The position numbers and the translations under genes are program-made. Source: Massilia sp. CF038 (GTDB lineage: Bacteria; Pseudomonadota; Gammaproteobacteria; Burkholderiales; Burkholderiaceae_D). From it: a stretch of 64,000 nt of DNA. Positions 1 to 64,000 of this stretch are shown in pieces (position 1 is the first letter of the stretch; each line of letters opens with the position of its first letter). Below the pieces are notes generated by a model, which saw nothing but the letters and a program-made list of their open reading frames with translations, was not told the DNA's origin and made no database searches. The DNA lies in the NCBI RefSeq assembly GCF_900129765.1, contig NZ_FQWU01000001.1:1674001-1738000 (forward strand), written 5' to 3'.

Positions 1-318
1 GAATGGGCCGTGGTGACCGGACGCGCCCCGATTGATCGCCAGTACGAGCAACTGCTGTTTACCGATGTGTGTGCCGACCGCCAGCCGGTCCCCCTGCGCC
101 ATGTCGGCAATATCCCGCACCGGGTCATGGCATTCGAGATCGCGTCCGGCGAAGCGCGCTGGAGCGCGGCCGCCCATCCGCTGCTGAACTTCTTCCGCCA
201 CACGCGCCACCCCGACATCGATATTGGCGCGCGTACTGCCTTGTTCGGCCGCGCGCTGGCGCCGCGCAAGATGCAGCATCAGGCGATTGGGCCGACCTTC
301 GGCCTGGTGGCAGCCTGA
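1..318 (+). CDS. C-terminal fragment of an unidentified protein
   Basis: The reading frame is open from the first base of the window and ends in TGA at 316-318, so about 105 C-terminal residues are visible and the start lies upstream. The fragment is soluble-looking, rich in Arg, His and Ala, with no membrane segment and no motif I can assign to a family. A GTG at position 10 lies in frame but has no convincing ribosome site, so I read this as the tail of a longer gene and not as a small complete one. Function unknown. Confidence 0.6.
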   Translation, partial: EWAVVTGRAPIDRQYEQLLFTDVCADRQPVPLRHVGNIPHRVMAFEIASGEARWSAAAHPLLNFFRHTRHPDIDIGARTALFGRALAPRKMQHQAIGPTFGLVAA

Positions 319-388
319 CAACGTTGCCTGGGATTGGTGGCCGAAACCGGCCGCAATCAGCATACAATGAGGGATCATTCCATGCAGT

Positions 389-3364
389 GTGGACTCCCCG
401 CTTATGCCAAAGCCGCCGGTTCCTTCGAGCGCGCCATTCCTGGCGCGCGCACATCTCGCGCTCGATGCGGTCTTGCGCTTTACCGCGTTTTACCTGATTC
501 CCCTGTTTATCGCTGCCATGTCGCTGCTGGCACTGGCGTTCTGGAACGACCAGTATGTTGCCAGTGGTGAGCAAGCGCTCGCGCTGAAAGTGGTGCGCCA
601 GGACGGCGCGCCCTTGCCACATGCCGCATTGATGACACGCCTGGACGCGGCCAAGCCAGTCCGGCAGTTCGAAGTGGGCTTGCAACAGGCGCCATTCTGG
701 TTCCGTTTTTCCACGCTGGGCCCGGCGGGCGAGCCTGCCGTGATCGAGCTGCCCTCGCGCCACGCGGTCCAGATCGCTTGCTGGGATCCGCGGACCATGG
801 CCGAGCTGGGGCAATCGACACGCAGCCGATCAAGCGGCGCGCTGGCGCCGGCCAAGTCCGGGTTTGCCCTGGAGCTGGCCAATACACCTGCCAGCGTACT
901 GTGCCGCGCCACGTTCGCGGGTCCGGCCCGCTTGTCGGCCTTGCAGTGGCCACCGGACCAGATGGCACTGTCGGTGCAGCAATTTCACCGCAAATCGGGC
1001 TTGCTGGACGGCGGCATGATTGTGCTGACGCTGTTTGTGCTGACGACGGCGCTGATCAACCGCCAGCTGCTGTACGTCATGTTTGCTGGTTGGCTGATCC
1101 TGAACTTGCGCATTGGCGCCTTGTCCGCTGGCTGGGACATTCAATGGCTGGGCCAGGTCGTGCCGGAAGCCTTGCTGCTGCCCAGCCGCGCCATCACCAT
1201 CACCCTGTACGCCTTGTCGAGCCTGACGCTCTATCTGACCCTGTTTGGACAGGAATTATCGCGTACGCGCTACCGCGTCCCGCTGCAGGTGGCGCAGTGG
1301 CTGTGCCTGCCGTTACTGCTGTGTTCGATCGTCCTGCCCTACAACGTCTTCCTGCCATTGATGTGGGGCGTGGTGGCCGTCGCGCTGGTGCTGATGACGC
1401 TGGGACTGGTGTCAGTCATGCTCAGTTCGGCCACGCGGGTGGCGTTCTGGTTTGCCGCCTCGTTTGCAGTGACCTTCCTGTCCGGCTTGTCGGAAGTCAT
1501 TGCTGCGGCCATTGGCGTGCGCGAACTGATCGGGGTCGTCAACAGCGTGACGGCAGCGCTCGCATCGAGCTTGCTGGCGGCGCTGGCGGTGGCCGAACAG
1601 ATGCGCCTGGAAACCCAGCGCCGCATTGCCGCCCAGGCGGAACTGGAACATGCCTACGAGGCCATGCCGGTTGGCCTGTTCACCCTGGACGTGTATGGCC
1701 ATTTCCTGAGCACCAATCCGGCATTGTGCAAAATGCTGGGCGCGCAAGAGATCGTGCCGGGCCGCACGCGCTGGAAGCAATTTTTCGCCGAAGGTGTATG
1801 GAGCCGCTTGCACGAACTGGTGCACGCGCAGGAAGACGCCGAGCTGGCGATCGAAAACCGGGACGGCAACCGCCATTTCCTGGTCCGTGCCACGCTGGCG
1901 CGCGGCAAGATCGAAGGCGTGCTGCAAGACACTACCGAGCAGACCAAGGCCACCGAGCAGCTCCATTTCATGGCCAACAACGACCCGCTGACCAAGGTCT
2001 TCAACCGGCGCGGGATCGAACGGGCGTTCAATAATGCACTGGGGCCACTGGCTGCGGGACGGCCGCTGGCCCTGGCCTATCTGGACCTGGACCGTTTCAA
2101 GCTGATCAATGACTTGTTCGGCCACAATGCCGGCGATGAAGTGCTCAAGCAAGTGTGCGAGCGGATTGCCACCATGCTCGCCGGCGGGCAGCAGGTGGGC
2201 CGTGTCGGCGGCGATGAATTCGTCATCGTCATGCCCGATACGGCAATACCGCTGGCGTCGCTGATCTGCCGCGGCATTGTCGGGCGCGTGGCCAACACCC
2301 CTTACCGCGTGGGCGAGAAAGCCTTCAATGTGCGCTGTTCGATCGGATTGATCGAAGTGTCCGCCGGCATGCAGATGAAGGATGCGATTTCCACTGCCGA
2401 CCGGGCCTGCCGCGAAGCAAAAGGCGGCCACAGCGATGGCCTGGTCATTTACGAGCGCGATGCCGCCGCCTTCCTGGAGCGCGAAGCCGAGCTCAGTCTG
2501 GTGGCGCGCTTGGCCGGCAGTGATGCGACAGCCGGCATGTTCCTGGAAATGCAGCCCATCATGTCCTTGCGGGCGCCGGAAGAGTCACTCAATTTTGAAG
2601 TGTTGCTGCGCATGCGCGAATTTGATGGCAGCATTTCGCCAGCCGGGCCCATCATTGCTGCGGCCGAGAAAAGCGGGCAGGTGGGCGTGATCGACCGCTG
2701 GGTGCTGGCCACCACGCTGGCCTGGATCGACAAGCACGCCTTGCGCCTGACCCATACCCAGTTTGTATGCATGAACCTGTCTGGCGCATCGCTCAACGAT
2801 GAACGCTTTGTGCAAGATACGATCGACATTCTGGGGCGCCACGTGCATGTGGCCAGCCGCCTGTGCATGGAAATCACCGAAAGCGTGGCCCTGCACGATT
2901 TGCACAATACGCGCCGCTTCATCGATCAGGTGCGCAGTTTTGGCGTCAAGATCGCGCTCGACGATTTTGGCGCTGGTTATACCTCGTTCTCCTATCTCAA
3001 GGAATTGCCTGCCGACGTGCTCAAGATCGACGGTAACTTCATCGTTAACATCAATGCCCATCCGGCCAATGTGGCCATTGTGGAGGCCATCGTCAGCCTC
3101 GCAGTCAATCTGGGCATGAAGACAATTGCCGAATGGGCGGAGGACACGGCCACCGTGCGTACGCTGGCCGAGATTGGTGTCGATTATGTGCAAGGGTGGG
3201 CTGTGGCGCGGTCGATGGCCCCCGAGCGTTTGCTGGAGGGCGCTTCCGCCGCCGGCTTTATTGCCGACCAGGAGCTGGCCCAACTTGTGCGCACACTGGG
3301 TGCACGCGCTGGCATTGCCGAGATCAAGGGTTTGCCGCTGGGCAGGGTATCGGATTTAGGTTGA
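389..3364 (+). CDS. Membrane GGDEF/EAL cyclic-di-GMP protein with PAS domain
   Basis: A 991-residue inner-membrane protein predicted to make and/or degrade cyclic di-GMP. One hydrophobic helix near residues 30-50 is followed by a periplasmic stretch, then a block of about seven helices (roughly 200-390) of 7TM-sensor type, a PAS domain (about 415-510), GGDEF (intact GGDEF near residue 608) and EAL. In the EAL domain the signature reads EVLLR, the DDFGAGY motif is present, and the late motif is AEWAE in place of the usual AEGVE. The key acidic residues therefore look present, and both activities are possible. The start could be GTG 389 or ATG 404; a GAGGGA lies at 369-374, nearer the GTG. It is monocistronic or ends a transcript; the next gene begins 31 bp downstream. 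Which activity dominates cannot be read from the sequence. Confidence 0.9.
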   Translation: MDSPLMPKPPVPSSAPFLARAHLALDAVLRFTAFYLIPLFIAAMSLLALAFWNDQYVASGEQALALKVVRQDGAPLPHAALMTRLDAAKPVRQFEVGLQQAPFWFRFSTLGPAGEPAVIELPSRHAVQIACWDPRTMAELGQSTRSRSSGALAPAKSGFALELANTPASVLCRATFAGPARLSALQWPPDQMALSVQQFHRKSGLLDGGMIVLTLFVLTTALINRQLLYVMFAGWLILNLRIGALSAGWDIQWLGQVVPEALLLPSRAITITLYALSSLTLYLTLFGQELSRTRYRVPLQVAQWLCLPLLLCSIVLPYNVFLPLMWGVVAVALVLMTLGLVSVMLSSATRVAFWFAASFAVTFLSGLSEVIAAAIGVRELIGVVNSVTAALASSLLAALAVAEQMRLETQRRIAAQAELEHAYEAMPVGLFTLDVYGHFLSTNPALCKMLGAQEIVPGRTRWKQFFAEGVWSRLHELVHAQEDAELAIENRDGNRHFLVRATLARGKIEGVLQDTTEQTKATEQLHFMANNDPLTKVFNRRGIERAFNNALGPLAAGRPLALAYLDLDRFKLINDLFGHNAGDEVLKQVCERIATMLAGGQQVGRVGGDEFVIVMPDTAIPLASLICRGIVGRVANTPYRVGEKAFNVRCSIGLIEVSAGMQMKDAISTADRACREAKGGHSDGLVIYERDAAAFLEREAELSLVARLAGSDATAGMFLEMQPIMSLRAPEESLNFEVLLRMREFDGSISPAGPIIAAAEKSGQVGVIDRWVLATTLAWIDKHALRLTHTQFVCMNLSGASLNDERFVQDTIDILGRHVHVASRLCMEITESVALHDLHNTRRFIDQVRSFGVKIALDDFGAGYTSFSYLKELPADVLKIDGNFIVNINAHPANVAIVEAIVSLAVNLGMKTIAEWAEDTATVRTLAEIGVDYVQGWAVARSMAPERLLEGASAAGFIADQELAQLVRTLGARAGIAEIKGLPLGRVSDLG

Positions 3365-3395
3365 ATCTTTTATGTGCGGCGCGGGTCGAACAGCC

Positions 3396-3728
3396 ATGGA
3401 AATCACAGTGACAGCGATCTTCGACGCATTCGAGCTGGCCGAGCAAGCACGGGCTGCCTTGCTGGCAGCAGGGTTTGGCAGCGAGGAACTGCAAATGAAC
3501 ATCGCGAACGATGAAGCCGGCCCCGTTGCCGGCAATTTTACGGTCGGCAATTTGCCAACCCAGAGCCAGCAGCATACCTATGAGCGCAACTACGCTGGCG
3601 TGCGGCAGGCAGCGCAGTGCGTGCTCAGTGTGGCGTGTGGGGATCAAGCCCGTGCGGCGCAGGCACGCCAGATTCTTGTGCGCTCTGGTGGCCGCGACGG
3701 GGACCCCGCTGCACGCTATGGCCTCTGA
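3396..3728 (+). CDS. Small protein resembling general-stress 17M/YflT domain
   Basis: A 110-residue soluble protein. The start at ATG 3396 gives an N-terminus beginning MEITVTAIFDAFELAE, which looks like the first beta-strand and helix of the small alpha/beta domain of general stress protein 17M/YflT. The C-terminal half, with a YERNYAGVRQA helix followed by a VLSV strand, fits the same fold. An in-frame ATG at 3372 would add eight residues; neither start has a strong ribosome site. It lies just after the GGDEF/EAL gene and converges on the erythromycin-esterase-type gene 48 bp away, next to what looks like a stress operon. The family assignment rests on pattern only. Confidence 0.6.
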   Translation: MEITVTAIFDAFELAEQARAALLAAGFGSEELQMNIANDEAGPVAGNFTVGNLPTQSQQHTYERNYAGVRQAAQCVLSVACGDQARAAQARQILVRSGGRDGDPAARYGL

Positions 3729-3776
3729 GGCAGCCGCGGGCTACGCTTCTGCTTGCGGCGGCGTAGTCGCGTCGCG

Positions 3777-5123
3777 TTACACCCCGCTGGGATACGTCTC
3801 CGGTGGTTCGCTGCCGCCATCGCTTTGCGCATCCAGGGCTGGCAGGGCAGTACTGTTCTCGATATGAATCAGGCCATCAAACTGGCTGGAGACTGAGGCA
3901 AGAAAATAGTGGCTCTGGCGTTCGGTGTGCGGCAGATACAGCACGCCGATGGCGCGCTCGAGCAAGGGCTCGGCCAGCGCTTGCGCTGCGGCAGAATCGC
4001 TTGCGAACGGTACATAGGCATCGCGGCCCAGTGCCGTATGCAGCATATGCTCCACACTGCCGGGCAGGGCGGGGCGCACCTGTTTGCACTGCGCCGGCCC
4101 ATCCCAGTGCGAGGCGGCCGTCACCGAGCCGGTATAAGTAGAAAAGCCCAACAGAAAGGTTTGTTCAGGGTAGGCGCGCCGCGTCAGCTGGCCCAGGTTG
4201 GTTTCGCCCAGCGCCTGCATTTGCGTTGCAGCGGCATCGCCCAGGTGGGAATTGTGCGCCCACACCACAATTTTTGGTGCGGCGCCCCGTGACGCCTGCA
4301 AATGATTTGCCAGCGCCGTCAAGGTTTCAGCCATATGACGGTCGCGCAAATTCCATGCGGCGACGCGTCCCTGAAACATGGTGCGGTAGTACTGCTCGGC
4401 GTTTTTGACCAGTCTGGCGTTTTGCTGGGCATAAAAAAACGCATCGCTGGCGCCGGCAATGTCGCTGCGCTGCATGTAGTCCGCTGCCCGCTGCTGCAAC
4501 TGCTGGAGCTGGCCGATGGCGCCTTGCTCGCACGAATCGGACAAGCCGCTCACGGCCGCATAACCATAGGCCTGGCTGTCTGCGCTGTAGTGGTCGAAGC
4601 AGGCGTAGTGCTCGCGTGCCTGGGCAGCGCCTGCCGGATCGACGCGGTCCAGATAGCGCAGCACCGCTTCGATCGAGCCGAACAGGCTATACAAATCAAG
4701 CCCATACCAGCCGGCACGCGCCTGCCGCGGTTGCTGCGCGTTGCGCGCGCGCAGCCATGTGACAAAATCGCGCACTTCAGAGTTGCGCCACATCCAAGCT
4801 GGAAAGCGGCGAAAACCTGCCAGCGCGGCGCCCGCATCGGCATCCTCGCCCAGCCCGCGCACGTGACAATTGACACGCCAGGCATCCGGCCAGTCGGCCT
4901 CGGCGGCAACGGCGCAAAAGCCCTTTTCTTCGATCAGGCGGCGGGTAATTTGCGCGCGTACGGCGTAGAACTCGCGCGTGCCGTGACTGGCTTCGCCGAG
5001 GAGGACAAAGCGGGCGTCGCCGATGTCGGCCAGCACGCGCCCGATAGCGGCATCGGTGTCACCGAACGGGACGGCCGCTGCCGCGATGGCATCGGCAGAG
5101 GCGCTGTTGGCACTGCGATCCAT
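3777..5123 (-). CDS. Erythromycin esterase family protein
   Basis: A 448-residue protein of the erythromycin esterase (EreA/EreB-like) superfamily, hydrolases related to succinoglycan-type esterases. The N-terminal LLGEASHGT motif places Glu44 and His47 where EreB has its catalytic Glu/His pair, and a second conserved histidine motif, WAHNSH, lies near residue 288. I chose ATG 5123 because it leaves 7 bp after the upstream SRPBCC gene; the longer frame from 5192 would overlap that gene by 62 bp. It is the last gene of a minus-strand group with an SRPBCC protein, a phosphoribosyltransferase and a hemerythrin-like fragment. That setting suggests a chromosomal stress or metabolic role and not macrolide resistance. 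True substrate unknown. Confidence 0.88.
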   Translation of the reverse strand: MDRSANSASADAIAAAAVPFGDTDAAIGRVLADIGDARFVLLGEASHGTREFYAVRAQITRRLIEEKGFCAVAAEADWPDAWRVNCHVRGLGEDADAGAALAGFRRFPAWMWRNSEVRDFVTWLRARNAQQPRQARAGWYGLDLYSLFGSIEAVLRYLDRVDPAGAAQAREHYACFDHYSADSQAYGYAAVSGLSDSCEQGAIGQLQQLQQRAADYMQRSDIAGASDAFFYAQQNARLVKNAEQYYRTMFQGRVAAWNLRDRHMAETLTALANHLQASRGAAPKIVVWAHNSHLGDAAATQMQALGETNLGQLTRRAYPEQTFLLGFSTYTGSVTAASHWDGPAQCKQVRPALPGSVEHMLHTALGRDAYVPFASDSAAAQALAEPLLERAIGVLYLPHTERQSHYFLASVSSQFDGLIHIENSTALPALDAQSDGGSEPPETYPSGV

Positions 5124-5130
5124 GTCAAGC

Positions 5131-6198
5131 TCAATGCAGGACAGCCGATTCTGCCTGGGCCGCAGCGCTGCTGCTGCCATCCGCGCCGCCATGTTCGGCC
5201 AGCGCTTTCATGCGTGCCAGATCCTGCTCCAGCTGGCGGCCGGGATCGCTGCCCAGCAGGCTGGCCAGCGCCTGGCCCAAGGCGCCTGCGGGCGGGCGAT
5301 AGCGCAGGCGCACGGTTACGCGGGTGCCGCTGCGCACCGGCTCCAGCAGCACCTCGCCGGACTGGGCAATTTCGGAGCCGGGTTCGCTTTCCCACGCCAG
5401 GCGGCGCGGTGGACTGTTTTCGGTCAGCACGCTGTTCCAGCTTATCTCGCTGCCAGCAGGGCCCTGGATTACCCAGTGCGAGCGACCGTGGCCCAGGTCA
5501 CGCACCGACAGCACATTGGCCATGTAGCGCGGGAAGTTGTCGTAGTTTGCAAACAGGGTATATACCTGCTCGGGATCGGCATCGATGCGGATGCTCCGGT
5601 CGACAGTCATCAAGCGCTGATGTTTCGTTGCGCCCTGGCTGGCTGGCCTGGACGTGACGATGGCGCTGCGGCTCATCAGGACAAGACCTGCGAGCCCGAG
5701 CGCGAAGCTGATGGGGGAGCGTGGGCCGAGCAGACCGATCAGACTGAGCGCCCCGCCGCTGAACAGACCATGACTGCGGCCACTGCCGGCGCTGCCGCCG
5801 GTGTCGCCCGTGTGCGCTGGCACCGATCGCGCAGGGTACCGGCCCTCGCCGCCATCGCCTGCGTAATGGCGCTGTTGCGCAGCGCTGTTGCTGTTGCGCG
5901 CAGTGCCAAATGCACTGCCGATGGCGTCGGTCAGGGCGTTGGCATTGCTGTCTTCATGTGCATCGTTCCGAGGTCGTTGCGCTGCCGCGCCTGCGTGGTC
6001 CATTGCCGCGCCCAGATCGTGAACGGCCTTGTCAAGCGCGTTGCCAGTGTGGCGCCCGAAGTTGCGCAAGCGTGCCACGGAGCGGGCCCGGCGTGGGGCC
6101 CCGCGCTCCGGGTCAAGCAGATACATGACCGTCGCGCCAGCGGCGGCAGCGGCCAGCAGCCTGGCCAGATGAAGTTGGTGAACGCTGTCCTGATTCAT
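5131..6198 (-). CDS. SRPBCC/polyketide-cyclase-like protein with membrane segments
   Basis: A 355-residue protein. The start at ATG 6198 follows a strong GGAGGA ribosome site (complement of about 6203-6208). The N-terminus has an alanine-rich hydrophobic stretch ending in MYLLDPERG, a signature often seen in small membrane-anchored stress proteins. A low-complexity Ala/Ser/Gly/His linker follows, then a second hydrophobic helix near residues 145-175. The C-terminal ~150 residues form a START-like SRPBCC domain (motifs RSIRIDADPEQVY and FPRYMANV) of the cyclase/dehydrase, coenzyme-Q-binding type. The start and extent are clear; the ligand is not. It sits between the phosphoribosyltransferase (38 bp gap) and the erythromycin-esterase family gene (7 bp gap), probably one transcript. 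Confidence 0.85.
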   Translation of the reverse strand: MNQDSVHQLHLARLLAAAAAGATVMYLLDPERGAPRRARSVARLRNFGRHTGNALDKAVHDLGAAMDHAGAAAQRPRNDAHEDSNANALTDAIGSAFGTARNSNSAAQQRHYAGDGGEGRYPARSVPAHTGDTGGSAGSGRSHGLFSGGALSLIGLLGPRSPISFALGLAGLVLMSRSAIVTSRPASQGATKHQRLMTVDRSIRIDADPEQVYTLFANYDNFPRYMANVLSVRDLGHGRSHWVIQGPAGSEISWNSVLTENSPPRRLAWESEPGSEIAQSGEVLLEPVRSGTRVTVRLRYRPPAGALGQALASLLGSDPGRQLEQDLARMKALAEHGGADGSSSAAAQAESAVLH

Positions 6199-6236
6199 GG
6201 TGTTCCTCCGTGCGTGATTAGGTATGTGCGTGCTCT

Positions 6237-6908
6237 TCAGGCGTGCTGTGTCTGCTCTTGCCATGCCTGTGCCAGCAGATGCCGGACTTCGGTGTCCTCG
6301 GTCTGGTCGAAATGCCGGTACCAGGCGCCGACGGCGCCAAACGCTGGCGGTACGATGGGGCAGACCAGTTGATCGACCTCGCGCCGGATCGCGGCGCAGG
6401 TATCGGGTGCCGCCACCGGCACCGCAACGGTCAGGTGCGCGGCGCCCTTGGCGCGCGCTACCGCGATGGCAGCGCGCATGCTGGCGCCAGTTGCCATGCC
6501 ATCGTCGACCAGAATCACCGGGCGCCCCTGCAGTTGCGGCTGGGGGCGGCCCTGCCGGTACAGCTGCTCGCGCGCTGCAATACGACGCCATTCGCGCACG
6601 CAGGCGCTGGCCACCTGATCGGGTGCGACATGAAAGGCATGCACGACTTCGCTGTTGACGATCCGCACGCTGTCAGTGCCAACTGCCCCCATGGCGAATT
6701 CTTCGTGGCCTGGCAAGCCCAGTTTGCGCACCAGCAGCACGTCCAGCGGCAAGCCCAGCCCCTTTGCCAGTGCGTACCCCACCGGTACCCCGCCACGTGG
6801 CAGCGCCAGAATCAGGGCGGCCGCACGCGCTGGCTGCGCCTGCCCAAATGCCAGCGCAAGCTGCTGCCCTGCATGCAGGCGGTCCTTATAGCGCTTATTT
6901 ACGTTCAT
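6237..6908 (-). CDS. Phosphoribosyltransferase domain protein
   Basis: A 223-residue type I phosphoribosyltransferase. The PRPP-binding loop VILVDDGMATGAS is near residue 130, and the N-terminal ALPRGGVPVG strand-turn is typical of stand-alone PRTases found beside stress hydrolases. The gene starts inside the stop codon of the upstream small gene (ATGA at 6908-6905), so translation is probably coupled. Downstream lie the SRPBCC and erythromycin-esterase family genes. In other bacteria similar PRTase domains occur next to or fused with dienelactone-hydrolase or erythromycin-esterase domains, which fits this neighbourhood. The nucleobase substrate cannot be inferred. Confidence 0.88.
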   Translation of the reverse strand: MNVNKRYKDRLHAGQQLALAFGQAQPARAAALILALPRGGVPVGYALAKGLGLPLDVLLVRKLGLPGHEEFAMGAVGTDSVRIVNSEVVHAFHVAPDQVASACVREWRRIAAREQLYRQGRPQPQLQGRPVILVDDGMATGASMRAAIAVARAKGAAHLTVAVPVAAPDTCAAIRREVDQLVCPIVPPAFGAVGAWYRHFDQTEDTEVRHLLAQAWQEQTQHA

Positions 6909-7123
6909 TGAATCGGAACATGGCTTGCTGCGCTGCCTTGCCTGTGGGGCAGGGTGGGGAAGAGCACATCGTTTTCCGCGCGCGCGTGGGCCTCCGCCAG
7001 TTGGACCTGGGCCAGGAGCGTGAAGCTGCGGACAAATTGGCTCGCGCCGGGTTCGGCGAACAGCGCGCTTTCGCCGCCGCGCTGTTCGCTCTCGCGGCGG
7101 GTATGACGCCGGATGACACTCAT
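6905..7123 (-). CDS. Small protein with hemerythrin-like C-terminal helix
   Basis: A 72-residue frame starting at ATG 7123 behind a GGGAG ribosome site and ending in a TGA that overlaps the next ATG (ATGA, 6908-6905). That overlap is the main argument that it is translated. The C-terminal half contains an alpha-helical segment ending in ARAENDVLFPTLPH. This resembles the Glu-x3-Leu-Phe-Pro part of hemerythrin HHE-cation-binding domains, which normally extend for 120-150 residues with several more His ligands. It is therefore either a truncated hemerythrin relic kept as an operon leader or an unrelated short protein. Confidence 0.5.
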   Translation of the reverse strand: MSVIRRHTRRESEQRGGESALFAEPGASQFVRSFTLLAQVQLAEAHARAENDVLFPTLPHRQGSAASHVPIQ

Positions 7124-7348
7124 GATGGGCTCCCGTGCGAATCGATCGGATGCCTCATTTATAGTGCGCGCGGATGCTCGATTCAAGCGGCACCGGGTCT
7201 TCTTGGGCCTTGGATTGAGGCGCAACACAAAAGCCAATCAGGCAGGGGAACCAATCGCGTGCCAGCGGTCTGACGCCAAGGAGTTCAAACGATGGACGAC
7301 CGTGGCACTGGCCGTGGTGGCTCCGCGCCCCCGGCCAGCGCCTTCCGA
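7124..7348. other. Gene-poor spacer between two minus-strand genes
   Basis: This 225 bp stretch lies upstream of the stress-type operon and downstream of S-formylglutathione hydrolase, so it should hold the operon promoter on the minus strand. I could not identify clear -35/-10 boxes. On the plus strand an AAGGAG at 7278-7283 is followed eight bases later by an ATG at 7292 that opens a 28-codon frame into the end of the hydrolase gene. It may be a gene remnant or chance. Confidence 0.4.
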
Positions 7349-8185
7349 TTAACCCAGATTGCTGCGGTGGAAGCGTAAATGGTCCTCGATCAACGAGGCA
7401 ATGAAATAGTAGCCATGATCGTAGCCCGGATGGCGGCGCAGTGTCAGTGGCTGAGCCGCCTTGGCACATGCCGCTTCAAACACCTCGGGGTACAACTGGG
7501 TCGCGAGAAACTTGTCGCTCAATCCCTGGTCGATTAGTATGCCTTTCGGAAACGGCGTGTGCTGGGTTTCCATTAAGGCGCTGGCATCGTACGCCGCCCA
7601 CTGGCTGCGGTCCTGGCCCAGGTAGCCGGCGAAGGCTTTCTCGCCCCAGGGGCAGCGCATGGGCGCCGCGATCGGGGCAAAGGCCGATACCGAACGGAAC
7701 AACGCAGGGTTGCGCAATGCCAGCATCAATGCGCCGTGGCCACCCATCGAGTGGCCGAAAATGCCAATGCGCGCGTCATCCGCACCCAGTTCGGCCACCA
7801 CCAGTGCGCGCAGTTCCAGCAGGTAGCTGTACATGCGGTAGTGGCTGCGCCACGGCGCTTCGGTCGCGTCGACATAAAACCCGGCGCCAGCGCCAAAATC
7901 CCAATCGTCGGTTTCGCCAGCAATGTTGGCGCCGCGCGGGCTGGTATCGGGAGCAATCAGCATCAAGCCGAGTTCGGCAGCCACGCGCTGCGCGCCGGCT
8001 TTGATGGCGAAGGTTTCTTCGGTGCAGGTGAGTCCGGCCAGATAGAACAGGGCTGGCAGCGGCGCCTTGGGCGCGGGCGGAATAAATACCGAGAAGCGCA
8101 TCGGCAGGCCAATCGCCGCAGCCTGGTGGCGGTAAAAACGCTGCACGCCGCCAAAGCTGGCGTGTTCGCTGATCAGTTCAAGCAT
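7349..8185 (-). CDS. fghA: S-formylglutathione hydrolase
   Basis: A 278-residue cytosolic esterase D family enzyme that hydrolyses S-formylglutathione to formate and glutathione, the second step of glutathione-dependent formaldehyde detoxification. Catalytic residues are visible: nucleophile Ser146 in GHSMGGHGA, Asp224 in DQGLSDKF, and His257 in HPGYDHGYYF. The oxyanion-region motif LAGLTCTEETF is also typical. Length matches the family (about 275-285 aa). The usual partner, a class III alcohol dehydrogenase (frmA), is not next to it in this window. The gene stands alone on the minus strand, with 34 bp to the upstream DUF1353 gene. Confidence 0.95.
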   Translation of the reverse strand: MLELISEHASFGGVQRFYRHQAAAIGLPMRFSVFIPPAPKAPLPALFYLAGLTCTEETFAIKAGAQRVAAELGLMLIAPDTSPRGANIAGETDDWDFGAGAGFYVDATEAPWRSHYRMYSYLLELRALVVAELGADDARIGIFGHSMGGHGALMLALRNPALFRSVSAFAPIAAPMRCPWGEKAFAGYLGQDRSQWAAYDASALMETQHTPFPKGILIDQGLSDKFLATQLYPEVFEAACAKAAQPLTLRRHPGYDHGYYFIASLIEDHLRFHRSNLG

Positions 8186-8219
8186 GGCAGTTCCGTAACA
8201 GACAAAACGCCAGTATGCC

Positions 8220-8783
8220 TCATGGACCGGGGGGCGTGCCGAGGTTCTTGTTGACTACCCGCTCGATGTCGGCAAAGTTGTCACTGGTGGCCATGAGTTG
8301 ATTGGCAATCACGGTGTAGCGGGCGCGCACTTCGAGCTCGCGCGGGCTTTGCTGGCCTGGCAGGCGGTAGCCGTCGGGTAACTGCGCTGCCGGGTCCATG
8401 GAAAGGACTTGCGTATTGCTGGCCCAGGCGCCGACGCGAACACCGGCATACAGCATTTTTGCCTGCAACAGCGAACAGCCACCGGCCAGGCAGGCGTAAT
8501 AAAACATGGTATCTGCGTCGGCGCGGCGAATGCCTTCTTTGCCCATTGCGGCATCGTGGACCAGCGCGGCGCGCCGGTAGTCACCGGTGTAGGGACTGCC
8601 CACCGACGACCAGAGCGTGCGCGGAATGCTGGCACCGTTAATGATGGTGCCGGCCGGCGCATCCCAGCGTCGGCCGGCCGGATCGATGTACCAGAATGCG
8701 TCCAGCACGCGCATGTCACGATCGCTGCCTTTGTCGGACAGCCATTCGGTCTTCGGGTTCCCTGAAAATATGCCGTTACCCAT
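8220..8783 (-). CDS. DUF1353 family protein
   Basis: A 187-residue soluble protein. The start at ATG 8783 has an AGGAG ribosome site about 8 bases upstream. The DUF1353 pattern is clear: an FSGNPKTEWL opening, a strand ending in FWYIDPAGRRW, then the conserved INGASIPRTLW and RRAALVHDAA motifs. DUF1353 proteins are common in phages and in bacterial chromosomes and have no established activity; their conserved His/Asp suggest a small enzyme or binding fold. Here it is 40 bp downstream of the chromate transporter pair on the same strand and may be read through from it. No phage genes surround it. Confidence 0.85.
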   Translation of the reverse strand: MGNGIFSGNPKTEWLSDKGSDRDMRVLDAFWYIDPAGRRWDAPAGTIINGASIPRTLWSSVGSPYTGDYRRAALVHDAAMGKEGIRRADADTMFYYACLAGGCSLLQAKMLYAGVRVGAWASNTQVLSMDPAAQLPDGYRLPGQQSPRELEVRARYTVIANQLMATSDNFADIERVVNKNLGTPPGP

Positions 8784-8823
8784 GTTCGATCTCCTTTCGT
8801 GTAGGCATGCCGGCCGTCGGGCC

Positions 8824-9405
8824 TTACACCAGACCAAGCCAGCCCAGCACAGCGCCGCTGCCCAGCAGCCACAGGATGTGCACGCGCGTGCGCCACATGA
8901 GCAGGGCGCTGGCCACGGTGAGCAGCCACAGGGGCCAATCGCTTGCCGCCTGACCGCTGGCACTGCCCAGAATGTAACTGGTTGACAGCATCAGTGCCAC
9001 CACCGCGGGCGCCATGCCCAGTTTGAACGCACGCACGGCGCGCAGTTCCCTGTTGCGATGCCCCCATTGCGCGGCACTGTAGGTCAGCACGGTGGACGGG
9101 ATGAGAATGCCGCTCATGGTGATCGTCATGCCCAGCATGGCCATGCCGATTCCGCCCGCGTTCATGCCGATATGCCACCCGAGCAGCGCCACGAACAGCA
9201 CATTGGGTCCAGGTGCCGCTTGCGCCAGCGCGATAGATTCGTTGAACTGGACCTGGCTGAGCCAATGCTTGTCTTCCACCAGGTAGCGCTGCATTTCCGG
9301 GGACGTGGAAATGGCGCCGCCAATCGATAACAGTGACAGTAGCAGATAGTGCCCAAATAACGCGCCCCAGTCGCCCCAATCCATGACCAGCTGCGGCGCG
9401 CTCAT
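8824..9405 (-). CDS. Chromate transporter, C-terminal-half subunit
   Basis: A 193-residue inner-membrane protein with about five to six hydrophobic helices, one half of a short-chain (two-gene) CHR chromate-efflux transporter. The CHR signature region near residue 60-80, QAAPGPNVLFVALLG, corresponds to the conserved PGPN motif. It starts at ATG 9405, overlapping the stop of the partner gene by four bases (ATGA). The pair together equals one long-chain ChrA. The paired halves are thought to act as a heterodimer exporting chromate by proton or sulfate-related exchange; the substrate is inferred from family only. Confidence 0.85.
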   Translation of the reverse strand: MSAPQLVMDWGDWGALFGHYLLLSLLSIGGAISTSPEMQRYLVEDKHWLSQVQFNESIALAQAAPGPNVLFVALLGWHIGMNAGGIGMAMLGMTITMSGILIPSTVLTYSAAQWGHRNRELRAVRAFKLGMAPAVVALMLSTSYILGSASGQAASDWPLWLLTVASALLMWRTRVHILWLLGSGAVLGWLGLV

Positions 9406-9977
9406 GGCTTGAGACGGCGGTAGCACAGCACAACGCCCAGGCCGCCAACGCCAAGCAGCACCCACACCAGTGGCAGGCGCAGCAGTGCGACCAGGACAAA
9501 TGCCAGTGCGCCGAGGGCCGCGCACCAGGCCGGTGGCAGAGGATGGCGCTGCAGTGCCGTAGCCATTTTCAGGCCGGCTGCGGCAAACATGCCGGCAGAT
9601 ACTGCGGCCATCCCGCGAAACGCGCCTGCAACGCCGGGATGGTCGCCCAGTCGGCCATGCAGCAGAGCCAGCAGCAGAACGATGACCAGCGGCAGCAGCA
9701 ACATGCCCGCCAGCGCGGCCATCGCGCCGGGCAACCCGAAATAGCGACCGCCGATCATCATCGACAGGTTCACCACATTGGGCCCGGGCATGACTTGGGC
9801 AACGGCCCAATCCTCAACGAACTCTTCTTGCGTGAGCCACTGGCGGCGCTCGACCAGTTCGCGCTGGACGATGGCCACCACGCCGCCAAAGCCTTGCAGG
9901 GCCAGCAGCGTGAAGGCAACAAACAATTCAGTCAGTGAGGCGGGGCGCGGGCGGGCAGGGTGGGGTGGTGCGGGCAT
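9402..9977 (-). CDS. Chromate transporter, N-terminal-half subunit
   Basis: A 191-residue inner-membrane protein, the first half of a two-gene CHR chromate transporter. It has the N-terminal GFGGVVAIVQRELVE and the conserved AQVMPGPNVVNLSMMIG motif, then about four to five more hydrophobic helices. Its stop overlaps the start of the second half (ATGA at 9405-9402), indicating coupled, equimolar expression. Upstream, 9978-10018 separates it from the zinc-finger protein. No ChrB-type regulator is visible in the vicinity. Confidence 0.87.
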   Translation of the reverse strand: MPAPPHPARPRPASLTELFVAFTLLALQGFGGVVAIVQRELVERRQWLTQEEFVEDWAVAQVMPGPNVVNLSMMIGGRYFGLPGAMAALAGMLLLPLVIVLLLALLHGRLGDHPGVAGAFRGMAAVSAGMFAAAGLKMATALQRHPLPPAWCAALGALAFVLVALLRLPLVWVLLGVGGLGVVLCYRRLKP

Positions 9978-10018
9978 GCGCCATTATCGCGCCGTGCAGC
10001 CTGCATGTAAATGCGCGC

Positions 10019-10195
10019 CTAGCCCCCACCAATGCCCCGCATGACGCGCCCGCTGCCGCCGCATGCCGGACATTCGGCCCCACCTGCCAGCTTGCCTTTG
10101 CCGCTGCATTGATCGCAAATGTCTTCGGCGGCACCTGGTGTGCCTGGGGCGGCTTCATCGCCGGGGTTGAGTGGTACGTCACTGGGGGATGGCAT
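10019..10195 (-). CDS. Small DnaJ-type zinc-finger protein
   Basis: A short protein (58 residues from ATG 10195) with two CxxCxGxG motifs: CDQCSGKG near residue 27 and CPACGGSG near residue 42. This is half of the four-motif DnaJ cysteine-rich domain and should bind one zinc ion. The N-terminal part is Pro/Asp/Ala-rich and probably disordered. There is no J domain, so it is not a full co-chaperone. The start is uncertain: no good ribosome site precedes 10195, and an in-frame ATG at 10282 would extend it to 87 residues. It is 41 bp upstream of the chromate transporter genes on the same strand. Role unknown. Confidence 0.65.
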   Translation of the reverse strand: MPSPSDVPLNPGDEAAPGTPGAAEDICDQCSGKGKLAGGAECPACGGSGRVMRGIGGG

Positions 10196-10404
10196 GGGAG
10201 GCTCGCAAAAAGTGGCAGGAAGTTCGGCAATTCTAGGCCGCTGGGACAGGCCCCGCAGTTCGATACTATTCAGAAACGGCATACAACTTTATTGTTGATT
10301 CGATGGGAGCCTGATATTGACTTTGAACTTTATTGACGGATACTCCCTAGGTAGTTTTTGGCTCACCTGCATACCAGAATTTTTTCCACGAGGTAGGGAT
10401 AGCG

Positions 10405-10629
10405 ATGAATCGACACGAGACGGACCATGGGGGCCTGGCCCTTGCCCAACCCGACTACCAGCGCATCGATGTGCGCCGGCGCGACATCGTGAACCATGGC
10501 ATTTCGGTCCAGGAAAGCAGCAATACGGTGTCTGCCATTGAATACCTGAAAGCCCACGATATCGACCCCGATGTGATTGAACGTGTCTTGTTGGAACCAC
10601 ATCGCCGGCGCGTCCCGCACAGCCACTAG
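10405..10629 (+). CDS. Small uncharacterised protein, 74 aa
   Basis: ATG 10405 is preceded at about 8 bases by GAGGTAGGG, a good ribosome site, and a probable intrinsic terminator follows about 70 bp after the stop, so this looks like a real monocistronic gene. The product is hydrophilic and rich in Asp, His and Arg. The C-terminal half, with the SAIEYLKAHDIDPDVIERVL stretch, is a probable helix-turn-helix-like or helical hairpin segment ending in a basic, His-containing tail. I do not recognise the family. It is isolated from its neighbours by AT-richer DNA. Confidence 0.65.
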   Translation: MNRHETDHGGLALAQPDYQRIDVRRRDIVNHGISVQESSNTVSAIEYLKAHDIDPDVIERVLLEPHRRRVPHSH

Positions 10630-10700
10630 CCTGGCTTGCCTGGCGCTGTTGCCATTTGCGCAGCTGCACCGGGGAAATGATCAGAACAACAATAAAAACA

Positions 10701-10720
10701 GGCCTTGACAAGGGCCTTTT
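10701..10720 (+). terminator. Probable intrinsic terminator
   Basis: GGCCTT and AGGGCC arms (one G-T wobble) close a GACA loop and are followed directly by TTTT at 10717-10720. It is about 70 bp after the 74-aa gene and correctly oriented for it. Confidence 0.55.
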
Positions 10721-10747
10721 GGCGCTGAGTTATGCACAAAAAAGGCG

Positions 10748-10930
10748 GGTAGGAAATTTCCTAATATTTTTCGGCGCCGCGCGCATTGACTTTGCAAGTG
10801 CTTGATTTTAAATGATTAATTTTCTGCCTTTTGAACGGGCATTTTGTTGAAACCCGCATCGTTACTGGTCTCCTGCCTGTCAAGGGGCGCTTATCCACAA
10901 AGTTATCCACACTGATTGTGGATATCTGAA
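10748..10930. repeat. Intergenic repeat copy 1 with three DnaA-box-like motifs
   Basis: This AT-rich element shares clear similarity with 14161-14350 over its whole length, in the same orientation. At its right end it carries TTATCCACA at 10891-10899 and again at 10903-10911, then the inverted near-match TGTGGATAT at 10917-10925. TTATCCACA equals the strongest DnaA boxes of E. coli. The spacing of the three motifs (12 and 14 bases start to start) is identical in both copies. The rest of 10630-11102, about 470 bp without a gene, holds only the terminator and the LexA-like site listed separately. Confidence 0.75.
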
Positions 10931-11056
10931 AAAGTGCTTTAGAAACGGCCACTTAGCAGCGCAAGCATGCTGTTCACGCAAGCTTTTCAATGTACAGACA
11001 AGGTTTTTTTCGTGCGCGGGAACGCATCCGGCTGCGAATGTTCTTGCACGGCAGCA

Positions 11057-11072
11057 CTGGGTAAATGTACAG
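11057..11072 (+). promoter_or_regulatory. LexA-like SOS box upstream of helicase
   Basis: CTGGGTAAATGTACAG fits the CTG-N10-CAG core of LexA operators, with one deviation (G for T at position 4). It ends 30 bases before the helicase start codon, in promoter position. Confidence 0.5.
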
Positions 11073-11102
11073 TATTATCCTTTCCTCCCCGATTGCCGCA
11101 AG

Positions 11103-13193
11103 ATGCACGCCGATTCCCCCGCCATCGCCCAGGACGATCCCTTCGCCAGCCTGAATCCGGCGCAGCGCGACGCGGTCGAGCACGACATAGTGCTACCGCC
11201 AGCGCAGTCGCGGCCCTTGCTGGTGATCGCCGGGGCCGGTTCTGGGAAGACCAGCACGCTGGCGCACCGGGTGGCGCGTCTAATCACCAGTGGGGCCGAT
11301 CCGCAGCGCATTTTGTTGCTGACTTTTTCGCGCCGCGCCGCCAACGAAATGGGCACCCGTGCCGGCAGCGTGCTACAGCGCGTGCTGCAGCGCGGCGCCA
11401 CCCAGGCGCCGGCCAGCCTTCCCTGGGCCGGCACCTTTCACAGCATTGGCGCGCGCCTGCTGCGCCAGTTTGCAGGGCGCATCGGTCTGGATGAGGCATT
11501 CACCATCCATGACCGCGGCGATTCCGAAGACTTGATGGGCATGGTGCGCCACGAGATTGGCCTGACCCAGACCAGCAAACGCTTTCCCCTCAAAGGCACT
11601 TGCCTGTCGATCTACTCGCGGGTGGTCAACAGTCAGGACACCTTGACGCGCGTGCTGCAAAGTACCTTCCCCTGGTGCATTGAATGGGAGGCCGAACTGA
11701 AGACCCTGTTTGGCGCCTACGTCGACGCCAAGCAGGAGCAGAACGTGCTCGACTACGACGACTTGCTGCTGTTCTGGTCCGAGATGGCGTCCGACCCGGA
11801 GCTGGGGCCCGAAATTGGCGGCCTGTTCGACTACGTGCTGGTCGACGAATACCAGGACACCAACCGCTTGCAGGCGGCCATTTTGACGGGCATGAAACCG
11901 GACGGGGCAGGCGTGATGGTGGTCGGCGACGATGCCCAGTCGATTTACTCGTTTCGCGGCGCGACGGTGCGCAACATCCTCGACTTTCCGCAGCAGTTCA
12001 GCCAGAGCGCGCGCCTGGTCACGCTCGAACGCAACTACCGCTCCACCCAGCCGATCCTGGATGCCTCGAACGCCCTGATCGCGGCGGCGCTGGAACGCCA
12101 CGCCAAGACCTTATGGACCGACAAGGCCTCAAGCGCCTTGCCGCAACTGGTGCTAATTCCCGATGAAGCCGAGCAGGCGCGCTGGGTCTGCAACCGCGTG
12201 CTGGAACAGCGCGAAGCGGGTATGGCGCTGACCCAGCAGGCAGTGCTGTTTCGCGCCGCCAGTCACAGTGCTGCGCTGGAACTGGAGCTGATGCGCCGCA
12301 ACGTGCCGTTCGTGAAATTTGGCGGACTCAAGTTTCTGGAAGCGGCCCACATCAAGGACGTGCTGGCGGTACTGCGCTTCGCCCAAAACCCCAGCGGCCG
12401 CATGGCCGGCTTTCGGGTAGCGCAACTGGTCCCTGGCATCGGCCAGACCACGGCCACGCGCTTGCTCGATGCCATGAGCGAGGCGGCCGATCCGTTGTCG
12501 GCCCTGCAGGCATTCGCCGCCCCGCCCAAGAGCCGGGCGGATTGGGAGCCATTTGTTGCTCTGTACACGGCCTTGCGCGCGCCTGGCTTGCGCTGGCCCG
12601 CCGACATCGAGCTGGTCAAGAACTGGTACGTGCCGCACCTGGAGCGCATGCATGACGACGCCACCGTGCGCGCCGCCGACGTCGAACAACTGGCGCGCCT
12701 GGCGGGCGGCTATGGCTCGCGCGAAACCTTTCTCGCCGAGATCACGCTCGATCCGCCCGAAGCGACCAGTGACCGTGCCGGACCGCCCCTGCTGGACGAG
12801 GATTATCTGATTCTGTCGACCATCCATTCGTCCAAGGGGCAAGAATGGAAATCGGTCCATGTGCTCAATGTGGTTGATGGCTGCATTCCATCCGATATGA
12901 GCACCGGCAACGCCGACGATATCGAAGAAGAGCGGCGCCTGCTGTATGTGGCCATGACGCGCGCCAAGGAGCAATTGCACCTGGTGTTGCCGAATCGCTT
13001 TTTCATCAAACAGCAGGCGCAGCTGGGCGACCGCCATGTCTACGCGGCGCGCACGCGCTTCATTACGGGCGCCATGCTGAAGTTATATGAGGAATGCGTG
13101 TGGACCAGCGCCGACACCGCGCACAGCCGCAAGCCCATGCCCGACAGCATACGCATGCTGGTGCGCGAACGGGCCCGCAACGCCTGGAAGTAG
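11103..13193 (+). CDS. UvrD/Rep/PcrA-type ATP-dependent DNA helicase
   Basis: A 696-residue superfamily 1A helicase. Motifs in order: Q-motif-like LNPAQRDAVEH near residue 18; Walker A GAGSGKT near 44; motif Ia LLLTFSRRAANEM; Walker B DEYQD near 248; motif III GDDAQSIYSFRGA; motif IV ERNYRSTQPIL; motif V TIHSSKGQEW; motif VI EERRLLYVAMTRAKE. Length matches Rep/UvrD (670-720 aa). Such enzymes unwind 3'-5' in repair or at stalled forks. A LexA-like box sits just upstream, suggesting damage induction as for E. coli uvrD. Whether it is the genome's UvrD, Rep or an accessory paralogue cannot be settled here. The gene ends 4 bp before a convergent response-regulator gene. Confidence 0.93.
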   Translation: MHADSPAIAQDDPFASLNPAQRDAVEHDIVLPPAQSRPLLVIAGAGSGKTSTLAHRVARLITSGADPQRILLLTFSRRAANEMGTRAGSVLQRVLQRGATQAPASLPWAGTFHSIGARLLRQFAGRIGLDEAFTIHDRGDSEDLMGMVRHEIGLTQTSKRFPLKGTCLSIYSRVVNSQDTLTRVLQSTFPWCIEWEAELKTLFGAYVDAKQEQNVLDYDDLLLFWSEMASDPELGPEIGGLFDYVLVDEYQDTNRLQAAILTGMKPDGAGVMVVGDDAQSIYSFRGATVRNILDFPQQFSQSARLVTLERNYRSTQPILDASNALIAAALERHAKTLWTDKASSALPQLVLIPDEAEQARWVCNRVLEQREAGMALTQQAVLFRAASHSAALELELMRRNVPFVKFGGLKFLEAAHIKDVLAVLRFAQNPSGRMAGFRVAQLVPGIGQTTATRLLDAMSEAADPLSALQAFAAPPKSRADWEPFVALYTALRAPGLRWPADIELVKNWYVPHLERMHDDATVRAADVEQLARLAGGYGSRETFLAEITLDPPEATSDRAGPPLLDEDYLILSTIHSSKGQEWKSVHVLNVVDGCIPSDMSTGNADDIEEERRLLYVAMTRAKEQLHLVLPNRFFIKQQAQLGDRHVYAARTRFITGAMLKLYEECVWTSADTAHSRKPMPDSIRMLVRERARNAWK

Positions 13194-13197
13194 CGCC

Positions 13198-14091
13198 TCA
13201 GGTCGGGTCGAGGCGAGTGGCCACGGCCACGTACTGGTAGGGCGTGCCGCCAGCATCGCGAAACGCCAGTGCCGCGCAGCGCAGCTGGACGGCGGCGCCT
13301 GCATTGGTGTGGGTAGCAATGTCGCCAGCCCATCCGCCTTCGCGCGCCAATGCCTGGACCAGTTCAGTGCGCAATGGTTCGGGGAAAGGGGCGGCATGCA
13401 GCGCGTGCAAATCGCGCCCCAGCAAGGCTTCGCGCGACCAGCCCGCCAGCCGGCACAGGGCAGGGTTGGCGTCGGTGATGCGGCCGGCGCCGTCGAGCGT
13501 GAGCACCAGCGCATGCTGCTCGACCACGGCATTGAGTTGCTGTGCACGCGACAGCGCGTTGCGCAGCGCCTGGCGCTGGGCGCTGGCCGCGGCCAGTGAG
13601 GCGTAGGCGCGCAGCGAAGAAATGACGGTGGTGAACAACTTGCGCGTGGTGAGGTCGGTCTTGCACCAGAAGTCGTTGATATCGTAATCGACGATGATGC
13701 TATGTTCGAGCGCCTGACCGGGCTGGCCGGTACGCAGCACAATGCGCACCATGTCATTGCCCAGCTGCTCGCGGATCTGGCGCGCCAGCCACAGGCCGGC
13801 ATCGGGCGTTTCCATGATCACGTCCAGCAGTACCAGGGCAATGTCCGGCGTTTCCTGCATGATGGCCAGCGCTTCCTGGCCCGTGTAAGCATGCAGGAAG
13901 GAGAGGCGGCGCCCCTGAAACTTGGTGTTGCTGAGCGCGAATTTGGTGACCACATGGACATCGACATCATCGTCGACAATCAGAATGCGCCATGGCACGC
14001 TGTCCTGCGCGCTGGCCGCGAACAGGTCGTCAGGGTCATCTTCCTGCAGGATGAGGTCGCGGTCGGTGCCGCCGTCAGCGTTTTCAGGCAT
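13198..14091 (-). CDS. Response regulator with receiver and PAS domains
   Basis: A 297-residue cytoplasmic protein. After a short acidic N-terminus comes a receiver domain: acidic patch ILIVDDDVDVH near residue 37, phosphoacceptor Asp in VLLDVIME, the Thr of RTGQPGQ, and Lys in FWCKTDLT. The strand and loop pattern is that of receivers usually followed by DUF3369. A PAS domain follows (about 190-290, NAVVEQHALVLTLDGAG to the end). No DNA-binding, kinase or GGDEF output is present, so it may act as a phospho-relay sensor or partner of another protein. It is monocistronic and converges on the helicase gene. Confidence 0.85.
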   Translation of the reverse strand: MPENADGGTDRDLILQEDDPDDLFAASAQDSVPWRILIVDDDVDVHVVTKFALSNTKFQGRRLSFLHAYTGQEALAIMQETPDIALVLLDVIMETPDAGLWLARQIREQLGNDMVRIVLRTGQPGQALEHSIIVDYDINDFWCKTDLTTRKLFTTVISSLRAYASLAAASAQRQALRNALSRAQQLNAVVEQHALVLTLDGAGRITDANPALCRLAGWSREALLGRDLHALHAAPFPEPLRTELVQALAREGGWAGDIATHTNAGAAVQLRCAALAFRDAGGTPYQYVAVATRLDPT

Positions 14092-14160
14092 GGGTCAACA
14101 CTATGACAGCAGGGCCAGTTTGTCAAAGAAAAATCGGAGTTATCCCCTGTCAGCCGCCTT

Positions 14161-14350
14161 TGTAGGAATTCGCCTAATAAATGTAGGACGCTGCTCAAGC
14201 CCCCATTTCTAAGTACTTGATTTTATTCGAGTTAAATTTTGCCTCTGGAATGAGCAATTTGTCGAAACCCGCTTGAATACGGGGCTTCCTGCTTGTCAAG
14301 TGGGGTTTATCCACAACCTTATCCACATGTTTTGTGGATATCAAAAAAAA
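14161..14350. repeat. Intergenic repeat copy 2 with three DnaA-box-like motifs
   Basis: This is the second copy of the element at 10748-10930. It has TTATCCACA at 14307-14315 and 14319-14327 and inverted TGTGGATAT at 14333-14341, in the same orientation and with identical spacing. Between the motif block and the left end, shared runs such as GAAACCCGC, TTGATTTTA and CCTAATA are interspersed with substitutions. It fills the ~280 bp between the response-regulator start and the HD-hydrolase stop, which are read in the same direction. Confidence 0.75.
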
Positions 14351-14373
14351 GCGTGAAGAATCTTAGACTTAGA

Positions 14374-14949
14374 TTAGTTGAGGACGGATTGACCATGGTC
14401 CATTTGCAAGCGAATAAACTCTTGCAGAAAAGCTTGCTTGGCCGCGCCGGGCGCCATCGGGACAATGCGCGCGGGCAGGGCGGTAATGCCATCGAGGTAG
14501 GCCCACCGCTCGCTTGAGTGCGGCATGAGGTCACGTTTTTCGGTTGCCAGCGCGATCAGGTCGGCGCGTTTGATTGGCTGGTAGTTGGCAAAATCGATGC
14601 CGAAGGTCGTTGCGATGATGGCGCTGACCTTGTCTTCCAGTGCGGCGAACTCGGGCAGCAGCACCTTGAGCGGCTTGACCATGTCACCCAGATACGCCTC
14701 GGCTGCGTCGTGCAGCAGAGCGGCCAGGCGCAGATCGGCCGGCACCAGGGAAGCGACGACCAGGCTATGCTGTGCGACCGAATAAAAAGCTTGGGTCTGC
14801 CCGTTGAACCGGCATTGATAAGCCAGGCCATGCGCAATATCTTCGATGGCGACCCGATCAATACGCGGTTCAAGCGGGTAAAAGCGGTTGCCCAAAAATG
14901 TGGAGACGTAGGGCGTAGTCACTGTGTTGGCCGGCGTGGTAGTGTTCAT
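14374..14949 (-). CDS. HD-domain hydrolase (YfbR-like nucleotidase type)
   Basis: A 191-residue HD-superfamily metal-dependent phosphohydrolase. The metal ligands are visible: His in SVAQHSLVVA near residue 62, the HD pair in ALLHDAAEAYLGD near residue 80, and a later Asp in KRADLIAL. The arrangement matches the YfbR-type dNMP 5'-nucleotidases and related small HD proteins. The N-terminus (TFLGNRFYPLEPR) is typical of a group often annotated simply as phosphohydrolase. A LexA-type box lies 14 bases before the ATG on the minus strand, so DNA damage may induce it, consistent with nucleotide-pool sanitation. The substrate is inferred. Confidence 0.85.
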   Translation of the reverse strand: MNTTTPANTVTTPYVSTFLGNRFYPLEPRIDRVAIEDIAHGLAYQCRFNGQTQAFYSVAQHSLVVASLVPADLRLAALLHDAAEAYLGDMVKPLKVLLPEFAALEDKVSAIIATTFGIDFANYQPIKRADLIALATEKRDLMPHSSERWAYLDGITALPARIVPMAPGAAKQAFLQEFIRLQMDHGQSVLN

Positions 14950-14962
14950 GAGTGCGTCAATA

Positions 14963-14978
14963 CTGTGTTTTTATACAG
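14963..14978 (-). promoter_or_regulatory. LexA-type SOS box upstream of HD hydrolase
   Basis: CTGTGTTTTTATACAG (plus strand) is a full CTGT-N8-ACAG operator, placed 14-29 bases upstream of the HD-hydrolase start at 14949. Confidence 0.65.
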
Positions 14979-15058
14979 TATAGAGCAAATCGCCCGGCTT
15001 GTCACGCGGCAGTCCGCCCCGCTGCAGCGTTTACAATAGCCGCTTTATTCCTTTCCCC

Positions 15059-15964
15059 GTGCACGTGACGCGATCCCTACTGCCCCCACCAGCATTGCCC
15101 CGCGCGCGCCAGTTGCTGTCCGTGCACGCGCTCATGCACATGGATCGGGCGCAATACCAGCTGTTCGAGGTGGGCTGCGGGACCCTTGCCTTGTTTTGCG
15201 GCGCCCATATCCCGGGAGCGCACTGGCTCGATACTGCCCGTCTGGAGAGCGCGCCGCTGTACAACAAAGTGAGCGACGCTGCGCTGTTGGCATTGCTGCT
15301 TGAGCTGGGGATCGGTGCACACAGCACGCTTGTGCTGTATGGACGTAACAGCCTTGCCGCCGCGCGCGCCGCGCATTTGATGTTATATGCCGGCGTGCGC
15401 GATGTACGCCTTCTGGACGGCGGCTTTCCCGCCTGGCAGGCGGCTGGCTTGCCTTGCGTCAGCGGCGCGCCGCCCGCCCCGCTGCGCTGCGCCAGCTTTG
15501 GCGCGCCATTTCCCGCTTGCCCGCACTTCCTGCTGGACATGGCCGCCACACGCGCGGCGCGCTACCAGGGCGGTACCGTCCTGGTCAGCATCCGGACCCG
15601 GGCTGAATTTAGCGGCGCCACCTCCGGTTACTGCTACATTGACGCGCGCGGGGACATTCCCGGTGCGCGCTGGGGCCATGCGGGCTGCGAAGGCGATGTT
15701 GACAGTATGAGTGACTTTCAGAACGCAGATGGATGCATGCGCCCGGGCGCGCAGATCACGCGCATGTGGGCCAGCAACGGGATCGAACCCGGACGGCACG
15801 TGGTTTTTTACTGCGGCACTGGCTGGCGTGCATCGCTGGCGTTTTTTTATGCCTGGCTGATGGGGTGGGACAATATTGCCGTGTATGACGGCGGTTGGTA
15901 CGAATGGTCGCTTGATCCCGCCAATCCCGTATTGTGCCGCTTGGACACCCCCGAGACCGCCTGA
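15059..15964 (+). CDS. Two-domain rhodanese-family sulfurtransferase
   Basis: About 301 residues from GTG 15059; an in-frame TTG at 14999 would add 20 unlikely residues. There are two tandem rhodanese domains. The N-terminal one has IPGAHWLD and LLDGGFPAWQAAG but no active-site Cys: its loop reads LYGRNSLAA. The C-terminal one keeps the canonical loop FYCGTGWRAS, with the catalytic Cys expected to carry a persulfide, and also IPGARWGH and YDGGWYEW. This inactive-then-active arrangement is the normal one for thiosulfate/3-mercaptopyruvate sulfurtransferases. It appears cytoplasmic, since no signal peptide is seen. The CGTGWR loop does not by itself separate thiosulfate from mercaptopyruvate specificity. 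Confidence 0.88.
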   Translation: MHVTRSLLPPPALPRARQLLSVHALMHMDRAQYQLFEVGCGTLALFCGAHIPGAHWLDTARLESAPLYNKVSDAALLALLLELGIGAHSTLVLYGRNSLAAARAAHLMLYAGVRDVRLLDGGFPAWQAAGLPCVSGAPPAPLRCASFGAPFPACPHFLLDMAATRAARYQGGTVLVSIRTRAEFSGATSGYCYIDARGDIPGARWGHAGCEGDVDSMSDFQNADGCMRPGAQITRMWASNGIEPGRHVVFYCGTGWRASLAFFYAWLMGWDNIAVYDGGWYEWSLDPANPVLCRLDTPETA

Positions 15965-16155
15965 GGGGCGTTGCAATCGCGCATCAACGAGTACGGCCTC
16001 TACTCTTTTCGCATTGTATCGGGATGTAACGACATGTTACTATCATTGTCGTTTGGAAATGGACGTTCATGCAACATTTTTGCATGCGCACCTTTTCGGT
16101 GCATTCACCCCAGCCCGGCTCGAGCGCGCCCTCCCACCCAAGCAGCGACTGTGCT

Positions 16156-16174
16156 CCGACGCCGTTGGCGTCGG
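16156..16174 (+). promoter_or_regulatory. Perfect GC-rich hairpin in leader of giant-protein operon
   Basis: CCGACGCC and GGCGTCGG form a perfect 8-bp stem with a GTT loop, 52 bases before the start codon at 16227. No T-run follows, so it is not an ordinary terminator; it could be an RNA structure in the 5' leader. Further dyads lie upstream: GTAAC-N5-GTTAC at 16026-16040, CATGCA-N7-TGCATG at 16068-16086 and GCACC-N5-GGTGC at 16088-16102. Confidence 0.45.
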
Positions 16175-16198
16175 GTCTGACAGCGTGCTGTGATCGAG

Positions 16199-16234
16199 CC
16201 AGAAATCCATCAGGAGTAGTTCAGCAATGCGTCT
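16199..16234 (+). promoter_or_regulatory. Translation-start region duplicated at 23306
   Basis: These 36 bases around the start codon match 23306-23341 at 32 positions, including the ribosome site within TCAGGAGTAGT and the first codons ATGCGTCT. Confidence 0.7.
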
Positions 16235-19200
16235 CATGCAGCCTTTCCGTGGCGCCGTCCGAGTCACGGTTCAAAATCTTTTGTGGATGCTGCGCGCGCT
16301 GCGCTGCGCGCTGTTGCTGGTGTTGTGCGCGCCGGCGCTGGCACATGGCGCATTGCCACTGCCGCAATTTTTGGTGGTTGATTACCATCCGATTTCGAAA
16401 ACGCAAGTCAAGGGCAGTCCCCCCGGGGCGCCGCTGTTTGACTATGTGTACCGGGTCGACGTGCGCAATGCTGGCGCCGCCGCCGCGGACGTCAGCGGGC
16501 GCCTCGCCAGTCGCGTCAACAGCGTGACCATCGTGGATCGCGAGGCCAGTTTCGGCCTGGTAGAGCCGCACCGGATCAAGGCCAGCAGTGATACCATCAC
16601 CGTGCGCGCGCGCAAGTTCTTTGACCGCCGCCTCGACCCAAGGCGCCCGCATGGCGCCGCCTGGCGCTATGAGGAAGAGGGCAGCGATGATGATGACATC
16701 CGGGTTCCCGGTCTTGGTCGCGGGCAGCAAGAGTGGCGCAGCGAAGCATTGCGCAACTTCTACGACATTAAATTCCAGTTCTTGTTCCAGTGGGCGTTCA
16801 CGGTGCGCGCCGATCAGGCTGCGCCTGTCATCAGCCAGCCGCTGCCGCAAGGCGCGCTCAACACGGCACGCCCACAGCTGAGCGCACAGTTCAGCGACGG
16901 CGCCTCTGGCGTGGACGTGAGCAAGATCGTGCTCGCGCTGGATGGCGTGGACGTGAGCGCCAGCGCCAGAAAGAGCGCCGCCGGCGTCAGCTACACGCCA
17001 GCGGCCAATCTGGCCGAAGGGAACCACGCGGTGGCCCTGAGCGTGGCCGACAAGGCCAATAATCGCGGCGCGGCGGCCTGGAGCTTCATGGTCGACACCA
17101 TCGCGCCAGTGGTGACGGGCCAAGCCCCCAACAATGTGACCAACGCCAGTCCTGCGGCGCAGATCAGTGCCCAGTTCACCGATCAGGGTGCTGGCATCGA
17201 CACGGCCAAGGTCCGGCTGTGGGTCGACAATGTGGACGTGACCGTACTGGCGCAAGTGAGCGCCGGCGCGATTGTTTATCTGCCTGCTAAAAAACTTGCT
17301 GACGGCAAGCACAAGGTCAAGCTGACCGTGCCCGACAGCGCCACCAACCTGGCTACGGTCGAGTGGAGTTTCGGTGTGGACAGCAAGGGCGTGAGCATCG
17401 ACAACCGTCTGCCGGCCGACGGCGCGCAATTCGACGCCCTGGCCATTCCCGTTATTAGCGCCACGTATGGCGGCGCCGCCAACAGCGTCGACACCGGCAA
17501 GACCGTGTTGTTGCTCGATGGCCGCAACGTGACCGCGCAAGCCGTGCAAACTGCCGCTGGCATCCGCTATGTCCCAGCCGGCGCCCTCAGCGAAGGCGTG
17601 CACGAGGTCAAACTGCGCGTGACCGACAAGCGTGCCAATCTGTCTGAAGCGGCTTGGACATTCACCACCGTGAGCGCCCCGGAGATCACCAGTGTCAGCC
17701 CGAAAGACGTGGTCTTGAACGCAGCCACTGCTGTCGTGATCGCCGCGCAATACCGCGACATCGGGGCAGGGATTGACACCGGCGCGGTGCGCTTGCTGCT
17801 CGACGGGGTCGACGTGACCGCCGCAGCCCAAATCGGCGCGACGGAATTACGCATGACACCGGCCAGCCCGCTGCCGCAAGGGGCCCATGTGCTGACGCTG
17901 ACGGTCGGCGACAAGGCCGGCAACCGCAGTACCAGTAGCTGGCGCTTCACGCTCGACACAGGCCTGCCGGTGATTAGCGCGCAAAGCCCGCGCGACGTGC
18001 TGGTGGCCAGTAGCGCGCCCACCATCAGCGCCAGTTTCCAGGAAACGGGCGATGCGGCCAGCAGCACCGGGATCGACCCGGCGCGCGTCAAGTTGTTCAT
18101 TGACAATCAGGATGTCACGGCCCAGGCCCGGATCAGTGCGAGCGCGATTGTGTATACGCCTGCCACGGCGCTGGCCAGCGGGACCCGGACGGTCCAGCTG
18201 GTGGTTGCCGACCGCGCCGGCAACACGGTTGACAGTGTGTGGAGTTTCACGGTGGACTTGGACCGCCCGACCATCGGCAATGCGGCCACCCCGGCTGACG
18301 CCAGTGTGCTCGAGGCCGACGCACTGCCCGTCATCAGCGCCCAGTTTTCGGACGGTGGTTACGGCATCGACCCGGACCGCGTCTCGCTCGAACTCGATGG
18401 CGTCAATATCAGTGCACAGGCGCTGCGTAGCGCCACCTCTGTCAGTTACACGGTGCCTGCCGCTCTCTCCGAAGGCAACCACCAGATCAAGCTCACGGTC
18501 GCCGACCGTGGCGGCAATACGGCTGTGCGCAGCTGGAGTTTTGTCACGCGCACGGCGCCGCGCATTTTTGATGCCTGGCCGGTGGAATCGGCATTTATTG
18601 GCGCGGTCTCCGGCTTGGGCGCCAGCTACAGCGATATCGGCAGCGGCATTGATCCTGCTTCGTTCCGCTTGCTGCTCGACGGCGCCGACCTGACGGCGCA
18701 AATGGTGCATGAGGAAAATACCTTCAGCGTGCCCATCACGCAGGCGCTGGCCGATGGCAACCACCAGGCCACGCTCGAGCTGAGCGACCTGGCAGGCAAC
18801 AAGACCCGCCAGTCGTGGAGCTTCCTGACGGCAACGCCACCTGTGATCAGTGCGCGTTCGCCCGTTGATGTGACACTGGCGCCGGACAGCCGGCCCGAGA
18901 TTTCCGCCGCCTACACTGCCGGTGGCCAGGGGCTGAACCTGGCCAGTGTGCAACTGTATGTTGATGAGGTCGACGTTACCGCGCAGGCCCAGGTCAGCGC
19001 CAGCGGCATTCGCTACACGCCGCCGGCGGCCATGGCTGCCGGCGAGCATACGGTCATGCTGTCTGTGCAAGACAACGGCAACGGCCGCGCCGGCGCTGTC
19101 TGGGGTTTTAGCGTGGCGGCGGCGCCGACGTATGCGGTGGCCATCAAGCAGCCACTGAACGGCAGCACGTCGGCCACGCGCCGGGTCGAAGTCGTGGCAC

Positions 19201-22200
19201 GCGCCAACTCGTCCGCCACACTGGTGGACACCCTCACGCTCAACGGCCAGACCATGCGCGCTGACGTCATCGACGATGGGGATGCGTCCACTGTGCAATA
19301 TGTGGCGACGACTGAGCTGGTCGATGGCAGCAATACCTTGACCGTGTTGGCCAGCTTCCGCGACGGCAGCACGCGCAACAGCAGCGCCACGGTCAGCTAT
19401 CGCGCACCACCGGTCATCACGATTCTCACGCCGGCCGACAAAGCGACACTGGGCGCGGTCAACCCCAACAGTCCGCGCGACTTGACGGGCAAGGTCGAAC
19501 GGCCCGTGCTGATTACCGGCCGCACCGACAAGCCAGTGCAAAGCGTGACGATCAACCAGCAGGCTGCGCTGGTCGCGCCTGGCGGCATGGAATTTCGCTT
19601 CGAAAATTTCTTCCTGCACGAAGGGGTCAATTTGCTCTCGGCCATTGCGCTCGATGCGTTTGGCCAGAGCGCCAGTGCCAGCGTCACGGTCGCGGTGGAT
19701 CAAACTGCACCCTTGCTGTCGGTGGAAGCGCCGCTGGCTGATGCCTTCACCTCCAACGACCGGGCTGATGTGCGCGGCGTGGTCAATGATGCGATCGAAG
19801 GCTGGATTGGCGCGCCTTACCCGTCCGTCACCGTGACCAATAGCGCCAACCAGAAGCGTGTCACGGCCAAAGTGATGGACCGCTTCTTCAGTGCCGAAGA
19901 CGTGCCGCTGGAAGTGGGCGCGAACAGCTTGCGCGTGAGCGCCACCGACCAGGTGGGCAACACGCGCAGCAAGGACGTCACGATTACGCGCATTGCCAGC
20001 GGTTCCAAGCGACTCACGATTTTGCGCGGCAATCATCAGCGTGCCCCGGTCGATGCTGAACTGCCGCAGCCGCTGACGATCGTGGCGCTGGCCAATGACG
20101 GCAATCCACTGGTGGGCATGGCGGTGCGTTTCGACATCTTGCGCGGTACCGGCACTTTGCGCGCTGGCACGGTCAAACAGGCGCGGAACATTCTGCTCCA
20201 GACCGACGCTGCCGGGCGTGCCGAAGTGTGGCTCACGCTGGGCAAGCAGTCTGGCGAAGCCGGCAATATGGTGCGCGTGTCAAGCGTCGGAGTAGGGGAG
20301 GATGCGTTGTTCAGCCTGACCGCCGAACGGGGAGCGCCCGCGCTGATCCGCGCCGATGGCGGCGGCGCGCAGTTTGGCGAAACCGGCAGCACCGCCTTCG
20401 AACCGTTGGGCGCGGTAGTCAGTGACGCCAACGAAAACCGGGTGCCGCAAGCGCCGGTGACGTTTACCGTCGTTGACGGCGATGCAGTGCTGCTTGACGC
20501 TCAGGGCACGCGCCACGCCAGCCTGACCGTCACGACCGACAAGAATGGCCTGGCCGCAGTGCGCCCCTTGTTTGGTACCCGGCCTGGTCCAGTTCTGGTG
20601 AGCGCCACCTTGCCCAACCAGGCAGGGCGCATTGGTGCTTTGTTCCAGCTGACTGTGCTTGCCGCACAGACCGGCCCGACCCAGTTGTCGGGCAAGGTCC
20701 TCAATCACACGGGGCAGCCCTTGGGCGGGGTGCGCATGTCGATTGGGCGTACCAGCCTGAGTACGACCACGGACGCGAACGGCGACTTCCATTTTGACAG
20801 CCAGGTCCCGGTTGGCAAGGTCGACTTGTTCATCGATGGCCGCACGGCCAACGTCCAGACTGCCCAATATCCGTCGCTGCATTTCGAGATGTTGGCCATT
20901 CGTGGCCAGAATAATGTGCTGCCGCACCCGATTTTCCTCCCGCCTTTGCTGATGAGTTCGGCAAAGACCGTGGGCGGCGCGCAAGACGTGACGATGACAA
21001 TACCTGGTTTTGACGGCTTCGAGATGGTCGTCAAGGCGAACAGCGTTACCTTCCCGAATGGCGACAAGACGGGCAAGCTGGTGATCAGCCCGGTGCAGCA
21101 GGATAAACTGCCGATGGTGCCGCCAGGCGGCTACAACGGCTTCATGGCGCCGGCCTGGACCATCCAGCCGAGCGGCACCCGCTTTGACCCGCCGCTACAA
21201 ATCAAGATGCCCAACAGTCTGCTGCTGAAGGCCGGCGAAACGCGCGAAATATACCAGTGGGACCATGACCTGGCGACTTTCGTGCCGATTGGCCGCGCCA
21301 CCGTCAGCGAAGATGGCGCGCAGTTGATCAGCGATAGCAACAGCGGCGTCACCAAGGCTGGCTGGGGCGGCACCCCTTCGCCACCGCCGGTGCCGGACAA
21401 GTGCGCTGTGCAAAAAGAGCCCGATCCCAAGAAATGCGAAGAAACCGTGGTGGTGGCTGGCTGTCCCGTCACCAAGACCTATGATCCAGGGATCAACAAG
21501 AAGCCGTTTACCTTTGTCGGCGACGATCTGCTCGAACTGGAGCCCAAGCTGGTGACGCTGCTGGCACGCAAGAGCAAGAAAATCAGCTTGACCGCATCGA
21601 TAGAAAAGGGCGATCCGGCCGGCATCAAGTGGGAAATCACCAGTAATACGGCCAAAGCAAAGGGCGCCAAGAACATCGCACCTGATAACAAGGAAGGCGC
21701 TGAGCTCAGCTTTGAAGTGGACAATGTGGCCAATAAAACCGGCAGCTACGAGCGCAGTGTCGCGGTCGACCTGACGGCAAAGGCGACCATGTGCGGGGTA
21801 TCGCAGACGGTCCGCCTGCAGCAGGATCAGAAAGACATTATCCGGCAAGAGTATGTTGACTTTAAGCAAGAAGAGGTGATGCACACCAAAGACTCGCCGA
21901 CCAGGGCGTTTTCCGTCAACGCGCCAGCGCGCGACAAGTTCAACGAAAAGGGCACGTACAGCCCCGCAGAAGGCCTGAACAATCCTTACAGTATCTCGCT
22001 GGGCAAGCCCTTTGAACTGGCAAGCCGGATTGCCGGCTTCTATCAAACGCTGGTAAAAGCGAAGTCGACAGCAGCCTACACCAAAGACATGGTGAACGCG
22101 ACGCCGCAGAAGCGCGCCGAGTTGGAACTAAAGATTCAGCAAGTGGCAGCCGGCACTTTTATGCCGATACTGAACTCGGTCTGGCGCAGTCCACGCCACA

Positions 22201-22451
22201 ACTACATCGTTGGCGGCGCGGCGGGCAGCAACCATTTAATGGGCGCGGCGGCGGACATGAAACCGGGCACCTTGCCGGCCAACCTTAAACCGGTCGACGG
22301 TTGGTGTGCCTTGCGGGAAGGCGCGGGTTCGACGGGCGCATCGGAAGTGTTGCTCGAGACAAACAAGGTGGGCGGCGGCGTCGACCACACGGACCATTCT
22401 TGCACCGGGAATTATTCATTCAACCATGTCCACACGGGAGATCCACAATGA
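16227..22451 (+). CDS. Giant secreted Ig-like repeat protein with M15-type peptidase domain
   Basis: A 2074-residue exported protein. The signal peptide spans about residues 1-38 (basic start, LLLVLCAPALAHG end). Eight Ig-like repeats of about 96 residues follow (about 195-966), each with an xGxGIDxxxVxLxLDGVDVTA core and a closing WSFxVD. Then come more Ig-like and Big1-like domains (about 967-1480), a carboxypeptidase-regulatory domain (about 1490-1560), a region like that preceding Rhs/YD-repeat proteins (motif QWDHDLATFVPIG), a Pro-rich linker, an unassigned part, and a C-terminal M15-type domain. The last has VWRSPRHN, His2003 and Asp2010 in SNHLMGAAAD, and His2067/His2069 in NHVHTG, so a complete zinc site is likely. 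It is the first gene of a six-gene operon. Peptidoglycan cleavage is inferred. Confidence 0.85.
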   Translation: MRLMQPFRGAVRVTVQNLLWMLRALRCALLLVLCAPALAHGALPLPQFLVVDYHPISKTQVKGSPPGAPLFDYVYRVDVRNAGAAAADVSGRLASRVNSVTIVDREASFGLVEPHRIKASSDTITVRARKFFDRRLDPRRPHGAAWRYEEEGSDDDDIRVPGLGRGQQEWRSEALRNFYDIKFQFLFQWAFTVRADQAAPVISQPLPQGALNTARPQLSAQFSDGASGVDVSKIVLALDGVDVSASARKSAAGVSYTPAANLAEGNHAVALSVADKANNRGAAAWSFMVDTIAPVVTGQAPNNVTNASPAAQISAQFTDQGAGIDTAKVRLWVDNVDVTVLAQVSAGAIVYLPAKKLADGKHKVKLTVPDSATNLATVEWSFGVDSKGVSIDNRLPADGAQFDALAIPVISATYGGAANSVDTGKTVLLLDGRNVTAQAVQTAAGIRYVPAGALSEGVHEVKLRVTDKRANLSEAAWTFTTVSAPEITSVSPKDVVLNAATAVVIAAQYRDIGAGIDTGAVRLLLDGVDVTAAAQIGATELRMTPASPLPQGAHVLTLTVGDKAGNRSTSSWRFTLDTGLPVISAQSPRDVLVASSAPTISASFQETGDAASSTGIDPARVKLFIDNQDVTAQARISASAIVYTPATALASGTRTVQLVVADRAGNTVDSVWSFTVDLDRPTIGNAATPADASVLEADALPVISAQFSDGGYGIDPDRVSLELDGVNISAQALRSATSVSYTVPAALSEGNHQIKLTVADRGGNTAVRSWSFVTRTAPRIFDAWPVESAFIGAVSGLGASYSDIGSGIDPASFRLLLDGADLTAQMVHEENTFSVPITQALADGNHQATLELSDLAGNKTRQSWSFLTATPPVISARSPVDVTLAPDSRPEISAAYTAGGQGLNLASVQLYVDEVDVTAQAQVSASGIRYTPPAAMAAGEHTVMLSVQDNGNGRAGAVWGFSVAAAPTYAVAIKQPLNGSTSATRRVEVVARANSSATLVDTLTLNGQTMRADVIDDGDASTVQYVATTELVDGSNTLTVLASFRDGSTRNSSATVSYRAPPVITILTPADKATLGAVNPNSPRDLTGKVERPVLITGRTDKPVQSVTINQQAALVAPGGMEFRFENFFLHEGVNLLSAIALDAFGQSASASVTVAVDQTAPLLSVEAPLADAFTSNDRADVRGVVNDAIEGWIGAPYPSVTVTNSANQKRVTAKVMDRFFSAEDVPLEVGANSLRVSATDQVGNTRSKDVTITRIASGSKRLTILRGNHQRAPVDAELPQPLTIVALANDGNPLVGMAVRFDILRGTGTLRAGTVKQARNILLQTDAAGRAEVWLTLGKQSGEAGNMVRVSSVGVGEDALFSLTAERGAPALIRADGGGAQFGETGSTAFEPLGAVVSDANENRVPQAPVTFTVVDGDAVLLDAQGTRHASLTVTTDKNGLAAVRPLFGTRPGPVLVSATLPNQAGRIGALFQLTVLAAQTGPTQLSGKVLNHTGQPLGGVRMSIGRTSLSTTTDANGDFHFDSQVPVGKVDLFIDGRTANVQTAQYPSLHFEMLAIRGQNNVLPHPIFLPPLLMSSAKTVGGAQDVTMTIPGFDGFEMVVKANSVTFPNGDKTGKLVISPVQQDKLPMVPPGGYNGFMAPAWTIQPSGTRFDPPLQIKMPNSLLLKAGETREIYQWDHDLATFVPIGRATVSEDGAQLISDSNSGVTKAGWGGTPSPPPVPDKCAVQKEPDPKKCEETVVVAGCPVTKTYDPGINKKPFTFVGDDLLELEPKLVTLLARKSKKISLTASIEKGDPAGIKWEITSNTAKAKGAKNIAPDNKEGAELSFEVDNVANKTGSYERSVAVDLTAKATMCGVSQTVRLQQDQKDIIRQEYVDFKQEEVMHTKDSPTRAFSVNAPARDKFNEKGTYSPAEGLNNPYSISLGKPFELASRIAGFYQTLVKAKSTAAYTKDMVNATPQKRAELELKIQQVAAGTFMPILNSVWRSPRHNYIVGGAAGSNHLMGAAADMKPGTLPANLKPVDGWCALREGAGSTGASEVLLETNKVGGGVDHTDHSCTGNYSFNHVHTGDPQ

Positions 22452-23242
22452 TGAAACGCGCAATTGCTGTGGTGGCCCTGCTGGCAGCAGGCGCTGCCCA
22501 TGGCGCGCCACCCACGCCTGCTGCCCAGTTGCGCAGCCTGCAAGGGGAGTACGCGGCGCAAGCCGACGGCGGCATCAAGTCGGTCAAGGCGATCGACGCC
22601 TTGCTGACCCAGTTGGATCAGCTGCCGCTGCAGCAAGTCGCCCCGGCGGTGCGGCGCGGCGCGCTGGTGCTGCGCGTTGAACTGCTGCTGCACAAATACA
22701 GCCTGCTTGAAAGTCCCGATTTTGCCAACAACAAGGGTGGCGTGGCAGTACTGCAGAGCGCGCGCGCGCTGTGCCAGCAATGGCTGGATACCCATCCAGC
22801 CGATCTCGATGTGCTTGGCCAGCTGTACAACATCCAGGTCAGCTTGCGCGTCCCGGTACGCGCAACGATTGACAAAATGCTCGCCGCTGACCCCAACAAC
22901 AGTTTTGCGCGCGAACTGTCGTCGATCAACTACGACCAAGAAGACAAGCTGGCCCTGGCCATGCAAGAAATTTTGCGCGCGACCAGCGGGGAGAAAGTGC
23001 CGTCGCGCACCGTCGACCATATGCAAACCGGGATCAGTTACGCCCGGCGCGCAGAGTGCCGCTTTGCCGATGCCTTGCAAGCGATTGTCGACGCCTTGCC
23101 GCCTGAAGCGGTAGCCACGGCAGCAGAACCGGTGGCGCGCAAAGGCGCGCCCGAAGCGCCCTGGCTGGCCGCGCTGACGCAAGCAAAAACGCGCTACCTC
23201 AAGACGTACGACGTCGACCAATGCCTGGCAACTAAAAAATAA
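22448..23242 (+). CDS. Exported helical-repeat protein of giant-protein operon
   Basis: A 264-residue protein starting at ATG 22448, overlapping the stop of the giant gene by four bases (ATGA), with GGGAG upstream. It has a clear signal peptide (MMKRAIAVVALLAAGAAHGA, cleavage after about residue 20). The mature part is all-helical with TPR/SEL1-like periodicity, for example LDTHPADLDVLGQLYNIQV and ARRAECRFADALQAIVDAL, but no canonical TPR consensus. Two Cys are present in the mature protein. It is probably a periplasmic partner of the giant proteins, perhaps in their export, assembly or anchoring. I do not recognise a named family. The next gene follows after 91 bp. Confidence 0.75.
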   Translation: MMKRAIAVVALLAAGAAHGAPPTPAAQLRSLQGEYAAQADGGIKSVKAIDALLTQLDQLPLQQVAPAVRRGALVLRVELLLHKYSLLESPDFANNKGGVAVLQSARALCQQWLDTHPADLDVLGQLYNIQVSLRVPVRATIDKMLAADPNNSFARELSSINYDQEDKLALAMQEILRATSGEKVPSRTVDHMQTGISYARRAECRFADALQAIVDALPPEAVATAAEPVARKGAPEAPWLAALTQAKTRYLKTYDVDQCLATKK

Positions 23243-23305
23243 ACAGCACGATCCGCCCTGGGCGTCGCCTTGACCGGCAGCGCCCCGTTCTTTGCGTGTG
23301 TCATA

Positions 23306-23341
23306 CCAGAATTACCTCAGGAGTAGTACAGCAATGCGTCT
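23306..23341 (+). promoter_or_regulatory. Translation-start region, second copy
   Basis: This is the counterpart of 16199-16234, with ribosome site TCAGGAGTAGT at 23317-23327 and start codon at 23334. The two regions differ at only four of 36 positions, and the first residues (MRL-x-QPF) are shared. Confidence 0.7.
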
Positions 23342-26300
23342 TTTCCAACCATTTCCTGCGCGGGTGCTCGCCCATGTCTGCCACCGCGCGCACGCCTTGC
23401 TGTGTCTGTTTCTCCTGCTTGCCACCACTGCCTTGCCATCCTGGGCCGGCGCGCCACCGGCGCCTGGCGCTACTTGCACCATCAGTGCGCTCAACCGAAA
23501 CGCGCCGATCGCACCCGACGGCAGCTTCACCATCTTTAATATTCCCGGCACGGCCGGGCCGTTTCGTGCCCGCGCCAGCTGTTCCGACGGCAGCGTCGGC
23601 CAGACGGCGGTTGCCTTCCCCGATTTTGACGCGACCGTGGTGTACACCGGCGAGATTTTCTGGGGGCAGCTCGACCCAACCCCGGTCGCGCTGGGCTTGA
23701 GCGCGAACGCCAAGCATCTGAGCACGGGCCAGACAGCCCAGCTCAAGGCCACTGCCATTGCCGAGAATGCCGCCACGCGCGACGTCAGCGCGCGCGCCGA
23801 CGGCACCACCTATACCATCAGCAACGATCTGCTGGCCTCGGTCAGCGTCGATGGCCAAGTACAGGTGTTGCCCTTGTTTGCCAGCGGCTCGAGCGCGCGC
23901 GTGGTGGCCACTGCCACCAACGAGGGCGGCGTGGCCGGCAGCTATATGTTCGTGCTGGGCCCCCGTGGCGCGCTCGCGGGGCAGGTGACGCGCGCGGACG
24001 GCACGACCCCCGTGGCGCAAGCCCAGGTGACGGTGATCCGGCATCAGCCGATGGAGCAGGTTGGCACCGCCGTGACCGATGACAGCGGCCGCTACGCGCT
24101 GGCCGATGTCAGTGCCGGCACGTTTACGATCTCAGCCATTGATCCGCGCAGCGGCGACCGCGCGCAAGTCGGTGCCAGCATTGATGCTGAAGGCCAGACG
24201 CAGCGCGCCGACATCCGCATGAATGGCCAGGGCCAGGTACGCGTCACGGTACTTGACGCCACTGACCAGCCGGTCGCTGGCGTGACAGTGACGCTGACCG
24301 CCCTGGGCGCCATCCGTGAAACCCACAGCATGCTGACCGGGCCCGACGGAACGGCCGCCTTTGCCACTGTGGCCGCAGGGGACTTTACGGTCTCGGCGCG
24401 CGATCCGGTGTCGCGCCTGGTGGGCAGCACCATCGGCTTGCTGGCCGGTGGTGCGGTATTGCCGGTGTCGCTCAAGCTGCAACCGGTGGGCACCATTACA
24501 GGTACTGTGCTCGCTGCTGACGGTGCCACCGTCCAGGAAGGCGTGCAGGTGCGTATTTTGTCGCGCGAGCGCGGCATCGTATCCCAATCGGTCACCGGCA
24601 CCGACGGCAAGTTCAGCTTCAATTCGCTGCCTCTGGGCGACGGTCCCTATACCCTGGACGCTTTTGTCGACAACCGCCTGCGCACGCGTCTGCCCGGCGT
24701 GGTGCTGTCGAGCCCGAACCAGGTGCTGGTCCAGGATCTGCGCTTTACCCCGGTTGGCAGTGTGAGCGGCACCGTCACCGATGCTGACAGCAAGCCCTTT
24801 GCCAGCGTCACGCTGACGCTGCAGTCGCTGGCCGGTTCGCGTCTGGCGTTTACGGCCAGTGCTGGACCGGACGGCGCCTTCCTGTTCCAGGGCGTGCCAA
24901 TTGGCCCGTATACCCTGAGCGCAAGCACCCAGGATGGCCGCAACGGCAACGTGAGCGGCAACCTGCCGGCCGACGGTGCCACCGTTGTCAGTGCGGTACA
25001 ACTGGCCGCCAGCGGGCTGGTCGGCACCGTGTTCGAACGCGATGGCGTCACGCCAGCCGGGGCCGGGGTCAAGGTATTCCTGATGCGAAATCCGCAGCCG
25101 CAACAGCTGGCTCTGACCCTGGACGCAAGTACGGCCGGCGTGAGTGCGGTGGCCAGCACCAATGCGCTAGGCCAGTTCAGCTTTGCCATCGCCAGTGGTG
25201 CCACCTATGTGCTGCAGGCCCAAGACGGCAGCAACCGCGCGCGCACCCAGGTCGTGGTCACGGAAATTGTGTCCGGCAAGCCTCTCACAGTCAATTTGCG
25301 CTACCTGGGCAAAGGCAGCGTGTCCGGCGTGGTGCGCAACGCCGCCGCCGTGGTGCAGGCCAATGCGCCGGTGCGCGTGGCCAGCGTGGGCGCCTTCTCG
25401 GCCAGCTGGGATACCGTCACCGACAGCGCCGGCCGCTATCAGCTGCCGAATGTGTATGTCGGCGACATCGCCGTCACGGCCCAAAATCCGTTGTCCAAAC
25501 TGGGCGGGCTGGCCCAGGGCCGTCTTATCGCTGAAGGCGATGCGCTGACCCTCGACGTTACACTGGCCGCCACTGGCACCGTGCAGGGCAGCGTGCAAAC
25601 CGCTGCGGGTCTGGCGGCCAGGGCGCCGCTGCAGGTGGAGCTGCTCAGTGGTTCCACCCCCTACGCGACTCAGCGGGTTGACAGCGGCAATGCTTTCACT
25701 TTCACGCTGGTGCCGGTGGGCGAGTTGAGCGTGCGCGTGACCGAACTGGCCAGCGGCGACCGCGGTGTTGCCATCTCCCAGCTGAGTGCCGCCAATGAAG
25801 TGCGCACGGTACCGGTGCGCCTGGTGGGGCAGGGCGCCGTGCGTGTGACGGTACGCGACAGCGCCGCCAAGCCGGTGGCCGGTGCCAAGGTGGTGATCAG
25901 CAGCGGCTCGCCTTTCGGCGGCGAATTTACCCTTGCCACCGGTGCCGATGGCAGCGTGCTGGCCGCGCCCGTCTTTAACGGCGACGTCAGCGTCCAGGCC
26001 AGCAAGCCGGCCCAGGTAGGCACCATTGCCGGTTCGGTGCAGGGCACCGTGGTCAACGGGGCAACGCTGGACTTGGCCGTGACCTTGACCACGCGCCCGC
26101 TGGGCAGCATTCGCGGGACCGTGTACGGTCCCGATGGCATCACGCCGCGCCCTGACATGGAAGTGTCGCTGGTGGCCGGCTTTGCCGTCACTTACAGCAC
26201 CGTGACGAACAAGGATGGTCAATACAGTTTTAGCAACGTGGAAGGCGGTACCGCCTACACGGCGCGCGTGCGCAAGGTCAGCGTCGGATCGGCGCCGCAG

Positions 26301-29300
26301 GATCGCATCCGCGCCCAGTTTGTCGGGCTGCAAATCAACGATCAGGATGAAGTGCTCACGCGCGACTTCCAGATGATCGGTTCTGGCAATGTGAGCGGCA
26401 CCGTGACGAAGGCCGATGGCAGTACGCTGGCCGGGATCAAGGTTGCGCTGAGCAATCCGGATCCGGTCTACGGTGCGCGCCCGGGCAGCAACAGCGGCAC
26501 GTACGAAACGACGACCGATGGCAATGGTAGGTATGCATTGCTGGATATGGCAGCTGGTAACTTCACCCTGCGCGCCACCGATCCGAGTGGCAACGCCGGT
26601 CTGCGTGCCGAAGGCCTGGGCCGGATTCGCTTCGATGGCGACGCCCCGGTGATTGATCTGACCCTGGTCGATGGCGCGGTGGCTATGCCCTACACGCTGT
26701 ATGACGCCAACGGCTTCACGTTTGACGTGCGCGGCGATGGTGCGGTGGCCAACGGCAGGCACGGCGCTTTCCGTGGTTTGGGCAACGAGAGCGGCGGCAT
26801 GCGCCTGGAGCTGCTGGTCAATGGCGTGCCGGTGCCGTTCCGCAATGGCGATGGCAGTATCGGCAAATTGAGCGACGGCGCGCAGCAGCTCGAGGTGGAC
26901 GAAGATCATGGTTCGGGTCTGCATGTCACGCGCCGGATCTACGTGCCGCGCGATGCCTATTTCGCGCGCTATCTGGAAGTGCTGGAAAACCGTACCGCGC
27001 AAGCGCTCACCGTGGGCGTACGCCTGGTGTCGCACCATGGCAGCGGCGACAGCAATGCGCGCATTGTCGACACCTCCGATGGGGACAACGTCCTTGCCAG
27101 CGGCGCTTTCGGCGACCGCTGGCTGGTGGTGGACGACCAGCGCGATGCCGATCCGTTCGAGACGGCGTCGGTGCCGGCCACGGGCCATCTGTTCGACGGC
27201 GTGGGCGGCCTGCCTGCCAGCGCCGCGCGCTACGAATTGCTGGGCCAGACGGGCAAGTTCTCTGTCCAGTGGGACAACATCACGCTGCAGCCGGGCCAGT
27301 CGCGCGCGCTGGTGCACTTCGCTTTCCATCAGCTCGATCGCTTCCGTGCCCGCGAGGCTGCCTTGCGCCTGGCGCAATTGCCGCCAGAAGCGCTGGCCGG
27401 TTTGCGTGCGGACGAACGCACCGCCATCGCCAACTTCCAGGTGCCGGCCGACGGCGTGAGCACGCTGGCAGCGCTGCCCGATGTGACCAGTGCCAGCGTC
27501 AGCGGCCGCGTCTTGTCCGGTGACGGCACCACTCCGGTGCCTGGCGCCGTGGTGCACTTCAAGAGCAAGCAAGTGCTGTTCGGACGCGATTGGCAAGTGA
27601 CCAGCGGCGCTGGCGGCAAGTTCGCGCTGCAGGCAAAAATCGACGGCAGCGCGATGCCGTTGCCACTGCCGCGCTATGGCTTCGACCTTTCGGCCGCGCA
27701 CCCGATGACGGCTGCGCCGTCGTCGGCCTCTGTCGTCGAGTTCCCGCAGGGCCCGGCCAGCGTGGTGCAGGACTTGATCTTCAACGGCACTGCCAATCTG
27801 CGCGGTACCATCACGCGTGCCAACGGTGCCCTGGCGCCGGGCGCGAGCGTGCGCCTGAGACTGCCACAGTCGACCCAATATCTGTACGCGACCGACGCCG
27901 GTGCCGATGCCAGCTATCTGCTGACCGGCGTGCCGCCGCGCGATTACGTGGTCGACGCCGTGATGGCGCATCCCCAGGCCGCCCAGGGCGGTGTGGGCAT
28001 CGTCGGCACCGCCACGGCCACCGCGTTTGCCGGTGAGACCACGGTGGCCAGCGTGGTGCTGGAAAAAGTCGGTACCATTTCGGGCCGGGTCACGGCTGCC
28101 GATGGCAAGCCGGTGGTCGGTGCTGCGCTGCAATTGACGGCCGACGGCATCACCTTGCGTCGCACGGCCAGCGATACCGGGGGCTATTACCGCTTCTCGG
28201 ACGCGCGCGTCGGCAGCTTGCAGGTGAGCGCATATGATGAGGTCAGCCGTGCGGGCGGCGATGCTGCCGTTAGCGTGGCGGCAGAACAGGAAAGCGTGGC
28301 CAATATCAGCCTGAAAGGCTTTGGCACCATCGCAGTGCAAGTCAATTTCGCCCGTGGCGCACCGGCACCGGCCGCCCTGGTCAAGATCGATGTGCGTGCC
28401 GACGTGCTGACTGACACGAGCGGGCGCGTCAGCTACAGCGTTCCGGTTGGCACTTACCGGATCCGCGCGCGCCACCCGGACAACCGCTACGACGAGAACC
28501 TCGAAACGAGCATCGACGTGACGCTCGATGAAAATGGTGCGGTGCTGCCGGTGACCCTGGTGTTGCCGCCTGCCGCTTCGATCCATGGCACCATCAAGCG
28601 CCCGGACGGCAGCACCCTGGCCGCGGGCTTCCCGTACAACGTCAAACTGCTCAATGGTTCGTTCAACCAGACCCGCGCCGGGCGCACCGACGCGGCCGGC
28701 AACTTCCGCATCGGCGCCCTGGCACTGGGCACGCAACTGGTGACGGCCTTTGATCCGGAACTGAACCGCTTCGCCGACGCCGAGCTGGTGCTTGCCAGCG
28801 ATGGCGAGGAAGGCGTGCTGGACCTGACCGTGGCCGAGAACCGGATTGCGCTGCCAGCGGCGATGCAAGACGCCAACCGCTTCGGCTTTCCGATCCAGAA
28901 CGATGGCAGTGTGCAGGACAATGGCAGCAATTTCAGCCGCGCCGCGCAGCTGACCGTCAATGGCCAACCGTATACCGGCGCAACCAGTGCCGCGCTGGAA
29001 CTGGGCAAGCGCCAGTTTGCCGTGGTCCAGGCCAGTCCGATGGCCGGCTTGCAGGTCAGTCGCAAAGTCTACGTCCCGCGCGGCGGCTATTTCGCCCGCT
29101 ACCTGGAGATTTTCGACAATCCCGGCAGCAGTCCGGTCACGATTCAAGCGGCCTTGCGCACGACCTACGGCGATGCCGCGCTGCTGGCCTCGTCCAGCGC
29201 GCAGGCGGCACCGTCGGCCAGCGATGATTGGCTGGTGTTCGATGATGCCCAGGACGGTGACCCCTTGCTCAATCAATCGCCGGCGGCGACTGCCCATATC

Positions 29301-32300
29301 CACGGCCAACGTGGCGCGCCCACGGCGCCAGACCTGGTCGCGCTCACGCCGCTTGACGCGCACAGCAGCACGCTTGAACAGCGCTGGAGCAATCTGACGG
29401 TGCCGCCTGGCGGCAAGTTGGCGCTGATGCACTTCGTGGTGCAGCAAGTCCACCGTGCCGGCGCAATTGCCTCTGCCGAACGCCTGCAGCAACTGCCGCC
29501 GGAAGCGCTGGACGGCTTGCTGCCGTCGGAGCTGGCGGCGCTGGTCAACTTCCGTGCCCCGCAGGGGGGCATCAGTGCCCTCGCTTCACTGCCGAGCCTG
29601 ACAACCAGTCTGAGCGGGCGTGTGTTCGAAGGCGATGGCGTCACGCCGGTCAACGGCGTGCGCGTTGCGTTCCAGAGCGCGCACCCGCTGTTTAACCGTT
29701 TGTGGGGCCTGCGGCGCGACGATTTCTGCGATGCGCCCGGTACCACGGTGGCCGGCATGTTGTCGGCTCAGCGGCCCAATATCGATCCAGCCAAGGTGGT
29801 GGAAGGTGCGTTCGCGGTGCAAGGTGTGCTCAACGACAGCGCGTCCATTGCGCTGCCGGCCGACACGGCCGTGCGTTTGCTGGCCCAGCCTGCGTTGGGC
29901 TGCTTTGGACAGTACAGCGGGCACGTACTGACCGGTCTGCCGTCACGCGAACTGGTGCTGGCGCCGTCAGCTGCCCATGTGGCCGATGTCATCTTTGATT
30001 CCGGCATTCTGACCGGCGCTGTCAGCGGCCCGGCCGACCTGAACGCAACTGGCGGTCGCGTCTGGCGCGCCAGCGACGACCCGGATGCCCCAGGTGCGGT
30101 GTATGTCCGCATTGGCGCCGATGGCAACTATGTGTTCCCGGGCATGGCCCCGGGCCGCTACGACATGATGACCGATGTGCCGCATGCCCAGGGCACGCGC
30201 GTGCGCGGCCAACGCCTCGATGCCGCGGTGACGCTGGCACGGACCACGGTCACGGACATCCAGCTGCAAGCGAGCGGCGCCCTGGCGGGCACGGTACTCA
30301 CGGCCAACGGTGAAGCAAGCGTCAATGCCTTGGTGGAATTGCGCGGTGCAGCCGAAGGGCAGCAGTTCGACGCCTGCCTCGGCTGCGTCGGCGCGGCCCC
30401 TGCGAATGTGGGTCGACGCGCGGTGCAGCGCAGCACGCGCACCGATTCCTTGGGGCGTTACAGTTTCCACGCGGTGCCGGCAGGTGCCTATGTGATCAAG
30501 GCCATCGATCCGGTTTCGCGTGCGATGGTCGAGCTGCCGGTGGATGTGAGCGCGAGCCAGAACGTGGTGCGCAATCTGACTTTGCTGGCATTGGGTACGG
30601 TGCAGTTGACGGTCAGTCATGTTGACGGCCGCCCCAGTGCCGACACGGCCGTGTATCTGCAGTCCGACGCGGAAGCGTCCGAGCGGGTCGCAGGGCGCAC
30701 CGCCGGCGGCAAGCTGACGGTGGCCAATGTGCCCGAGGGCGGCTATCGCCTGCGCGTGGTCGATCCGCGCTTTGCCGGCAGCGCGTATGAGCGTCAATTG
30801 CGTGGCACCATTGATTTCGGTGGCCAAGTGAGTGCGCAAACCATCACGCTTGGCGCTGTGGCCAGCGTGAAGCTGCAGGTCCAGGATGGCGACAACGCAG
30901 GACGCGCCGTGGCGGGCGCCAACGTGCGCTGGAACAGCCAGCAGGCCGGTGTCACTGCCGAGGATGGCAGTTTCACACTCCATGGCATCCAGGCTGGCAC
31001 CTATACCGTCGGCGCGCGCCATATTTTTGAAGGCACGGCCCTGGGCACGGATGTGGCACTGGTGGTGCGCGACGCCGATGATGGCAAGAGCGTGACGGAA
31101 ACGCTGGTTCTGGCGCGTGCCGTAGGCAGCGTGCGGGTCGTGGCGCGCGATGGCGATCATGCCGATGCACCTTTGGCCGGTAGCAAGATTTACCTGCAGA
31201 TGGGCAGCGGCCAGAAGCGCCTGATGGGTGAAACCGATGCCAGTGGCGCGCTGACGGTGCCGGGCGTGCTGCCAGGCGCGTATCGCGTCACCGTGCTCGC
31301 CATGCTCGACGGCGCGCCGGAACAATTGCTGCTCGATGGCGTGGTCAAGCCGGACAACATCGGTACCACGGCTGAGCTGAGCGCGCGTTTCCAGCGCTCT
31401 GTCGTGAAACAGAAGTCGTTCGCCTATGTTGAAGAGCGTCATCTGTATTCGGTGCCGGTGACCATTGGCGATGTCTTGACGGTGCAGACCAAAGGCGCTG
31501 CCGTGATCGGCGCACCGGCCAGCCGTGCCGTCGGGGTGATCGTGTTTGATCCCGACCACAACAGCAAAGCGTCTGGTGTCGGTTATGGTCCTCAGCGCAA
31601 TTTTGAGCAAGTCAATTACCAGGGCGACCTGAAAGCGGTGCGTGCCACCATGAGCGGGTATTACACTGTAGCACTGGCTCCCGACGGCAATCAGACGGGC
31701 AGTCTGGGCGGCTACGAATTGGCTGCCAGCGTCAATGGCGTGCCCGTGGCGCCGCAGCCTTACCACGACGGCGCGCTTGTCCAGGGTAAGCTCACGCGCG
31801 CCGACGGCGTGACGCTAGTGCCGGATACGCGCTTGCGCCTGGCCCGCTACGAGGTGCCTGAGTTGAACGTTGAAACCGTCACGGACGGTGAAGGCCGTTA
31901 CAGCTTTGCCAATGTGCCGGTGGGAACTTACCGCGTCAACGCCTTCGCTGGCGGCAGTTGGGACAATTCCACCTTGGGCGCGGTCGCCGTGGCCGGGCAA
32001 GACGTGAGCACCGATGCCAAGCTGATGGCAGCGACGGTGCTGCGCGTGACCGTGAGCAACGGCGGCACGCCCGCGCCGCAGGCCGTCCTGCAGGTCGCCT
32101 ACTATGGGCAGAAAAAAACCATCACCACCGACAGCAACGGCAAGGCCACCCTGGACATCGCCAGCGAGACGCCGGTGTCGATCTACGCAGAAAGTGCCGG
32201 CAACCGGATGATCCGCTCGGCCACCGAGACTGTGCCGGTCAACGATGGCGCCGTGCTGGACGTGAACTTGACGCTGGCCTCGGCCTCGCTCAGTGGCCAG

Positions 32301-34574
32301 GTGCGCTCGGTGACCGGCCAGCCGCTGGGAAGCCATCTTGTCCGGCTTAATCTGCCGACGGACGGGCGCTATGATTATCTGGCGGCCGCCTTCTCGGATG
32401 CGGAAGGCAATTTCAGTTTTGCAGAGGTGCCGGCCGGCCAGCTTTTGCAGCTCTCGGCCAGCAGTTACTACCAGTACGATGCGCCCACGACCACCATCAG
32501 CCTGACGCCGCAAGCGGGGCAGACGCTGAACGGCCTGGTGCTCACCATGGCAGGCCAGGGGCGTATTGGGGGCCGCCTTCTGCTGCCCGGCGCGCTGCCG
32601 GCGGCAGGGCAGACCATTGTGGCCAGCTGGACCAACCGCATCCACCCGGATGCGCCGAACTCGGTCTCGGGCCTCACCGATGCCAGCGGCAACTATCTGC
32701 TGACCAGGGTCCCCAGCGGGATACCGGTCACGCTCGATGCCTATTATGCTGCCGATAGCGACCCGAAACCGCATGTCAGTACCACCGTGACCGTGCAAAA
32801 CGGCCAGCTGCTCACTGTTGCGCCGATGACCTTCGATCTTGGCACGGTCGTGCTGGCCCGCTTGAACGCGCTGGATGATTCCACCCGCTATTTCGGCGAT
32901 TGCAACTTTACCGTCCATGCAGGCGGACTGAGCCGGTCGGCCAGCGGCGCTTGCAGCGACACCCGGATGTTTGCGGGCTTGCCGCCCGGCCCGGCCCAGG
33001 TGGAGATCTCGCCTTGGGACAAGCCGAGCTATGGCACGCTGAACGTGACGCTGCCGACCAGCGGTACGGTCGATGCAGCCATTCCCGTGCTCACCGTCCG
33101 CGGTCAGCTGCGCTATCCGGACCGTAGCGCGCCGGCGTCGGCACAGATGTACTTGATTGACGTGGCCGGGGTCATGATCAGCCCGAGTGCGCTCGAGCAA
33201 GATGGCAGCTTTGTCTTCCACGGTGTGCGCAGCGGCGCCTTCACCCTCACGGCGCAGGATGAGTACGGTCTGACCGCCAGCGTGCAGGGCACGCCGGGTG
33301 CGGCCGATCTGCTGTTCCAGTCCGATGTCGAGTTGCCGCCATCGGGCACGGTCAGCGGCATCGTCCGCGGCGCGGACGGGGCACCGCTGGCTGATGCCGG
33401 TGTGTTCGTGCGCAACGTCGATGGGGCATTGGAGCGCTACGTGTACACCGATGCCCAGGGACAGTACAGCATCGACCATGTGGCGCTTGGCATGGTGGTG
33501 GCCTCGGCCAGCGACCCGGTCAGCGCCATACCGGCCAGCGCACGGGGCGCGCTGCAAAGTGCGGCCATCCCCTTGCTGCTGGACTTGCAGTTGCCGCGCG
33601 GGGGGACCCTGTCGGGCACGGTGTTGGGCACGGGCGGGGCGCGTGTCGGCCAGAATGTGCGGGTGGAAGTGACGCTGGCCGAGGTCGGCGCTGCGTATGC
33701 GGGCTACCGCGGCGAGGCCGTGACGGACAGCGCAGGCAATTTCCTGCTGTCGAACGTGCCGCCAGGTTTGGTCCGCGTGTTGGCCGGCAGGTTCGGCCCG
33801 GCACTTGGGGTCGCGATGGCGGAGGTGGCCCCGGCTGCCAGTACCGTCACCACCGTGCGCCTGGGCAGCGAACGCTTGCTGCCCCTGGCGCTGGGGGGGC
33901 TCGATACCTACGAGTATGAGCTCAGCCAGGTGGGATCGCTCGGCGCCCGCGAGCAGGGGCAAGGCTTGCGCTATGACGATTACTATGGCCTGGTGGTCAA
34001 TGGGATGCCGTTCGGCACGCTGGACACGGCACGGGTGCTGCGCGCCGATCGCGAAATCGAGATTGGACCGCGTCTCATCGAAGGCTTGTCGGTGACGCGC
34101 CGCTTCTTCGTGCCCGTCAATGGCGGCTACGTGCGCATCGTCGACAGTTTCACCAATCCGGGACCGGTCAGCATTGCATTGAACGCGCGCCTGCGTGGCG
34201 GGGTGCAGTTCGGCGAAGGACCGCTGCGCACTGCAGCGCTGGCGCGTGCCCCCGGTTACGTGATCTATTCGGCGCCGAATTACTATGAAACGCCGCGCGA
34301 CAGCGTGACCACGGTATTCAATGGCGCCGGCGGATTGGCGCCGGCAGTACAGCAGTTCAAGCTGGACGACGCGAGCTTCAGCTATGGCTGGAACCTCAAC
34401 GTTGCGCCTGGCAAGACCGTCCGTTTGATGCATTTCAGCGCCCTGGCGCTGTCGGCGCCGTTGACGCGGGCCAGCGCCAAGGCGCAAGCCTTGGTATCGG
34501 GCACGCAGGAACAGATGCTTGAGGGCTTGTCGCCTGCTGACAAGGCAACGATTCTTAACTTTATTCTTCCCTGA
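23334..34574 (+). CDS. Giant secreted carboxypeptidase-regulatory repeat protein
   Basis: A 3746-residue exported protein, one of the largest genes expected in such a genome. The signal peptide is about residues 1-38 (LLCLFLLLATTALPSWAGA). The rest is mainly tandem carboxypeptidase-regulatory/CnaB-like beta-sandwich repeats of 80-100 residues. The repeating core is SGTVxxADGxPVAGVxVxL, then TDxxGxYxFxxVPxGxYxVxA. Interspersed are three copies of a different module (about 1107-1383, 1825-2090 and 3514-3746). Each module has VTRRxYVP, YLE-x-DN, an LMHF or LVHF strand and an end near LxPEAL-x-GL-x(6)-NF-x-P; the third forms the C-terminus. No transmembrane anchor, LPXTG or autotransporter domain is visible. 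Start ATG 23334 was chosen for its strong ribosome site, shared with gene 16227. Likely a fibrous surface or matrix protein. Confidence 0.85.
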   Translation: MRLFQPFPARVLAHVCHRAHALLCLFLLLATTALPSWAGAPPAPGATCTISALNRNAPIAPDGSFTIFNIPGTAGPFRARASCSDGSVGQTAVAFPDFDATVVYTGEIFWGQLDPTPVALGLSANAKHLSTGQTAQLKATAIAENAATRDVSARADGTTYTISNDLLASVSVDGQVQVLPLFASGSSARVVATATNEGGVAGSYMFVLGPRGALAGQVTRADGTTPVAQAQVTVIRHQPMEQVGTAVTDDSGRYALADVSAGTFTISAIDPRSGDRAQVGASIDAEGQTQRADIRMNGQGQVRVTVLDATDQPVAGVTVTLTALGAIRETHSMLTGPDGTAAFATVAAGDFTVSARDPVSRLVGSTIGLLAGGAVLPVSLKLQPVGTITGTVLAADGATVQEGVQVRILSRERGIVSQSVTGTDGKFSFNSLPLGDGPYTLDAFVDNRLRTRLPGVVLSSPNQVLVQDLRFTPVGSVSGTVTDADSKPFASVTLTLQSLAGSRLAFTASAGPDGAFLFQGVPIGPYTLSASTQDGRNGNVSGNLPADGATVVSAVQLAASGLVGTVFERDGVTPAGAGVKVFLMRNPQPQQLALTLDASTAGVSAVASTNALGQFSFAIASGATYVLQAQDGSNRARTQVVVTEIVSGKPLTVNLRYLGKGSVSGVVRNAAAVVQANAPVRVASVGAFSASWDTVTDSAGRYQLPNVYVGDIAVTAQNPLSKLGGLAQGRLIAEGDALTLDVTLAATGTVQGSVQTAAGLAARAPLQVELLSGSTPYATQRVDSGNAFTFTLVPVGELSVRVTELASGDRGVAISQLSAANEVRTVPVRLVGQGAVRVTVRDSAAKPVAGAKVVISSGSPFGGEFTLATGADGSVLAAPVFNGDVSVQASKPAQVGTIAGSVQGTVVNGATLDLAVTLTTRPLGSIRGTVYGPDGITPRPDMEVSLVAGFAVTYSTVTNKDGQYSFSNVEGGTAYTARVRKVSVGSAPQDRIRAQFVGLQINDQDEVLTRDFQMIGSGNVSGTVTKADGSTLAGIKVALSNPDPVYGARPGSNSGTYETTTDGNGRYALLDMAAGNFTLRATDPSGNAGLRAEGLGRIRFDGDAPVIDLTLVDGAVAMPYTLYDANGFTFDVRGDGAVANGRHGAFRGLGNESGGMRLELLVNGVPVPFRNGDGSIGKLSDGAQQLEVDEDHGSGLHVTRRIYVPRDAYFARYLEVLENRTAQALTVGVRLVSHHGSGDSNARIVDTSDGDNVLASGAFGDRWLVVDDQRDADPFETASVPATGHLFDGVGGLPASAARYELLGQTGKFSVQWDNITLQPGQSRALVHFAFHQLDRFRAREAALRLAQLPPEALAGLRADERTAIANFQVPADGVSTLAALPDVTSASVSGRVLSGDGTTPVPGAVVHFKSKQVLFGRDWQVTSGAGGKFALQAKIDGSAMPLPLPRYGFDLSAAHPMTAAPSSASVVEFPQGPASVVQDLIFNGTANLRGTITRANGALAPGASVRLRLPQSTQYLYATDAGADASYLLTGVPPRDYVVDAVMAHPQAAQGGVGIVGTATATAFAGETTVASVVLEKVGTISGRVTAADGKPVVGAALQLTADGITLRRTASDTGGYYRFSDARVGSLQVSAYDEVSRAGGDAAVSVAAEQESVANISLKGFGTIAVQVNFARGAPAPAALVKIDVRADVLTDTSGRVSYSVPVGTYRIRARHPDNRYDENLETSIDVTLDENGAVLPVTLVLPPAASIHGTIKRPDGSTLAAGFPYNVKLLNGSFNQTRAGRTDAAGNFRIGALALGTQLVTAFDPELNRFADAELVLASDGEEGVLDLTVAENRIALPAAMQDANRFGFPIQNDGSVQDNGSNFSRAAQLTVNGQPYTGATSAALELGKRQFAVVQASPMAGLQVSRKVYVPRGGYFARYLEIFDNPGSSPVTIQAALRTTYGDAALLASSSAQAAPSASDDWLVFDDAQDGDPLLNQSPAATAHIHGQRGAPTAPDLVALTPLDAHSSTLEQRWSNLTVPPGGKLALMHFVVQQVHRAGAIASAERLQQLPPEALDGLLPSELAALVNFRAPQGGISALASLPSLTTSLSGRVFEGDGVTPVNGVRVAFQSAHPLFNRLWGLRRDDFCDAPGTTVAGMLSAQRPNIDPAKVVEGAFAVQGVLNDSASIALPADTAVRLLAQPALGCFGQYSGHVLTGLPSRELVLAPSAAHVADVIFDSGILTGAVSGPADLNATGGRVWRASDDPDAPGAVYVRIGADGNYVFPGMAPGRYDMMTDVPHAQGTRVRGQRLDAAVTLARTTVTDIQLQASGALAGTVLTANGEASVNALVELRGAAEGQQFDACLGCVGAAPANVGRRAVQRSTRTDSLGRYSFHAVPAGAYVIKAIDPVSRAMVELPVDVSASQNVVRNLTLLALGTVQLTVSHVDGRPSADTAVYLQSDAEASERVAGRTAGGKLTVANVPEGGYRLRVVDPRFAGSAYERQLRGTIDFGGQVSAQTITLGAVASVKLQVQDGDNAGRAVAGANVRWNSQQAGVTAEDGSFTLHGIQAGTYTVGARHIFEGTALGTDVALVVRDADDGKSVTETLVLARAVGSVRVVARDGDHADAPLAGSKIYLQMGSGQKRLMGETDASGALTVPGVLPGAYRVTVLAMLDGAPEQLLLDGVVKPDNIGTTAELSARFQRSVVKQKSFAYVEERHLYSVPVTIGDVLTVQTKGAAVIGAPASRAVGVIVFDPDHNSKASGVGYGPQRNFEQVNYQGDLKAVRATMSGYYTVALAPDGNQTGSLGGYELAASVNGVPVAPQPYHDGALVQGKLTRADGVTLVPDTRLRLARYEVPELNVETVTDGEGRYSFANVPVGTYRVNAFAGGSWDNSTLGAVAVAGQDVSTDAKLMAATVLRVTVSNGGTPAPQAVLQVAYYGQKKTITTDSNGKATLDIASETPVSIYAESAGNRMIRSATETVPVNDGAVLDVNLTLASASLSGQVRSVTGQPLGSHLVRLNLPTDGRYDYLAAAFSDAEGNFSFAEVPAGQLLQLSASSYYQYDAPTTTISLTPQAGQTLNGLVLTMAGQGRIGGRLLLPGALPAAGQTIVASWTNRIHPDAPNSVSGLTDASGNYLLTRVPSGIPVTLDAYYAADSDPKPHVSTTVTVQNGQLLTVAPMTFDLGTVVLARLNALDDSTRYFGDCNFTVHAGGLSRSASGACSDTRMFAGLPPGPAQVEISPWDKPSYGTLNVTLPTSGTVDAAIPVLTVRGQLRYPDRSAPASAQMYLIDVAGVMISPSALEQDGSFVFHGVRSGAFTLTAQDEYGLTASVQGTPGAADLLFQSDVELPPSGTVSGIVRGADGAPLADAGVFVRNVDGALERYVYTDAQGQYSIDHVALGMVVASASDPVSAIPASARGALQSAAIPLLLDLQLPRGGTLSGTVLGTGGARVGQNVRVEVTLAEVGAAYAGYRGEAVTDSAGNFLLSNVPPGLVRVLAGRFGPALGVAMAEVAPAASTVTTVRLGSERLLPLALGGLDTYEYELSQVGSLGAREQGQGLRYDDYYGLVVNGMPFGTLDTARVLRADREIEIGPRLIEGLSVTRRFFVPVNGGYVRIVDSFTNPGPVSIALNARLRGGVQFGEGPLRTAALARAPGYVIYSAPNYYETPRDSVTTVFNGAGGLAPAVQQFKLDDASFSYGWNLNVAPGKTVRLMHFSALALSAPLTRASAKAQALVSGTQEQMLEGLSPADKATILNFILP

Positions 34575-34577
34575 TCC

Positions 34578-35093
34578 ATGATCCTGATTTCCAAAGTGAT
34601 GCGTGTGCGGTGCGCCGTGCTGGTCTTGGGGGCGGCGTGCGCGCTGTCCGCCCGCGCCGAAGCGCGCCTGTTGCCCGAAGTAATGCTCGTTGACCAGGCA
34701 GGTCTGGCCACATCAACCCGCACCTTGCCCCCTGGCGGGCGCTGGGCGCTGATCGTGGTCGAAGCGGGACAACCAAGCGCGCAAGCGCTGCTGGCCAGCC
34801 TGGCCAGGCGGCAGGGCGGCTGGACTGGCAAACTGGTGATTGTGGTCGCCGGCGCCGCGCCACAGGCCCAGCGCCTGGTGCAGCAGCATGCCGCGCTGGA
34901 CGGCGTGACCTGGTTGTTCGATCGCGAACGGAACTTGCCAGCCGCACTGGCGCTGCGCGCGACGCCGGCCGTGCACGCCATCACGGACAATGGCGAGATC
35001 GGCTGGCATGTGCTGGGTATGCCGGCGCACGCCAATCTGCCGGCCATGCTGTCCCAATGGCTGGGGACCCAGCCGATGGCGCGTGTACGATGA
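34578..35093 (+). CDS. Exported thioredoxin-fold-like protein, no CxxC
   Basis: A 171-residue protein whose start is 3 bp after the giant gene. The N-terminus has a signal peptide (MRVRCAVLVLGAACALSARAEA, using ATG 34599; ATG 34578 adds seven residues). The mature part has a thioredoxin-like order: a strand RWALIVVEAG, helix, strand GKLVIVVAG, helix, strand GVTWLFDRE, then LRATPAVHAITDNGEI, where ATPAV provides the cis-proline, and IGWHVLGM. The redox CxxC is absent, so it would be a non-catalytic or binding version. Its stop overlaps the ankyrin gene start. Family assignment is by fold pattern only. Confidence 0.65.
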   Translation: MILISKVMRVRCAVLVLGAACALSARAEARLLPEVMLVDQAGLATSTRTLPPGGRWALIVVEAGQPSAQALLASLARRQGGWTGKLVIVVAGAAPQAQRLVQQHAALDGVTWLFDRERNLPAALALRATPAVHAITDNGEIGWHVLGMPAHANLPAMLSQWLGTQPMARVR

Positions 35094-35707
35094 TGGCGGA
35101 CCCTTGGCCTTGCGGCTTGGCCCGTGCCGCGCTGCTGGTGTGCCTGTCGCTCGCTGGGGGCATGGTGCTGGCCCAGGACGCCCCCGATGCCAGGCGGCGC
35201 CTGGAGTTGATGGGTGTGCAGCCGAGCGCTGCTCGGCTGGTGCAGTTTGCTGCCCAGGGCGACCGTACCGTGGTCGAGCTGCTGTTGCGCAGTGGCGTGG
35301 ACGTGAATGCGGCCGAGCCGCTGCGCCAGGTACGCGCACTGCACAATGCGGCAGCGCAGGGGCGTTTGCAACTTGTCAAGAACCTCCTGGCCCGCGGCGC
35401 CCAGATCGATGCGCGCGACTGGCGTGGCAACACAGCGCTGATCCTGGCCGCCTACGGTGGACATGCGGTCGTGGTCGATACATTGGTGGCGCACGGCGCC
35501 AGTCTGGCAGCCGTCAGCGAGGAGGGGATTTCCGTGTTGAATGCCGCGCTCTACAGTGGTGAAGATGCGCTGGCACTGCGCCTGCTGGCAGCAGGCGCCC
35601 GTCCCAGCGTCCATCCGGTTGCCGGTGCCACCATCGACATCGCGCGGCGCGCCGGACGCCAGGCCGTGGTGCAAGCGCTGGCCGGCCTGACGGGGGAAGC
35701 GCCATGA
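35090..35707 (+). CDS. Exported ankyrin-repeat protein
   Basis: A 205-residue protein starting at ATG 35090, overlapping the previous stop by four bases. Its N-terminal signal peptide has a hydrophobic stretch AALLVCLSLAGGMVLAQ, so the ankyrin domain should be periplasmic or extracellular. About four ankyrin repeats follow (residues about 55-185), for example VVELLLRSGVDVNAAEP, ALHNAAAQGRLQLVKNLL, NTALILAAYGGHAVVVDTLV. Ankyrin repeats bind proteins; small periplasmic ankyrin proteins often sit beside catalases, peroxidases or haloperoxidases. Here the next gene, also joined by ATGA, is a vanadium-haloperoxidase-like enzyme, so it may be the partner or stabiliser of that enzyme. Confidence 0.85.
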   Translation: MMADPWPCGLARAALLVCLSLAGGMVLAQDAPDARRRLELMGVQPSAARLVQFAAQGDRTVVELLLRSGVDVNAAEPLRQVRALHNAAAQGRLQLVKNLLARGAQIDARDWRGNTALILAAYGGHAVVVDTLVAHGASLAAVSEEGISVLNAALYSGEDALALRLLAAGARPSVHPVAGATIDIARRAGRQAVVQALAGLTGEAP

Positions 35708-36996
35708 CGCTCGCGCGCTACCTGCGCGCAGGAACGCGCATGCTTGTCGTGCTGGCGGTCTGGGCGGCGCATTCGGCAAGCGCGGCGCCGATTCTGTCTT
35801 ACGCCGCCGAACCCACGCCAGCTGCCGCCTATGACCCGGCCGTGTTTGGCACCAGCGACGCAGCCGAAGCGCAGGCCGCGCTGATGGCCCGGTCCTGGCC
35901 CGCGCAGCCGGCCAGCATGGCCTGGACCGCGCTCACGCTCAAGATGATCGTCAAGCACAAGATCGCGCCAACCCGGGCCGCGCGGGGCAGTGCGCTGGTC
36001 CATGTTGCCATGCATGATGCCTGGGCATTGGCCGATGCCGATGTGCTGGCGCGCCAGATTGCCGTCTCGACCGCGGCAGCGCATGTGCTGGCGTTCTGGA
36101 TGCCCAGCGAAGAGCACGGATTCGACCGGATTGTCGGCGCGCTGGCCCGGCGTGCGGCAGCGACCGGCCAGGCCGACCCGGCCACGCTGGCGCGCGCGCT
36201 GCAAGTCGGTGCCCATGTCGCGCAGCGCGTCATTGCGCGAGCCCAGGCTGACGGTGCCGAACGGGGCTGGAACGGCTTGCGGCTGGAGTGGTATGGTGAT
36301 GGGCGCTACTACGGTCCTGGTGCCTGGGAGCCGACAGCGCCGTATTTCTATTATCCGCCTGATGAACCATTCGCGCCGGCGTGGCAAACCTGGGTATTGC
36401 GCACGCCTGGCCAATTCCGGCCGACACCGCCGGCGTTTGGCTCCGCCCGTTTCCTGGCCGATTTGCATGAGGTGGTCGCGCTGCAAAAAAACCTGACAGC
36501 CGAACAGCTAACCATCGCCAAATTCTGGGTCGACGGGAGCGGCAGCGTCACGCCACCGGGACACTGGAACCAGATCGCGCTTGACCTTGCTCAAGAACAT
36601 CATCTGGGCGAGGAAGACACGGTGCGCCTGTTCGCCATGCTCAATATGGCACTGGCCGATACCTTTATTGCGGTATGGGACGTGAAATACCATTATTGGA
36701 CAGCACGCCCGATCACCACGGCCAAGACGGTTCTGGGGATTAACTTGAAAACGGCGATCCTGACGCCCCCATTTCCTTCTTACGTTTCCGGCCATGCCGC
36801 GTTCAGCGGCGCGTCAGCGCGGATTCTTGCCAGCTTCTTCCCGGAACAGGCGGCGCGGCTCGATGCGCTGGCGGCCCAGGCCGCAACTTCGCGCCTGTAT
36901 GGGGGGATTCATTATCGACACGACAATGAAGATGGCTTGCTGCTCGGCCGGGCGATTGGCGAAGTGGTGTTGCGCACCATGCGCAAGGCGCCTTGA
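35704..36996 (+). CDS. Exported vanadium-dependent haloperoxidase-like (PAP2) protein
   Basis: A 430-residue exported protein (signal peptide about 1-28, ending HSASAA). The C-terminal half has the vanadate/phosphate-binding site of the PAP2/haloperoxidase superfamily: Lys328 and Arg335 in KYHYWTARP, Ser362-Gly-His364 in SYVSGHAAFSG, and Arg397 and His403 in RLYGGIHYRHD. The Lys-Arg spacing (7), the Ser-x-His motif and the Arg-His spacing (6) equal those of fungal vanadium chloroperoxidase. Haloperoxidase and acid phosphatase activity cannot be told apart from these residues; length and the long helical N-terminal part favour the haloperoxidase-like group. It is the last gene of the giant-protein operon, joined to the ankyrin gene by ATGA. 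Confidence 0.85.
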   Translation: MTLARYLRAGTRMLVVLAVWAAHSASAAPILSYAAEPTPAAAYDPAVFGTSDAAEAQAALMARSWPAQPASMAWTALTLKMIVKHKIAPTRAARGSALVHVAMHDAWALADADVLARQIAVSTAAAHVLAFWMPSEEHGFDRIVGALARRAAATGQADPATLARALQVGAHVAQRVIARAQADGAERGWNGLRLEWYGDGRYYGPGAWEPTAPYFYYPPDEPFAPAWQTWVLRTPGQFRPTPPAFGSARFLADLHEVVALQKNLTAEQLTIAKFWVDGSGSVTPPGHWNQIALDLAQEHHLGEEDTVRLFAMLNMALADTFIAVWDVKYHYWTARPITTAKTVLGINLKTAILTPPFPSYVSGHAAFSGASARILASFFPEQAARLDALAAQAATSRLYGGIHYRHDNEDGLLLGRAIGEVVLRTMRKAP

Positions 36997-37054
36997 TCGG
37001 TATAGCGCACTGAAAAAGTTGATGGGGATCGGCGTTTTAGGCCACAATTGCTCC

Positions 37055-38608
37055 ATGAAACCAATCGAGTGCGACCTGCTGGTAGTGGGCGGCGGCATCA
37101 ACGGCACCGGCATCGCGCGCGACGCGGCCGGGCGCGGCTTGTCCGTGATGTTGTGCGAAAAAGATGACCTGGCCTCCCATACCTCGTCTGCCTCAAGCAA
37201 ACTGATCCATGGTGGCTTGCGCTACCTGGAGTATTACGAATTCGGCCTTGTGCGCAAGGCGCTGATCGAACGCGAAGTCTTGCTGCGCAGCGCCCCGCAC
37301 ATCATGTGGCCGATGCGCTTTGTGATGCCGCACGACCGCGGCCAGCGCCCCGCCTGGATGATCCGCGCCGGCCTGTATTTATACGACACGCTGGCGCGGC
37401 GCGAGTTCCTGCCCGGTTCGCAAGCCATCCATTTGCGCCAGCATCGGGCCGGCAGCGACCTGAAACCGGAATTTACGCGCGGCTTTGTGTACTCGGACGG
37501 CTGGGTCGACGATGCGCGCCTGGTGGTTCTGAATGCGCTGGACGCGCGCGAGCGCGGCGCCCAGATCCACACGCGCACCCGTTGCAGCGCCGTGCAGCGC
37601 GGCGCCGACGGCTGGCGCGCCACGCTGAGCCACGCCGACGGCGCAACCACGCTGGTCAAGGCGCGCTGCCTGGTCAACGCGGCCGGGCCGTGGGCATCCG
37701 AATTTTTGCACGGCGCCACCAGCACTGGGGTGCACCAGTCGCTGCGCCTGATCAAGGGCAGCCACATTGTGGTGCCGCGCCTGTTTGATCATGACTACGC
37801 GTATATTTTCCAGCACCCCGACGGGCGCATCGTGTTCGCCATTCCGTACGAGCAGGACTTCACCCTGATCGGCACCACCGACCTCGATTACCAGGGCGAC
37901 TTGAACCAGGTGGCCATCAGCGCCGAGGAAATCACTTACCTATGCACGCTGTCCAACCATTATTTTTCCAAACCGATCACGCCGGCCGACGTGGTCTGGA
38001 CTTATTCCGGCGTGCGCCCGCTGGTGCAGGACGACGCCGCGAAGGCTGCGGCCGCCACGCGTGATTTCCGGCTGGAGCACGACACCGATGGCGCCCCGAT
38101 GCTCACCGTTTTCGGCGGCAAAATCACCACTGCGCGCAAGCTGGCCGAGGAAGCGCTTGACTGGATTGCGCCTTTGCTGGGCAATCGTCATCCGGCATGG
38201 ACGGCCCAGGCTTGTCTGCCCGGCGGCGACTTGTACGGCGAACGGCCAACCAGCAAGAGCGTGCTCGAATTCACCCAGTGGGTAATCAAGGTGCGTGACG
38301 CGTTCCCTTGGCTGCCGCCCGCCGTGCTGCAGCGTTATGCACGGGCCTACGGCACCCGCGTGTACTGCTTGCTGTCGGGATGCAGTGCTCTGGCCGATCT
38401 GGGGGCTGAAATTGTGCCCGGCCTGTTTGAAGTGGAAGCGCGCTACCTGATCGAGCGCGAATGGGCCCGCACGGCGGAAGACATTTTATGGCGCCGCTCC
38501 AAGCTTGGCCTTCACGCCGGGGAGGGCAGTGCCGCCACAGTGGATGCCTGGATCAGGGCGCGCACGCCACCAGCCGAAACTGCAGCGCCAGTTCGTCCTG
38601 CACTTTAA
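37055..38608 (+). CDS. glpD: Aerobic glycerol-3-phosphate dehydrogenase
   Basis: A 517-residue membrane-associated FAD enzyme that oxidises glycerol 3-phosphate to dihydroxyacetone phosphate and passes electrons to ubiquinone. The FAD dinucleotide-binding motif GGGINGTG is at residues 12-19, followed by HTSSASSKLIHGGLRYLE, a GlpD hallmark. Substrate-site segments TYSGVRPL and TVFGGKITTARKLAE and the C-terminal DAO_C helical domain are also present. Length is as expected (about 500-530). ATG 37055 is preferred; an in-frame ATG at 37022 would add 11 residues. Its 3' end runs 56 bp into the convergent YceI-type gene. No glpK, glpF or glpR lies nearby. Confidence 0.95.
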   Translation: MKPIECDLLVVGGGINGTGIARDAAGRGLSVMLCEKDDLASHTSSASSKLIHGGLRYLEYYEFGLVRKALIEREVLLRSAPHIMWPMRFVMPHDRGQRPAWMIRAGLYLYDTLARREFLPGSQAIHLRQHRAGSDLKPEFTRGFVYSDGWVDDARLVVLNALDARERGAQIHTRTRCSAVQRGADGWRATLSHADGATTLVKARCLVNAAGPWASEFLHGATSTGVHQSLRLIKGSHIVVPRLFDHDYAYIFQHPDGRIVFAIPYEQDFTLIGTTDLDYQGDLNQVAISAEEITYLCTLSNHYFSKPITPADVVWTYSGVRPLVQDDAAKAAAATRDFRLEHDTDGAPMLTVFGGKITTARKLAEEALDWIAPLLGNRHPAWTAQACLPGGDLYGERPTSKSVLEFTQWVIKVRDAFPWLPPAVLQRYARAYGTRVYCLLSGCSALADLGAEIVPGLFEVEARYLIEREWARTAEDILWRRSKLGLHAGEGSAATVDAWIRARTPPAETAAPVRPAL

Positions 38609-39227
38609 TCGCACCGCCCATGACCGACATGGGCGTGATGCCGAAATCGGACTGCAGCAGCGTGAAGGCGCCGCTGGCGGTATTCGATTCGACGATGACC
38701 GGCACCGCCAACGTTTTGGTCACGCCATGCAGGGTGATGGTCAGGTTCACTTTCTGGCTGTCCGCCGTGCTGCGCTCGGCGTGCAGCTGAACCAGCGGAT
38801 ACGTTTCGGCGTCGAGCACGCGCGTGAGCATATTGGTGCGCGTGCCGGCAATGGCATCGGCATCGGGCTGGGTGTCGAGGCCCGCTTCCTGCCGCAGGCC
38901 AGGTTCGTCCACACTCAGGGCATCGAGCCGGAATTGAACATCGGCGCGGCCCGCCGCCGGGGCGGCAAAACCTTCCACACTGCGGCTGGCCACGACGTGA
39001 TCGTGACCGAAGCGGGCCATGGGGCCGCCCCGCCGCACCAGCACGGTGATGAGGGATTTGGCGCTGTCGATCGCGCACACGAGAACACCGTCTCTGGCAG
39101 CTTGCTGATACCAGGCCGGGGCATCAGGCGCGCTAGGTGATGCTGCGGGCGGCGGCACAGGTGGCGGCGCTTGCAGCGCGCAGGACGCCAGCAACAGCGT
39201 CATCAGAATCGACAGGATGGGCTTCAT
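38553..39227 (-). CDS. YceI-family lipoprotein
   Basis: A 224-residue exported protein. The N-terminus MKPILSILMTLLLASCALQ is a lipoprotein signal with lipobox LASC, followed by a Pro-rich linker, so the protein should be anchored to a membrane; many YceI proteins are instead soluble periplasmic ones. The C-terminal part follows the YceI lipocalin-like pattern: FGHDHVVAS, TYPLVQLHAE, LTITLHGVTKTLAVPV and SDFGITPMSVMGGAIKVQDEL. YceI proteins bind polyisoprenoids or related amphiphiles. It starts in the stop of the GspF-like gene (ATGA at 39227-39224) and ends within the convergent glpD 3' end. Confidence 0.85.
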   Translation of the reverse strand: MKPILSILMTLLLASCALQAPPPVPPPAASPSAPDAPAWYQQAARDGVLVCAIDSAKSLITVLVRRGGPMARFGHDHVVASRSVEGFAAPAAGRADVQFRLDALSVDEPGLRQEAGLDTQPDADAIAGTRTNMLTRVLDAETYPLVQLHAERSTADSQKVNLTITLHGVTKTLAVPVIVESNTASGAFTLLQSDFGITPMSVMGGAIKVQDELALQFRLVACAP

Positions 39228-40234
39228 GTCTGCCATTGTGGCACGCCAAGCGCTGCTGCGTCGCGCGCCGTTGGCAGCGTTGCCAATAGGTGCGCAATCA
39301 TCCATAGCGCCACACCGGCATAGAACACGCGTGGCAGCCAGGCCATGATCTCGGACTGGGCCAGCGCCAGCGCTTCGCTTTCGGTGTCGGCATGGCGCAT
39401 CAGCATTTCGGCCAGGGTGCCGCCTTCCTCGCCCGTCACCACAAACGGATGCAGGCGGCTGATGTCGACCAGCTGCAGCGCGCCGATGGCATGTGCCAGC
39501 GGCGCACCGGCGCGTACGCGCGCTGTGATGGTCGACAGATCGGCACGCACCTGGTGATTGATGACCGTATCGAGCGCCAGCGGCAGTGCATCGAACAGGG
39601 GCAATCCCGCTTCCAGCAGCAAGGCCAGGCTTTCGCTGAAGTCGCGTGCATTGGCGCGCAGGTGCAGCTTTCCAAACAGGGGCAGGGCCAGCAAGCTGCG
39701 CTCCAGCGCCGCGCGGCCCGGGCCGGGCGCGCCGGAATTGAACCAGGCAACCAGGCGCGCCGCAGCAATGCCCGCCACTGCCAGGACGACCATCGGCCCC
39801 AGCACCTTGAGCAAATAGCCAGACGTGGACAAGGCGCCAGTGATCAGCTGCGCGATCGGCGCGACAAACAGGGCGATCACCAGCACCGCGACCGGCATCA
39901 TCATCCGGTTGCGCAAGGTCATGGCCTGGGTGGCGGCAGTCGCTAGTTGGCGTGCCAAACGCTTGTAAGTGGGGTAGGGACTGCCTGCATTGAAGGCGGC
40001 GCGCAGCAGGCGCGTTTCAAACGTGTTGAACAAGCCGCTGTTGGCCCCTGCCGTGGGCGGATCGATGCCGCGCGCGACCAGTCGCTGGAATGCCTGCACG
40101 CGTGAACGGGACGCGGCGCCAAGATCGAGCAGGGCGTAGGCACGGTCCGGCGGCACGCCGGCTTTTTCCATGGCGGCGAGATGCTGGAACAGCAGGGCGC
40201 GCACGGGCAGCGCAAGCGGTCGTAATCGGCTCAT
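39224..40234 (-). CDS. GspF/PilC-like inner-membrane platform protein
   Basis: A 336-residue type II secretion/type IV pilus F-family protein. It has two T2SSF domains: the first about residues 10-110 (helical, RALLFQHLAAMEKAG), the second about 195-310 (FSESLALLLEAGLPLFDAL and VTGEEGGTLAEML). Hydrophobic helices lie near 125-150, 155-180 and at the C-terminus (about 305-325). Start ATG 40234 is taken over an in-frame one at 40315, which would overlap the divergent gene's start codon. No secretion ATPase, pseudopilin or secretin lies nearby, so it is an orphan component coupled only to the YceI lipoprotein. Its function outside a complete T2S system is unclear. Confidence 0.82.
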   Translation of the reverse strand: MSRLRPLALPVRALLFQHLAAMEKAGVPPDRAYALLDLGAASRSRVQAFQRLVARGIDPPTAGANSGLFNTFETRLLRAAFNAGSPYPTYKRLARQLATAATQAMTLRNRMMMPVAVLVIALFVAPIAQLITGALSTSGYLLKVLGPMVVLAVAGIAAARLVAWFNSGAPGPGRAALERSLLALPLFGKLHLRANARDFSESLALLLEAGLPLFDALPLALDTVINHQVRADLSTITARVRAGAPLAHAIGALQLVDISRLHPFVVTGEEGGTLAEMLMRHADTESEALALAQSEIMAWLPRVFYAGVALWMIAHLLATLPTARDAAALGVPQWQT

Positions 40235-40313
40235 GGGCGCGATTGTGGCATACCGTGGCAGCATCCGGTAAATAGCGCTAAGATTGACTTCCTGACCAGA
40301 CCTTAGGATAGCC

Positions 40314-41027
40314 ATGATCGACCTTTACTCGGCAGCCACGCCGAACGGCCACAAAGTCTCCATCGCGCTTGAAGAACTGGCGCTGCCCTACGAGCTGCAT
40401 ACGCTCGAATTGCAACAGGGCGTGCAAAAAGAGCCCTGGTTCCTCGCCATCAACCCGAACGGACGCATTCCCGCCATTGTCGACCGCGCGCAGGACAATT
40501 TTGCCGTGTTCGAGTCCGGCGCCATCCTGATGTACCTGGCCGAAAAAAACGGCCAGCTGCTGCCTGCCGACGTCAAGGGCCGCTCGCAGGTCCTGCAATG
40601 GCTGATGTTCCAAATGGGCGGCATCGGCCCCATGATGGGACAGGCCAATGTGTTCTACCGCTACTTCCCCGAAAAAATTCAGCCCGCGATTGACCGCTAC
40701 CAGGGCGAAAGCAAGCGCCTGTTCCGTGTGCTCGACGCGCGCCTGAAAGATCACGAGTTTTTGGCCGGCGACTACTCCATTGCCGATATCGCCAACTGGG
40801 CCTGGGTGCGTACCCATAAATGGTCAGGCGTGGCCATTGACGATCTGCCCAACCTGAAGCGCTGGGTCGATGCCATTGGCGCGCGCCCGGCCGTGCAGAA
40901 AGGCATCCTCATGCCCGCGTCCGAACGCGATCTCGAAAAGGCCACCGAGCAGGAGGCGGCCAAATTCGCGGAAAAGGTGCGCGGCATGGTCGAAACCGGG
41001 CAGTCAGGCAAGCAGGGGGCGGCATGA
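40314..41027 (+). CDS. yfcG: YfcG-like glutathione transferase
   Basis: A 237-residue cytosolic glutathione transferase of the Nu class (YfcG/YghU type), which act as disulfide-bond reductases with two bound glutathiones. The N-terminal thioredoxin-fold domain starts [21 protein letters not shown]; the TPNGHK motif replaces a catalytic Cys with Thr/Asn, as in E. coli YfcG. The glutathione-binding IPAIVD and [13 protein letters not shown] motifs follow, then the helical domain with the FMFQ-like [14 protein letters not shown] segment. A TAGGATAG ribosome site precedes the start. The next GST gene overlaps by four bases (ATGA). Confidence 0.92.
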
Positions 41028-41647
41028 AACTCTACGTCAGCAGCTACGCGCCCAATCCGCGCCGGGTCGCCATGTTCATTGCCGAGAAGGGGATCAGCGG
41101 TATCGAAAGCATTACCGTCGACCTCAGCGCCAACGAGCACAAAACCGACGATTACCGGGCCAAGAACCCCATGGCAAAAACGCCCGCGCTTGAACTTGAC
41201 GATGGCCGCGTGCTGGCCGAGTCGCGAGCGATCTGCACGTATTTGGAAGGGCGCTATCCGGAACCGAATCTCATGGGTGTCGGCTTTGAGGAAATTGCCT
41301 TCATCGAAATGGCGGACCGCCGCGCTGAAATGCATCTGCTGCTGGGTATTGCCAACTGCGTGCGCCATACCCATCCGGCGCTAGCGGGATTGGAACAGCC
41401 GCAGTTTCCCGAGTTTGGATCATCGCAAGGGGAAAAAATGCTGGAAAATGCGCGCTGGTTCGATGGCGTGCTGGCGCGGCAGCCCTATCTGGCCGGGGAA
41501 CGGTTCACGGTGGCAGACATCACCGCGTTCTGTGCGCTGGAGTTTGCGCGTGGTCTGATGAAGTTCAAGCCGGGTGCGGCGGGGCTTCCGCATCTGCAGG
41601 AGTGGCGGGATCGGATCGCCGAAAGACCGTCCGCGAAGGTGAAATAA
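41024..41647 (+). CDS. Glutathione S-transferase family protein
   Basis: A 207-residue cytosolic GST. The N-terminal thioredoxin fold begins [22 protein letters not shown], with the active-site region at [10 protein letters not shown]. The cis-Pro/glutathione segment [24 protein letters not shown] gives the Glu-Ser pair that binds the gamma-glutamyl group. The C-terminal helical domain includes the conserved [17 protein letters not shown] (N-capping Asp). It is distinct from the YfcG-type gene it overlaps by ATGA, and the pair may respond to the same oxidative or electrophile stress. Substrate unknown. Confidence 0.9.
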
Positions 41648-41651
41648 CGCC

Positions 41652-41738
41652 ACATCGTCCTCGCGAAGGCGGGGACCTATAGCACGTTGCCGAAGTCGTT
41701 CAGCATGCTATAGGTCCCCGCCTTCGCGAGGACGATGT
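41652..41738. repeat. Long inverted repeat between convergent genes
   Basis: Two perfect 33-bp arms (41652-41684 and 41706-41738) flank a 21-nt centre. The arms contain CTCGCGAAGGCGGGGACC and its complement. The element fills nearly the whole space between the convergent GST and CheR-like stops and could end transcription from both sides. It resembles dispersed palindromic repeats of other proteobacteria built around CGCGAAGGCGGGGA. Confidence 0.85.
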
Positions 41739-41739
41739 A

Positions 41740-42573
41740 TCAGCTGATTCGCTTGTACCACGAGTGATGCGCCGCGATCTGCTGGTAGCTGCCTCGCAGT
41801 ACGTCACCATCATCCATCTCCCGATCCAGTCCCAGCACGCCAAACAGGGCCAGGCTGTCATGGAACAGTTTGAGCGTCTGCTGGCGCAGCACCGGCCCGA
41901 AATCGGCCAGCGCATGGCGGCATAAAATCAGCTGGAACTCGTTGAACGAGGCATCGGTCACCATGTTGTACTGGGCCCAGGTGATCCGGCTGCGCAGGCC
42001 AGGCTGCAGCACGGCGCGTTTGCCGTGAGTCTCGAAATAGTCCGCCAGGTTGGCGCGCCCGCCGCTCTTGAGATAATTTTCCTGGTACTCGTCCAGGCGC
42101 TCAAGCGCAATGCTGGCGCCGGCCACGTCCGCCAGAACGTCCTCGTTGGCCACCGTGGCAAAAATCTCGGTGCGCGCATGCAGCTGCTCGTCCGCCAGCA
42201 AAATCGCCAGCGACCAGGCTTCTTCCGCGCCCGCGCATTCGGCCAGCCAGACCTTGGGTACGGCGCTGGCGCGCAGTGACGACGCCAGCACCGCGCGCAG
42301 CTGGCGTGCCTGCTGCGGATCGTCAAACAGTGCTGCCGGCTGCACGCTCAGGGCGCGCAGCAGCGCCGCCTGCGCTTGCGGATCGTGCAGCATGCGGTCC
42401 TGCAGTTGCGAGACGGTGGCCAGCTGGCGCTGCTGCATCACCGCCTGCAGCTTGCGCTTGAGCGTGCTGCGCTCGTAGGCGCGAAAGTCGAAACCGAAGC
42501 GCTGAAACAGCGCTTCGAGCAGCAGTTCGGTTTCCAGCTCCTCGGTGGCGCGCACCGTGTCGGTATGCTGCAT
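41740..42573 (-). CDS. CheR-like methyltransferase protein, probably degenerate
   Basis: A 277-residue protein with the CheR layout: a helical N-terminal domain (FDFRAYERSTLKRKLQAVM) and a Rossmann-like C-terminal domain. The SAM-binding loop, normally A-G-C-x-T-G-E-E-P-Y-S, reads AECAGAEEAWS here, so the first Gly is Glu and the second Gly is Ala. The CRNVLIYF motif reads CRHALADF, and the FFR region reads ALFDDP. These changes suggest weak or lost SAM binding, so it may act as a regulator and not as an enzyme. It starts 5 bp after the hybrid-kinase stop and is the last gene of the signalling operon; the long inverted repeat follows. Confidence 0.75.
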   Translation of the reverse strand: MQHTDTVRATEELETELLLEALFQRFGFDFRAYERSTLKRKLQAVMQQRQLATVSQLQDRMLHDPQAQAALLRALSVQPAALFDDPQQARQLRAVLASSLRASAVPKVWLAECAGAEEAWSLAILLADEQLHARTEIFATVANEDVLADVAGASIALERLDEYQENYLKSGGRANLADYFETHGKRAVLQPGLRSRITWAQYNMVTDASFNEFQLILCRHALADFGPVLRQQTLKLFHDSLALFGVLGLDREMDDGDVLRGSYQQIAAHHSWYKRIS

Positions 42574-42578
42574 ATGGC

Positions 42579-47473
<4,895 letters not shown>

Positions 47474-47477
<4 letters not shown>

Positions 47478-49372
47478 CGACGTGGTCCTCGGTCGTTTTG
47501 GTTGGCGTGGTGGGCAGGCTTGTTTTGCGCCTGGCTCGTTATGGAATCGGTATATTGGGCTTGCAGCATAGCCAGCATGGCGCCTGCCTGCAAGGGAGGA
47601 CTGAACAGGTCACCCTGGTACTGGTCGCAGCCAAGGGAATTTAACACGGTCAGCTGGTCATCGCGCTCGACGCCCTTGGCCAGCACGCGCATGCCAAGCG
47701 CGCGGCCCAGGTGGATGATGGCGGCGGCCATGTCGGCGCCGCTGTCGGTATCGAGGTCGTGCACAAAGGCGCGGTCGATCTTGAGCATGTCCATGGCCAG
47801 GGCGCGCAAGGTCGCCAGCGAAGCGCCGGCACTGCCAAAATCGTCCACCGCCAGTTTGATGCCGGCCGCCTTGAGCTGGCGCAGTACGGGCGCCGCGTCG
47901 CTGTTGCCGATCAGTAGATGCTCGCAGATGTCCAGTTCCAGCCAGCCGTGCGGCAGTTTGCATTTGCGCAGGTGGCCCAGCACGTTGTCGGCCAGTTCGG
48001 TCGACAGGCGCAGCACCGGCAGATCGACCGACATGGTCAGCTGGGGCAGCGACGGGGCGGCGCGGCGCCATTCGGCAGCCTGGGTACAGGCCGCACCGAT
48101 GGACCACTGGGTCACCTGCTCGAGCAGCGCGTGGTCATTCAGGCCGGCCAAAAATTCGGTCGCGGCGATCATGCCATGCTGCGGGTGGCGCCAGTACAGC
48201 AGCGCTTCGATGCCGCTCAGGGCACGCTCGGGCAGGCTGGCGCGCGGCTGGAACAGCAGTTCCAGTTCGTCGCCGGCCAGCGCCTGCTGCAGCTCGGCGA
48301 TCCAGCGGGCCCGCTCGCGCTCGCGCGTGTTGAGCTCTTCGCGGAAGAACTCGATGCTGCCGCGCCGATTCTGCTTGGCGTGGTACATGGCGGTGTCGGC
48401 GTTCTTCATGAGCTGGGCAGCGTCGCGCGCATCCTGCGGGTACAGGCCGATGCCCACACTGGTCGAGGTGTGAACGCGGTGGTGCTTGATCTCGAACGGC
48501 TTACTGTGTGCCAGCGCGATCTTGCGCGCTACGCGTGCGGCATTGGCGCCCGCGCCGGCACCTTCCAGCAGGACCACGAATTCGTCACCGCCCAGACGCG
48601 CCACCACGTCCGACACGCGCACCGATGCCAGCAGGCGCGCGGCCACCTGGCGCAGCAATTCATCGCCGACTTCGTGGCCGAGCGTGTCGTTAATATGTTT
48701 GAATTTGTCCAGGTCCAGGAACAGCAAGGCAAACTCGCTGCCGTTGCGGTCGACCGAGGCGACCGCGTGCTCGAGCTGGGCAATCAGCGAGCGGCGGTTG
48801 ACCAGACCGGTGAGCGGGTCGCGGATGGAGAGCGCGTTGGCGCGCTCCTCGGCCACCTTGCGTTCAGCCACCTCCGCTTCCAGTTCCTGGTTGATGCGCT
48901 CCAGGTCTTGCAGGCGCTGCACGCGCAAGTCCTGATTCAGGCGCGACAGTTCTTCGGTCTTCGCTTGCAATTCCAGGTTTTTGCGCGTCAGGTCGACAAA
49001 CACCGCTACTTTGGTCAGGAGCACGCTGGGGATCACCGGCGTAAACAAGTAGTCGGCCGCGCCCTTGCGGTAAGCCTCGATGCGGTGCAGCTCGTCGTCG
49101 TAGTGCGCGGTAATGAAGATGATGGGCACCGAGGCGGAGCGGGGATGCGAGTGGATTGCCTCGGCCGTTTCAAAGCCGTCCATGCCGGGCATGTTCACGT
49201 CCAGCAAAATAACCGCGAACTCGTGCTTGAGCACTTCGCGCAGCGCTTCGCTGCCGGAACTTGCCGTCAGCAATTCGAAATCGGGCTCGCCAGGCCCGGA
49301 CATGAGGACGCTTTCGAGCGCCATGAGGCTCGCCGCATCGTCGTTCACCAGCAAAACTTTAGGAATTAGCAC
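47474..49372 (-). CDS. Response regulator with GGDEF and degenerate EAL domains
   Basis: A 632-residue cytoplasmic protein. The N-terminal receiver has acidic residues in VLLVNDD (Asn in the first acidic position), Asp in VILLDVNMPGMDG, Thr in FITAHYDD; the usual Lys-Pro is TPV here. A coiled coil follows (about 130-175), then GGDEF with intact RLGGDEFV near 261, then an EAL domain. In the EAL domain EALLYW is kept, but the Asn motif is VDLP, the next Glu motif reads LDICEH, and DDFGSAG is followed by a non-canonical loop. It is probably a diguanylate cyclase with an inactive or regulatory EAL domain. It is first in the operon with the HAMP hybrid kinase (ATGA overlap), likely its output. Confidence 0.9.
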
Positions 49373-49651
49373 GTTGCGTGATGCCTTGATCGAAAAAAGA
49401 GGAGCCTGCAGCGCTCCCCGCCTATTTTAGCAATCTGCCTATGCGCGAATCGCGCATTTTTAGCAGCCTAACCCAAACAAAATTTCCCCGACGCACAATA
49501 AGTGAAATGAAAGCTGGTTGTCTTTACACAACGGTTTTACAATTACGTGAGAATCATGAAACAAATTGCATTCTGTGCAGCAAGTGAGGTCTTTTTTGTC
49601 CAGTTAAAGCCCATTTGGTCGCGTGCGGCTGTTACTTTTGGTGTTAATTGG

Positions 49652-49680
49652 TTGAAGTTTAGTCAAATTGCAAATACGAT
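49652..49680 (+). promoter_or_regulatory. Sigma-70-type promoter candidate for luxR
   Basis: TTGAAG (49652-49657), a 17-base spacer and TACGAT (49675-49680) form a good vegetative promoter about 55 bp before the luxR start. Confidence 0.5.
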
Positions 49681-49690
49681 CTAGTGTCGA

Positions 49691-49715
49691 TCCGACAGCT
49701 TTATAGAAAGTCGGA
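49691..49715 (+). promoter_or_regulatory. Dyad at luxR transcript start
   Basis: TCCGAC and GTCGGA arms flank a 13-base centre just after the predicted transcription start and 20 bases before the luxR start codon. It could be an operator or an mRNA hairpin near the ribosome site. It does not fit the CT-N12-AG lux-box form. Confidence 0.4.
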
Positions 49716-49734
49716 CAATTCCGGGGGGAAGTGA

Positions 49735-50472
49735 ATGGTCGAGCAGAGTGAGCTGTTGACGCTGTTGAAGAGCGACGGCGTAAGCGGGTGGCAGGCAGCC
49801 TTGTTCAAGCTCGCCCGCAGCCAGGGGTTCGACCAGGTCCTGTATGGGGCGGTGGGGTCGCGCAATGCCAAGCTGGAAAGTGCTTTTTTGCACAGCAATT
49901 ACTCGGCAACCTGGCGCGCGCGCTACGATGCCGACAAGCTGCATTACGTCGATCCGACGGTCTCGCATTGCCTGACCAGCTCGCTGCCGATCGTGTGGGA
50001 GCCGGAAGCGTTCAGCGAACCGGCCCAGCAGGCGCTGTATGAAGAAGCATGCGGCCACGGCATCCGCTCCGGGATTACCTTTCCGATCCATGGACCCAGC
50101 GGCGAATTCGGGGTGGTCAGCTTTGCCTCGGACGAAAAGCCCAGCGAAGAGTTCGACGAGACGATTGCGCACCTGATGCCGTCACTGTCGCTGATTCGCG
50201 ACTATGCGTTTGAATCATCGCTACGCTACATCAACCAGCGCCAGGAAGGGGAAGCACCGCCGCGCCTGACGCGGCGCGAGCTCGAGGTGCTGAACTGGGT
50301 GATGGTGGGGAAATCATCCTGGGAAATTTCCCGCATCACCGCTTGCTCGGAAGCCACTGTGAATTTTCACATTGGCAATATCCGGCAAAAATTTAATGTC
50401 AATACGCGCCAGCAGGCCTTGGTCAAGGCCATCAGCATGGGCATTCTTACCCCGGAAGATCACCATCGCTAA
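49735..50472 (+). CDS. LuxR-family acyl-homoserine-lactone receptor
   Basis: A 245-residue transcription factor with an N-terminal autoinducer-binding domain and a C-terminal GerE-type helix-turn-helix (LTRRELEVLNWVMVGKSSWE to the end). Ligand-pocket residues typical of functional receptors are present: Trp60, Tyr64, Asp73, Pro74, Trp88 and Gly113, the counterparts of TraR Trp57, Tyr61, Asp70, Pro71, Trp85 and Gly113. It should therefore bind an acyl-homoserine lactone. A GGGGGGAAG ribosome site precedes the ATG. Downstream are the convergent rsaL-like gene (26 bp 3' overlap) and luxI, so this is a cognate receptor and not a solo. Confidence 0.95.
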   Translation: MVEQSELLTLLKSDGVSGWQAALFKLARSQGFDQVLYGAVGSRNAKLESAFLHSNYSATWRARYDADKLHYVDPTVSHCLTSSLPIVWEPEAFSEPAQQALYEEACGHGIRSGITFPIHGPSGEFGVVSFASDEKPSEEFDETIAHLMPSLSLIRDYAFESSLRYINQRQEGEAPPRLTRRELEVLNWVMVGKSSWEISRITACSEATVNFHIGNIRQKFNVNTRQQALVKAISMGILTPEDHHR

Positions 50473-50722
50473 GCCGGCCTTTCACGTACAGCTTGACCAG
50501 GATGGCCACCGGGGGCGGGATGCCAAGCCCGGTTTCGAAGCGGCTGCCGCTGGACTGGGTCACGCCAAAGCGTCCCCAGAATTTCTCCTGACTTTCGCGT
50601 TTGCTGATACGGAATTTTTTCAGCTCGGCGTGCGGGGTCGTGGCCGCGAAAGTGGGCTCGGCCGGGACTGCGCCCGAGTCACCTGCCACTGCTTGGTACT
50701 TGAAGTCGTCGTCTTGGGCCAT
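50447..50722 (-). CDS. rsaL: RsaL-like helix-turn-helix repressor
   Basis: A 91-residue protein; start ATG 50722 behind GAGAGGAAAG. After a disordered N-terminus comes a compact HTH domain with SKRESQEKFWGRFGVTQSSG and SRFETGLGIPPPVAILVKLY. This closely fits the RsaL pattern (RESQ-x-x-FW-x-RFG-x-(S/T)QS-x-GSR-x-E), known from the Pseudomonas repressors that bind the luxI-type promoter and limit signal production. Position agrees: between luxR and luxI, opposite to both, with its start facing the luxI promoter and lux box. The 3' end overlaps the luxR 3' end by 26 bp. The symbol is given by family pattern and synteny. Confidence 0.78.
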   Translation of the reverse strand: MAQDDDFKYQAVAGDSGAVPAEPTFAATTPHAELKKFRISKRESQEKFWGRFGVTQSSGSRFETGLGIPPPVAILVKLYVKGRLSDGDLPG

Positions 50723-50774
50723 ATCTTTCCTCTCAAACAAAATTGCAGTATTCCACCCCGGGCCGCGCTGGGCC

Positions 50775-50794
50775 ACCTAGCAACTCTGCTAGTT
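50775..50794 (+). promoter_or_regulatory. Lux-type box in luxI/rsaL intergenic region
   Basis: ACCTAGCAACTCTGCTAGTT fits CT-N12-AG and has perfect CTAGCA/TGCTAG arms. It ends 65 nt before the luxI start and lies 52 nt before the divergent rsaL-like start, so LuxR could activate both. Confidence 0.75.
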
Positions 50795-50859
50795 ATGTTT
50801 CTATCCTTTTTGCATGATTCTCTATGCGGGATGCATAACTTAACTAAGCGAGGTTCCAG

Positions 50860-51447
50860 ATGGCACTGCACATTCGAATTGCTGCACGACGCGATTTCAA
50901 ATCACGCGACCTATGGGAGATGCACAAGCTGCGCGCCAAGGTCTTCAAGGATCGGCTCGGCTGGGAAGTGCCGATCCTGAGCGGGATGGAAATTGATGGC
51001 TACGATGCGCTCGATCCGCTCTACATGATGATCCGCGAACCGGGGGGCGGCGCCTTGCGCGGGTGCTGGCGCCTGCTGCCCACCGAGGGGCCGTACATGC
51101 TCAAGGATTCGTTTGCCCAGCTCTTGCACGGGCAGGATGCGCCGCAGCACGCGCGCATCTGGGAATTGAGCCGCTTTGCCATCGAGACCGATGGCAATGC
51201 CTGCTTCGGTTTTTCCGAAATCACCATGGAATCGATCGGCGAGATCATCAGCCATGGCTATCACGCCGGCATCGACCAGTACGTCACCGTCACCACCACC
51301 GCCATTGAACGGCTGCTGCGCCGCGCTGGCGTGGTTACACGCCGTTTTGGCGCACCCTTGCAGATCGGGGTCGAGCGGGCAGTGGCCCTGTATGTCGACG
51401 TGCCGGCCACCCATGCTGTCATGTTCGACACCCGCCTGGCGTCCTGA
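50860..51447 (+). CDS. LuxI-family acyl-homoserine-lactone synthase
   Basis: A 195-residue cytosolic enzyme making an acyl-homoserine lactone from S-adenosylmethionine and an acyl carrier. All ten hallmark positions can be found: Arg25, Phe29, Trp35, Glu44, Asp46, Asp49, Arg71, Phe85, Glu102 and Arg105 (motifs RAKVF, GWEVP, EIDGYD, CWRLLP, WELSR). It therefore looks fully active; acyl-chain length cannot be predicted reliably. GAGG lies about 10 bases before the ATG. A lux-type box 65 nt upstream predicts positive autoregulation, and the RsaL-like repressor gene diverges from it. Its stop is 6 bp from the convergent helical-protein stop. Confidence 0.96.
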   Translation: MALHIRIAARRDFKSRDLWEMHKLRAKVFKDRLGWEVPILSGMEIDGYDALDPLYMMIREPGGGALRGCWRLLPTEGPYMLKDSFAQLLHGQDAPQHARIWELSRFAIETDGNACFGFSEITMESIGEIISHGYHAGIDQYVTVTTTAIERLLRRAGVVTRRFGAPLQIGVERAVALYVDVPATHAVMFDTRLAS

Positions 51448-51453
51448 GCCGCT

Positions 51454-52398
51454 TCAGGCCCGCAGGGCCGCTGCCGCCTTGCTCACCAGTGCCCAGTGCG
51501 GCAGGGCAGCCTGCAGCTGGCGCGCGGCCAGGCCAGGCGGCTGCTGCGCCAGTGCGCCTGCCTCCAGCAGCAAGCTGTGGCAGGTGCTGGCCGCGGCGCA
51601 GCGCAATGTGTCGATGGCCGCGCCGGTATCGTCCAGCCTGCCCAGAAAGCGCGACAGCGCCGGCAGCAAGCTCTGCAAATAATCGGCCTCGGCGCGGGTG
51701 GCCATTTGCTCGCCCTGCAACTGGGTCAGCTGGCGCCGCACGCCTTCCAGCGCGCTGGCATGCAGCACCATTTCCTGGCGCAGCGGTTCGGCATGGGGCC
51801 CGAGCAGCCAGGGCGCGTCCTGGCGCAAGGCCGCGTCGTCAAGCCGGCTCTGGAGGGCGCTCGCTTGCTGCGAGAGCAGGAAGGCATGCACGGCATCGGC
51901 TTGCAGACATTCCGTGACAAGGGCGGTGTCGGAGGCCAGTTCGTGCGACGCGCGCGCCATTTGCGCCAGGTAGCTGGCGACGTCGCGGCTGAGGGTGTCG
52001 AGGGCGGCCAAGGGCGCGGCCATGCGGCGGCGCAAGGCGTCGAGGGCGTGGGCGCCGCCTTGCTGGTCCGGCCCTTGCGCCTGCAAGGCTGCCAGAACGG
52101 CTGGCTGCGCCATGCTGTGCCCGACAAAAGCGAGCATCGCAAGCGCGCTGCCCAGCGCCGGGCGGGCCCGCGCTTGCCAGGCTGCAGCGAGGGTGCGCAC
52201 CATGCTCAGGTACTGGCCCACCACCGGACGGGTCACTGCGGCGCGCACCGGCAGGCGCGCCACGTCGTGCGCCAGGCTGTCGAGCTGAGGCGCCAGATCC
52301 GCCAGGGCGGCGCTGGCAGTGCCAATGGCGGGACACCAGAAGGCGCTGTCGGCCTCGCCTGGTGCATGCTGCTGGTGAAGAACGGCAAGATTCGACAT
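51454..52398 (-). CDS. All-helical protein resembling HBL/NHE-type alpha-pore-forming toxins
   Basis: A 314-residue protein with almost only long amphipathic helices and no signal peptide. Two segments recall HBL/NHE (ClyA-superfamily) components: AAWQARARPALGSALAM, like their W-x3-I-x-P-x-L helix, and SYLAQMARASHELASDTALV, like the helix with F-x(4)-SD-T. A final helix with PHWALVSKAAAAL also fits. The hydrophobic tongue expected between the long helices is missing; only DAPWLLGP is there, as in soluble partner subunits of such toxins. GGGGAG precedes the ATG. A lux-type box lies 66 nt upstream, the same distance as before luxI, so quorum control is likely. The homology is a pattern judgement, and it could be another coiled-coil protein. 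Confidence 0.6.
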   Translation of the reverse strand: MSNLAVLHQQHAPGEADSAFWCPAIGTASAALADLAPQLDSLAHDVARLPVRAAVTRPVVGQYLSMVRTLAAAWQARARPALGSALAMLAFVGHSMAQPAVLAALQAQGPDQQGGAHALDALRRRMAAPLAALDTLSRDVASYLAQMARASHELASDTALVTECLQADAVHAFLLSQQASALQSRLDDAALRQDAPWLLGPHAEPLRQEMVLHASALEGVRRQLTQLQGEQMATRAEADYLQSLLPALSRFLGRLDDTGAAIDTLRCAAASTCHSLLLEAGALAQQPPGLAARQLQAALPHWALVSKAAAALRA

Positions 52399-52464
52399 GC
52401 GCCTACTCCCCTTGCGGGACGACCCCGCATCACCCCATTACAGGCGCGCACGTTTGCCGGGCCT

Positions 52465-52484
52465 AGCTCTCAGATGTACTAGCT
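52465..52484 (-). promoter_or_regulatory. Second lux-type box, upstream of helical protein
   Basis: Read on the minus strand, AGCTAGTACATCTGAGAGCT fits CT-N12-AG and matches the luxI box at 13 of 20 positions (shared CTAG-x-A and TCTG cores). A TGTAAT -10-like hexamer (52442-52437) lies at the distance expected for a LuxR-activated promoter. Confidence 0.6.
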
Positions 52485-52647
52485 TGTATTTACGAGCCAG
52501 GCGCGGCTGCGAGGAGGGCGAGCGCGCGCGGCGCTGCGGCGTTGGCGCCCGCCCGCGCCATTTCCTTGAGCGCGCGCAAGCAATCGCCGGCGCGGCCGAA
52601 CGCGACGCCGTGGGTGCGGTCTGACTGAGCAGTCACCGGAGCACATC

Positions 52648-52863
52648 ATGCACACACCTATAAGCAAATCGGGCAGGCAAGGGCTGCTGGCCTGGCTGCG
52701 CGCGCGCCTTCGGCGGCAGCCGCACGGGGCGGCGCTGGCCGCACTGGCCGTTCCACCGGCGCCTGGCCCGCCCGAGGCCGTAGCGCCACCACCGGCCCCC
52801 GAGCCGCCCGACGAGATCGACATTGCCGGCTGGCCTGCGCTGGTCGCCCCGTTTTACGACTAG
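52648..52863 (+). CDS. Small proline-rich protein, 71 aa
   Basis: ATG 52648 has GGAG about 8 bases upstream. The product has a basic amphipathic N-terminus (GRQGLLAWLRARLRRQ), an Ala/Pro-rich middle and an acidic, Trp-containing tail (PPDEIDIAGWPALVAPFYD). I see no known domain. The clean ribosome site and the sharp basic-to-acidic layout support translation. It lies between the divergently read helical protein and the convergent prolyl-oligopeptidase gene, so it is alone on its strand. It lies 164 bp beyond the second lux-type box, on the opposite side from the helical gene, too far for direct activation. Confidence 0.5.
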   Translation: MHTPISKSGRQGLLAWLRARLRRQPHGAALAALAVPPAPGPPEAVAPPPAPEPPDEIDIAGWPALVAPFYD

Positions 52864-52879
52864 CGGCGCAAGTGGCGGT

Positions 52880-54928
52880 TCAAGCCAGGGTGTCGCGCAA
52901 AAAGCTGTAGGTCAGTGCCCACATGCGCGCCTGCTGTTCGTTGTTGGCCGCGCCTGCGTGGCCGCCGTCCAGGTTTTCCCAGTACAGCACATCGTGGCCT
53001 TGGGCTTGCATGCGCGCGACCATCTTGCGCGCGTGGCCGGGGTGGACCCTGTCATCACGGGTCGAGGTGGTCAGCAGCGCGCGTGGGTAGCGCTGGCCGG
53101 CGCGCACCTGCTGGTAAGGCGAATAGCGGCCGATGAATGCCCAGTCTGCGGGCAGGTCGGGGTCGCCATATTCGCCCATCCACGACGCGCCTGCCAGCAG
53201 CCGGTGGTAGCGCCGCATGTCCAGCAAAGGCACCTGGCACACCACGGCGCCAAACAGGTCCGGCCGCTGCGTCATCGCGGCGCCCACCAGCAAGCCGCCG
53301 TTGCTGCCGCCCATGATCCCCAGGTGGCGTGGACTGCTCAGCTTGCGTGCGACCAGGTCTTCTGCCACCGCTATAAAGTCGTCAAACGCGTTCTGGCGGT
53401 GCTCGCGCAAGGCGCCCTGGTGCCAGCGCGGACCGAACTCGCCGCCGCCACGGATATTGGCCACCACATGGATGCCGCCGTGCGCCAGCCAGGCAGCACC
53501 AGTGACCGCGCTGTAGCTGGGTTTGAGCGAAATTTCAAAGCCGCCATAGCCGTACAGCAGGGCCGGGTTGTTGCCATCGAGTGCAGTGTCGCTAGGCATT
53601 ACCACAAAATATGGAATCGCCGTGCCATCGCGCGACTGGGCCTGGTACTGGCGCACCTGGCAGCGCGCTGCATCGAACCAGGCCGGCATGGCCTTGAGCG
53701 CGTGCCGCGTATTGCTGCCGGCCGTGGCCAGGTATAAGGTGGTGGGCGTCAGAAAATCGTTGACCGTCAAGAAGTAACGGTCCGAGCTGTAGCGATCTTC
53801 GGCGCTGACCTCCAGCGAACCGAAGCCGGGCGAGGCCACCGTGCGCCGCTCCCACAGGCCAGCAATGTGGCGCAGCTCGATAATGCGGTTGCTCACGTTG
53901 TCCAGTTCAACCAGCAGCAACGCGTCGCGCGTGACGGCCACGCTGTCGAGCGAGCGCGCGGCGCTGGGCTGAAACAAGACCTGGAACTGGCGTTCGCCGG
54001 CCATGAAGGCGCGCAAGCGAATGGCCAGTAGCGCGCCTTGGGGCCAGGTCTGGCCGCCAATGGTCCAGTCCGAACGCAGTTCAATCAATAACTGGTCCCA
54101 GGCGGTCCAGGCGTTTGCATCGTCGGGCTTGGCGATGGGGTGCAATTGCCCGTGCTCGCGCAAAAACAGATGGCTGGTATAAAACGTGATCTGGCGCTCG
54201 ACAAACTGCCATGCGCCCTCGGGCGTCAGGGTTTGCCATGCGGCCACTGCCAGGTCGTCCGGCGCCGCCTCGTACACCAGGGCAGCGTCGGCCAGCGCGC
54301 TGCCGCGGCGCCATTCGCGCACGCTGCGCGGGTAGCCGGACGCGGTCAGACTGCCGGGGCCGAAGTCGGTCGCCACCAGCAGGCAATCGTGCTCGACCCA
54401 GCTGGCACTGCTTTTCGCAGCGGGCAACTGAAAGCCGTCGGCCACAAACTGGCAAGTGCGCAAGTCGAATTCACGCAGCACGCTGGCATCGCCGCCACCG
54501 CGCGAGAGCGAAATCAGGCAGCGCTGGCCGTCCGGCGGCAAAAAACGCGCGCCCGACCAGACCCAGTTTTCCTGCTCGGCGCTGGCCAGGTGGTCGAGGT
54601 CGAGCACGGTCTCCCATGCCGGCTCGGGCAGTGCATATTGTGCGGGCGTGGTGCGCCGCCACAGCCCGCGCACATGCGCATCGTCGCGCCAGAAATTGTA
54701 ATACAGGCCGGCATGCTGGGACACAAACGGAATCCGTTCGCGCGAATTGAAGATCGTCTGCAAGCGCGCGTGCAGGGGCGCAAAATGGGGACTGCGCTCA
54801 AGTGTATTGACGGTGCTGGCGTTGCGCTCGCGCACCCATTGCAGGGCCGCCTCGCCATCAATATCTTCCAGCCAGAGATAGGGATCGTGGGCATCCTGCG
54901 CTGCGCACGCGATTGTCAATTCATTCAT
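52880..54928 (-). CDS. Prolyl oligopeptidase family serine peptidase
   Basis: A 682-residue S9A-type enzyme. The N-terminal DPYLWLEDIDGEAAL and NFWRDDAHVRGLWRRT motifs lead into a beta-propeller (about 75-400), followed by an alpha/beta hydrolase domain. Catalytic residues: Ser in MGGSNGGLL near 541, Asp in STRDDRVHPGHA near 626, His in DGGHAGA near 659. The propeller-to-catalytic hinge motif GYGGFEISLKP and the oxyanion NIRGGGEFG are present. It has no signal peptide from ATG 54928, so it is cytoplasmic; such enzymes cleave proline-containing short peptides. The start was chosen at MNELTI just before the conserved WLED; the ribosome site is weak. Confidence 0.93.
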   Translation of the reverse strand: MNELTIACAAQDAHDPYLWLEDIDGEAALQWVRERNASTVNTLERSPHFAPLHARLQTIFNSRERIPFVSQHAGLYYNFWRDDAHVRGLWRRTTPAQYALPEPAWETVLDLDHLASAEQENWVWSGARFLPPDGQRCLISLSRGGGDASVLREFDLRTCQFVADGFQLPAAKSSASWVEHDCLLVATDFGPGSLTASGYPRSVREWRRGSALADAALVYEAAPDDLAVAAWQTLTPEGAWQFVERQITFYTSHLFLREHGQLHPIAKPDDANAWTAWDQLLIELRSDWTIGGQTWPQGALLAIRLRAFMAGERQFQVLFQPSAARSLDSVAVTRDALLLVELDNVSNRIIELRHIAGLWERRTVASPGFGSLEVSAEDRYSSDRYFLTVNDFLTPTTLYLATAGSNTRHALKAMPAWFDAARCQVRQYQAQSRDGTAIPYFVVMPSDTALDGNNPALLYGYGGFEISLKPSYSAVTGAAWLAHGGIHVVANIRGGGEFGPRWHQGALREHRQNAFDDFIAVAEDLVARKLSSPRHLGIMGGSNGGLLVGAAMTQRPDLFGAVVCQVPLLDMRRYHRLLAGASWMGEYGDPDLPADWAFIGRYSPYQQVRAGQRYPRALLTTSTRDDRVHPGHARKMVARMQAQGHDVLYWENLDGGHAGAANNEQQARMWALTYSFLRDTLA

Positions 54929-55106
54929 GGTTCTTGTCGCTTTGTCTTGTTTCCGGCGCAGCTGGCCGGCCGGGCTCATCCTAGCACCATTGCCCCCTGG
55001 CGCGCAGGGCAGGCACGCACTGTTATTTATCAATTGCATCTTATTGCCGTGCCAAGTAATCTGGCAGCGCAGCGCCCAGTGGGCGTCTTGGAAAAAACAG
55101 GGCACG

Positions 55107-58100
55107 ATGACGCAAGCGATGACGAGATCGATGAAACGGGCGGTACACGGCATGCCGACGCGCGCGCGCGTGCTGCTGTTTTGCGCCAGCATTGCCGTCT
55201 CGACGCTGGTCGGACTGACCCTGTATGCCCTGGCCCAGCGCGTGGTCGAAGCCGATGCCCTGCGCCGTTTCGACGCGGTCGCTGGCAGCGTGCAAGTGAG
55301 CCTGGGCGCACGCGTCAAGTCGTACACCGATGCCTTGCGCGGGGTGGTGGCCCTGTTCGACAGCAGCGAGACGGTGCCATCGCGGCTGGCGTTCCAGCGT
55401 TATGTGGATTCGCTCGATGTGGCGCGCAATTTCCCCGCCATTGAAGGCGTCAGTTTTGCGCGCTGGGTGCCGGAGGCCGAGCGAGAGCGTTTTGTCAGCG
55501 CGGTGCGGGCCGACCGCAGCCTCGAGCCGCAAGGCTATCCTGAATTCGACATCACCCCGCCCGGGCGCCGCAACGGCTATACCGTGTTGCAGTACATCGA
55601 ACCGATGGCGCCGCTGCGTTCGCGCCATGGGCTCGACATTGGCGCGGAAGCGCTGCGCGGCGCCTTGCTGGAGCAGGCGCGCGACTCGGGCGCCCTGAGC
55701 GCCACCAACTTGCCGGTGCTGGTAGCCTCGCCCGAACCGCACGTGGGGCTGGCCATGCGCTTGCCGGTGTACCGGCCCGGCATGGCGCGCACCAGCGTGG
55801 CGGAGCGGCGCGCCGCTTATCTGGGTTCAGTGGGCATTGGCTTTTCGGTACCGGCGCTGGTGGAAAGCGCGCTGGCACAGAGCCTGTCACGCAATGTGCA
55901 GGTCACGCTGTATGCGCACGGCGCCGTTCCCAGCGCAGTGAAGGTAGCGGGCAAGGCGCTCACATTGGGCGCCAACGACCGCCTGCTGTATCGTGGTGCG
56001 CCTGTTGCTACTGACGGCGACGTGCTGGAAACGATCCTGCCCGTCGACTTTCATGGCAGCCTGTGGAAGGCCCATTTCCGGGCCGAGAAAAAGGCGATGT
56101 ACACCGGCTTCGATCAGCTTTTTCCCGCCATTGCGGGCCTGACCGGCTTCTCCGGGATGATGCTGATCTCGGCCTTCTTCACCATGCTGTTCCGCTCGCG
56201 CAGCGGCGCCATCGACCAGCGCTTGCTGCTCGATTCGGTCCTGAACAGCGTCGATGCGCACGTCTACATGAAAGACCGCGAGCGGCGCTACATCTACGTC
56301 AACGCCCGCACTGCCGAAGCGATGGGCATGCCGGCGGGGCAGATCATCGGCAAGCTCGATCGCGATGTGCTGCCCCCGGCCCGGGCTGACTATTACTGGG
56401 AACAGGACTTGCCCCTGTTCCGCAATGGCGCGCGCCAGCCTGGCCAGCTGGTGGAATTTACCCAGCTCGATGGCGACGTGCGCCAGCTGTGGACCGTGAA
56501 GGTGCCAATCGTGGTCAAGGGGGAAGTGACGGCCGTGATCGGTCTGTCGACCGATGTCACCGAGTTGCATCGCCTGAAGGCGCAGGCCGACGCCGCCAAC
56601 CAGGCCAAGAGCAACTTCCTGTCGAACATGAGCCACGAGATCCGCACGCCGATGAACAGCATCATCGGCATGTCGCACCTGGCGCTCAAGTCGGTGACCC
56701 ATCCGAAGCAGCGCGATTACCTGGAAAAGATTCACCACTCGGGCCAGCACCTGCTGGGCATCATCAACGACATTCTCGATTTTTCCAAGATCGAGGCGGG
56801 CAAGCTGGAACTGGAAGTGCTGGACTTCGGTCTGGCCACGCTGATGCAGGACATTGCCAACCAACTGGGGCAGGCAGCGGCCAACAAGCAGCTGGAACTG
56901 ACGGTCGATATCGAGGCGGGCCTGGCGCACCAGTTGCGCGGCGACCCGCTGCGCCTGGAACAGGTGCTGCTCAACTTCACCAGCAACGCTATCAAGTTCT
57001 CCCACAACGGCGAAGTGCGGATCGTGGTGCGGGTGGTGGAAGACGACGGCACCGACATTCTCGTGCGCTTTGAAGTGCACGACCACGGCATCGGCATGAG
57101 CGAGGCCGAAATTGCCGATCTGTTCAAATCGTTCCACCAGGCCGACCCGTCGACCACGCGCAAATATGGCGGTACCGGTCTCGGTCTGGTGATCAGCAAG
57201 CAGCTGGCCGAACTGATGGGCGGCGAGGTGGGGGTCGAGAGCACGCCTGGCCAGGGCAGCAGCTTCTGGTTCACCGCCCGCCTGACGCGCGCCCAGAGCT
57301 TCCTCAGTGCCGAGCGTGGCGAAGTCACCCCCGAAGTGCTGGCACGCCTGCGCGGCGCCTATCTGCTGCTGGTGGAAGACAATGTGTTCAGCCAGCAGGT
57401 CGGCCAGGAATTGCTGGAGCAAGTCGGCGCCACGGTGGTCGTGGCCAACAACGGCAAGGAAGCGATTGACCTGATGCACAAGCACAGTTTCGACTGTGTG
57501 CTGATGGATGTGCAAATGCCGGTAATGGATGGCTTTGAGGCGACGCGCATGATCCGCGCCGATCCGCGCTTGCGCAGCGCGGTCGTGATTGCCATGACGG
57601 CCAATGCCGGCAGCGACGACCAGAAGCGCTGCATGGACGCGGGGATGGATGAATTTGTCACCAAGCCGGTCGCGCCCAATCTGCTGTTCGAGGTGATCGC
57701 CAAGTGGCTCGATGTGCACGCCCAGCGCGGCGCGGCCCTGACGCCGCCGGTGGCGCCAGCGGTGGCGCCATTGGCGGCGCCGCCAATGGCCATGTCCGGC
57801 CGTCCCGAGCTGCTCGATCTGGCCGTGCTGTCGACAACCTTTGGGGCCAATCCGGCCAAGATGCGTAAATATGCACTGCTGTTCCTGGAGTCGGCACGCG
57901 AAGCGCTGGACGCCATCGAAGAAGCCGTGGCGCAGCGCGATGGCGCCCGTGCCGCCGACCTGGGACACCGCCTCAAATCGTCGGCGCGCGCGATTGGCGC
58001 CATGGGCTTTGCCAACTTGTGCGAAGCGCTCGAATCAATGCGGGGCGGGGAAGGGCAGGACGACGCGCCCCTGCTGGTGGCGCGCATGGGCGAGCTGCTG

Positions 58101-58151
58101 GCCGAACTGGCCGAGCATATCGAGCAGGAAGTGGCAGTGGCGGCGACTTGA
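55107..58151 (+). CDS. CHASE-domain hybrid sensor histidine kinase
   Basis: A 1014-residue inner-membrane kinase (from ATG 55107; ATG 55131 is an alternative). First transmembrane helix about 20-42, periplasmic CHASE ligand-binding domain (about 75-300; FPAIEGVSFARWVP motif), second helix about 340-362, PAS (about 375-490), HisKA with His in NMSHEIRTPMN near 508, HATPase (KYGGTGLGLVISKQL), receiver with Asp in CVLMDVQMPVMDG near 798, and a C-terminal HPt domain with His in LGHRLKSSAR near 953. All elements of a His-Asp-His relay are in one chain; the final response regulator is elsewhere. CHASE domains bind small extracellular molecules such as cytokinin-like or short-chain ligands; the ligand here is unknown. 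Confidence 0.93.
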   Translation: MTQAMTRSMKRAVHGMPTRARVLLFCASIAVSTLVGLTLYALAQRVVEADALRRFDAVAGSVQVSLGARVKSYTDALRGVVALFDSSETVPSRLAFQRYVDSLDVARNFPAIEGVSFARWVPEAERERFVSAVRADRSLEPQGYPEFDITPPGRRNGYTVLQYIEPMAPLRSRHGLDIGAEALRGALLEQARDSGALSATNLPVLVASPEPHVGLAMRLPVYRPGMARTSVAERRAAYLGSVGIGFSVPALVESALAQSLSRNVQVTLYAHGAVPSAVKVAGKALTLGANDRLLYRGAPVATDGDVLETILPVDFHGSLWKAHFRAEKKAMYTGFDQLFPAIAGLTGFSGMMLISAFFTMLFRSRSGAIDQRLLLDSVLNSVDAHVYMKDRERRYIYVNARTAEAMGMPAGQIIGKLDRDVLPPARADYYWEQDLPLFRNGARQPGQLVEFTQLDGDVRQLWTVKVPIVVKGEVTAVIGLSTDVTELHRLKAQADAANQAKSNFLSNMSHEIRTPMNSIIGMSHLALKSVTHPKQRDYLEKIHHSGQHLLGIINDILDFSKIEAGKLELEVLDFGLATLMQDIANQLGQAAANKQLELTVDIEAGLAHQLRGDPLRLEQVLLNFTSNAIKFSHNGEVRIVVRVVEDDGTDILVRFEVHDHGIGMSEAEIADLFKSFHQADPSTTRKYGGTGLGLVISKQLAELMGGEVGVESTPGQGSSFWFTARLTRAQSFLSAERGEVTPEVLARLRGAYLLLVEDNVFSQQVGQELLEQVGATVVVANNGKEAIDLMHKHSFDCVLMDVQMPVMDGFEATRMIRADPRLRSAVVIAMTANAGSDDQKRCMDAGMDEFVTKPVAPNLLFEVIAKWLDVHAQRGAALTPPVAPAVAPLAAPPMAMSGRPELLDLAVLSTTFGANPAKMRKYALLFLESAREALDAIEEAVAQRDGARAADLGHRLKSSARAIGAMGFANLCEALESMRGGEGQDDAPLLVARMGELLAELAEHIEQEVAVAAT

Positions 58152-58163
58152 AGCGTGCTGCCC

Positions 58164-58179
58164 TACCGCCCGGGCGGTA
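58164..58179. promoter_or_regulatory. Perfect 16-bp palindrome upstream of recC
   Basis: TACCGCCCGGGCGGTA is fully self-complementary, 12 bp after the kinase stop and 49 bp before recC. It is followed by AAAAA and not T residues, so an operator is as likely as a hairpin. Confidence 0.4.
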
Positions 58180-58228
58180 AAAATAGTATGCTGTGGCGCT
58201 GCGTCCCCACGCATTTTCCCGGAGCACC

Positions 58229-61200
58229 ATGCCATCGCCCGTCACACCCGGTTTGCTCATTCTTCACGGTAATCAAATGGAGCAATTGCGCGCCGCTGTT
58301 TTCGGCTGGCTGCGCGCCAATCCGCTTGGGCCGCTGGAGCAGGAAACCATCCTGGTGCAGTCCAATGGCGTGGCCGAATGGCTCAAGATCGCACTGGCCC
58401 AGGAGCTGGGCGTGTGCGCCGCCACCCGGGTGGCACTGCCTGCGCGCTTTTTGTGGGAAGCCTATCGCGGTATGCTGGGGCGCGAGCGTGTGCCGGTGCG
58501 CGCGCCGTATGACAAAGGTCCCCTGACCTGGCGTCTGATGCGCCTGTTGCCGCTGCTGCTGGCCGACCCGGTGTTCCAGCCCTTGCGCCACTTTCTGCGC
58601 GACGGCGACCCGGAGCGGCGCTTGCAGCTGGCCGAACGGCTGGCCGACCTGTTCGACCAGTACCAGGTGTATCGCGCCGACTGGCTGGAAGACTGGTCGC
58701 ATGGGCGCGATGTGCTGCGCAGCGCGCGCGGCGAAGCCACCCCGCTGGCGCCCGACCAGCGCTGGCAGGCGCAGCTCTGGCGCGCCGTCAACGATAGCGT
58801 GCCAGAGCAGCAGCGTGACTCCGGACGCGCCACCATCCATCAGCAGTTCGTCGCTGAAAGCGCCAGCGCGCAGCCAGTGGGGCGCTTGCCGCGCCGCGTG
58901 GTGTTGTTTGGGATGTCGGCATTGCCCTACCAGACCTTGCAGGCGGTGGCGGCGCTGGCGCGCCATACCCAGGTGCTGCTGGCCGTGCCCAACCCCTGCC
59001 AGTTCTACTGGGGCGACATTATCGAAGGGCGCGAATTGCTGCGCGCGGCGCACAAACGCCAGCGCCTCAAGGATGGCATCGACCTGGGCGCGGTGCCGCT
59101 CGAAGAACTGCATGCGCACAGCCATCCCTTGCTGGCCAGCTGGGGACGCCAGGGGCGTGACTTCGTGCGCATGCTTGATGAATTCGACCAGTCCGGCGAG
59201 GCCGCCGGCCAGATGCGGATCGACTTGTTCAGCGAAGGCGAGGGCGTGACCTTGCTTGAGCAGGTGCAGGCGGCCGTGCGCGACATGCTGCCGCTGCGCG
59301 AGCACCCACGCGTGCCGCTGGCCGAAGGCGACCGCTCGATCGAATTTCACCTGGCCCACAGCGTGCAGCGCGAAGTGGAAATCCTGCACGACCAGTTGCT
59401 GTCCTGGTTTGGCCAAGGCCGCGGCCTGCGTCCGCGCGACGTGGTCGTCATGGTGCCCGATATCGACACCTTTTCCGCTGCCATCCACGCCGTATTCGAC
59501 CAGCACAAGCGCAGCGATCCGCGCTTCATCCCGTTTGAGATCGGCGACGTCAAGGACCGCAGCGTCAACCCGCTGCTGGTGGCGCTGGAGTGGCTGCTGC
59601 GATTGCCGCAGCAGCGCTGCCGCCAGAGCGAGGTGCGCGACCTGCTCGATGTACCCGCGGTGGCCGCGCGCTTCGGCCTGCAGGACGACGACCTGGCTAC
59701 CCTGGGCCACTGGATCGACGGCGCCAGCGTGCGCTGGGGACTGGATCAGGAACACCGCGATGGACTGGGGCTGGGGCAGGCGGGCGAACAGAATGCCTGG
59801 ATCTTCGGGGTGCGGCGCATGCTGCTGGGCTACGCCAGCGGTGGCGGCGCCAATTACCAGCAAATCGAACCGTATGCCGAAGTGGGCGGCCTTGATGCGG
59901 CGCTGGCCGGCTCGCTGGCACAGCTGATCGAAGCCCTGCTGGTCTGGCGCGCGCGCCTGGCCGGCGCGCATACACCAACCGAATGGGGCGAGCACGCACG
60001 CGCCTTGCTGGCCGCCTTCTTTGACGCCGGCCAGGAACAGGACCGCCTCACGCTGGCGCAACTGAGCGAAGCGCTGCAAGGGTGGCTCGAAACCTGCGCC
60101 AGTGCGGGTTTCGAAGAAGCCGTGCCCCTGGCCGTGCTGCGCGAAGCATGGCTGGGCGCCATCGACGAGCCGACCCTGAACCACCAGTTTGTCTCCGGTG
60201 GCGTGACCTTCTGCACCCTGATGCCGATGCGTGCGGTGCCGTTTCGCGTAGTCTGCCTGCTGGGCATGAATGACGGCGACTTCCCGCGCCGCGCGCGCCA
60301 GGCTGATTTCGACCTGCTTGCGCTGCCCGGCATGGCGCGCCCGGGCGACCGTTCGCGCCGCGACGATGACCGCTATCTGATGCTCGAAGCCGTTCTGGCC
60401 GCGCGCGACAAGCTGTATGTCAGCTGGGTGGGGCGCAATGTGCGCGACAACAGCGAGCAACCGGCTTCGGTGCTGGTGTCGCAGCTGCGCGACTACCTGG
60501 CGGCAGGGTGGGACCTCGACCTGGCGCGGCTCACCACCGAGCATGCGCTGCAGCCGTTCAGCCGCCGCTATTTTGAACGGGGCGGCTTGCTGACCTATGC
60601 CGGCGAATGGCGCGTGGCCCACGGCGCCGACGGTGTGTCAGACGAGCTGCAGCTGCCAGCCTACGAACTGGAGCCGGGTGCGCGTCTTAAACTGGGCGAA
60701 CTGGCCAGTTTCCTGCGCCAGCCCGCGCGCTACTTCTTCCGCCGCCGTCTGGGCGTGACCTTTACCGATCCCGATACCGTCGGCGAAGACGAAGAGCCTT
60801 TCTCGCTCGACGCGCTCGAGCGCTACTTTCTCGAAGATAGCCTGCTCGACGACGGCAGCGAGCCGGAACCCATCGACGAGGTGCGCGCGGCGTTGTCGCT
60901 GCGCGCCGAAAAACTGGCGCGCCAGGGCGTGCTGCCGATTGGCCTGCTGGGCCAGCAATGGCAGCGCCAGCTGGTCGAAGCGCTGGTGCCGGTGCGCACC
61001 GCCTGGCTGACACTGTGCGCGCGCTATGCCGCGCCGGCCCCGAAGCTGGCCGTCACGCTTGAATTTGACGGCGTCCACCTGGATGACTGGATCGACAAAC
61101 TGCGCAGCGGGGCGGGCGAGACCGCGTGGCTGCTGCAAATCTCGTCCAAGGTATTGGACAAAAAGGGGGCGGCGCGAGGCGACAAACTGATCGGCCCCTG

Positions 61201-61603
61201 GCTGCGCCAGTTGGCCAGCGCCGCCGTCGGCCAACCCGTGACAGGCTACCTGGTGGCGCGCGACGCGGTCGTGACCATGGCGCCGCTGGACCCGGAACAG
61301 TCACGCCGCCAGCTGGCCAGCCTGGTGGCCCTGTGGCGCGCCAATCTCGACCAGCCCCTGGCCGTGGCCTGCAAAACCGCACTGGTCACGCTGCAGGGAG
61401 GCGACGCCCGCAGCACTTACGAAGGCAGCTTCGAGCTCACCGGCGAAGTGGCGGACCTGTGTCTGGCACGCTTGTGGCCCGACTTCGCCAGCCTGTGCGC
61501 TGGCGGCCAGTGGGCTGCCTTGAGCGAAGCGCTGTATGGCGCGCTGGCCCAGTGGCTGGCCGAGGATCTGGCCATTGCACCGCTACAGGGAGAGGCGCAA
61601 TGA
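58229..61603 (+). CDS. recC: Exodeoxyribonuclease V subunit gamma (RecC)
   Basis: A 1124-residue RecC, the subunit of the RecBCD helicase-nuclease that recognises Chi and splits the DNA strands at broken ends. ATG 58229 has GGAG 5 bases upstream and gives the classical start PSPVTPGLLILHGNQMEQL; length matches E. coli RecC (1122 aa). RecC-type motifs include VQSNGVAEWLKIALAQ, FPRRVVLFGMSALP-like LPRRVVLFGMSALP, VMVPDIDTF and RAVPFRVVCLLGMNDGDFPR. It is an inactive helicase fold, so no Walker A is expected. Its stop overlaps the recB start (ATGA, 61600-61603). Confidence 0.95.
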   Translation: MPSPVTPGLLILHGNQMEQLRAAVFGWLRANPLGPLEQETILVQSNGVAEWLKIALAQELGVCAATRVALPARFLWEAYRGMLGRERVPVRAPYDKGPLTWRLMRLLPLLLADPVFQPLRHFLRDGDPERRLQLAERLADLFDQYQVYRADWLEDWSHGRDVLRSARGEATPLAPDQRWQAQLWRAVNDSVPEQQRDSGRATIHQQFVAESASAQPVGRLPRRVVLFGMSALPYQTLQAVAALARHTQVLLAVPNPCQFYWGDIIEGRELLRAAHKRQRLKDGIDLGAVPLEELHAHSHPLLASWGRQGRDFVRMLDEFDQSGEAAGQMRIDLFSEGEGVTLLEQVQAAVRDMLPLREHPRVPLAEGDRSIEFHLAHSVQREVEILHDQLLSWFGQGRGLRPRDVVVMVPDIDTFSAAIHAVFDQHKRSDPRFIPFEIGDVKDRSVNPLLVALEWLLRLPQQRCRQSEVRDLLDVPAVAARFGLQDDDLATLGHWIDGASVRWGLDQEHRDGLGLGQAGEQNAWIFGVRRMLLGYASGGGANYQQIEPYAEVGGLDAALAGSLAQLIEALLVWRARLAGAHTPTEWGEHARALLAAFFDAGQEQDRLTLAQLSEALQGWLETCASAGFEEAVPLAVLREAWLGAIDEPTLNHQFVSGGVTFCTLMPMRAVPFRVVCLLGMNDGDFPRRARQADFDLLALPGMARPGDRSRRDDDRYLMLEAVLAARDKLYVSWVGRNVRDNSEQPASVLVSQLRDYLAAGWDLDLARLTTEHALQPFSRRYFERGGLLTYAGEWRVAHGADGVSDELQLPAYELEPGARLKLGELASFLRQPARYFFRRRLGVTFTDPDTVGEDEEPFSLDALERYFLEDSLLDDGSEPEPIDEVRAALSLRAEKLARQGVLPIGLLGQQWQRQLVEALVPVRTAWLTLCARYAAPAPKLAVTLEFDGVHLDDWIDKLRSGAGETAWLLQISSKVLDKKGAARGDKLIGPWLRQLASAAVGQPVTGYLVARDAVVTMAPLDPEQSRRQLASLVALWRANLDQPLAVACKTALVTLQGGDARSTYEGSFELTGEVADLCLARLWPDFASLCAGGQWAALSEALYGALAQWLAEDLAIAPLQGEAQ

Positions 61604-64000
61604 GCGAACTGCTCGACCCCTTGCGCTTTCCCCTGCACGGCTCGCGCCTGATCGAGGCCAGCGCCGGTACCGGTAAGACCTGGACCATCGCCGCTCTGTA
61701 TCTGCGGCTGGTGCTCGGGCATGGCGGTGAGGACGGTTTTGGCCGCGCGCTGGCGCCGCCCGAAATTTTGGTGATGACCTTCACGCGCGCGGCCACGCGC
61801 GAACTGTCGAACCGGGTGCGCGAGCGCCTGATCGAGGCAGCGGCGCACTTCCGCGGCGAGCGTGTGCTCGACGACGCGCTGCTGGTTGCGCTGGCAGCGA
61901 GCTACGACAGCGACAGTGCGCGCCAAATCGCCGCGCACCGCCTGGTGATGGCGGCCGAAACGATGGACGAAGCGGCCATTTTCACCATTGACGCCTGGTG
62001 TCAGCGCATGCTGCGCGAGCACGCCTTTGACAGCGGCAGCCTGTTTGACGAAGAACTGGTCAGCGACGAACAAGCCCTGTTCGAGGACGCCGCCCACGAT
62101 TACTGGCGCCAGAATGTGTATCCGCTCGATGCAGCGGCCCTGGCCATTTTGCTGGGCTGCTGGAACGATGTCGAGGTACTCAAACGCGATGTGCGCGAGT
62201 TGGTACGCCGCGTGGGCGCCTTGGGCGAAGTGCCTGACGAAAGCCTGGCCACCTTGATCGCCCGGGTGGCGCGCGAACAGGCCGCGCAACTGGCGCAACT
62301 GAAAGCCGGCTGGCACGCGCGCGCCAGCGAGATGGAGCAATGGATTGCATACCAGCGCGAACTGGCACCGAAGTGCTTCAACGGTAACAAGCTGCGCCCC
62401 GATTCACTGGTGAAGTGGTTTGACGCGCTGCGCGCCTGGGCGCTGGACGAGGCCATGCACATGCCCGACCTGCCCGACACGGCCTGGCACCGCCTCACGC
62501 CCGATGGCCTGACCGACGCCTTCAGCAAAGGCTTTTCGGTGGAGATCGCATCGTGCTTCGACTGCACTACCGAACTATGGGATGCGCTCAAGGGCATCGA
62601 CCCGCTCGCGCACGCGTTGCACCGGCACGCTGCCAGCAGCATTGCCCGGCGCATGGCCCAGCTCAAGCAAAGCAAGCGCCAGTTCGGCTTTGCCGACATG
62701 CTCGAGCGGCTCAAAAATGCGCTCGAGGGCCCCAACGGTGAAGCCCTGCGCGAACGGATCCGGGCCCAGTTCCCGGTGGCGATGGTGGACGAATTTCAGG
62801 ATACCTCGCCCGACCAGTACCGCATCTTCAACCTGCTGTACCGGGTGGCAGAGAACGAGCGCACGCATGGCCTGTTCCTGATTGGCGACCCGAAGCAGTC
62901 GATTTACGGTTTTCGTGGCGCCGACATTCACAGTTACCTTGACGCCCGGCGCGCCACCGAAGGGCGCCACTACCAGCTGGGGACCAACTACCGCTCCACG
63001 GCAGCGCTGGTGGCGGCGGTGAACCGGCTGTTCCTGCACGCTGAAGGCGATGGCGACCGTCCCGGCTTTGCCGCTGGGGCCTTCCGCTTCCGCAAGGGTG
63101 GCGTCAATCCGCTGCCGTTCGAGGCCGTGGACGCGCGCGGGCGCAGCCAGGAGCTGGTCGGCGTCGAAGGGCCGTACCAGGCGCTGGCCATCTGCAGCAC
63201 GCCACGTGATGATTTACGCGCCGACGATTACCTGGAATTTTTTGCCCACCACGCGGCCGAGCATATCGTCACTCTGCTCAATGACCCTGCCGTCGGCTTC
63301 CGGGATGGTGCAGTCTTCCGCCGTTTGCTGCCGGCCGATATCGCGATCCTGGTGCGTAACCGGCGCGAAGCAACGGCCATCCGGCGCGCACTGGAACAGC
63401 GCAAGGTGGCCAGCGTCTACCTGTCCGACAAGGATTCGGTGGTCGAAAGCGAGGAAGCATTCGACGTGCTGCGCTGGCTGCACGCGGTCGCCAATCCCCT
63501 TGACGGGGCGCTGGCCCGGGCCGCCTTTGCCACCCGCACGGCGGGCTTGAGTCTGGCCGAGCTGGCACGCATGTCCTCGGACGAACTGGCGTGGGAAGAG
63601 CGGGTGGAGCAGCTCAAGAGCCTGCACATCATCTGGCAGCGCCAGGGCGTGCTGGCCATGCTGCGCCGCTTCATCCATGAACTGGGCTTGCCGGCAGCGC
63701 TGCTGCAAACGCCCGGTGGCGAGCGTCGCCTGACCAATCTGCTGCACCTGGCCGAGCTGCTGCAGTCCGCCAGCGCCCAGCTCGACGGCGAGCTGGCCCT
63801 GATCCGCTGGTTTGGCGAACAGGTGGCAGGGCAGGGCGAAGGCGGTGACGAGCGGGTGCTGCGCCTGGAAAGCGATGCGGAGCTGGTCAAGGTGGTTACG
63901 GTGCACAAGTCCAAGGGGCTGGAATATCCCCTCGTGTACCTGCCGTTTGCCGTCAGCGCGCGCAAGACCGAGCGGCGCAACCGCAGTTTCTTCGAGTATG
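61600..64000 (+). CDS. recB: Exodeoxyribonuclease V subunit beta (RecB), cut by window end
   Basis: The first 800 codons of recB, open to the last base. RecB is the 3'-5' helicase and nuclease subunit of RecBCD. Visible helicase motifs: Walker A EASAGTGKTWT near residue 19, LVMTFTRAATREL-type motif Ia (VMTFTRAATRELSNRV), Walker B MVDEFQDTSPDQ near 395, motif III GDPKQSIYGFRGADI, NYRST, and motif V VTVHKSKGLEYPLVYLP close to the window end. The nuclease domain should follow beyond the window. It is translationally coupled to recC by ATGA; recD is expected next. Confidence 0.95.
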   Translation, partial: MSELLDPLRFPLHGSRLIEASAGTGKTWTIAALYLRLVLGHGGEDGFGRALAPPEILVMTFTRAATRELSNRVRERLIEAAAHFRGERVLDDALLVALAASYDSDSARQIAAHRLVMAAETMDEAAIFTIDAWCQRMLREHAFDSGSLFDEELVSDEQALFEDAAHDYWRQNVYPLDAAALAILLGCWNDVEVLKRDVRELVRRVGALGEVPDESLATLIARVAREQAAQLAQLKAGWHARASEMEQWIAYQRELAPKCFNGNKLRPDSLVKWFDALRAWALDEAMHMPDLPDTAWHRLTPDGLTDAFSKGFSVEIASCFDCTTELWDALKGIDPLAHALHRHAASSIARRMAQLKQSKRQFGFADMLERLKNALEGPNGEALRERIRAQFPVAMVDEFQDTSPDQYRIFNLLYRVAENERTHGLFLIGDPKQSIYGFRGADIHSYLDARRATEGRHYQLGTNYRSTAALVAAVNRLFLHAEGDGDRPGFAAGAFRFRKGGVNPLPFEAVDARGRSQELVGVEGPYQALAICSTPRDDLRADDYLEFFAHHAAEHIVTLLNDPAVGFRDGAVFRRLLPADIAILVRNRREATAIRRALEQRKVASVYLSDKDSVVESEEAFDVLRWLHAVANPLDGALARAAFATRTAGLSLAELARMSSDELAWEERVEQLKSLHIIWQRQGVLAMLRRFIHELGLPAALLQTPGGERRLTNLLHLAELLQSASAQLDGELALIRWFGEQVAGQGEGGDERVLRLESDAELVKVVTVHKSKGLEYPLVYLPFAVSARKTERRNRSFFEY

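Follow-up and report, generated by a model that had tools for sequence, protein, structure and literature searches.

A Massilia operon of two giant exported proteins as a candidate shell-less polymorphic effector system

We analyzed a 64,000-nucleotide stretch of Massilia sp. CF038 DNA (the window) and found that six plus-strand genes at 16227-36996 are best explained, with a probability of about 60%, as a Sec-exported, shell-less polymorphic effector system with an immunity-like partner, a second giant protein as scaffold and a closing enzyme of peroxide chemistry. Sequence comparison shows that giant 1 joins a conserved trunk to an interchangeable C-terminus and that a fixed set surrounds it, made up of giant 2, an ankyrin-repeat protein, a vanadium-haloperoxidase-like (VHPO) enzyme and a small exported protein. 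We found no description of this operon in the open-licence PubMed Central literature.

Layout and conservation of the operon

All six open reading frames of the initial annotation were verified, and a simple codon-usage caller recovers every one of them, giving the last gene a later start (35740). ATGA overlaps had been counted at four junctions and are present at three (22448, 35090 and 35704). As described, the gene at 34578 starts 3 bp past the preceding stop, and the longest gap (91 bp, 23243-23333) lies ahead of 23334. This gap has no terminator-like site, and the counts of terminators and promoters within 22300-37200 are at chance level. The signal peptides of the products were assigned by eye from their N-termini. 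A 25-bp start region is common to both giants (at 16210-16234 for giant 1 and 23317-23341 for giant 2, plus strand); its first 22 bases have no further copy in the genome at ≤2 mismatches.

Giant 2 (23334-34574, 3746 aa) has a conserved N-terminal region (SALNRN) and 20 CarboxypepD_reg stretches, in keeping with its earlier description as a regulatory-repeat giant. An unnamed domain of ~240 aa occurs in it three times, at 26685-27446 (ending in NFxxP), at 28851-29564 and, at the extreme C-terminus, at 33864-34571; the best Pfam match of this third copy (E = 0.26) is at chance level. The small exported protein (gene 4, 34578-35093, 171 aa) is conserved in the loci of the window's type and matches no family. 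It had been called thioredoxin-like, and the gene 2 product a helical-repeat protein; for both, Pfam and NCBIfam matches are no better than chance. Gene 4 does lack CxxC, as noted, and so do 12 of its 12 relatives.

The calls of an exported ankyrin-repeat protein (gene 5, 35090-35707) and a PAP2-family VHPO-like enzyme (gene 6, 35704-36996) were borne out. With the motifs K-x6-RP, SGH and RxxxGxH, the enzyme has all vanadate-site residues (K, R, S-G-H, R and H). The pattern used for this call also occurs in class A acid phosphatases, and acid phosphatases also match the gene product. Its family and vanadate-site residues are those of the vanadium-dependent Zobellia iodoperoxidase (4cit) and fungal chloroperoxidase (1idq); unlike these, it belongs to a giant-protein operon. 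At the G017 locus, the VHPO domain sits inside a 4349-aa giant.

Both giants and the last three genes are present in all 13 complete loci of this kind (type A), which come from beta- and gammaproteobacteria. The window's gene order is kept in 12 of them, and giant 1 comes last in the other. The count excludes G025 (operon split over contigs), L046 (a second giant-1 copy, with no giant 2 in the 9.2 kb covered downstream), L048 (a broken giant 2, VHPO present, no ankyrin gene call), the fragmentary L051 and G210/L053, and L049/L050, which are at contig ends and were taken as the same MAG as G025. For L042, only the last 1519 residues of giant 2 are seen, the rest lying beyond the fetched stretch. 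L039, L040, L041 and L047 were taken as loci G129, G361, G423 and G031, and L038, L043, L044, L045 and L052 were counted with L091, L087, L088, L089 and L090, each entered once. Over the aligned part, type-A neighbors of giant 1 are 27-94% identical (7 loci compared). The giants had been proposed to form one system with the other four genes, an idea that would fail if they were usually found apart. In type A they stay with the last three genes, and the proposal is supported for five of the six genes; gene 2 lies outside the conserved set.

The distribution of the operon is patchy. It was found in none of 16 other genomes searched in the window's genus, and the window's genome has no second copy at E ≤ 1e-15. 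Counts from the genome search are lower bounds, as G017 is unlisted, yet its giant matches the giant-1 module locally (E = 6e-23). The six genes might simply be co-transcribed exported proteins with unrelated tasks, as their products have no direct evidence of interaction. We consider this very unlikely, because the set is kept in 13 of 13 complete loci across distant hosts, though patchy within the genus.

A second operon type (type B) keeps both giants, more distant than those of type A, and closes with a di-haem peroxidase-like gene in 8 of 8 loci, none of which has a match to the last three type-A genes. Both operon types end in a peroxide-type enzyme, VHPO in type A and di-haem peroxidase-like in type B.

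Exchange of the giant-1 tip and the gene behind it

Giant 1 (16227-22451, 2074 aa) has a Sec-type N-terminus and was initially described as Ig-like with an M15-type peptidase, which agrees with the Ig repeats, single CarboxypepD_reg and C-terminal Peptidase_M15_3 that we found. Its trunk (16227-20666) consists of a signal sequence, recognized by eye, and an Ig-like stalk (Big_13 and others). A conserved module (20667-21371) and a Cys-containing linker (21372-21506) follow. Homology to relatives stops in this linker, and we set the boundary at aa 1760. Over the final 700 residues of the trunk, identity to other type-A giants is 47-55% where most of that length aligns.

The swappable C-terminal domain (21507-22448, the last ~315 residues) resembles M15 D-Ala-D-Ala carboxypeptidases. 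Scanned alone, it scores 31.5 bits against Peptidase_M15_3 (PF08291; cut-off 23.2). It contains HxxGxAxD (aa 2003-2010) and HxH (aa 2067-2069). H2003 and D2010 align with the His and Asp ligands of the Zn D-Ala-D-Ala carboxypeptidase 1lbu in a weak match (E = 0.03), and HxH was assigned by eye as the third zinc ligand, so that the tip combines the M15 profile with a set of zinc ligands whose third member was placed by eye. Unlike 1lbu, it ends a giant exported protein. The built-in cell-wall cutting suggested earlier would be a property of this strain's tip; none of the other loci showed an M15 tip. The type-A locus of Pseudoduganella violaceinigra DSM 15887, a cultured host, has a different tip. 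Among 10 C-terminal domains scanned, the only Pfam matches above cut-off were M15, DUF6973 and, in L067, PKD.

Directly behind this domain, in the partner position, lies the candidate immunity gene (gene 2, 22448-23242). Its 264-aa product appears exported by eye and matches no family. No homologue was found in 119 relatives, nor in 368 others from a partly overlapping class sample, and its pairing with the M15 tip has therefore been seen once. We rejected gene 2 as a member of the conserved system, given the lack of homologues in these samples and the unrelated genes in its place elsewhere; a similarity to the short partner in L067 was also considered and is absent. GC3 is 0.71 for the C-terminus and 0.73 for the partner, compared to 0.78-0.81 for the trunk, a dip that proves little because the conserved VHPO gene is equally low (0.73).

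In relatives, other sequences take the place of the giant-1 C-terminus and of the gene that follows it, and the flanks on both sides are conserved. We compared pairs among 7 of the 8 complete type-B loci (L062 excluded) and 7 of the 13 type-A loci. All 21 type-B pairs agree: 19 differ in both C-terminus and partner, and two share both. Type A is less strict: for 3 of its 21 pairs, the partners are distantly similar (26-29%) although the C-termini do not match. When 24 loci were clustered by single linkage, which merged L054, L056 and L062 by way of a long linker that they have in common, 23 of 28 pairs with the same C-terminus shared a partner family and 5 did not. Among the 248 pairs whose C-terminal families differ, 70 shared one, of the NTF2-like kind. 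This analysis excludes G031 and L062, where no partner was called, and the C-terminus comparison excludes L049, L050, L053, L061, L070, L071, G086 and G017. The gene behind giant 1 is thus mostly exchanged together with the C-terminal domain, strictly in type B and more loosely in type A. Such a joint swap of a tip and a small gene is typical of a weapon paired with an antidote. The NTF2-like partner is common to different C-termini, and in those loci it could therefore be a chaperone. A row of five partner genes was also seen among the loci. A hydrophobic N-terminal stretch is present in 29 of the 36 genes listed behind giant 1; the partners look exported, which suggests that they act beyond the cytoplasm.

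Surroundings and export

Of 9 loci scanned, 7 have PEP-CTERM-type genes immediately upstream of giant 1, with four passing the TIGR02595 cut-off, and these neighbors in relatives speak for a surface role. In the window, no PEP-CTERM gene lies beside giant 1, and the neighbor is rhodanese-like. An exosortase was found in 13 of 15 genomes searched, including the window's. DsbA-like genes with CxxC occur in 7 of 13 type-A loci, and L067 carries a DsbA-like and a rotamase-like gene.

These surroundings bear on a different explanation, along the lines of the matrix or fibre assembly first suggested, in which the operon builds a surface matrix or adhesion system, the two giants forming a fibre that the closing enzyme cross-links oxidatively, whose tip enzymes vary by niche and whose swapped gene is a tip-specific folding helper. 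The PEP-CTERM-type genes and the exosortase are consistent with it, as are the DsbA-like and rotamase-like genes, which show that periplasmic folding matters, the peroxide-type enzyme at the end of both operon types and the NTF2-like partners common to different C-termini. The co-exchange of tip and partner in all type-B pairs, the five-partner row and the peptidase-type tips fit conflict better, and in the window no PEP-CTERM gene adjoins giant 1. We therefore regard a matrix or adhesion role as rather doubtful.

The operon itself contains no dedicated delivery machine. Pseudopilin- or ATPase-like genes were recognized by eye beside the G031, L052 and G116 loci. For the G031 secretin, a 58% homologue is present in the window's genome on another contig, and at E ≤ 1e-20 a homologue occurs in 13 of 15 genomes. 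A type II secretion (T2SS) cluster as a dedicated partner of the window's operon is unsupported.

Relation to known toxins and proposed action

The giant-1 module is homologous to the module that precedes the RHS repeats and shell in RHS giants. It comprises a transthyretin-like domain (module residues ~5-94), which follows the Ig-like domains and has a common fold, and then a weakly ZU5-like domain. In a structural comparison of the module, the Z score was tied with carboxypeptidase D; the best 50 matches listed cover essentially the transthyretin-like domain and include no ZU5, so that they are uninformative on that part. The Pfam teneurin transthyretin model reaches only E = 0.19. Pfam ZU5 is found in 4 of 15 module members (best E = 0.0016), the window's (E = 0.12) falling under the cut-off. 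All three solved-structure matches of the ZU5-like domain are ankyrins (weak, E = 0.28-1.4), and we take these matches to lie in the ZU5 region of those entries.

RHS_repeat reaches E = 1e-44 and 2e-64 in the G086 and G116 RHS giants and has no match in giant 1; with no RHS/YD repeats matched, giant 1 has no shell. The locus might then be a decayed RHS or teneurin-like toxin locus, whose trunk remained after loss of the YD shell and whose other genes were kept by chance. The homologous module would fit, as would RHS genes within the stretches retrieved around VHPO genes (G086 and G116 by family search, G031 and G017 by eye only). Against this, the shell-less form recurs in all 13 complete loci, its frames are long and open, its neighbors align at 27-94% identity in the 7 loci compared, and decayed copies (L048, L051 and L053) look different. 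Decay is quite unlikely.

The initial annotation could name no matching system; in build-up, the operon resembles polymorphic toxin systems. The N-terminal part is conserved, C-terminal domains are exchanged between strains, and the downstream gene varies with the C-terminal domain, strictly in type B only. Bacterial teneurin-like proteins, according to the portion of PMC13018210 available to us, have Ig-like N-terminal domains, a transthyretin-like domain, a variable C-terminus and a downstream immunity gene. Giant 1 shares the Ig-like, transthyretin-like and variable C-terminal domains, the candidate immunity gene directly downstream and the patchy distribution. It differs in lacking the YD/RHS part of their superfold of FN-plug, NHL and YD shell, hence the shell, and in its fixed operon, where a second giant and an enzyme of peroxide chemistry accompany it. 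Neither of these is mentioned in that portion of PMC13018210, and the word haloperoxidase is absent from the whole paper. Compared to the Sec/T2SS-type polymorphic toxins in the accessible part of PMC3482391, the operon shares the signal peptide, long repetitive trunk, exchanged C-termini including peptidases, and NTF2- and HEAT-type partners; ZU5 is known there in RHS toxins. The two-giant operon with a VHPO or di-haem enzyme and the exported-looking partners set it apart, and that part nowhere uses the terms 'peptidase m15', 'vany' or 'd-ala-d-ala'.

In the polymorphic effector system that we favor, giant 1 would present its C-terminal domain on the cell surface or farther out, where the M15-type tip could cut the peptide stems of a neighbor's cell wall. 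The 264-aa product of gene 2 would bind and block the tip in the producer's periplasm. Giant 2 may be a co-exported scaffold, and the VHPO may carry out a peroxide-dependent step on or near the giants, such as cross-linking, halogenation or hypohalite making. Tentatively, the two giants could build a scaffold on the surface from which interchangeable effectors are presented with no RHS/YD shell, a distinct delivery class in which the closing enzyme, VHPO or, convergently, di-haem peroxidase-like, makes a peroxide-dependent bond or modification needed for weapon assembly or firing.

In the available portion of PMC13018210, shelled teneurin-like toxins are said to have no obvious machinery for their delivery. 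The fixed operon described here, built around a homologous trunk module, names candidate delivery partners, the second giant and the peroxide enzyme, and shows that trunk module and shell can each be used on their own. If this is true, bacterial vanadium haloperoxidases would gain a role beyond metabolite halogenation.

Operon layout and encoded products

Six genes, all on one strand, were placed at 16227..36996 by the initial annotation, and our check of the sequence bore this out. Neighbouring genes overlap by ATGA at three junctions; the other two are gaps of 3 bp and 91 bp, and no terminator-like site was found in the longer one. Both giants have a common 25-bp start region, whose first 22 bases have no further occurrence in the 5.66-Mb genome when up to two mismatches are allowed. 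The upstream neighbour is a rhodanese-like gene, and the downstream neighbour, at 37055, is a FAD-dependent oxidoreductase with an alpha-glycerophosphate-oxidase-type C-terminus. About 13 kb 3' of the operon, the window also encodes a LuxR-type autoinducer-binding regulator (49735-50472, +) and a LuxI-type autoinducer synthase (50920-51447, +).

Giant 1 (16227..22451) combines Ig-like repeats of bacterial type with a single CarboxypepD_reg (transthyretin-like) domain and has a Peptidase_M15_3 at its C-terminus, and giant 2 (23334..34574) is made up of a conserved N-terminal region, 20 CarboxypepD_reg stretches and three copies of an unnamed domain of ~240 residues, each ending in NFxxP. Family profile searches returned no match to any family for gene 2 (22448-23242) or gene 4 (34578..35093), while gene 5 (35090..35707) encodes an ankyrin protein. 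For gene 6 (35704..36996), the best match among solved structures is the vanadium haloperoxidase 4cit (E 4e-24), the Zobellia iodoperoxidase; acid phosphatases are more remote (best E 1e-6), and the vanadate-site residues are kept. Two more distant matches to this haloperoxidase-like enzyme (VHPO) lie elsewhere in the genome (G000:C2:1280935 and C3:354552; 37-38% over parts).

Conserved gene sets and their distribution

We compared 13 complete loci of the window's kind (type A: the window, G031, G283, G371, G423, G361, G129, L042 and L087 to L091). All 13 carry both giants, together with the small exported protein (gene 4), the ankyrin protein and the VHPO. Twelve keep the gene order seen in the window, the exception being L042, where giant 1 follows the VHPO. 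A DsbA-like gene with a CxxC motif lies between the small protein and ankyrin genes in seven loci (G283, G371, G423, G361, G129, L042 and L091), and none occupies that position in the window, G031 or L087-L090. Directly 3' of the G283 VHPO (locus L023), a phytase-like esterase gene (PF13449; G283:C1:3681781-3683808) was observed, with a gene of equal length (675 aa) at this position in G371, G361 and G423.

A second, related operon (type B) is complete in eight loci (L054-L060 and L062) and broken in a ninth, L061. A small gene comes first, followed by giant 1, then a variable gene (none called in L062), a giant-2 relative of ~1200 residues and a di-haem peroxidase-like gene of ~520-560 residues, which matches PF06537 in L054 and is 73-87% identical to that copy in the other seven. 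The last three type-A genes and the DsbA-like gene have no match in any of the eight. Across both types, the small gene 5' of giant 1 has a PEP-CTERM-type match (E < 0.01) in seven of nine loci scanned (L043, L044, L054, L057, L058, G129 and L038), exceeding the TIGR02595 cut-off in L057, L058, G129 and L038; the match is weak in L061, and none was found in L045. Outside both types, the two giants of L067 are separated by a DsbA-like gene, with a rotamase-like gene behind giant 2, and in L066:1239-6418 (-), from genome G678, a Kelch-type protein and an FG-GAP/ASPIC-UnbV/HEAT protein stand behind the giants in place of a peroxidase.

Among 392 family genomes, the VHPO (E <= 1e-30) and the trunk module of giant 1 (E <= 1e-100) were each found in nine, eight of them common to both sets; the nine occurrences are not independent events, because five come from one genus. 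G210 carries a trunk fragment only, and in G017 the VHPO lies inside a 4349-residue Ig/transthyretin-like giant (L034; G017:C1:1892200-1905249) whose module is divergent. Judged by eye, RHS/YD-type genes lie near this giant. Neither marker was found at these thresholds in the 16 other sampled genomes of the window's genus. The module occurs in one form or another (E <= 1e-15) in 11 of 369 class-sample genomes, the window's included. One scan of genome contigs yielded 15 loci labelled Oxalobacteraceae, Methyloversatilis, Roseateles, Rhodanobacteraceae or other MAGs, and the VHPO was found in seven of eight genomes searched from among them. In G086 (L018, 1292-12994), a VHPO lies alongside a shelled relative: it runs in the same direction as an RHS giant, an RHS fragment and two unknown genes. 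Searches of open-licence full texts yielded no description of the operon, none of a VHPO together with RHS proteins (one unrelated match), and none of PEP-CTERM with polymorphic toxins (one match).

Exchange of the giant-1 tip and its partner

A fixed gene set surrounds a homologous giant-1 trunk whose C-terminal tip is swapped, mostly along with the partner gene. Homology between giant-1 proteins stops directly after the motif KAGW, inside a Cys-containing linker; between L054 and L056, for instance, trunk identity is 86% over 700 residues, and the alignment of the C-termini covers no more than the first 43. The partner behind giant 1 tends to go with the C-terminus. One C-terminus/partner pair is common to G283, G371, G361 and G423, a second to L055/L060 and another to L058/L059, while the HExxH-bearing C-terminus of L042 precedes five related small genes in succession, of which two are short (L042:11758-16107).

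Among 21 type-B pairs from seven loci, 19 differ in both C-terminus and partner and two share both, with conserved flanking sequence on both sides. Among 21 type-A pairs from seven loci, C-termini past the linker match in two: G283/G423, where the partners match as well, and G031/L087, in which no partner was called for G031. Partners of an NTF2-like kind match at 26-29% without a C-terminal match in three type-A pairs (G129/L087, G129/L088 and L087/L088). The two Methyloversatilis loci L087 and L088 agree at 95% in the trunk, 87% in giant 2 and 84% in the VHPO, and their C-termini past the linker have no match at E <= 1e-3; these tips may be distant relatives, because they align at 35% over 212 residues once the linker is included. 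Over 24 loci, the partner family is shared in 23 of 28 pairs with the same C-terminal family and not shared in 178 of 248 pairs with different ones; 1 of 2000 shuffles, which leave relatedness among loci in place, reached 23.

Proposed mechanism

In 29 of 36 listed genes that follow giant 1, a hydrophobic stretch lies near the N-terminus, and some of the other seven may carry late called starts. Export would proceed by Sec, and such exported partners suggest action outside the cytoplasm. The M15 tip would cut the cell wall, the product of 22448-23242 would confer immunity, and giant 2 may act as a scaffold. Within the stretches read, L066 and L067 have no peroxide-type closing enzyme. Peroxide chemistry may belong to the system, mainly because type B closes with an unrelated di-haem peroxidase-like enzyme; this is an argument by parallel only, under which the VHPO would carry out an oxidative step.
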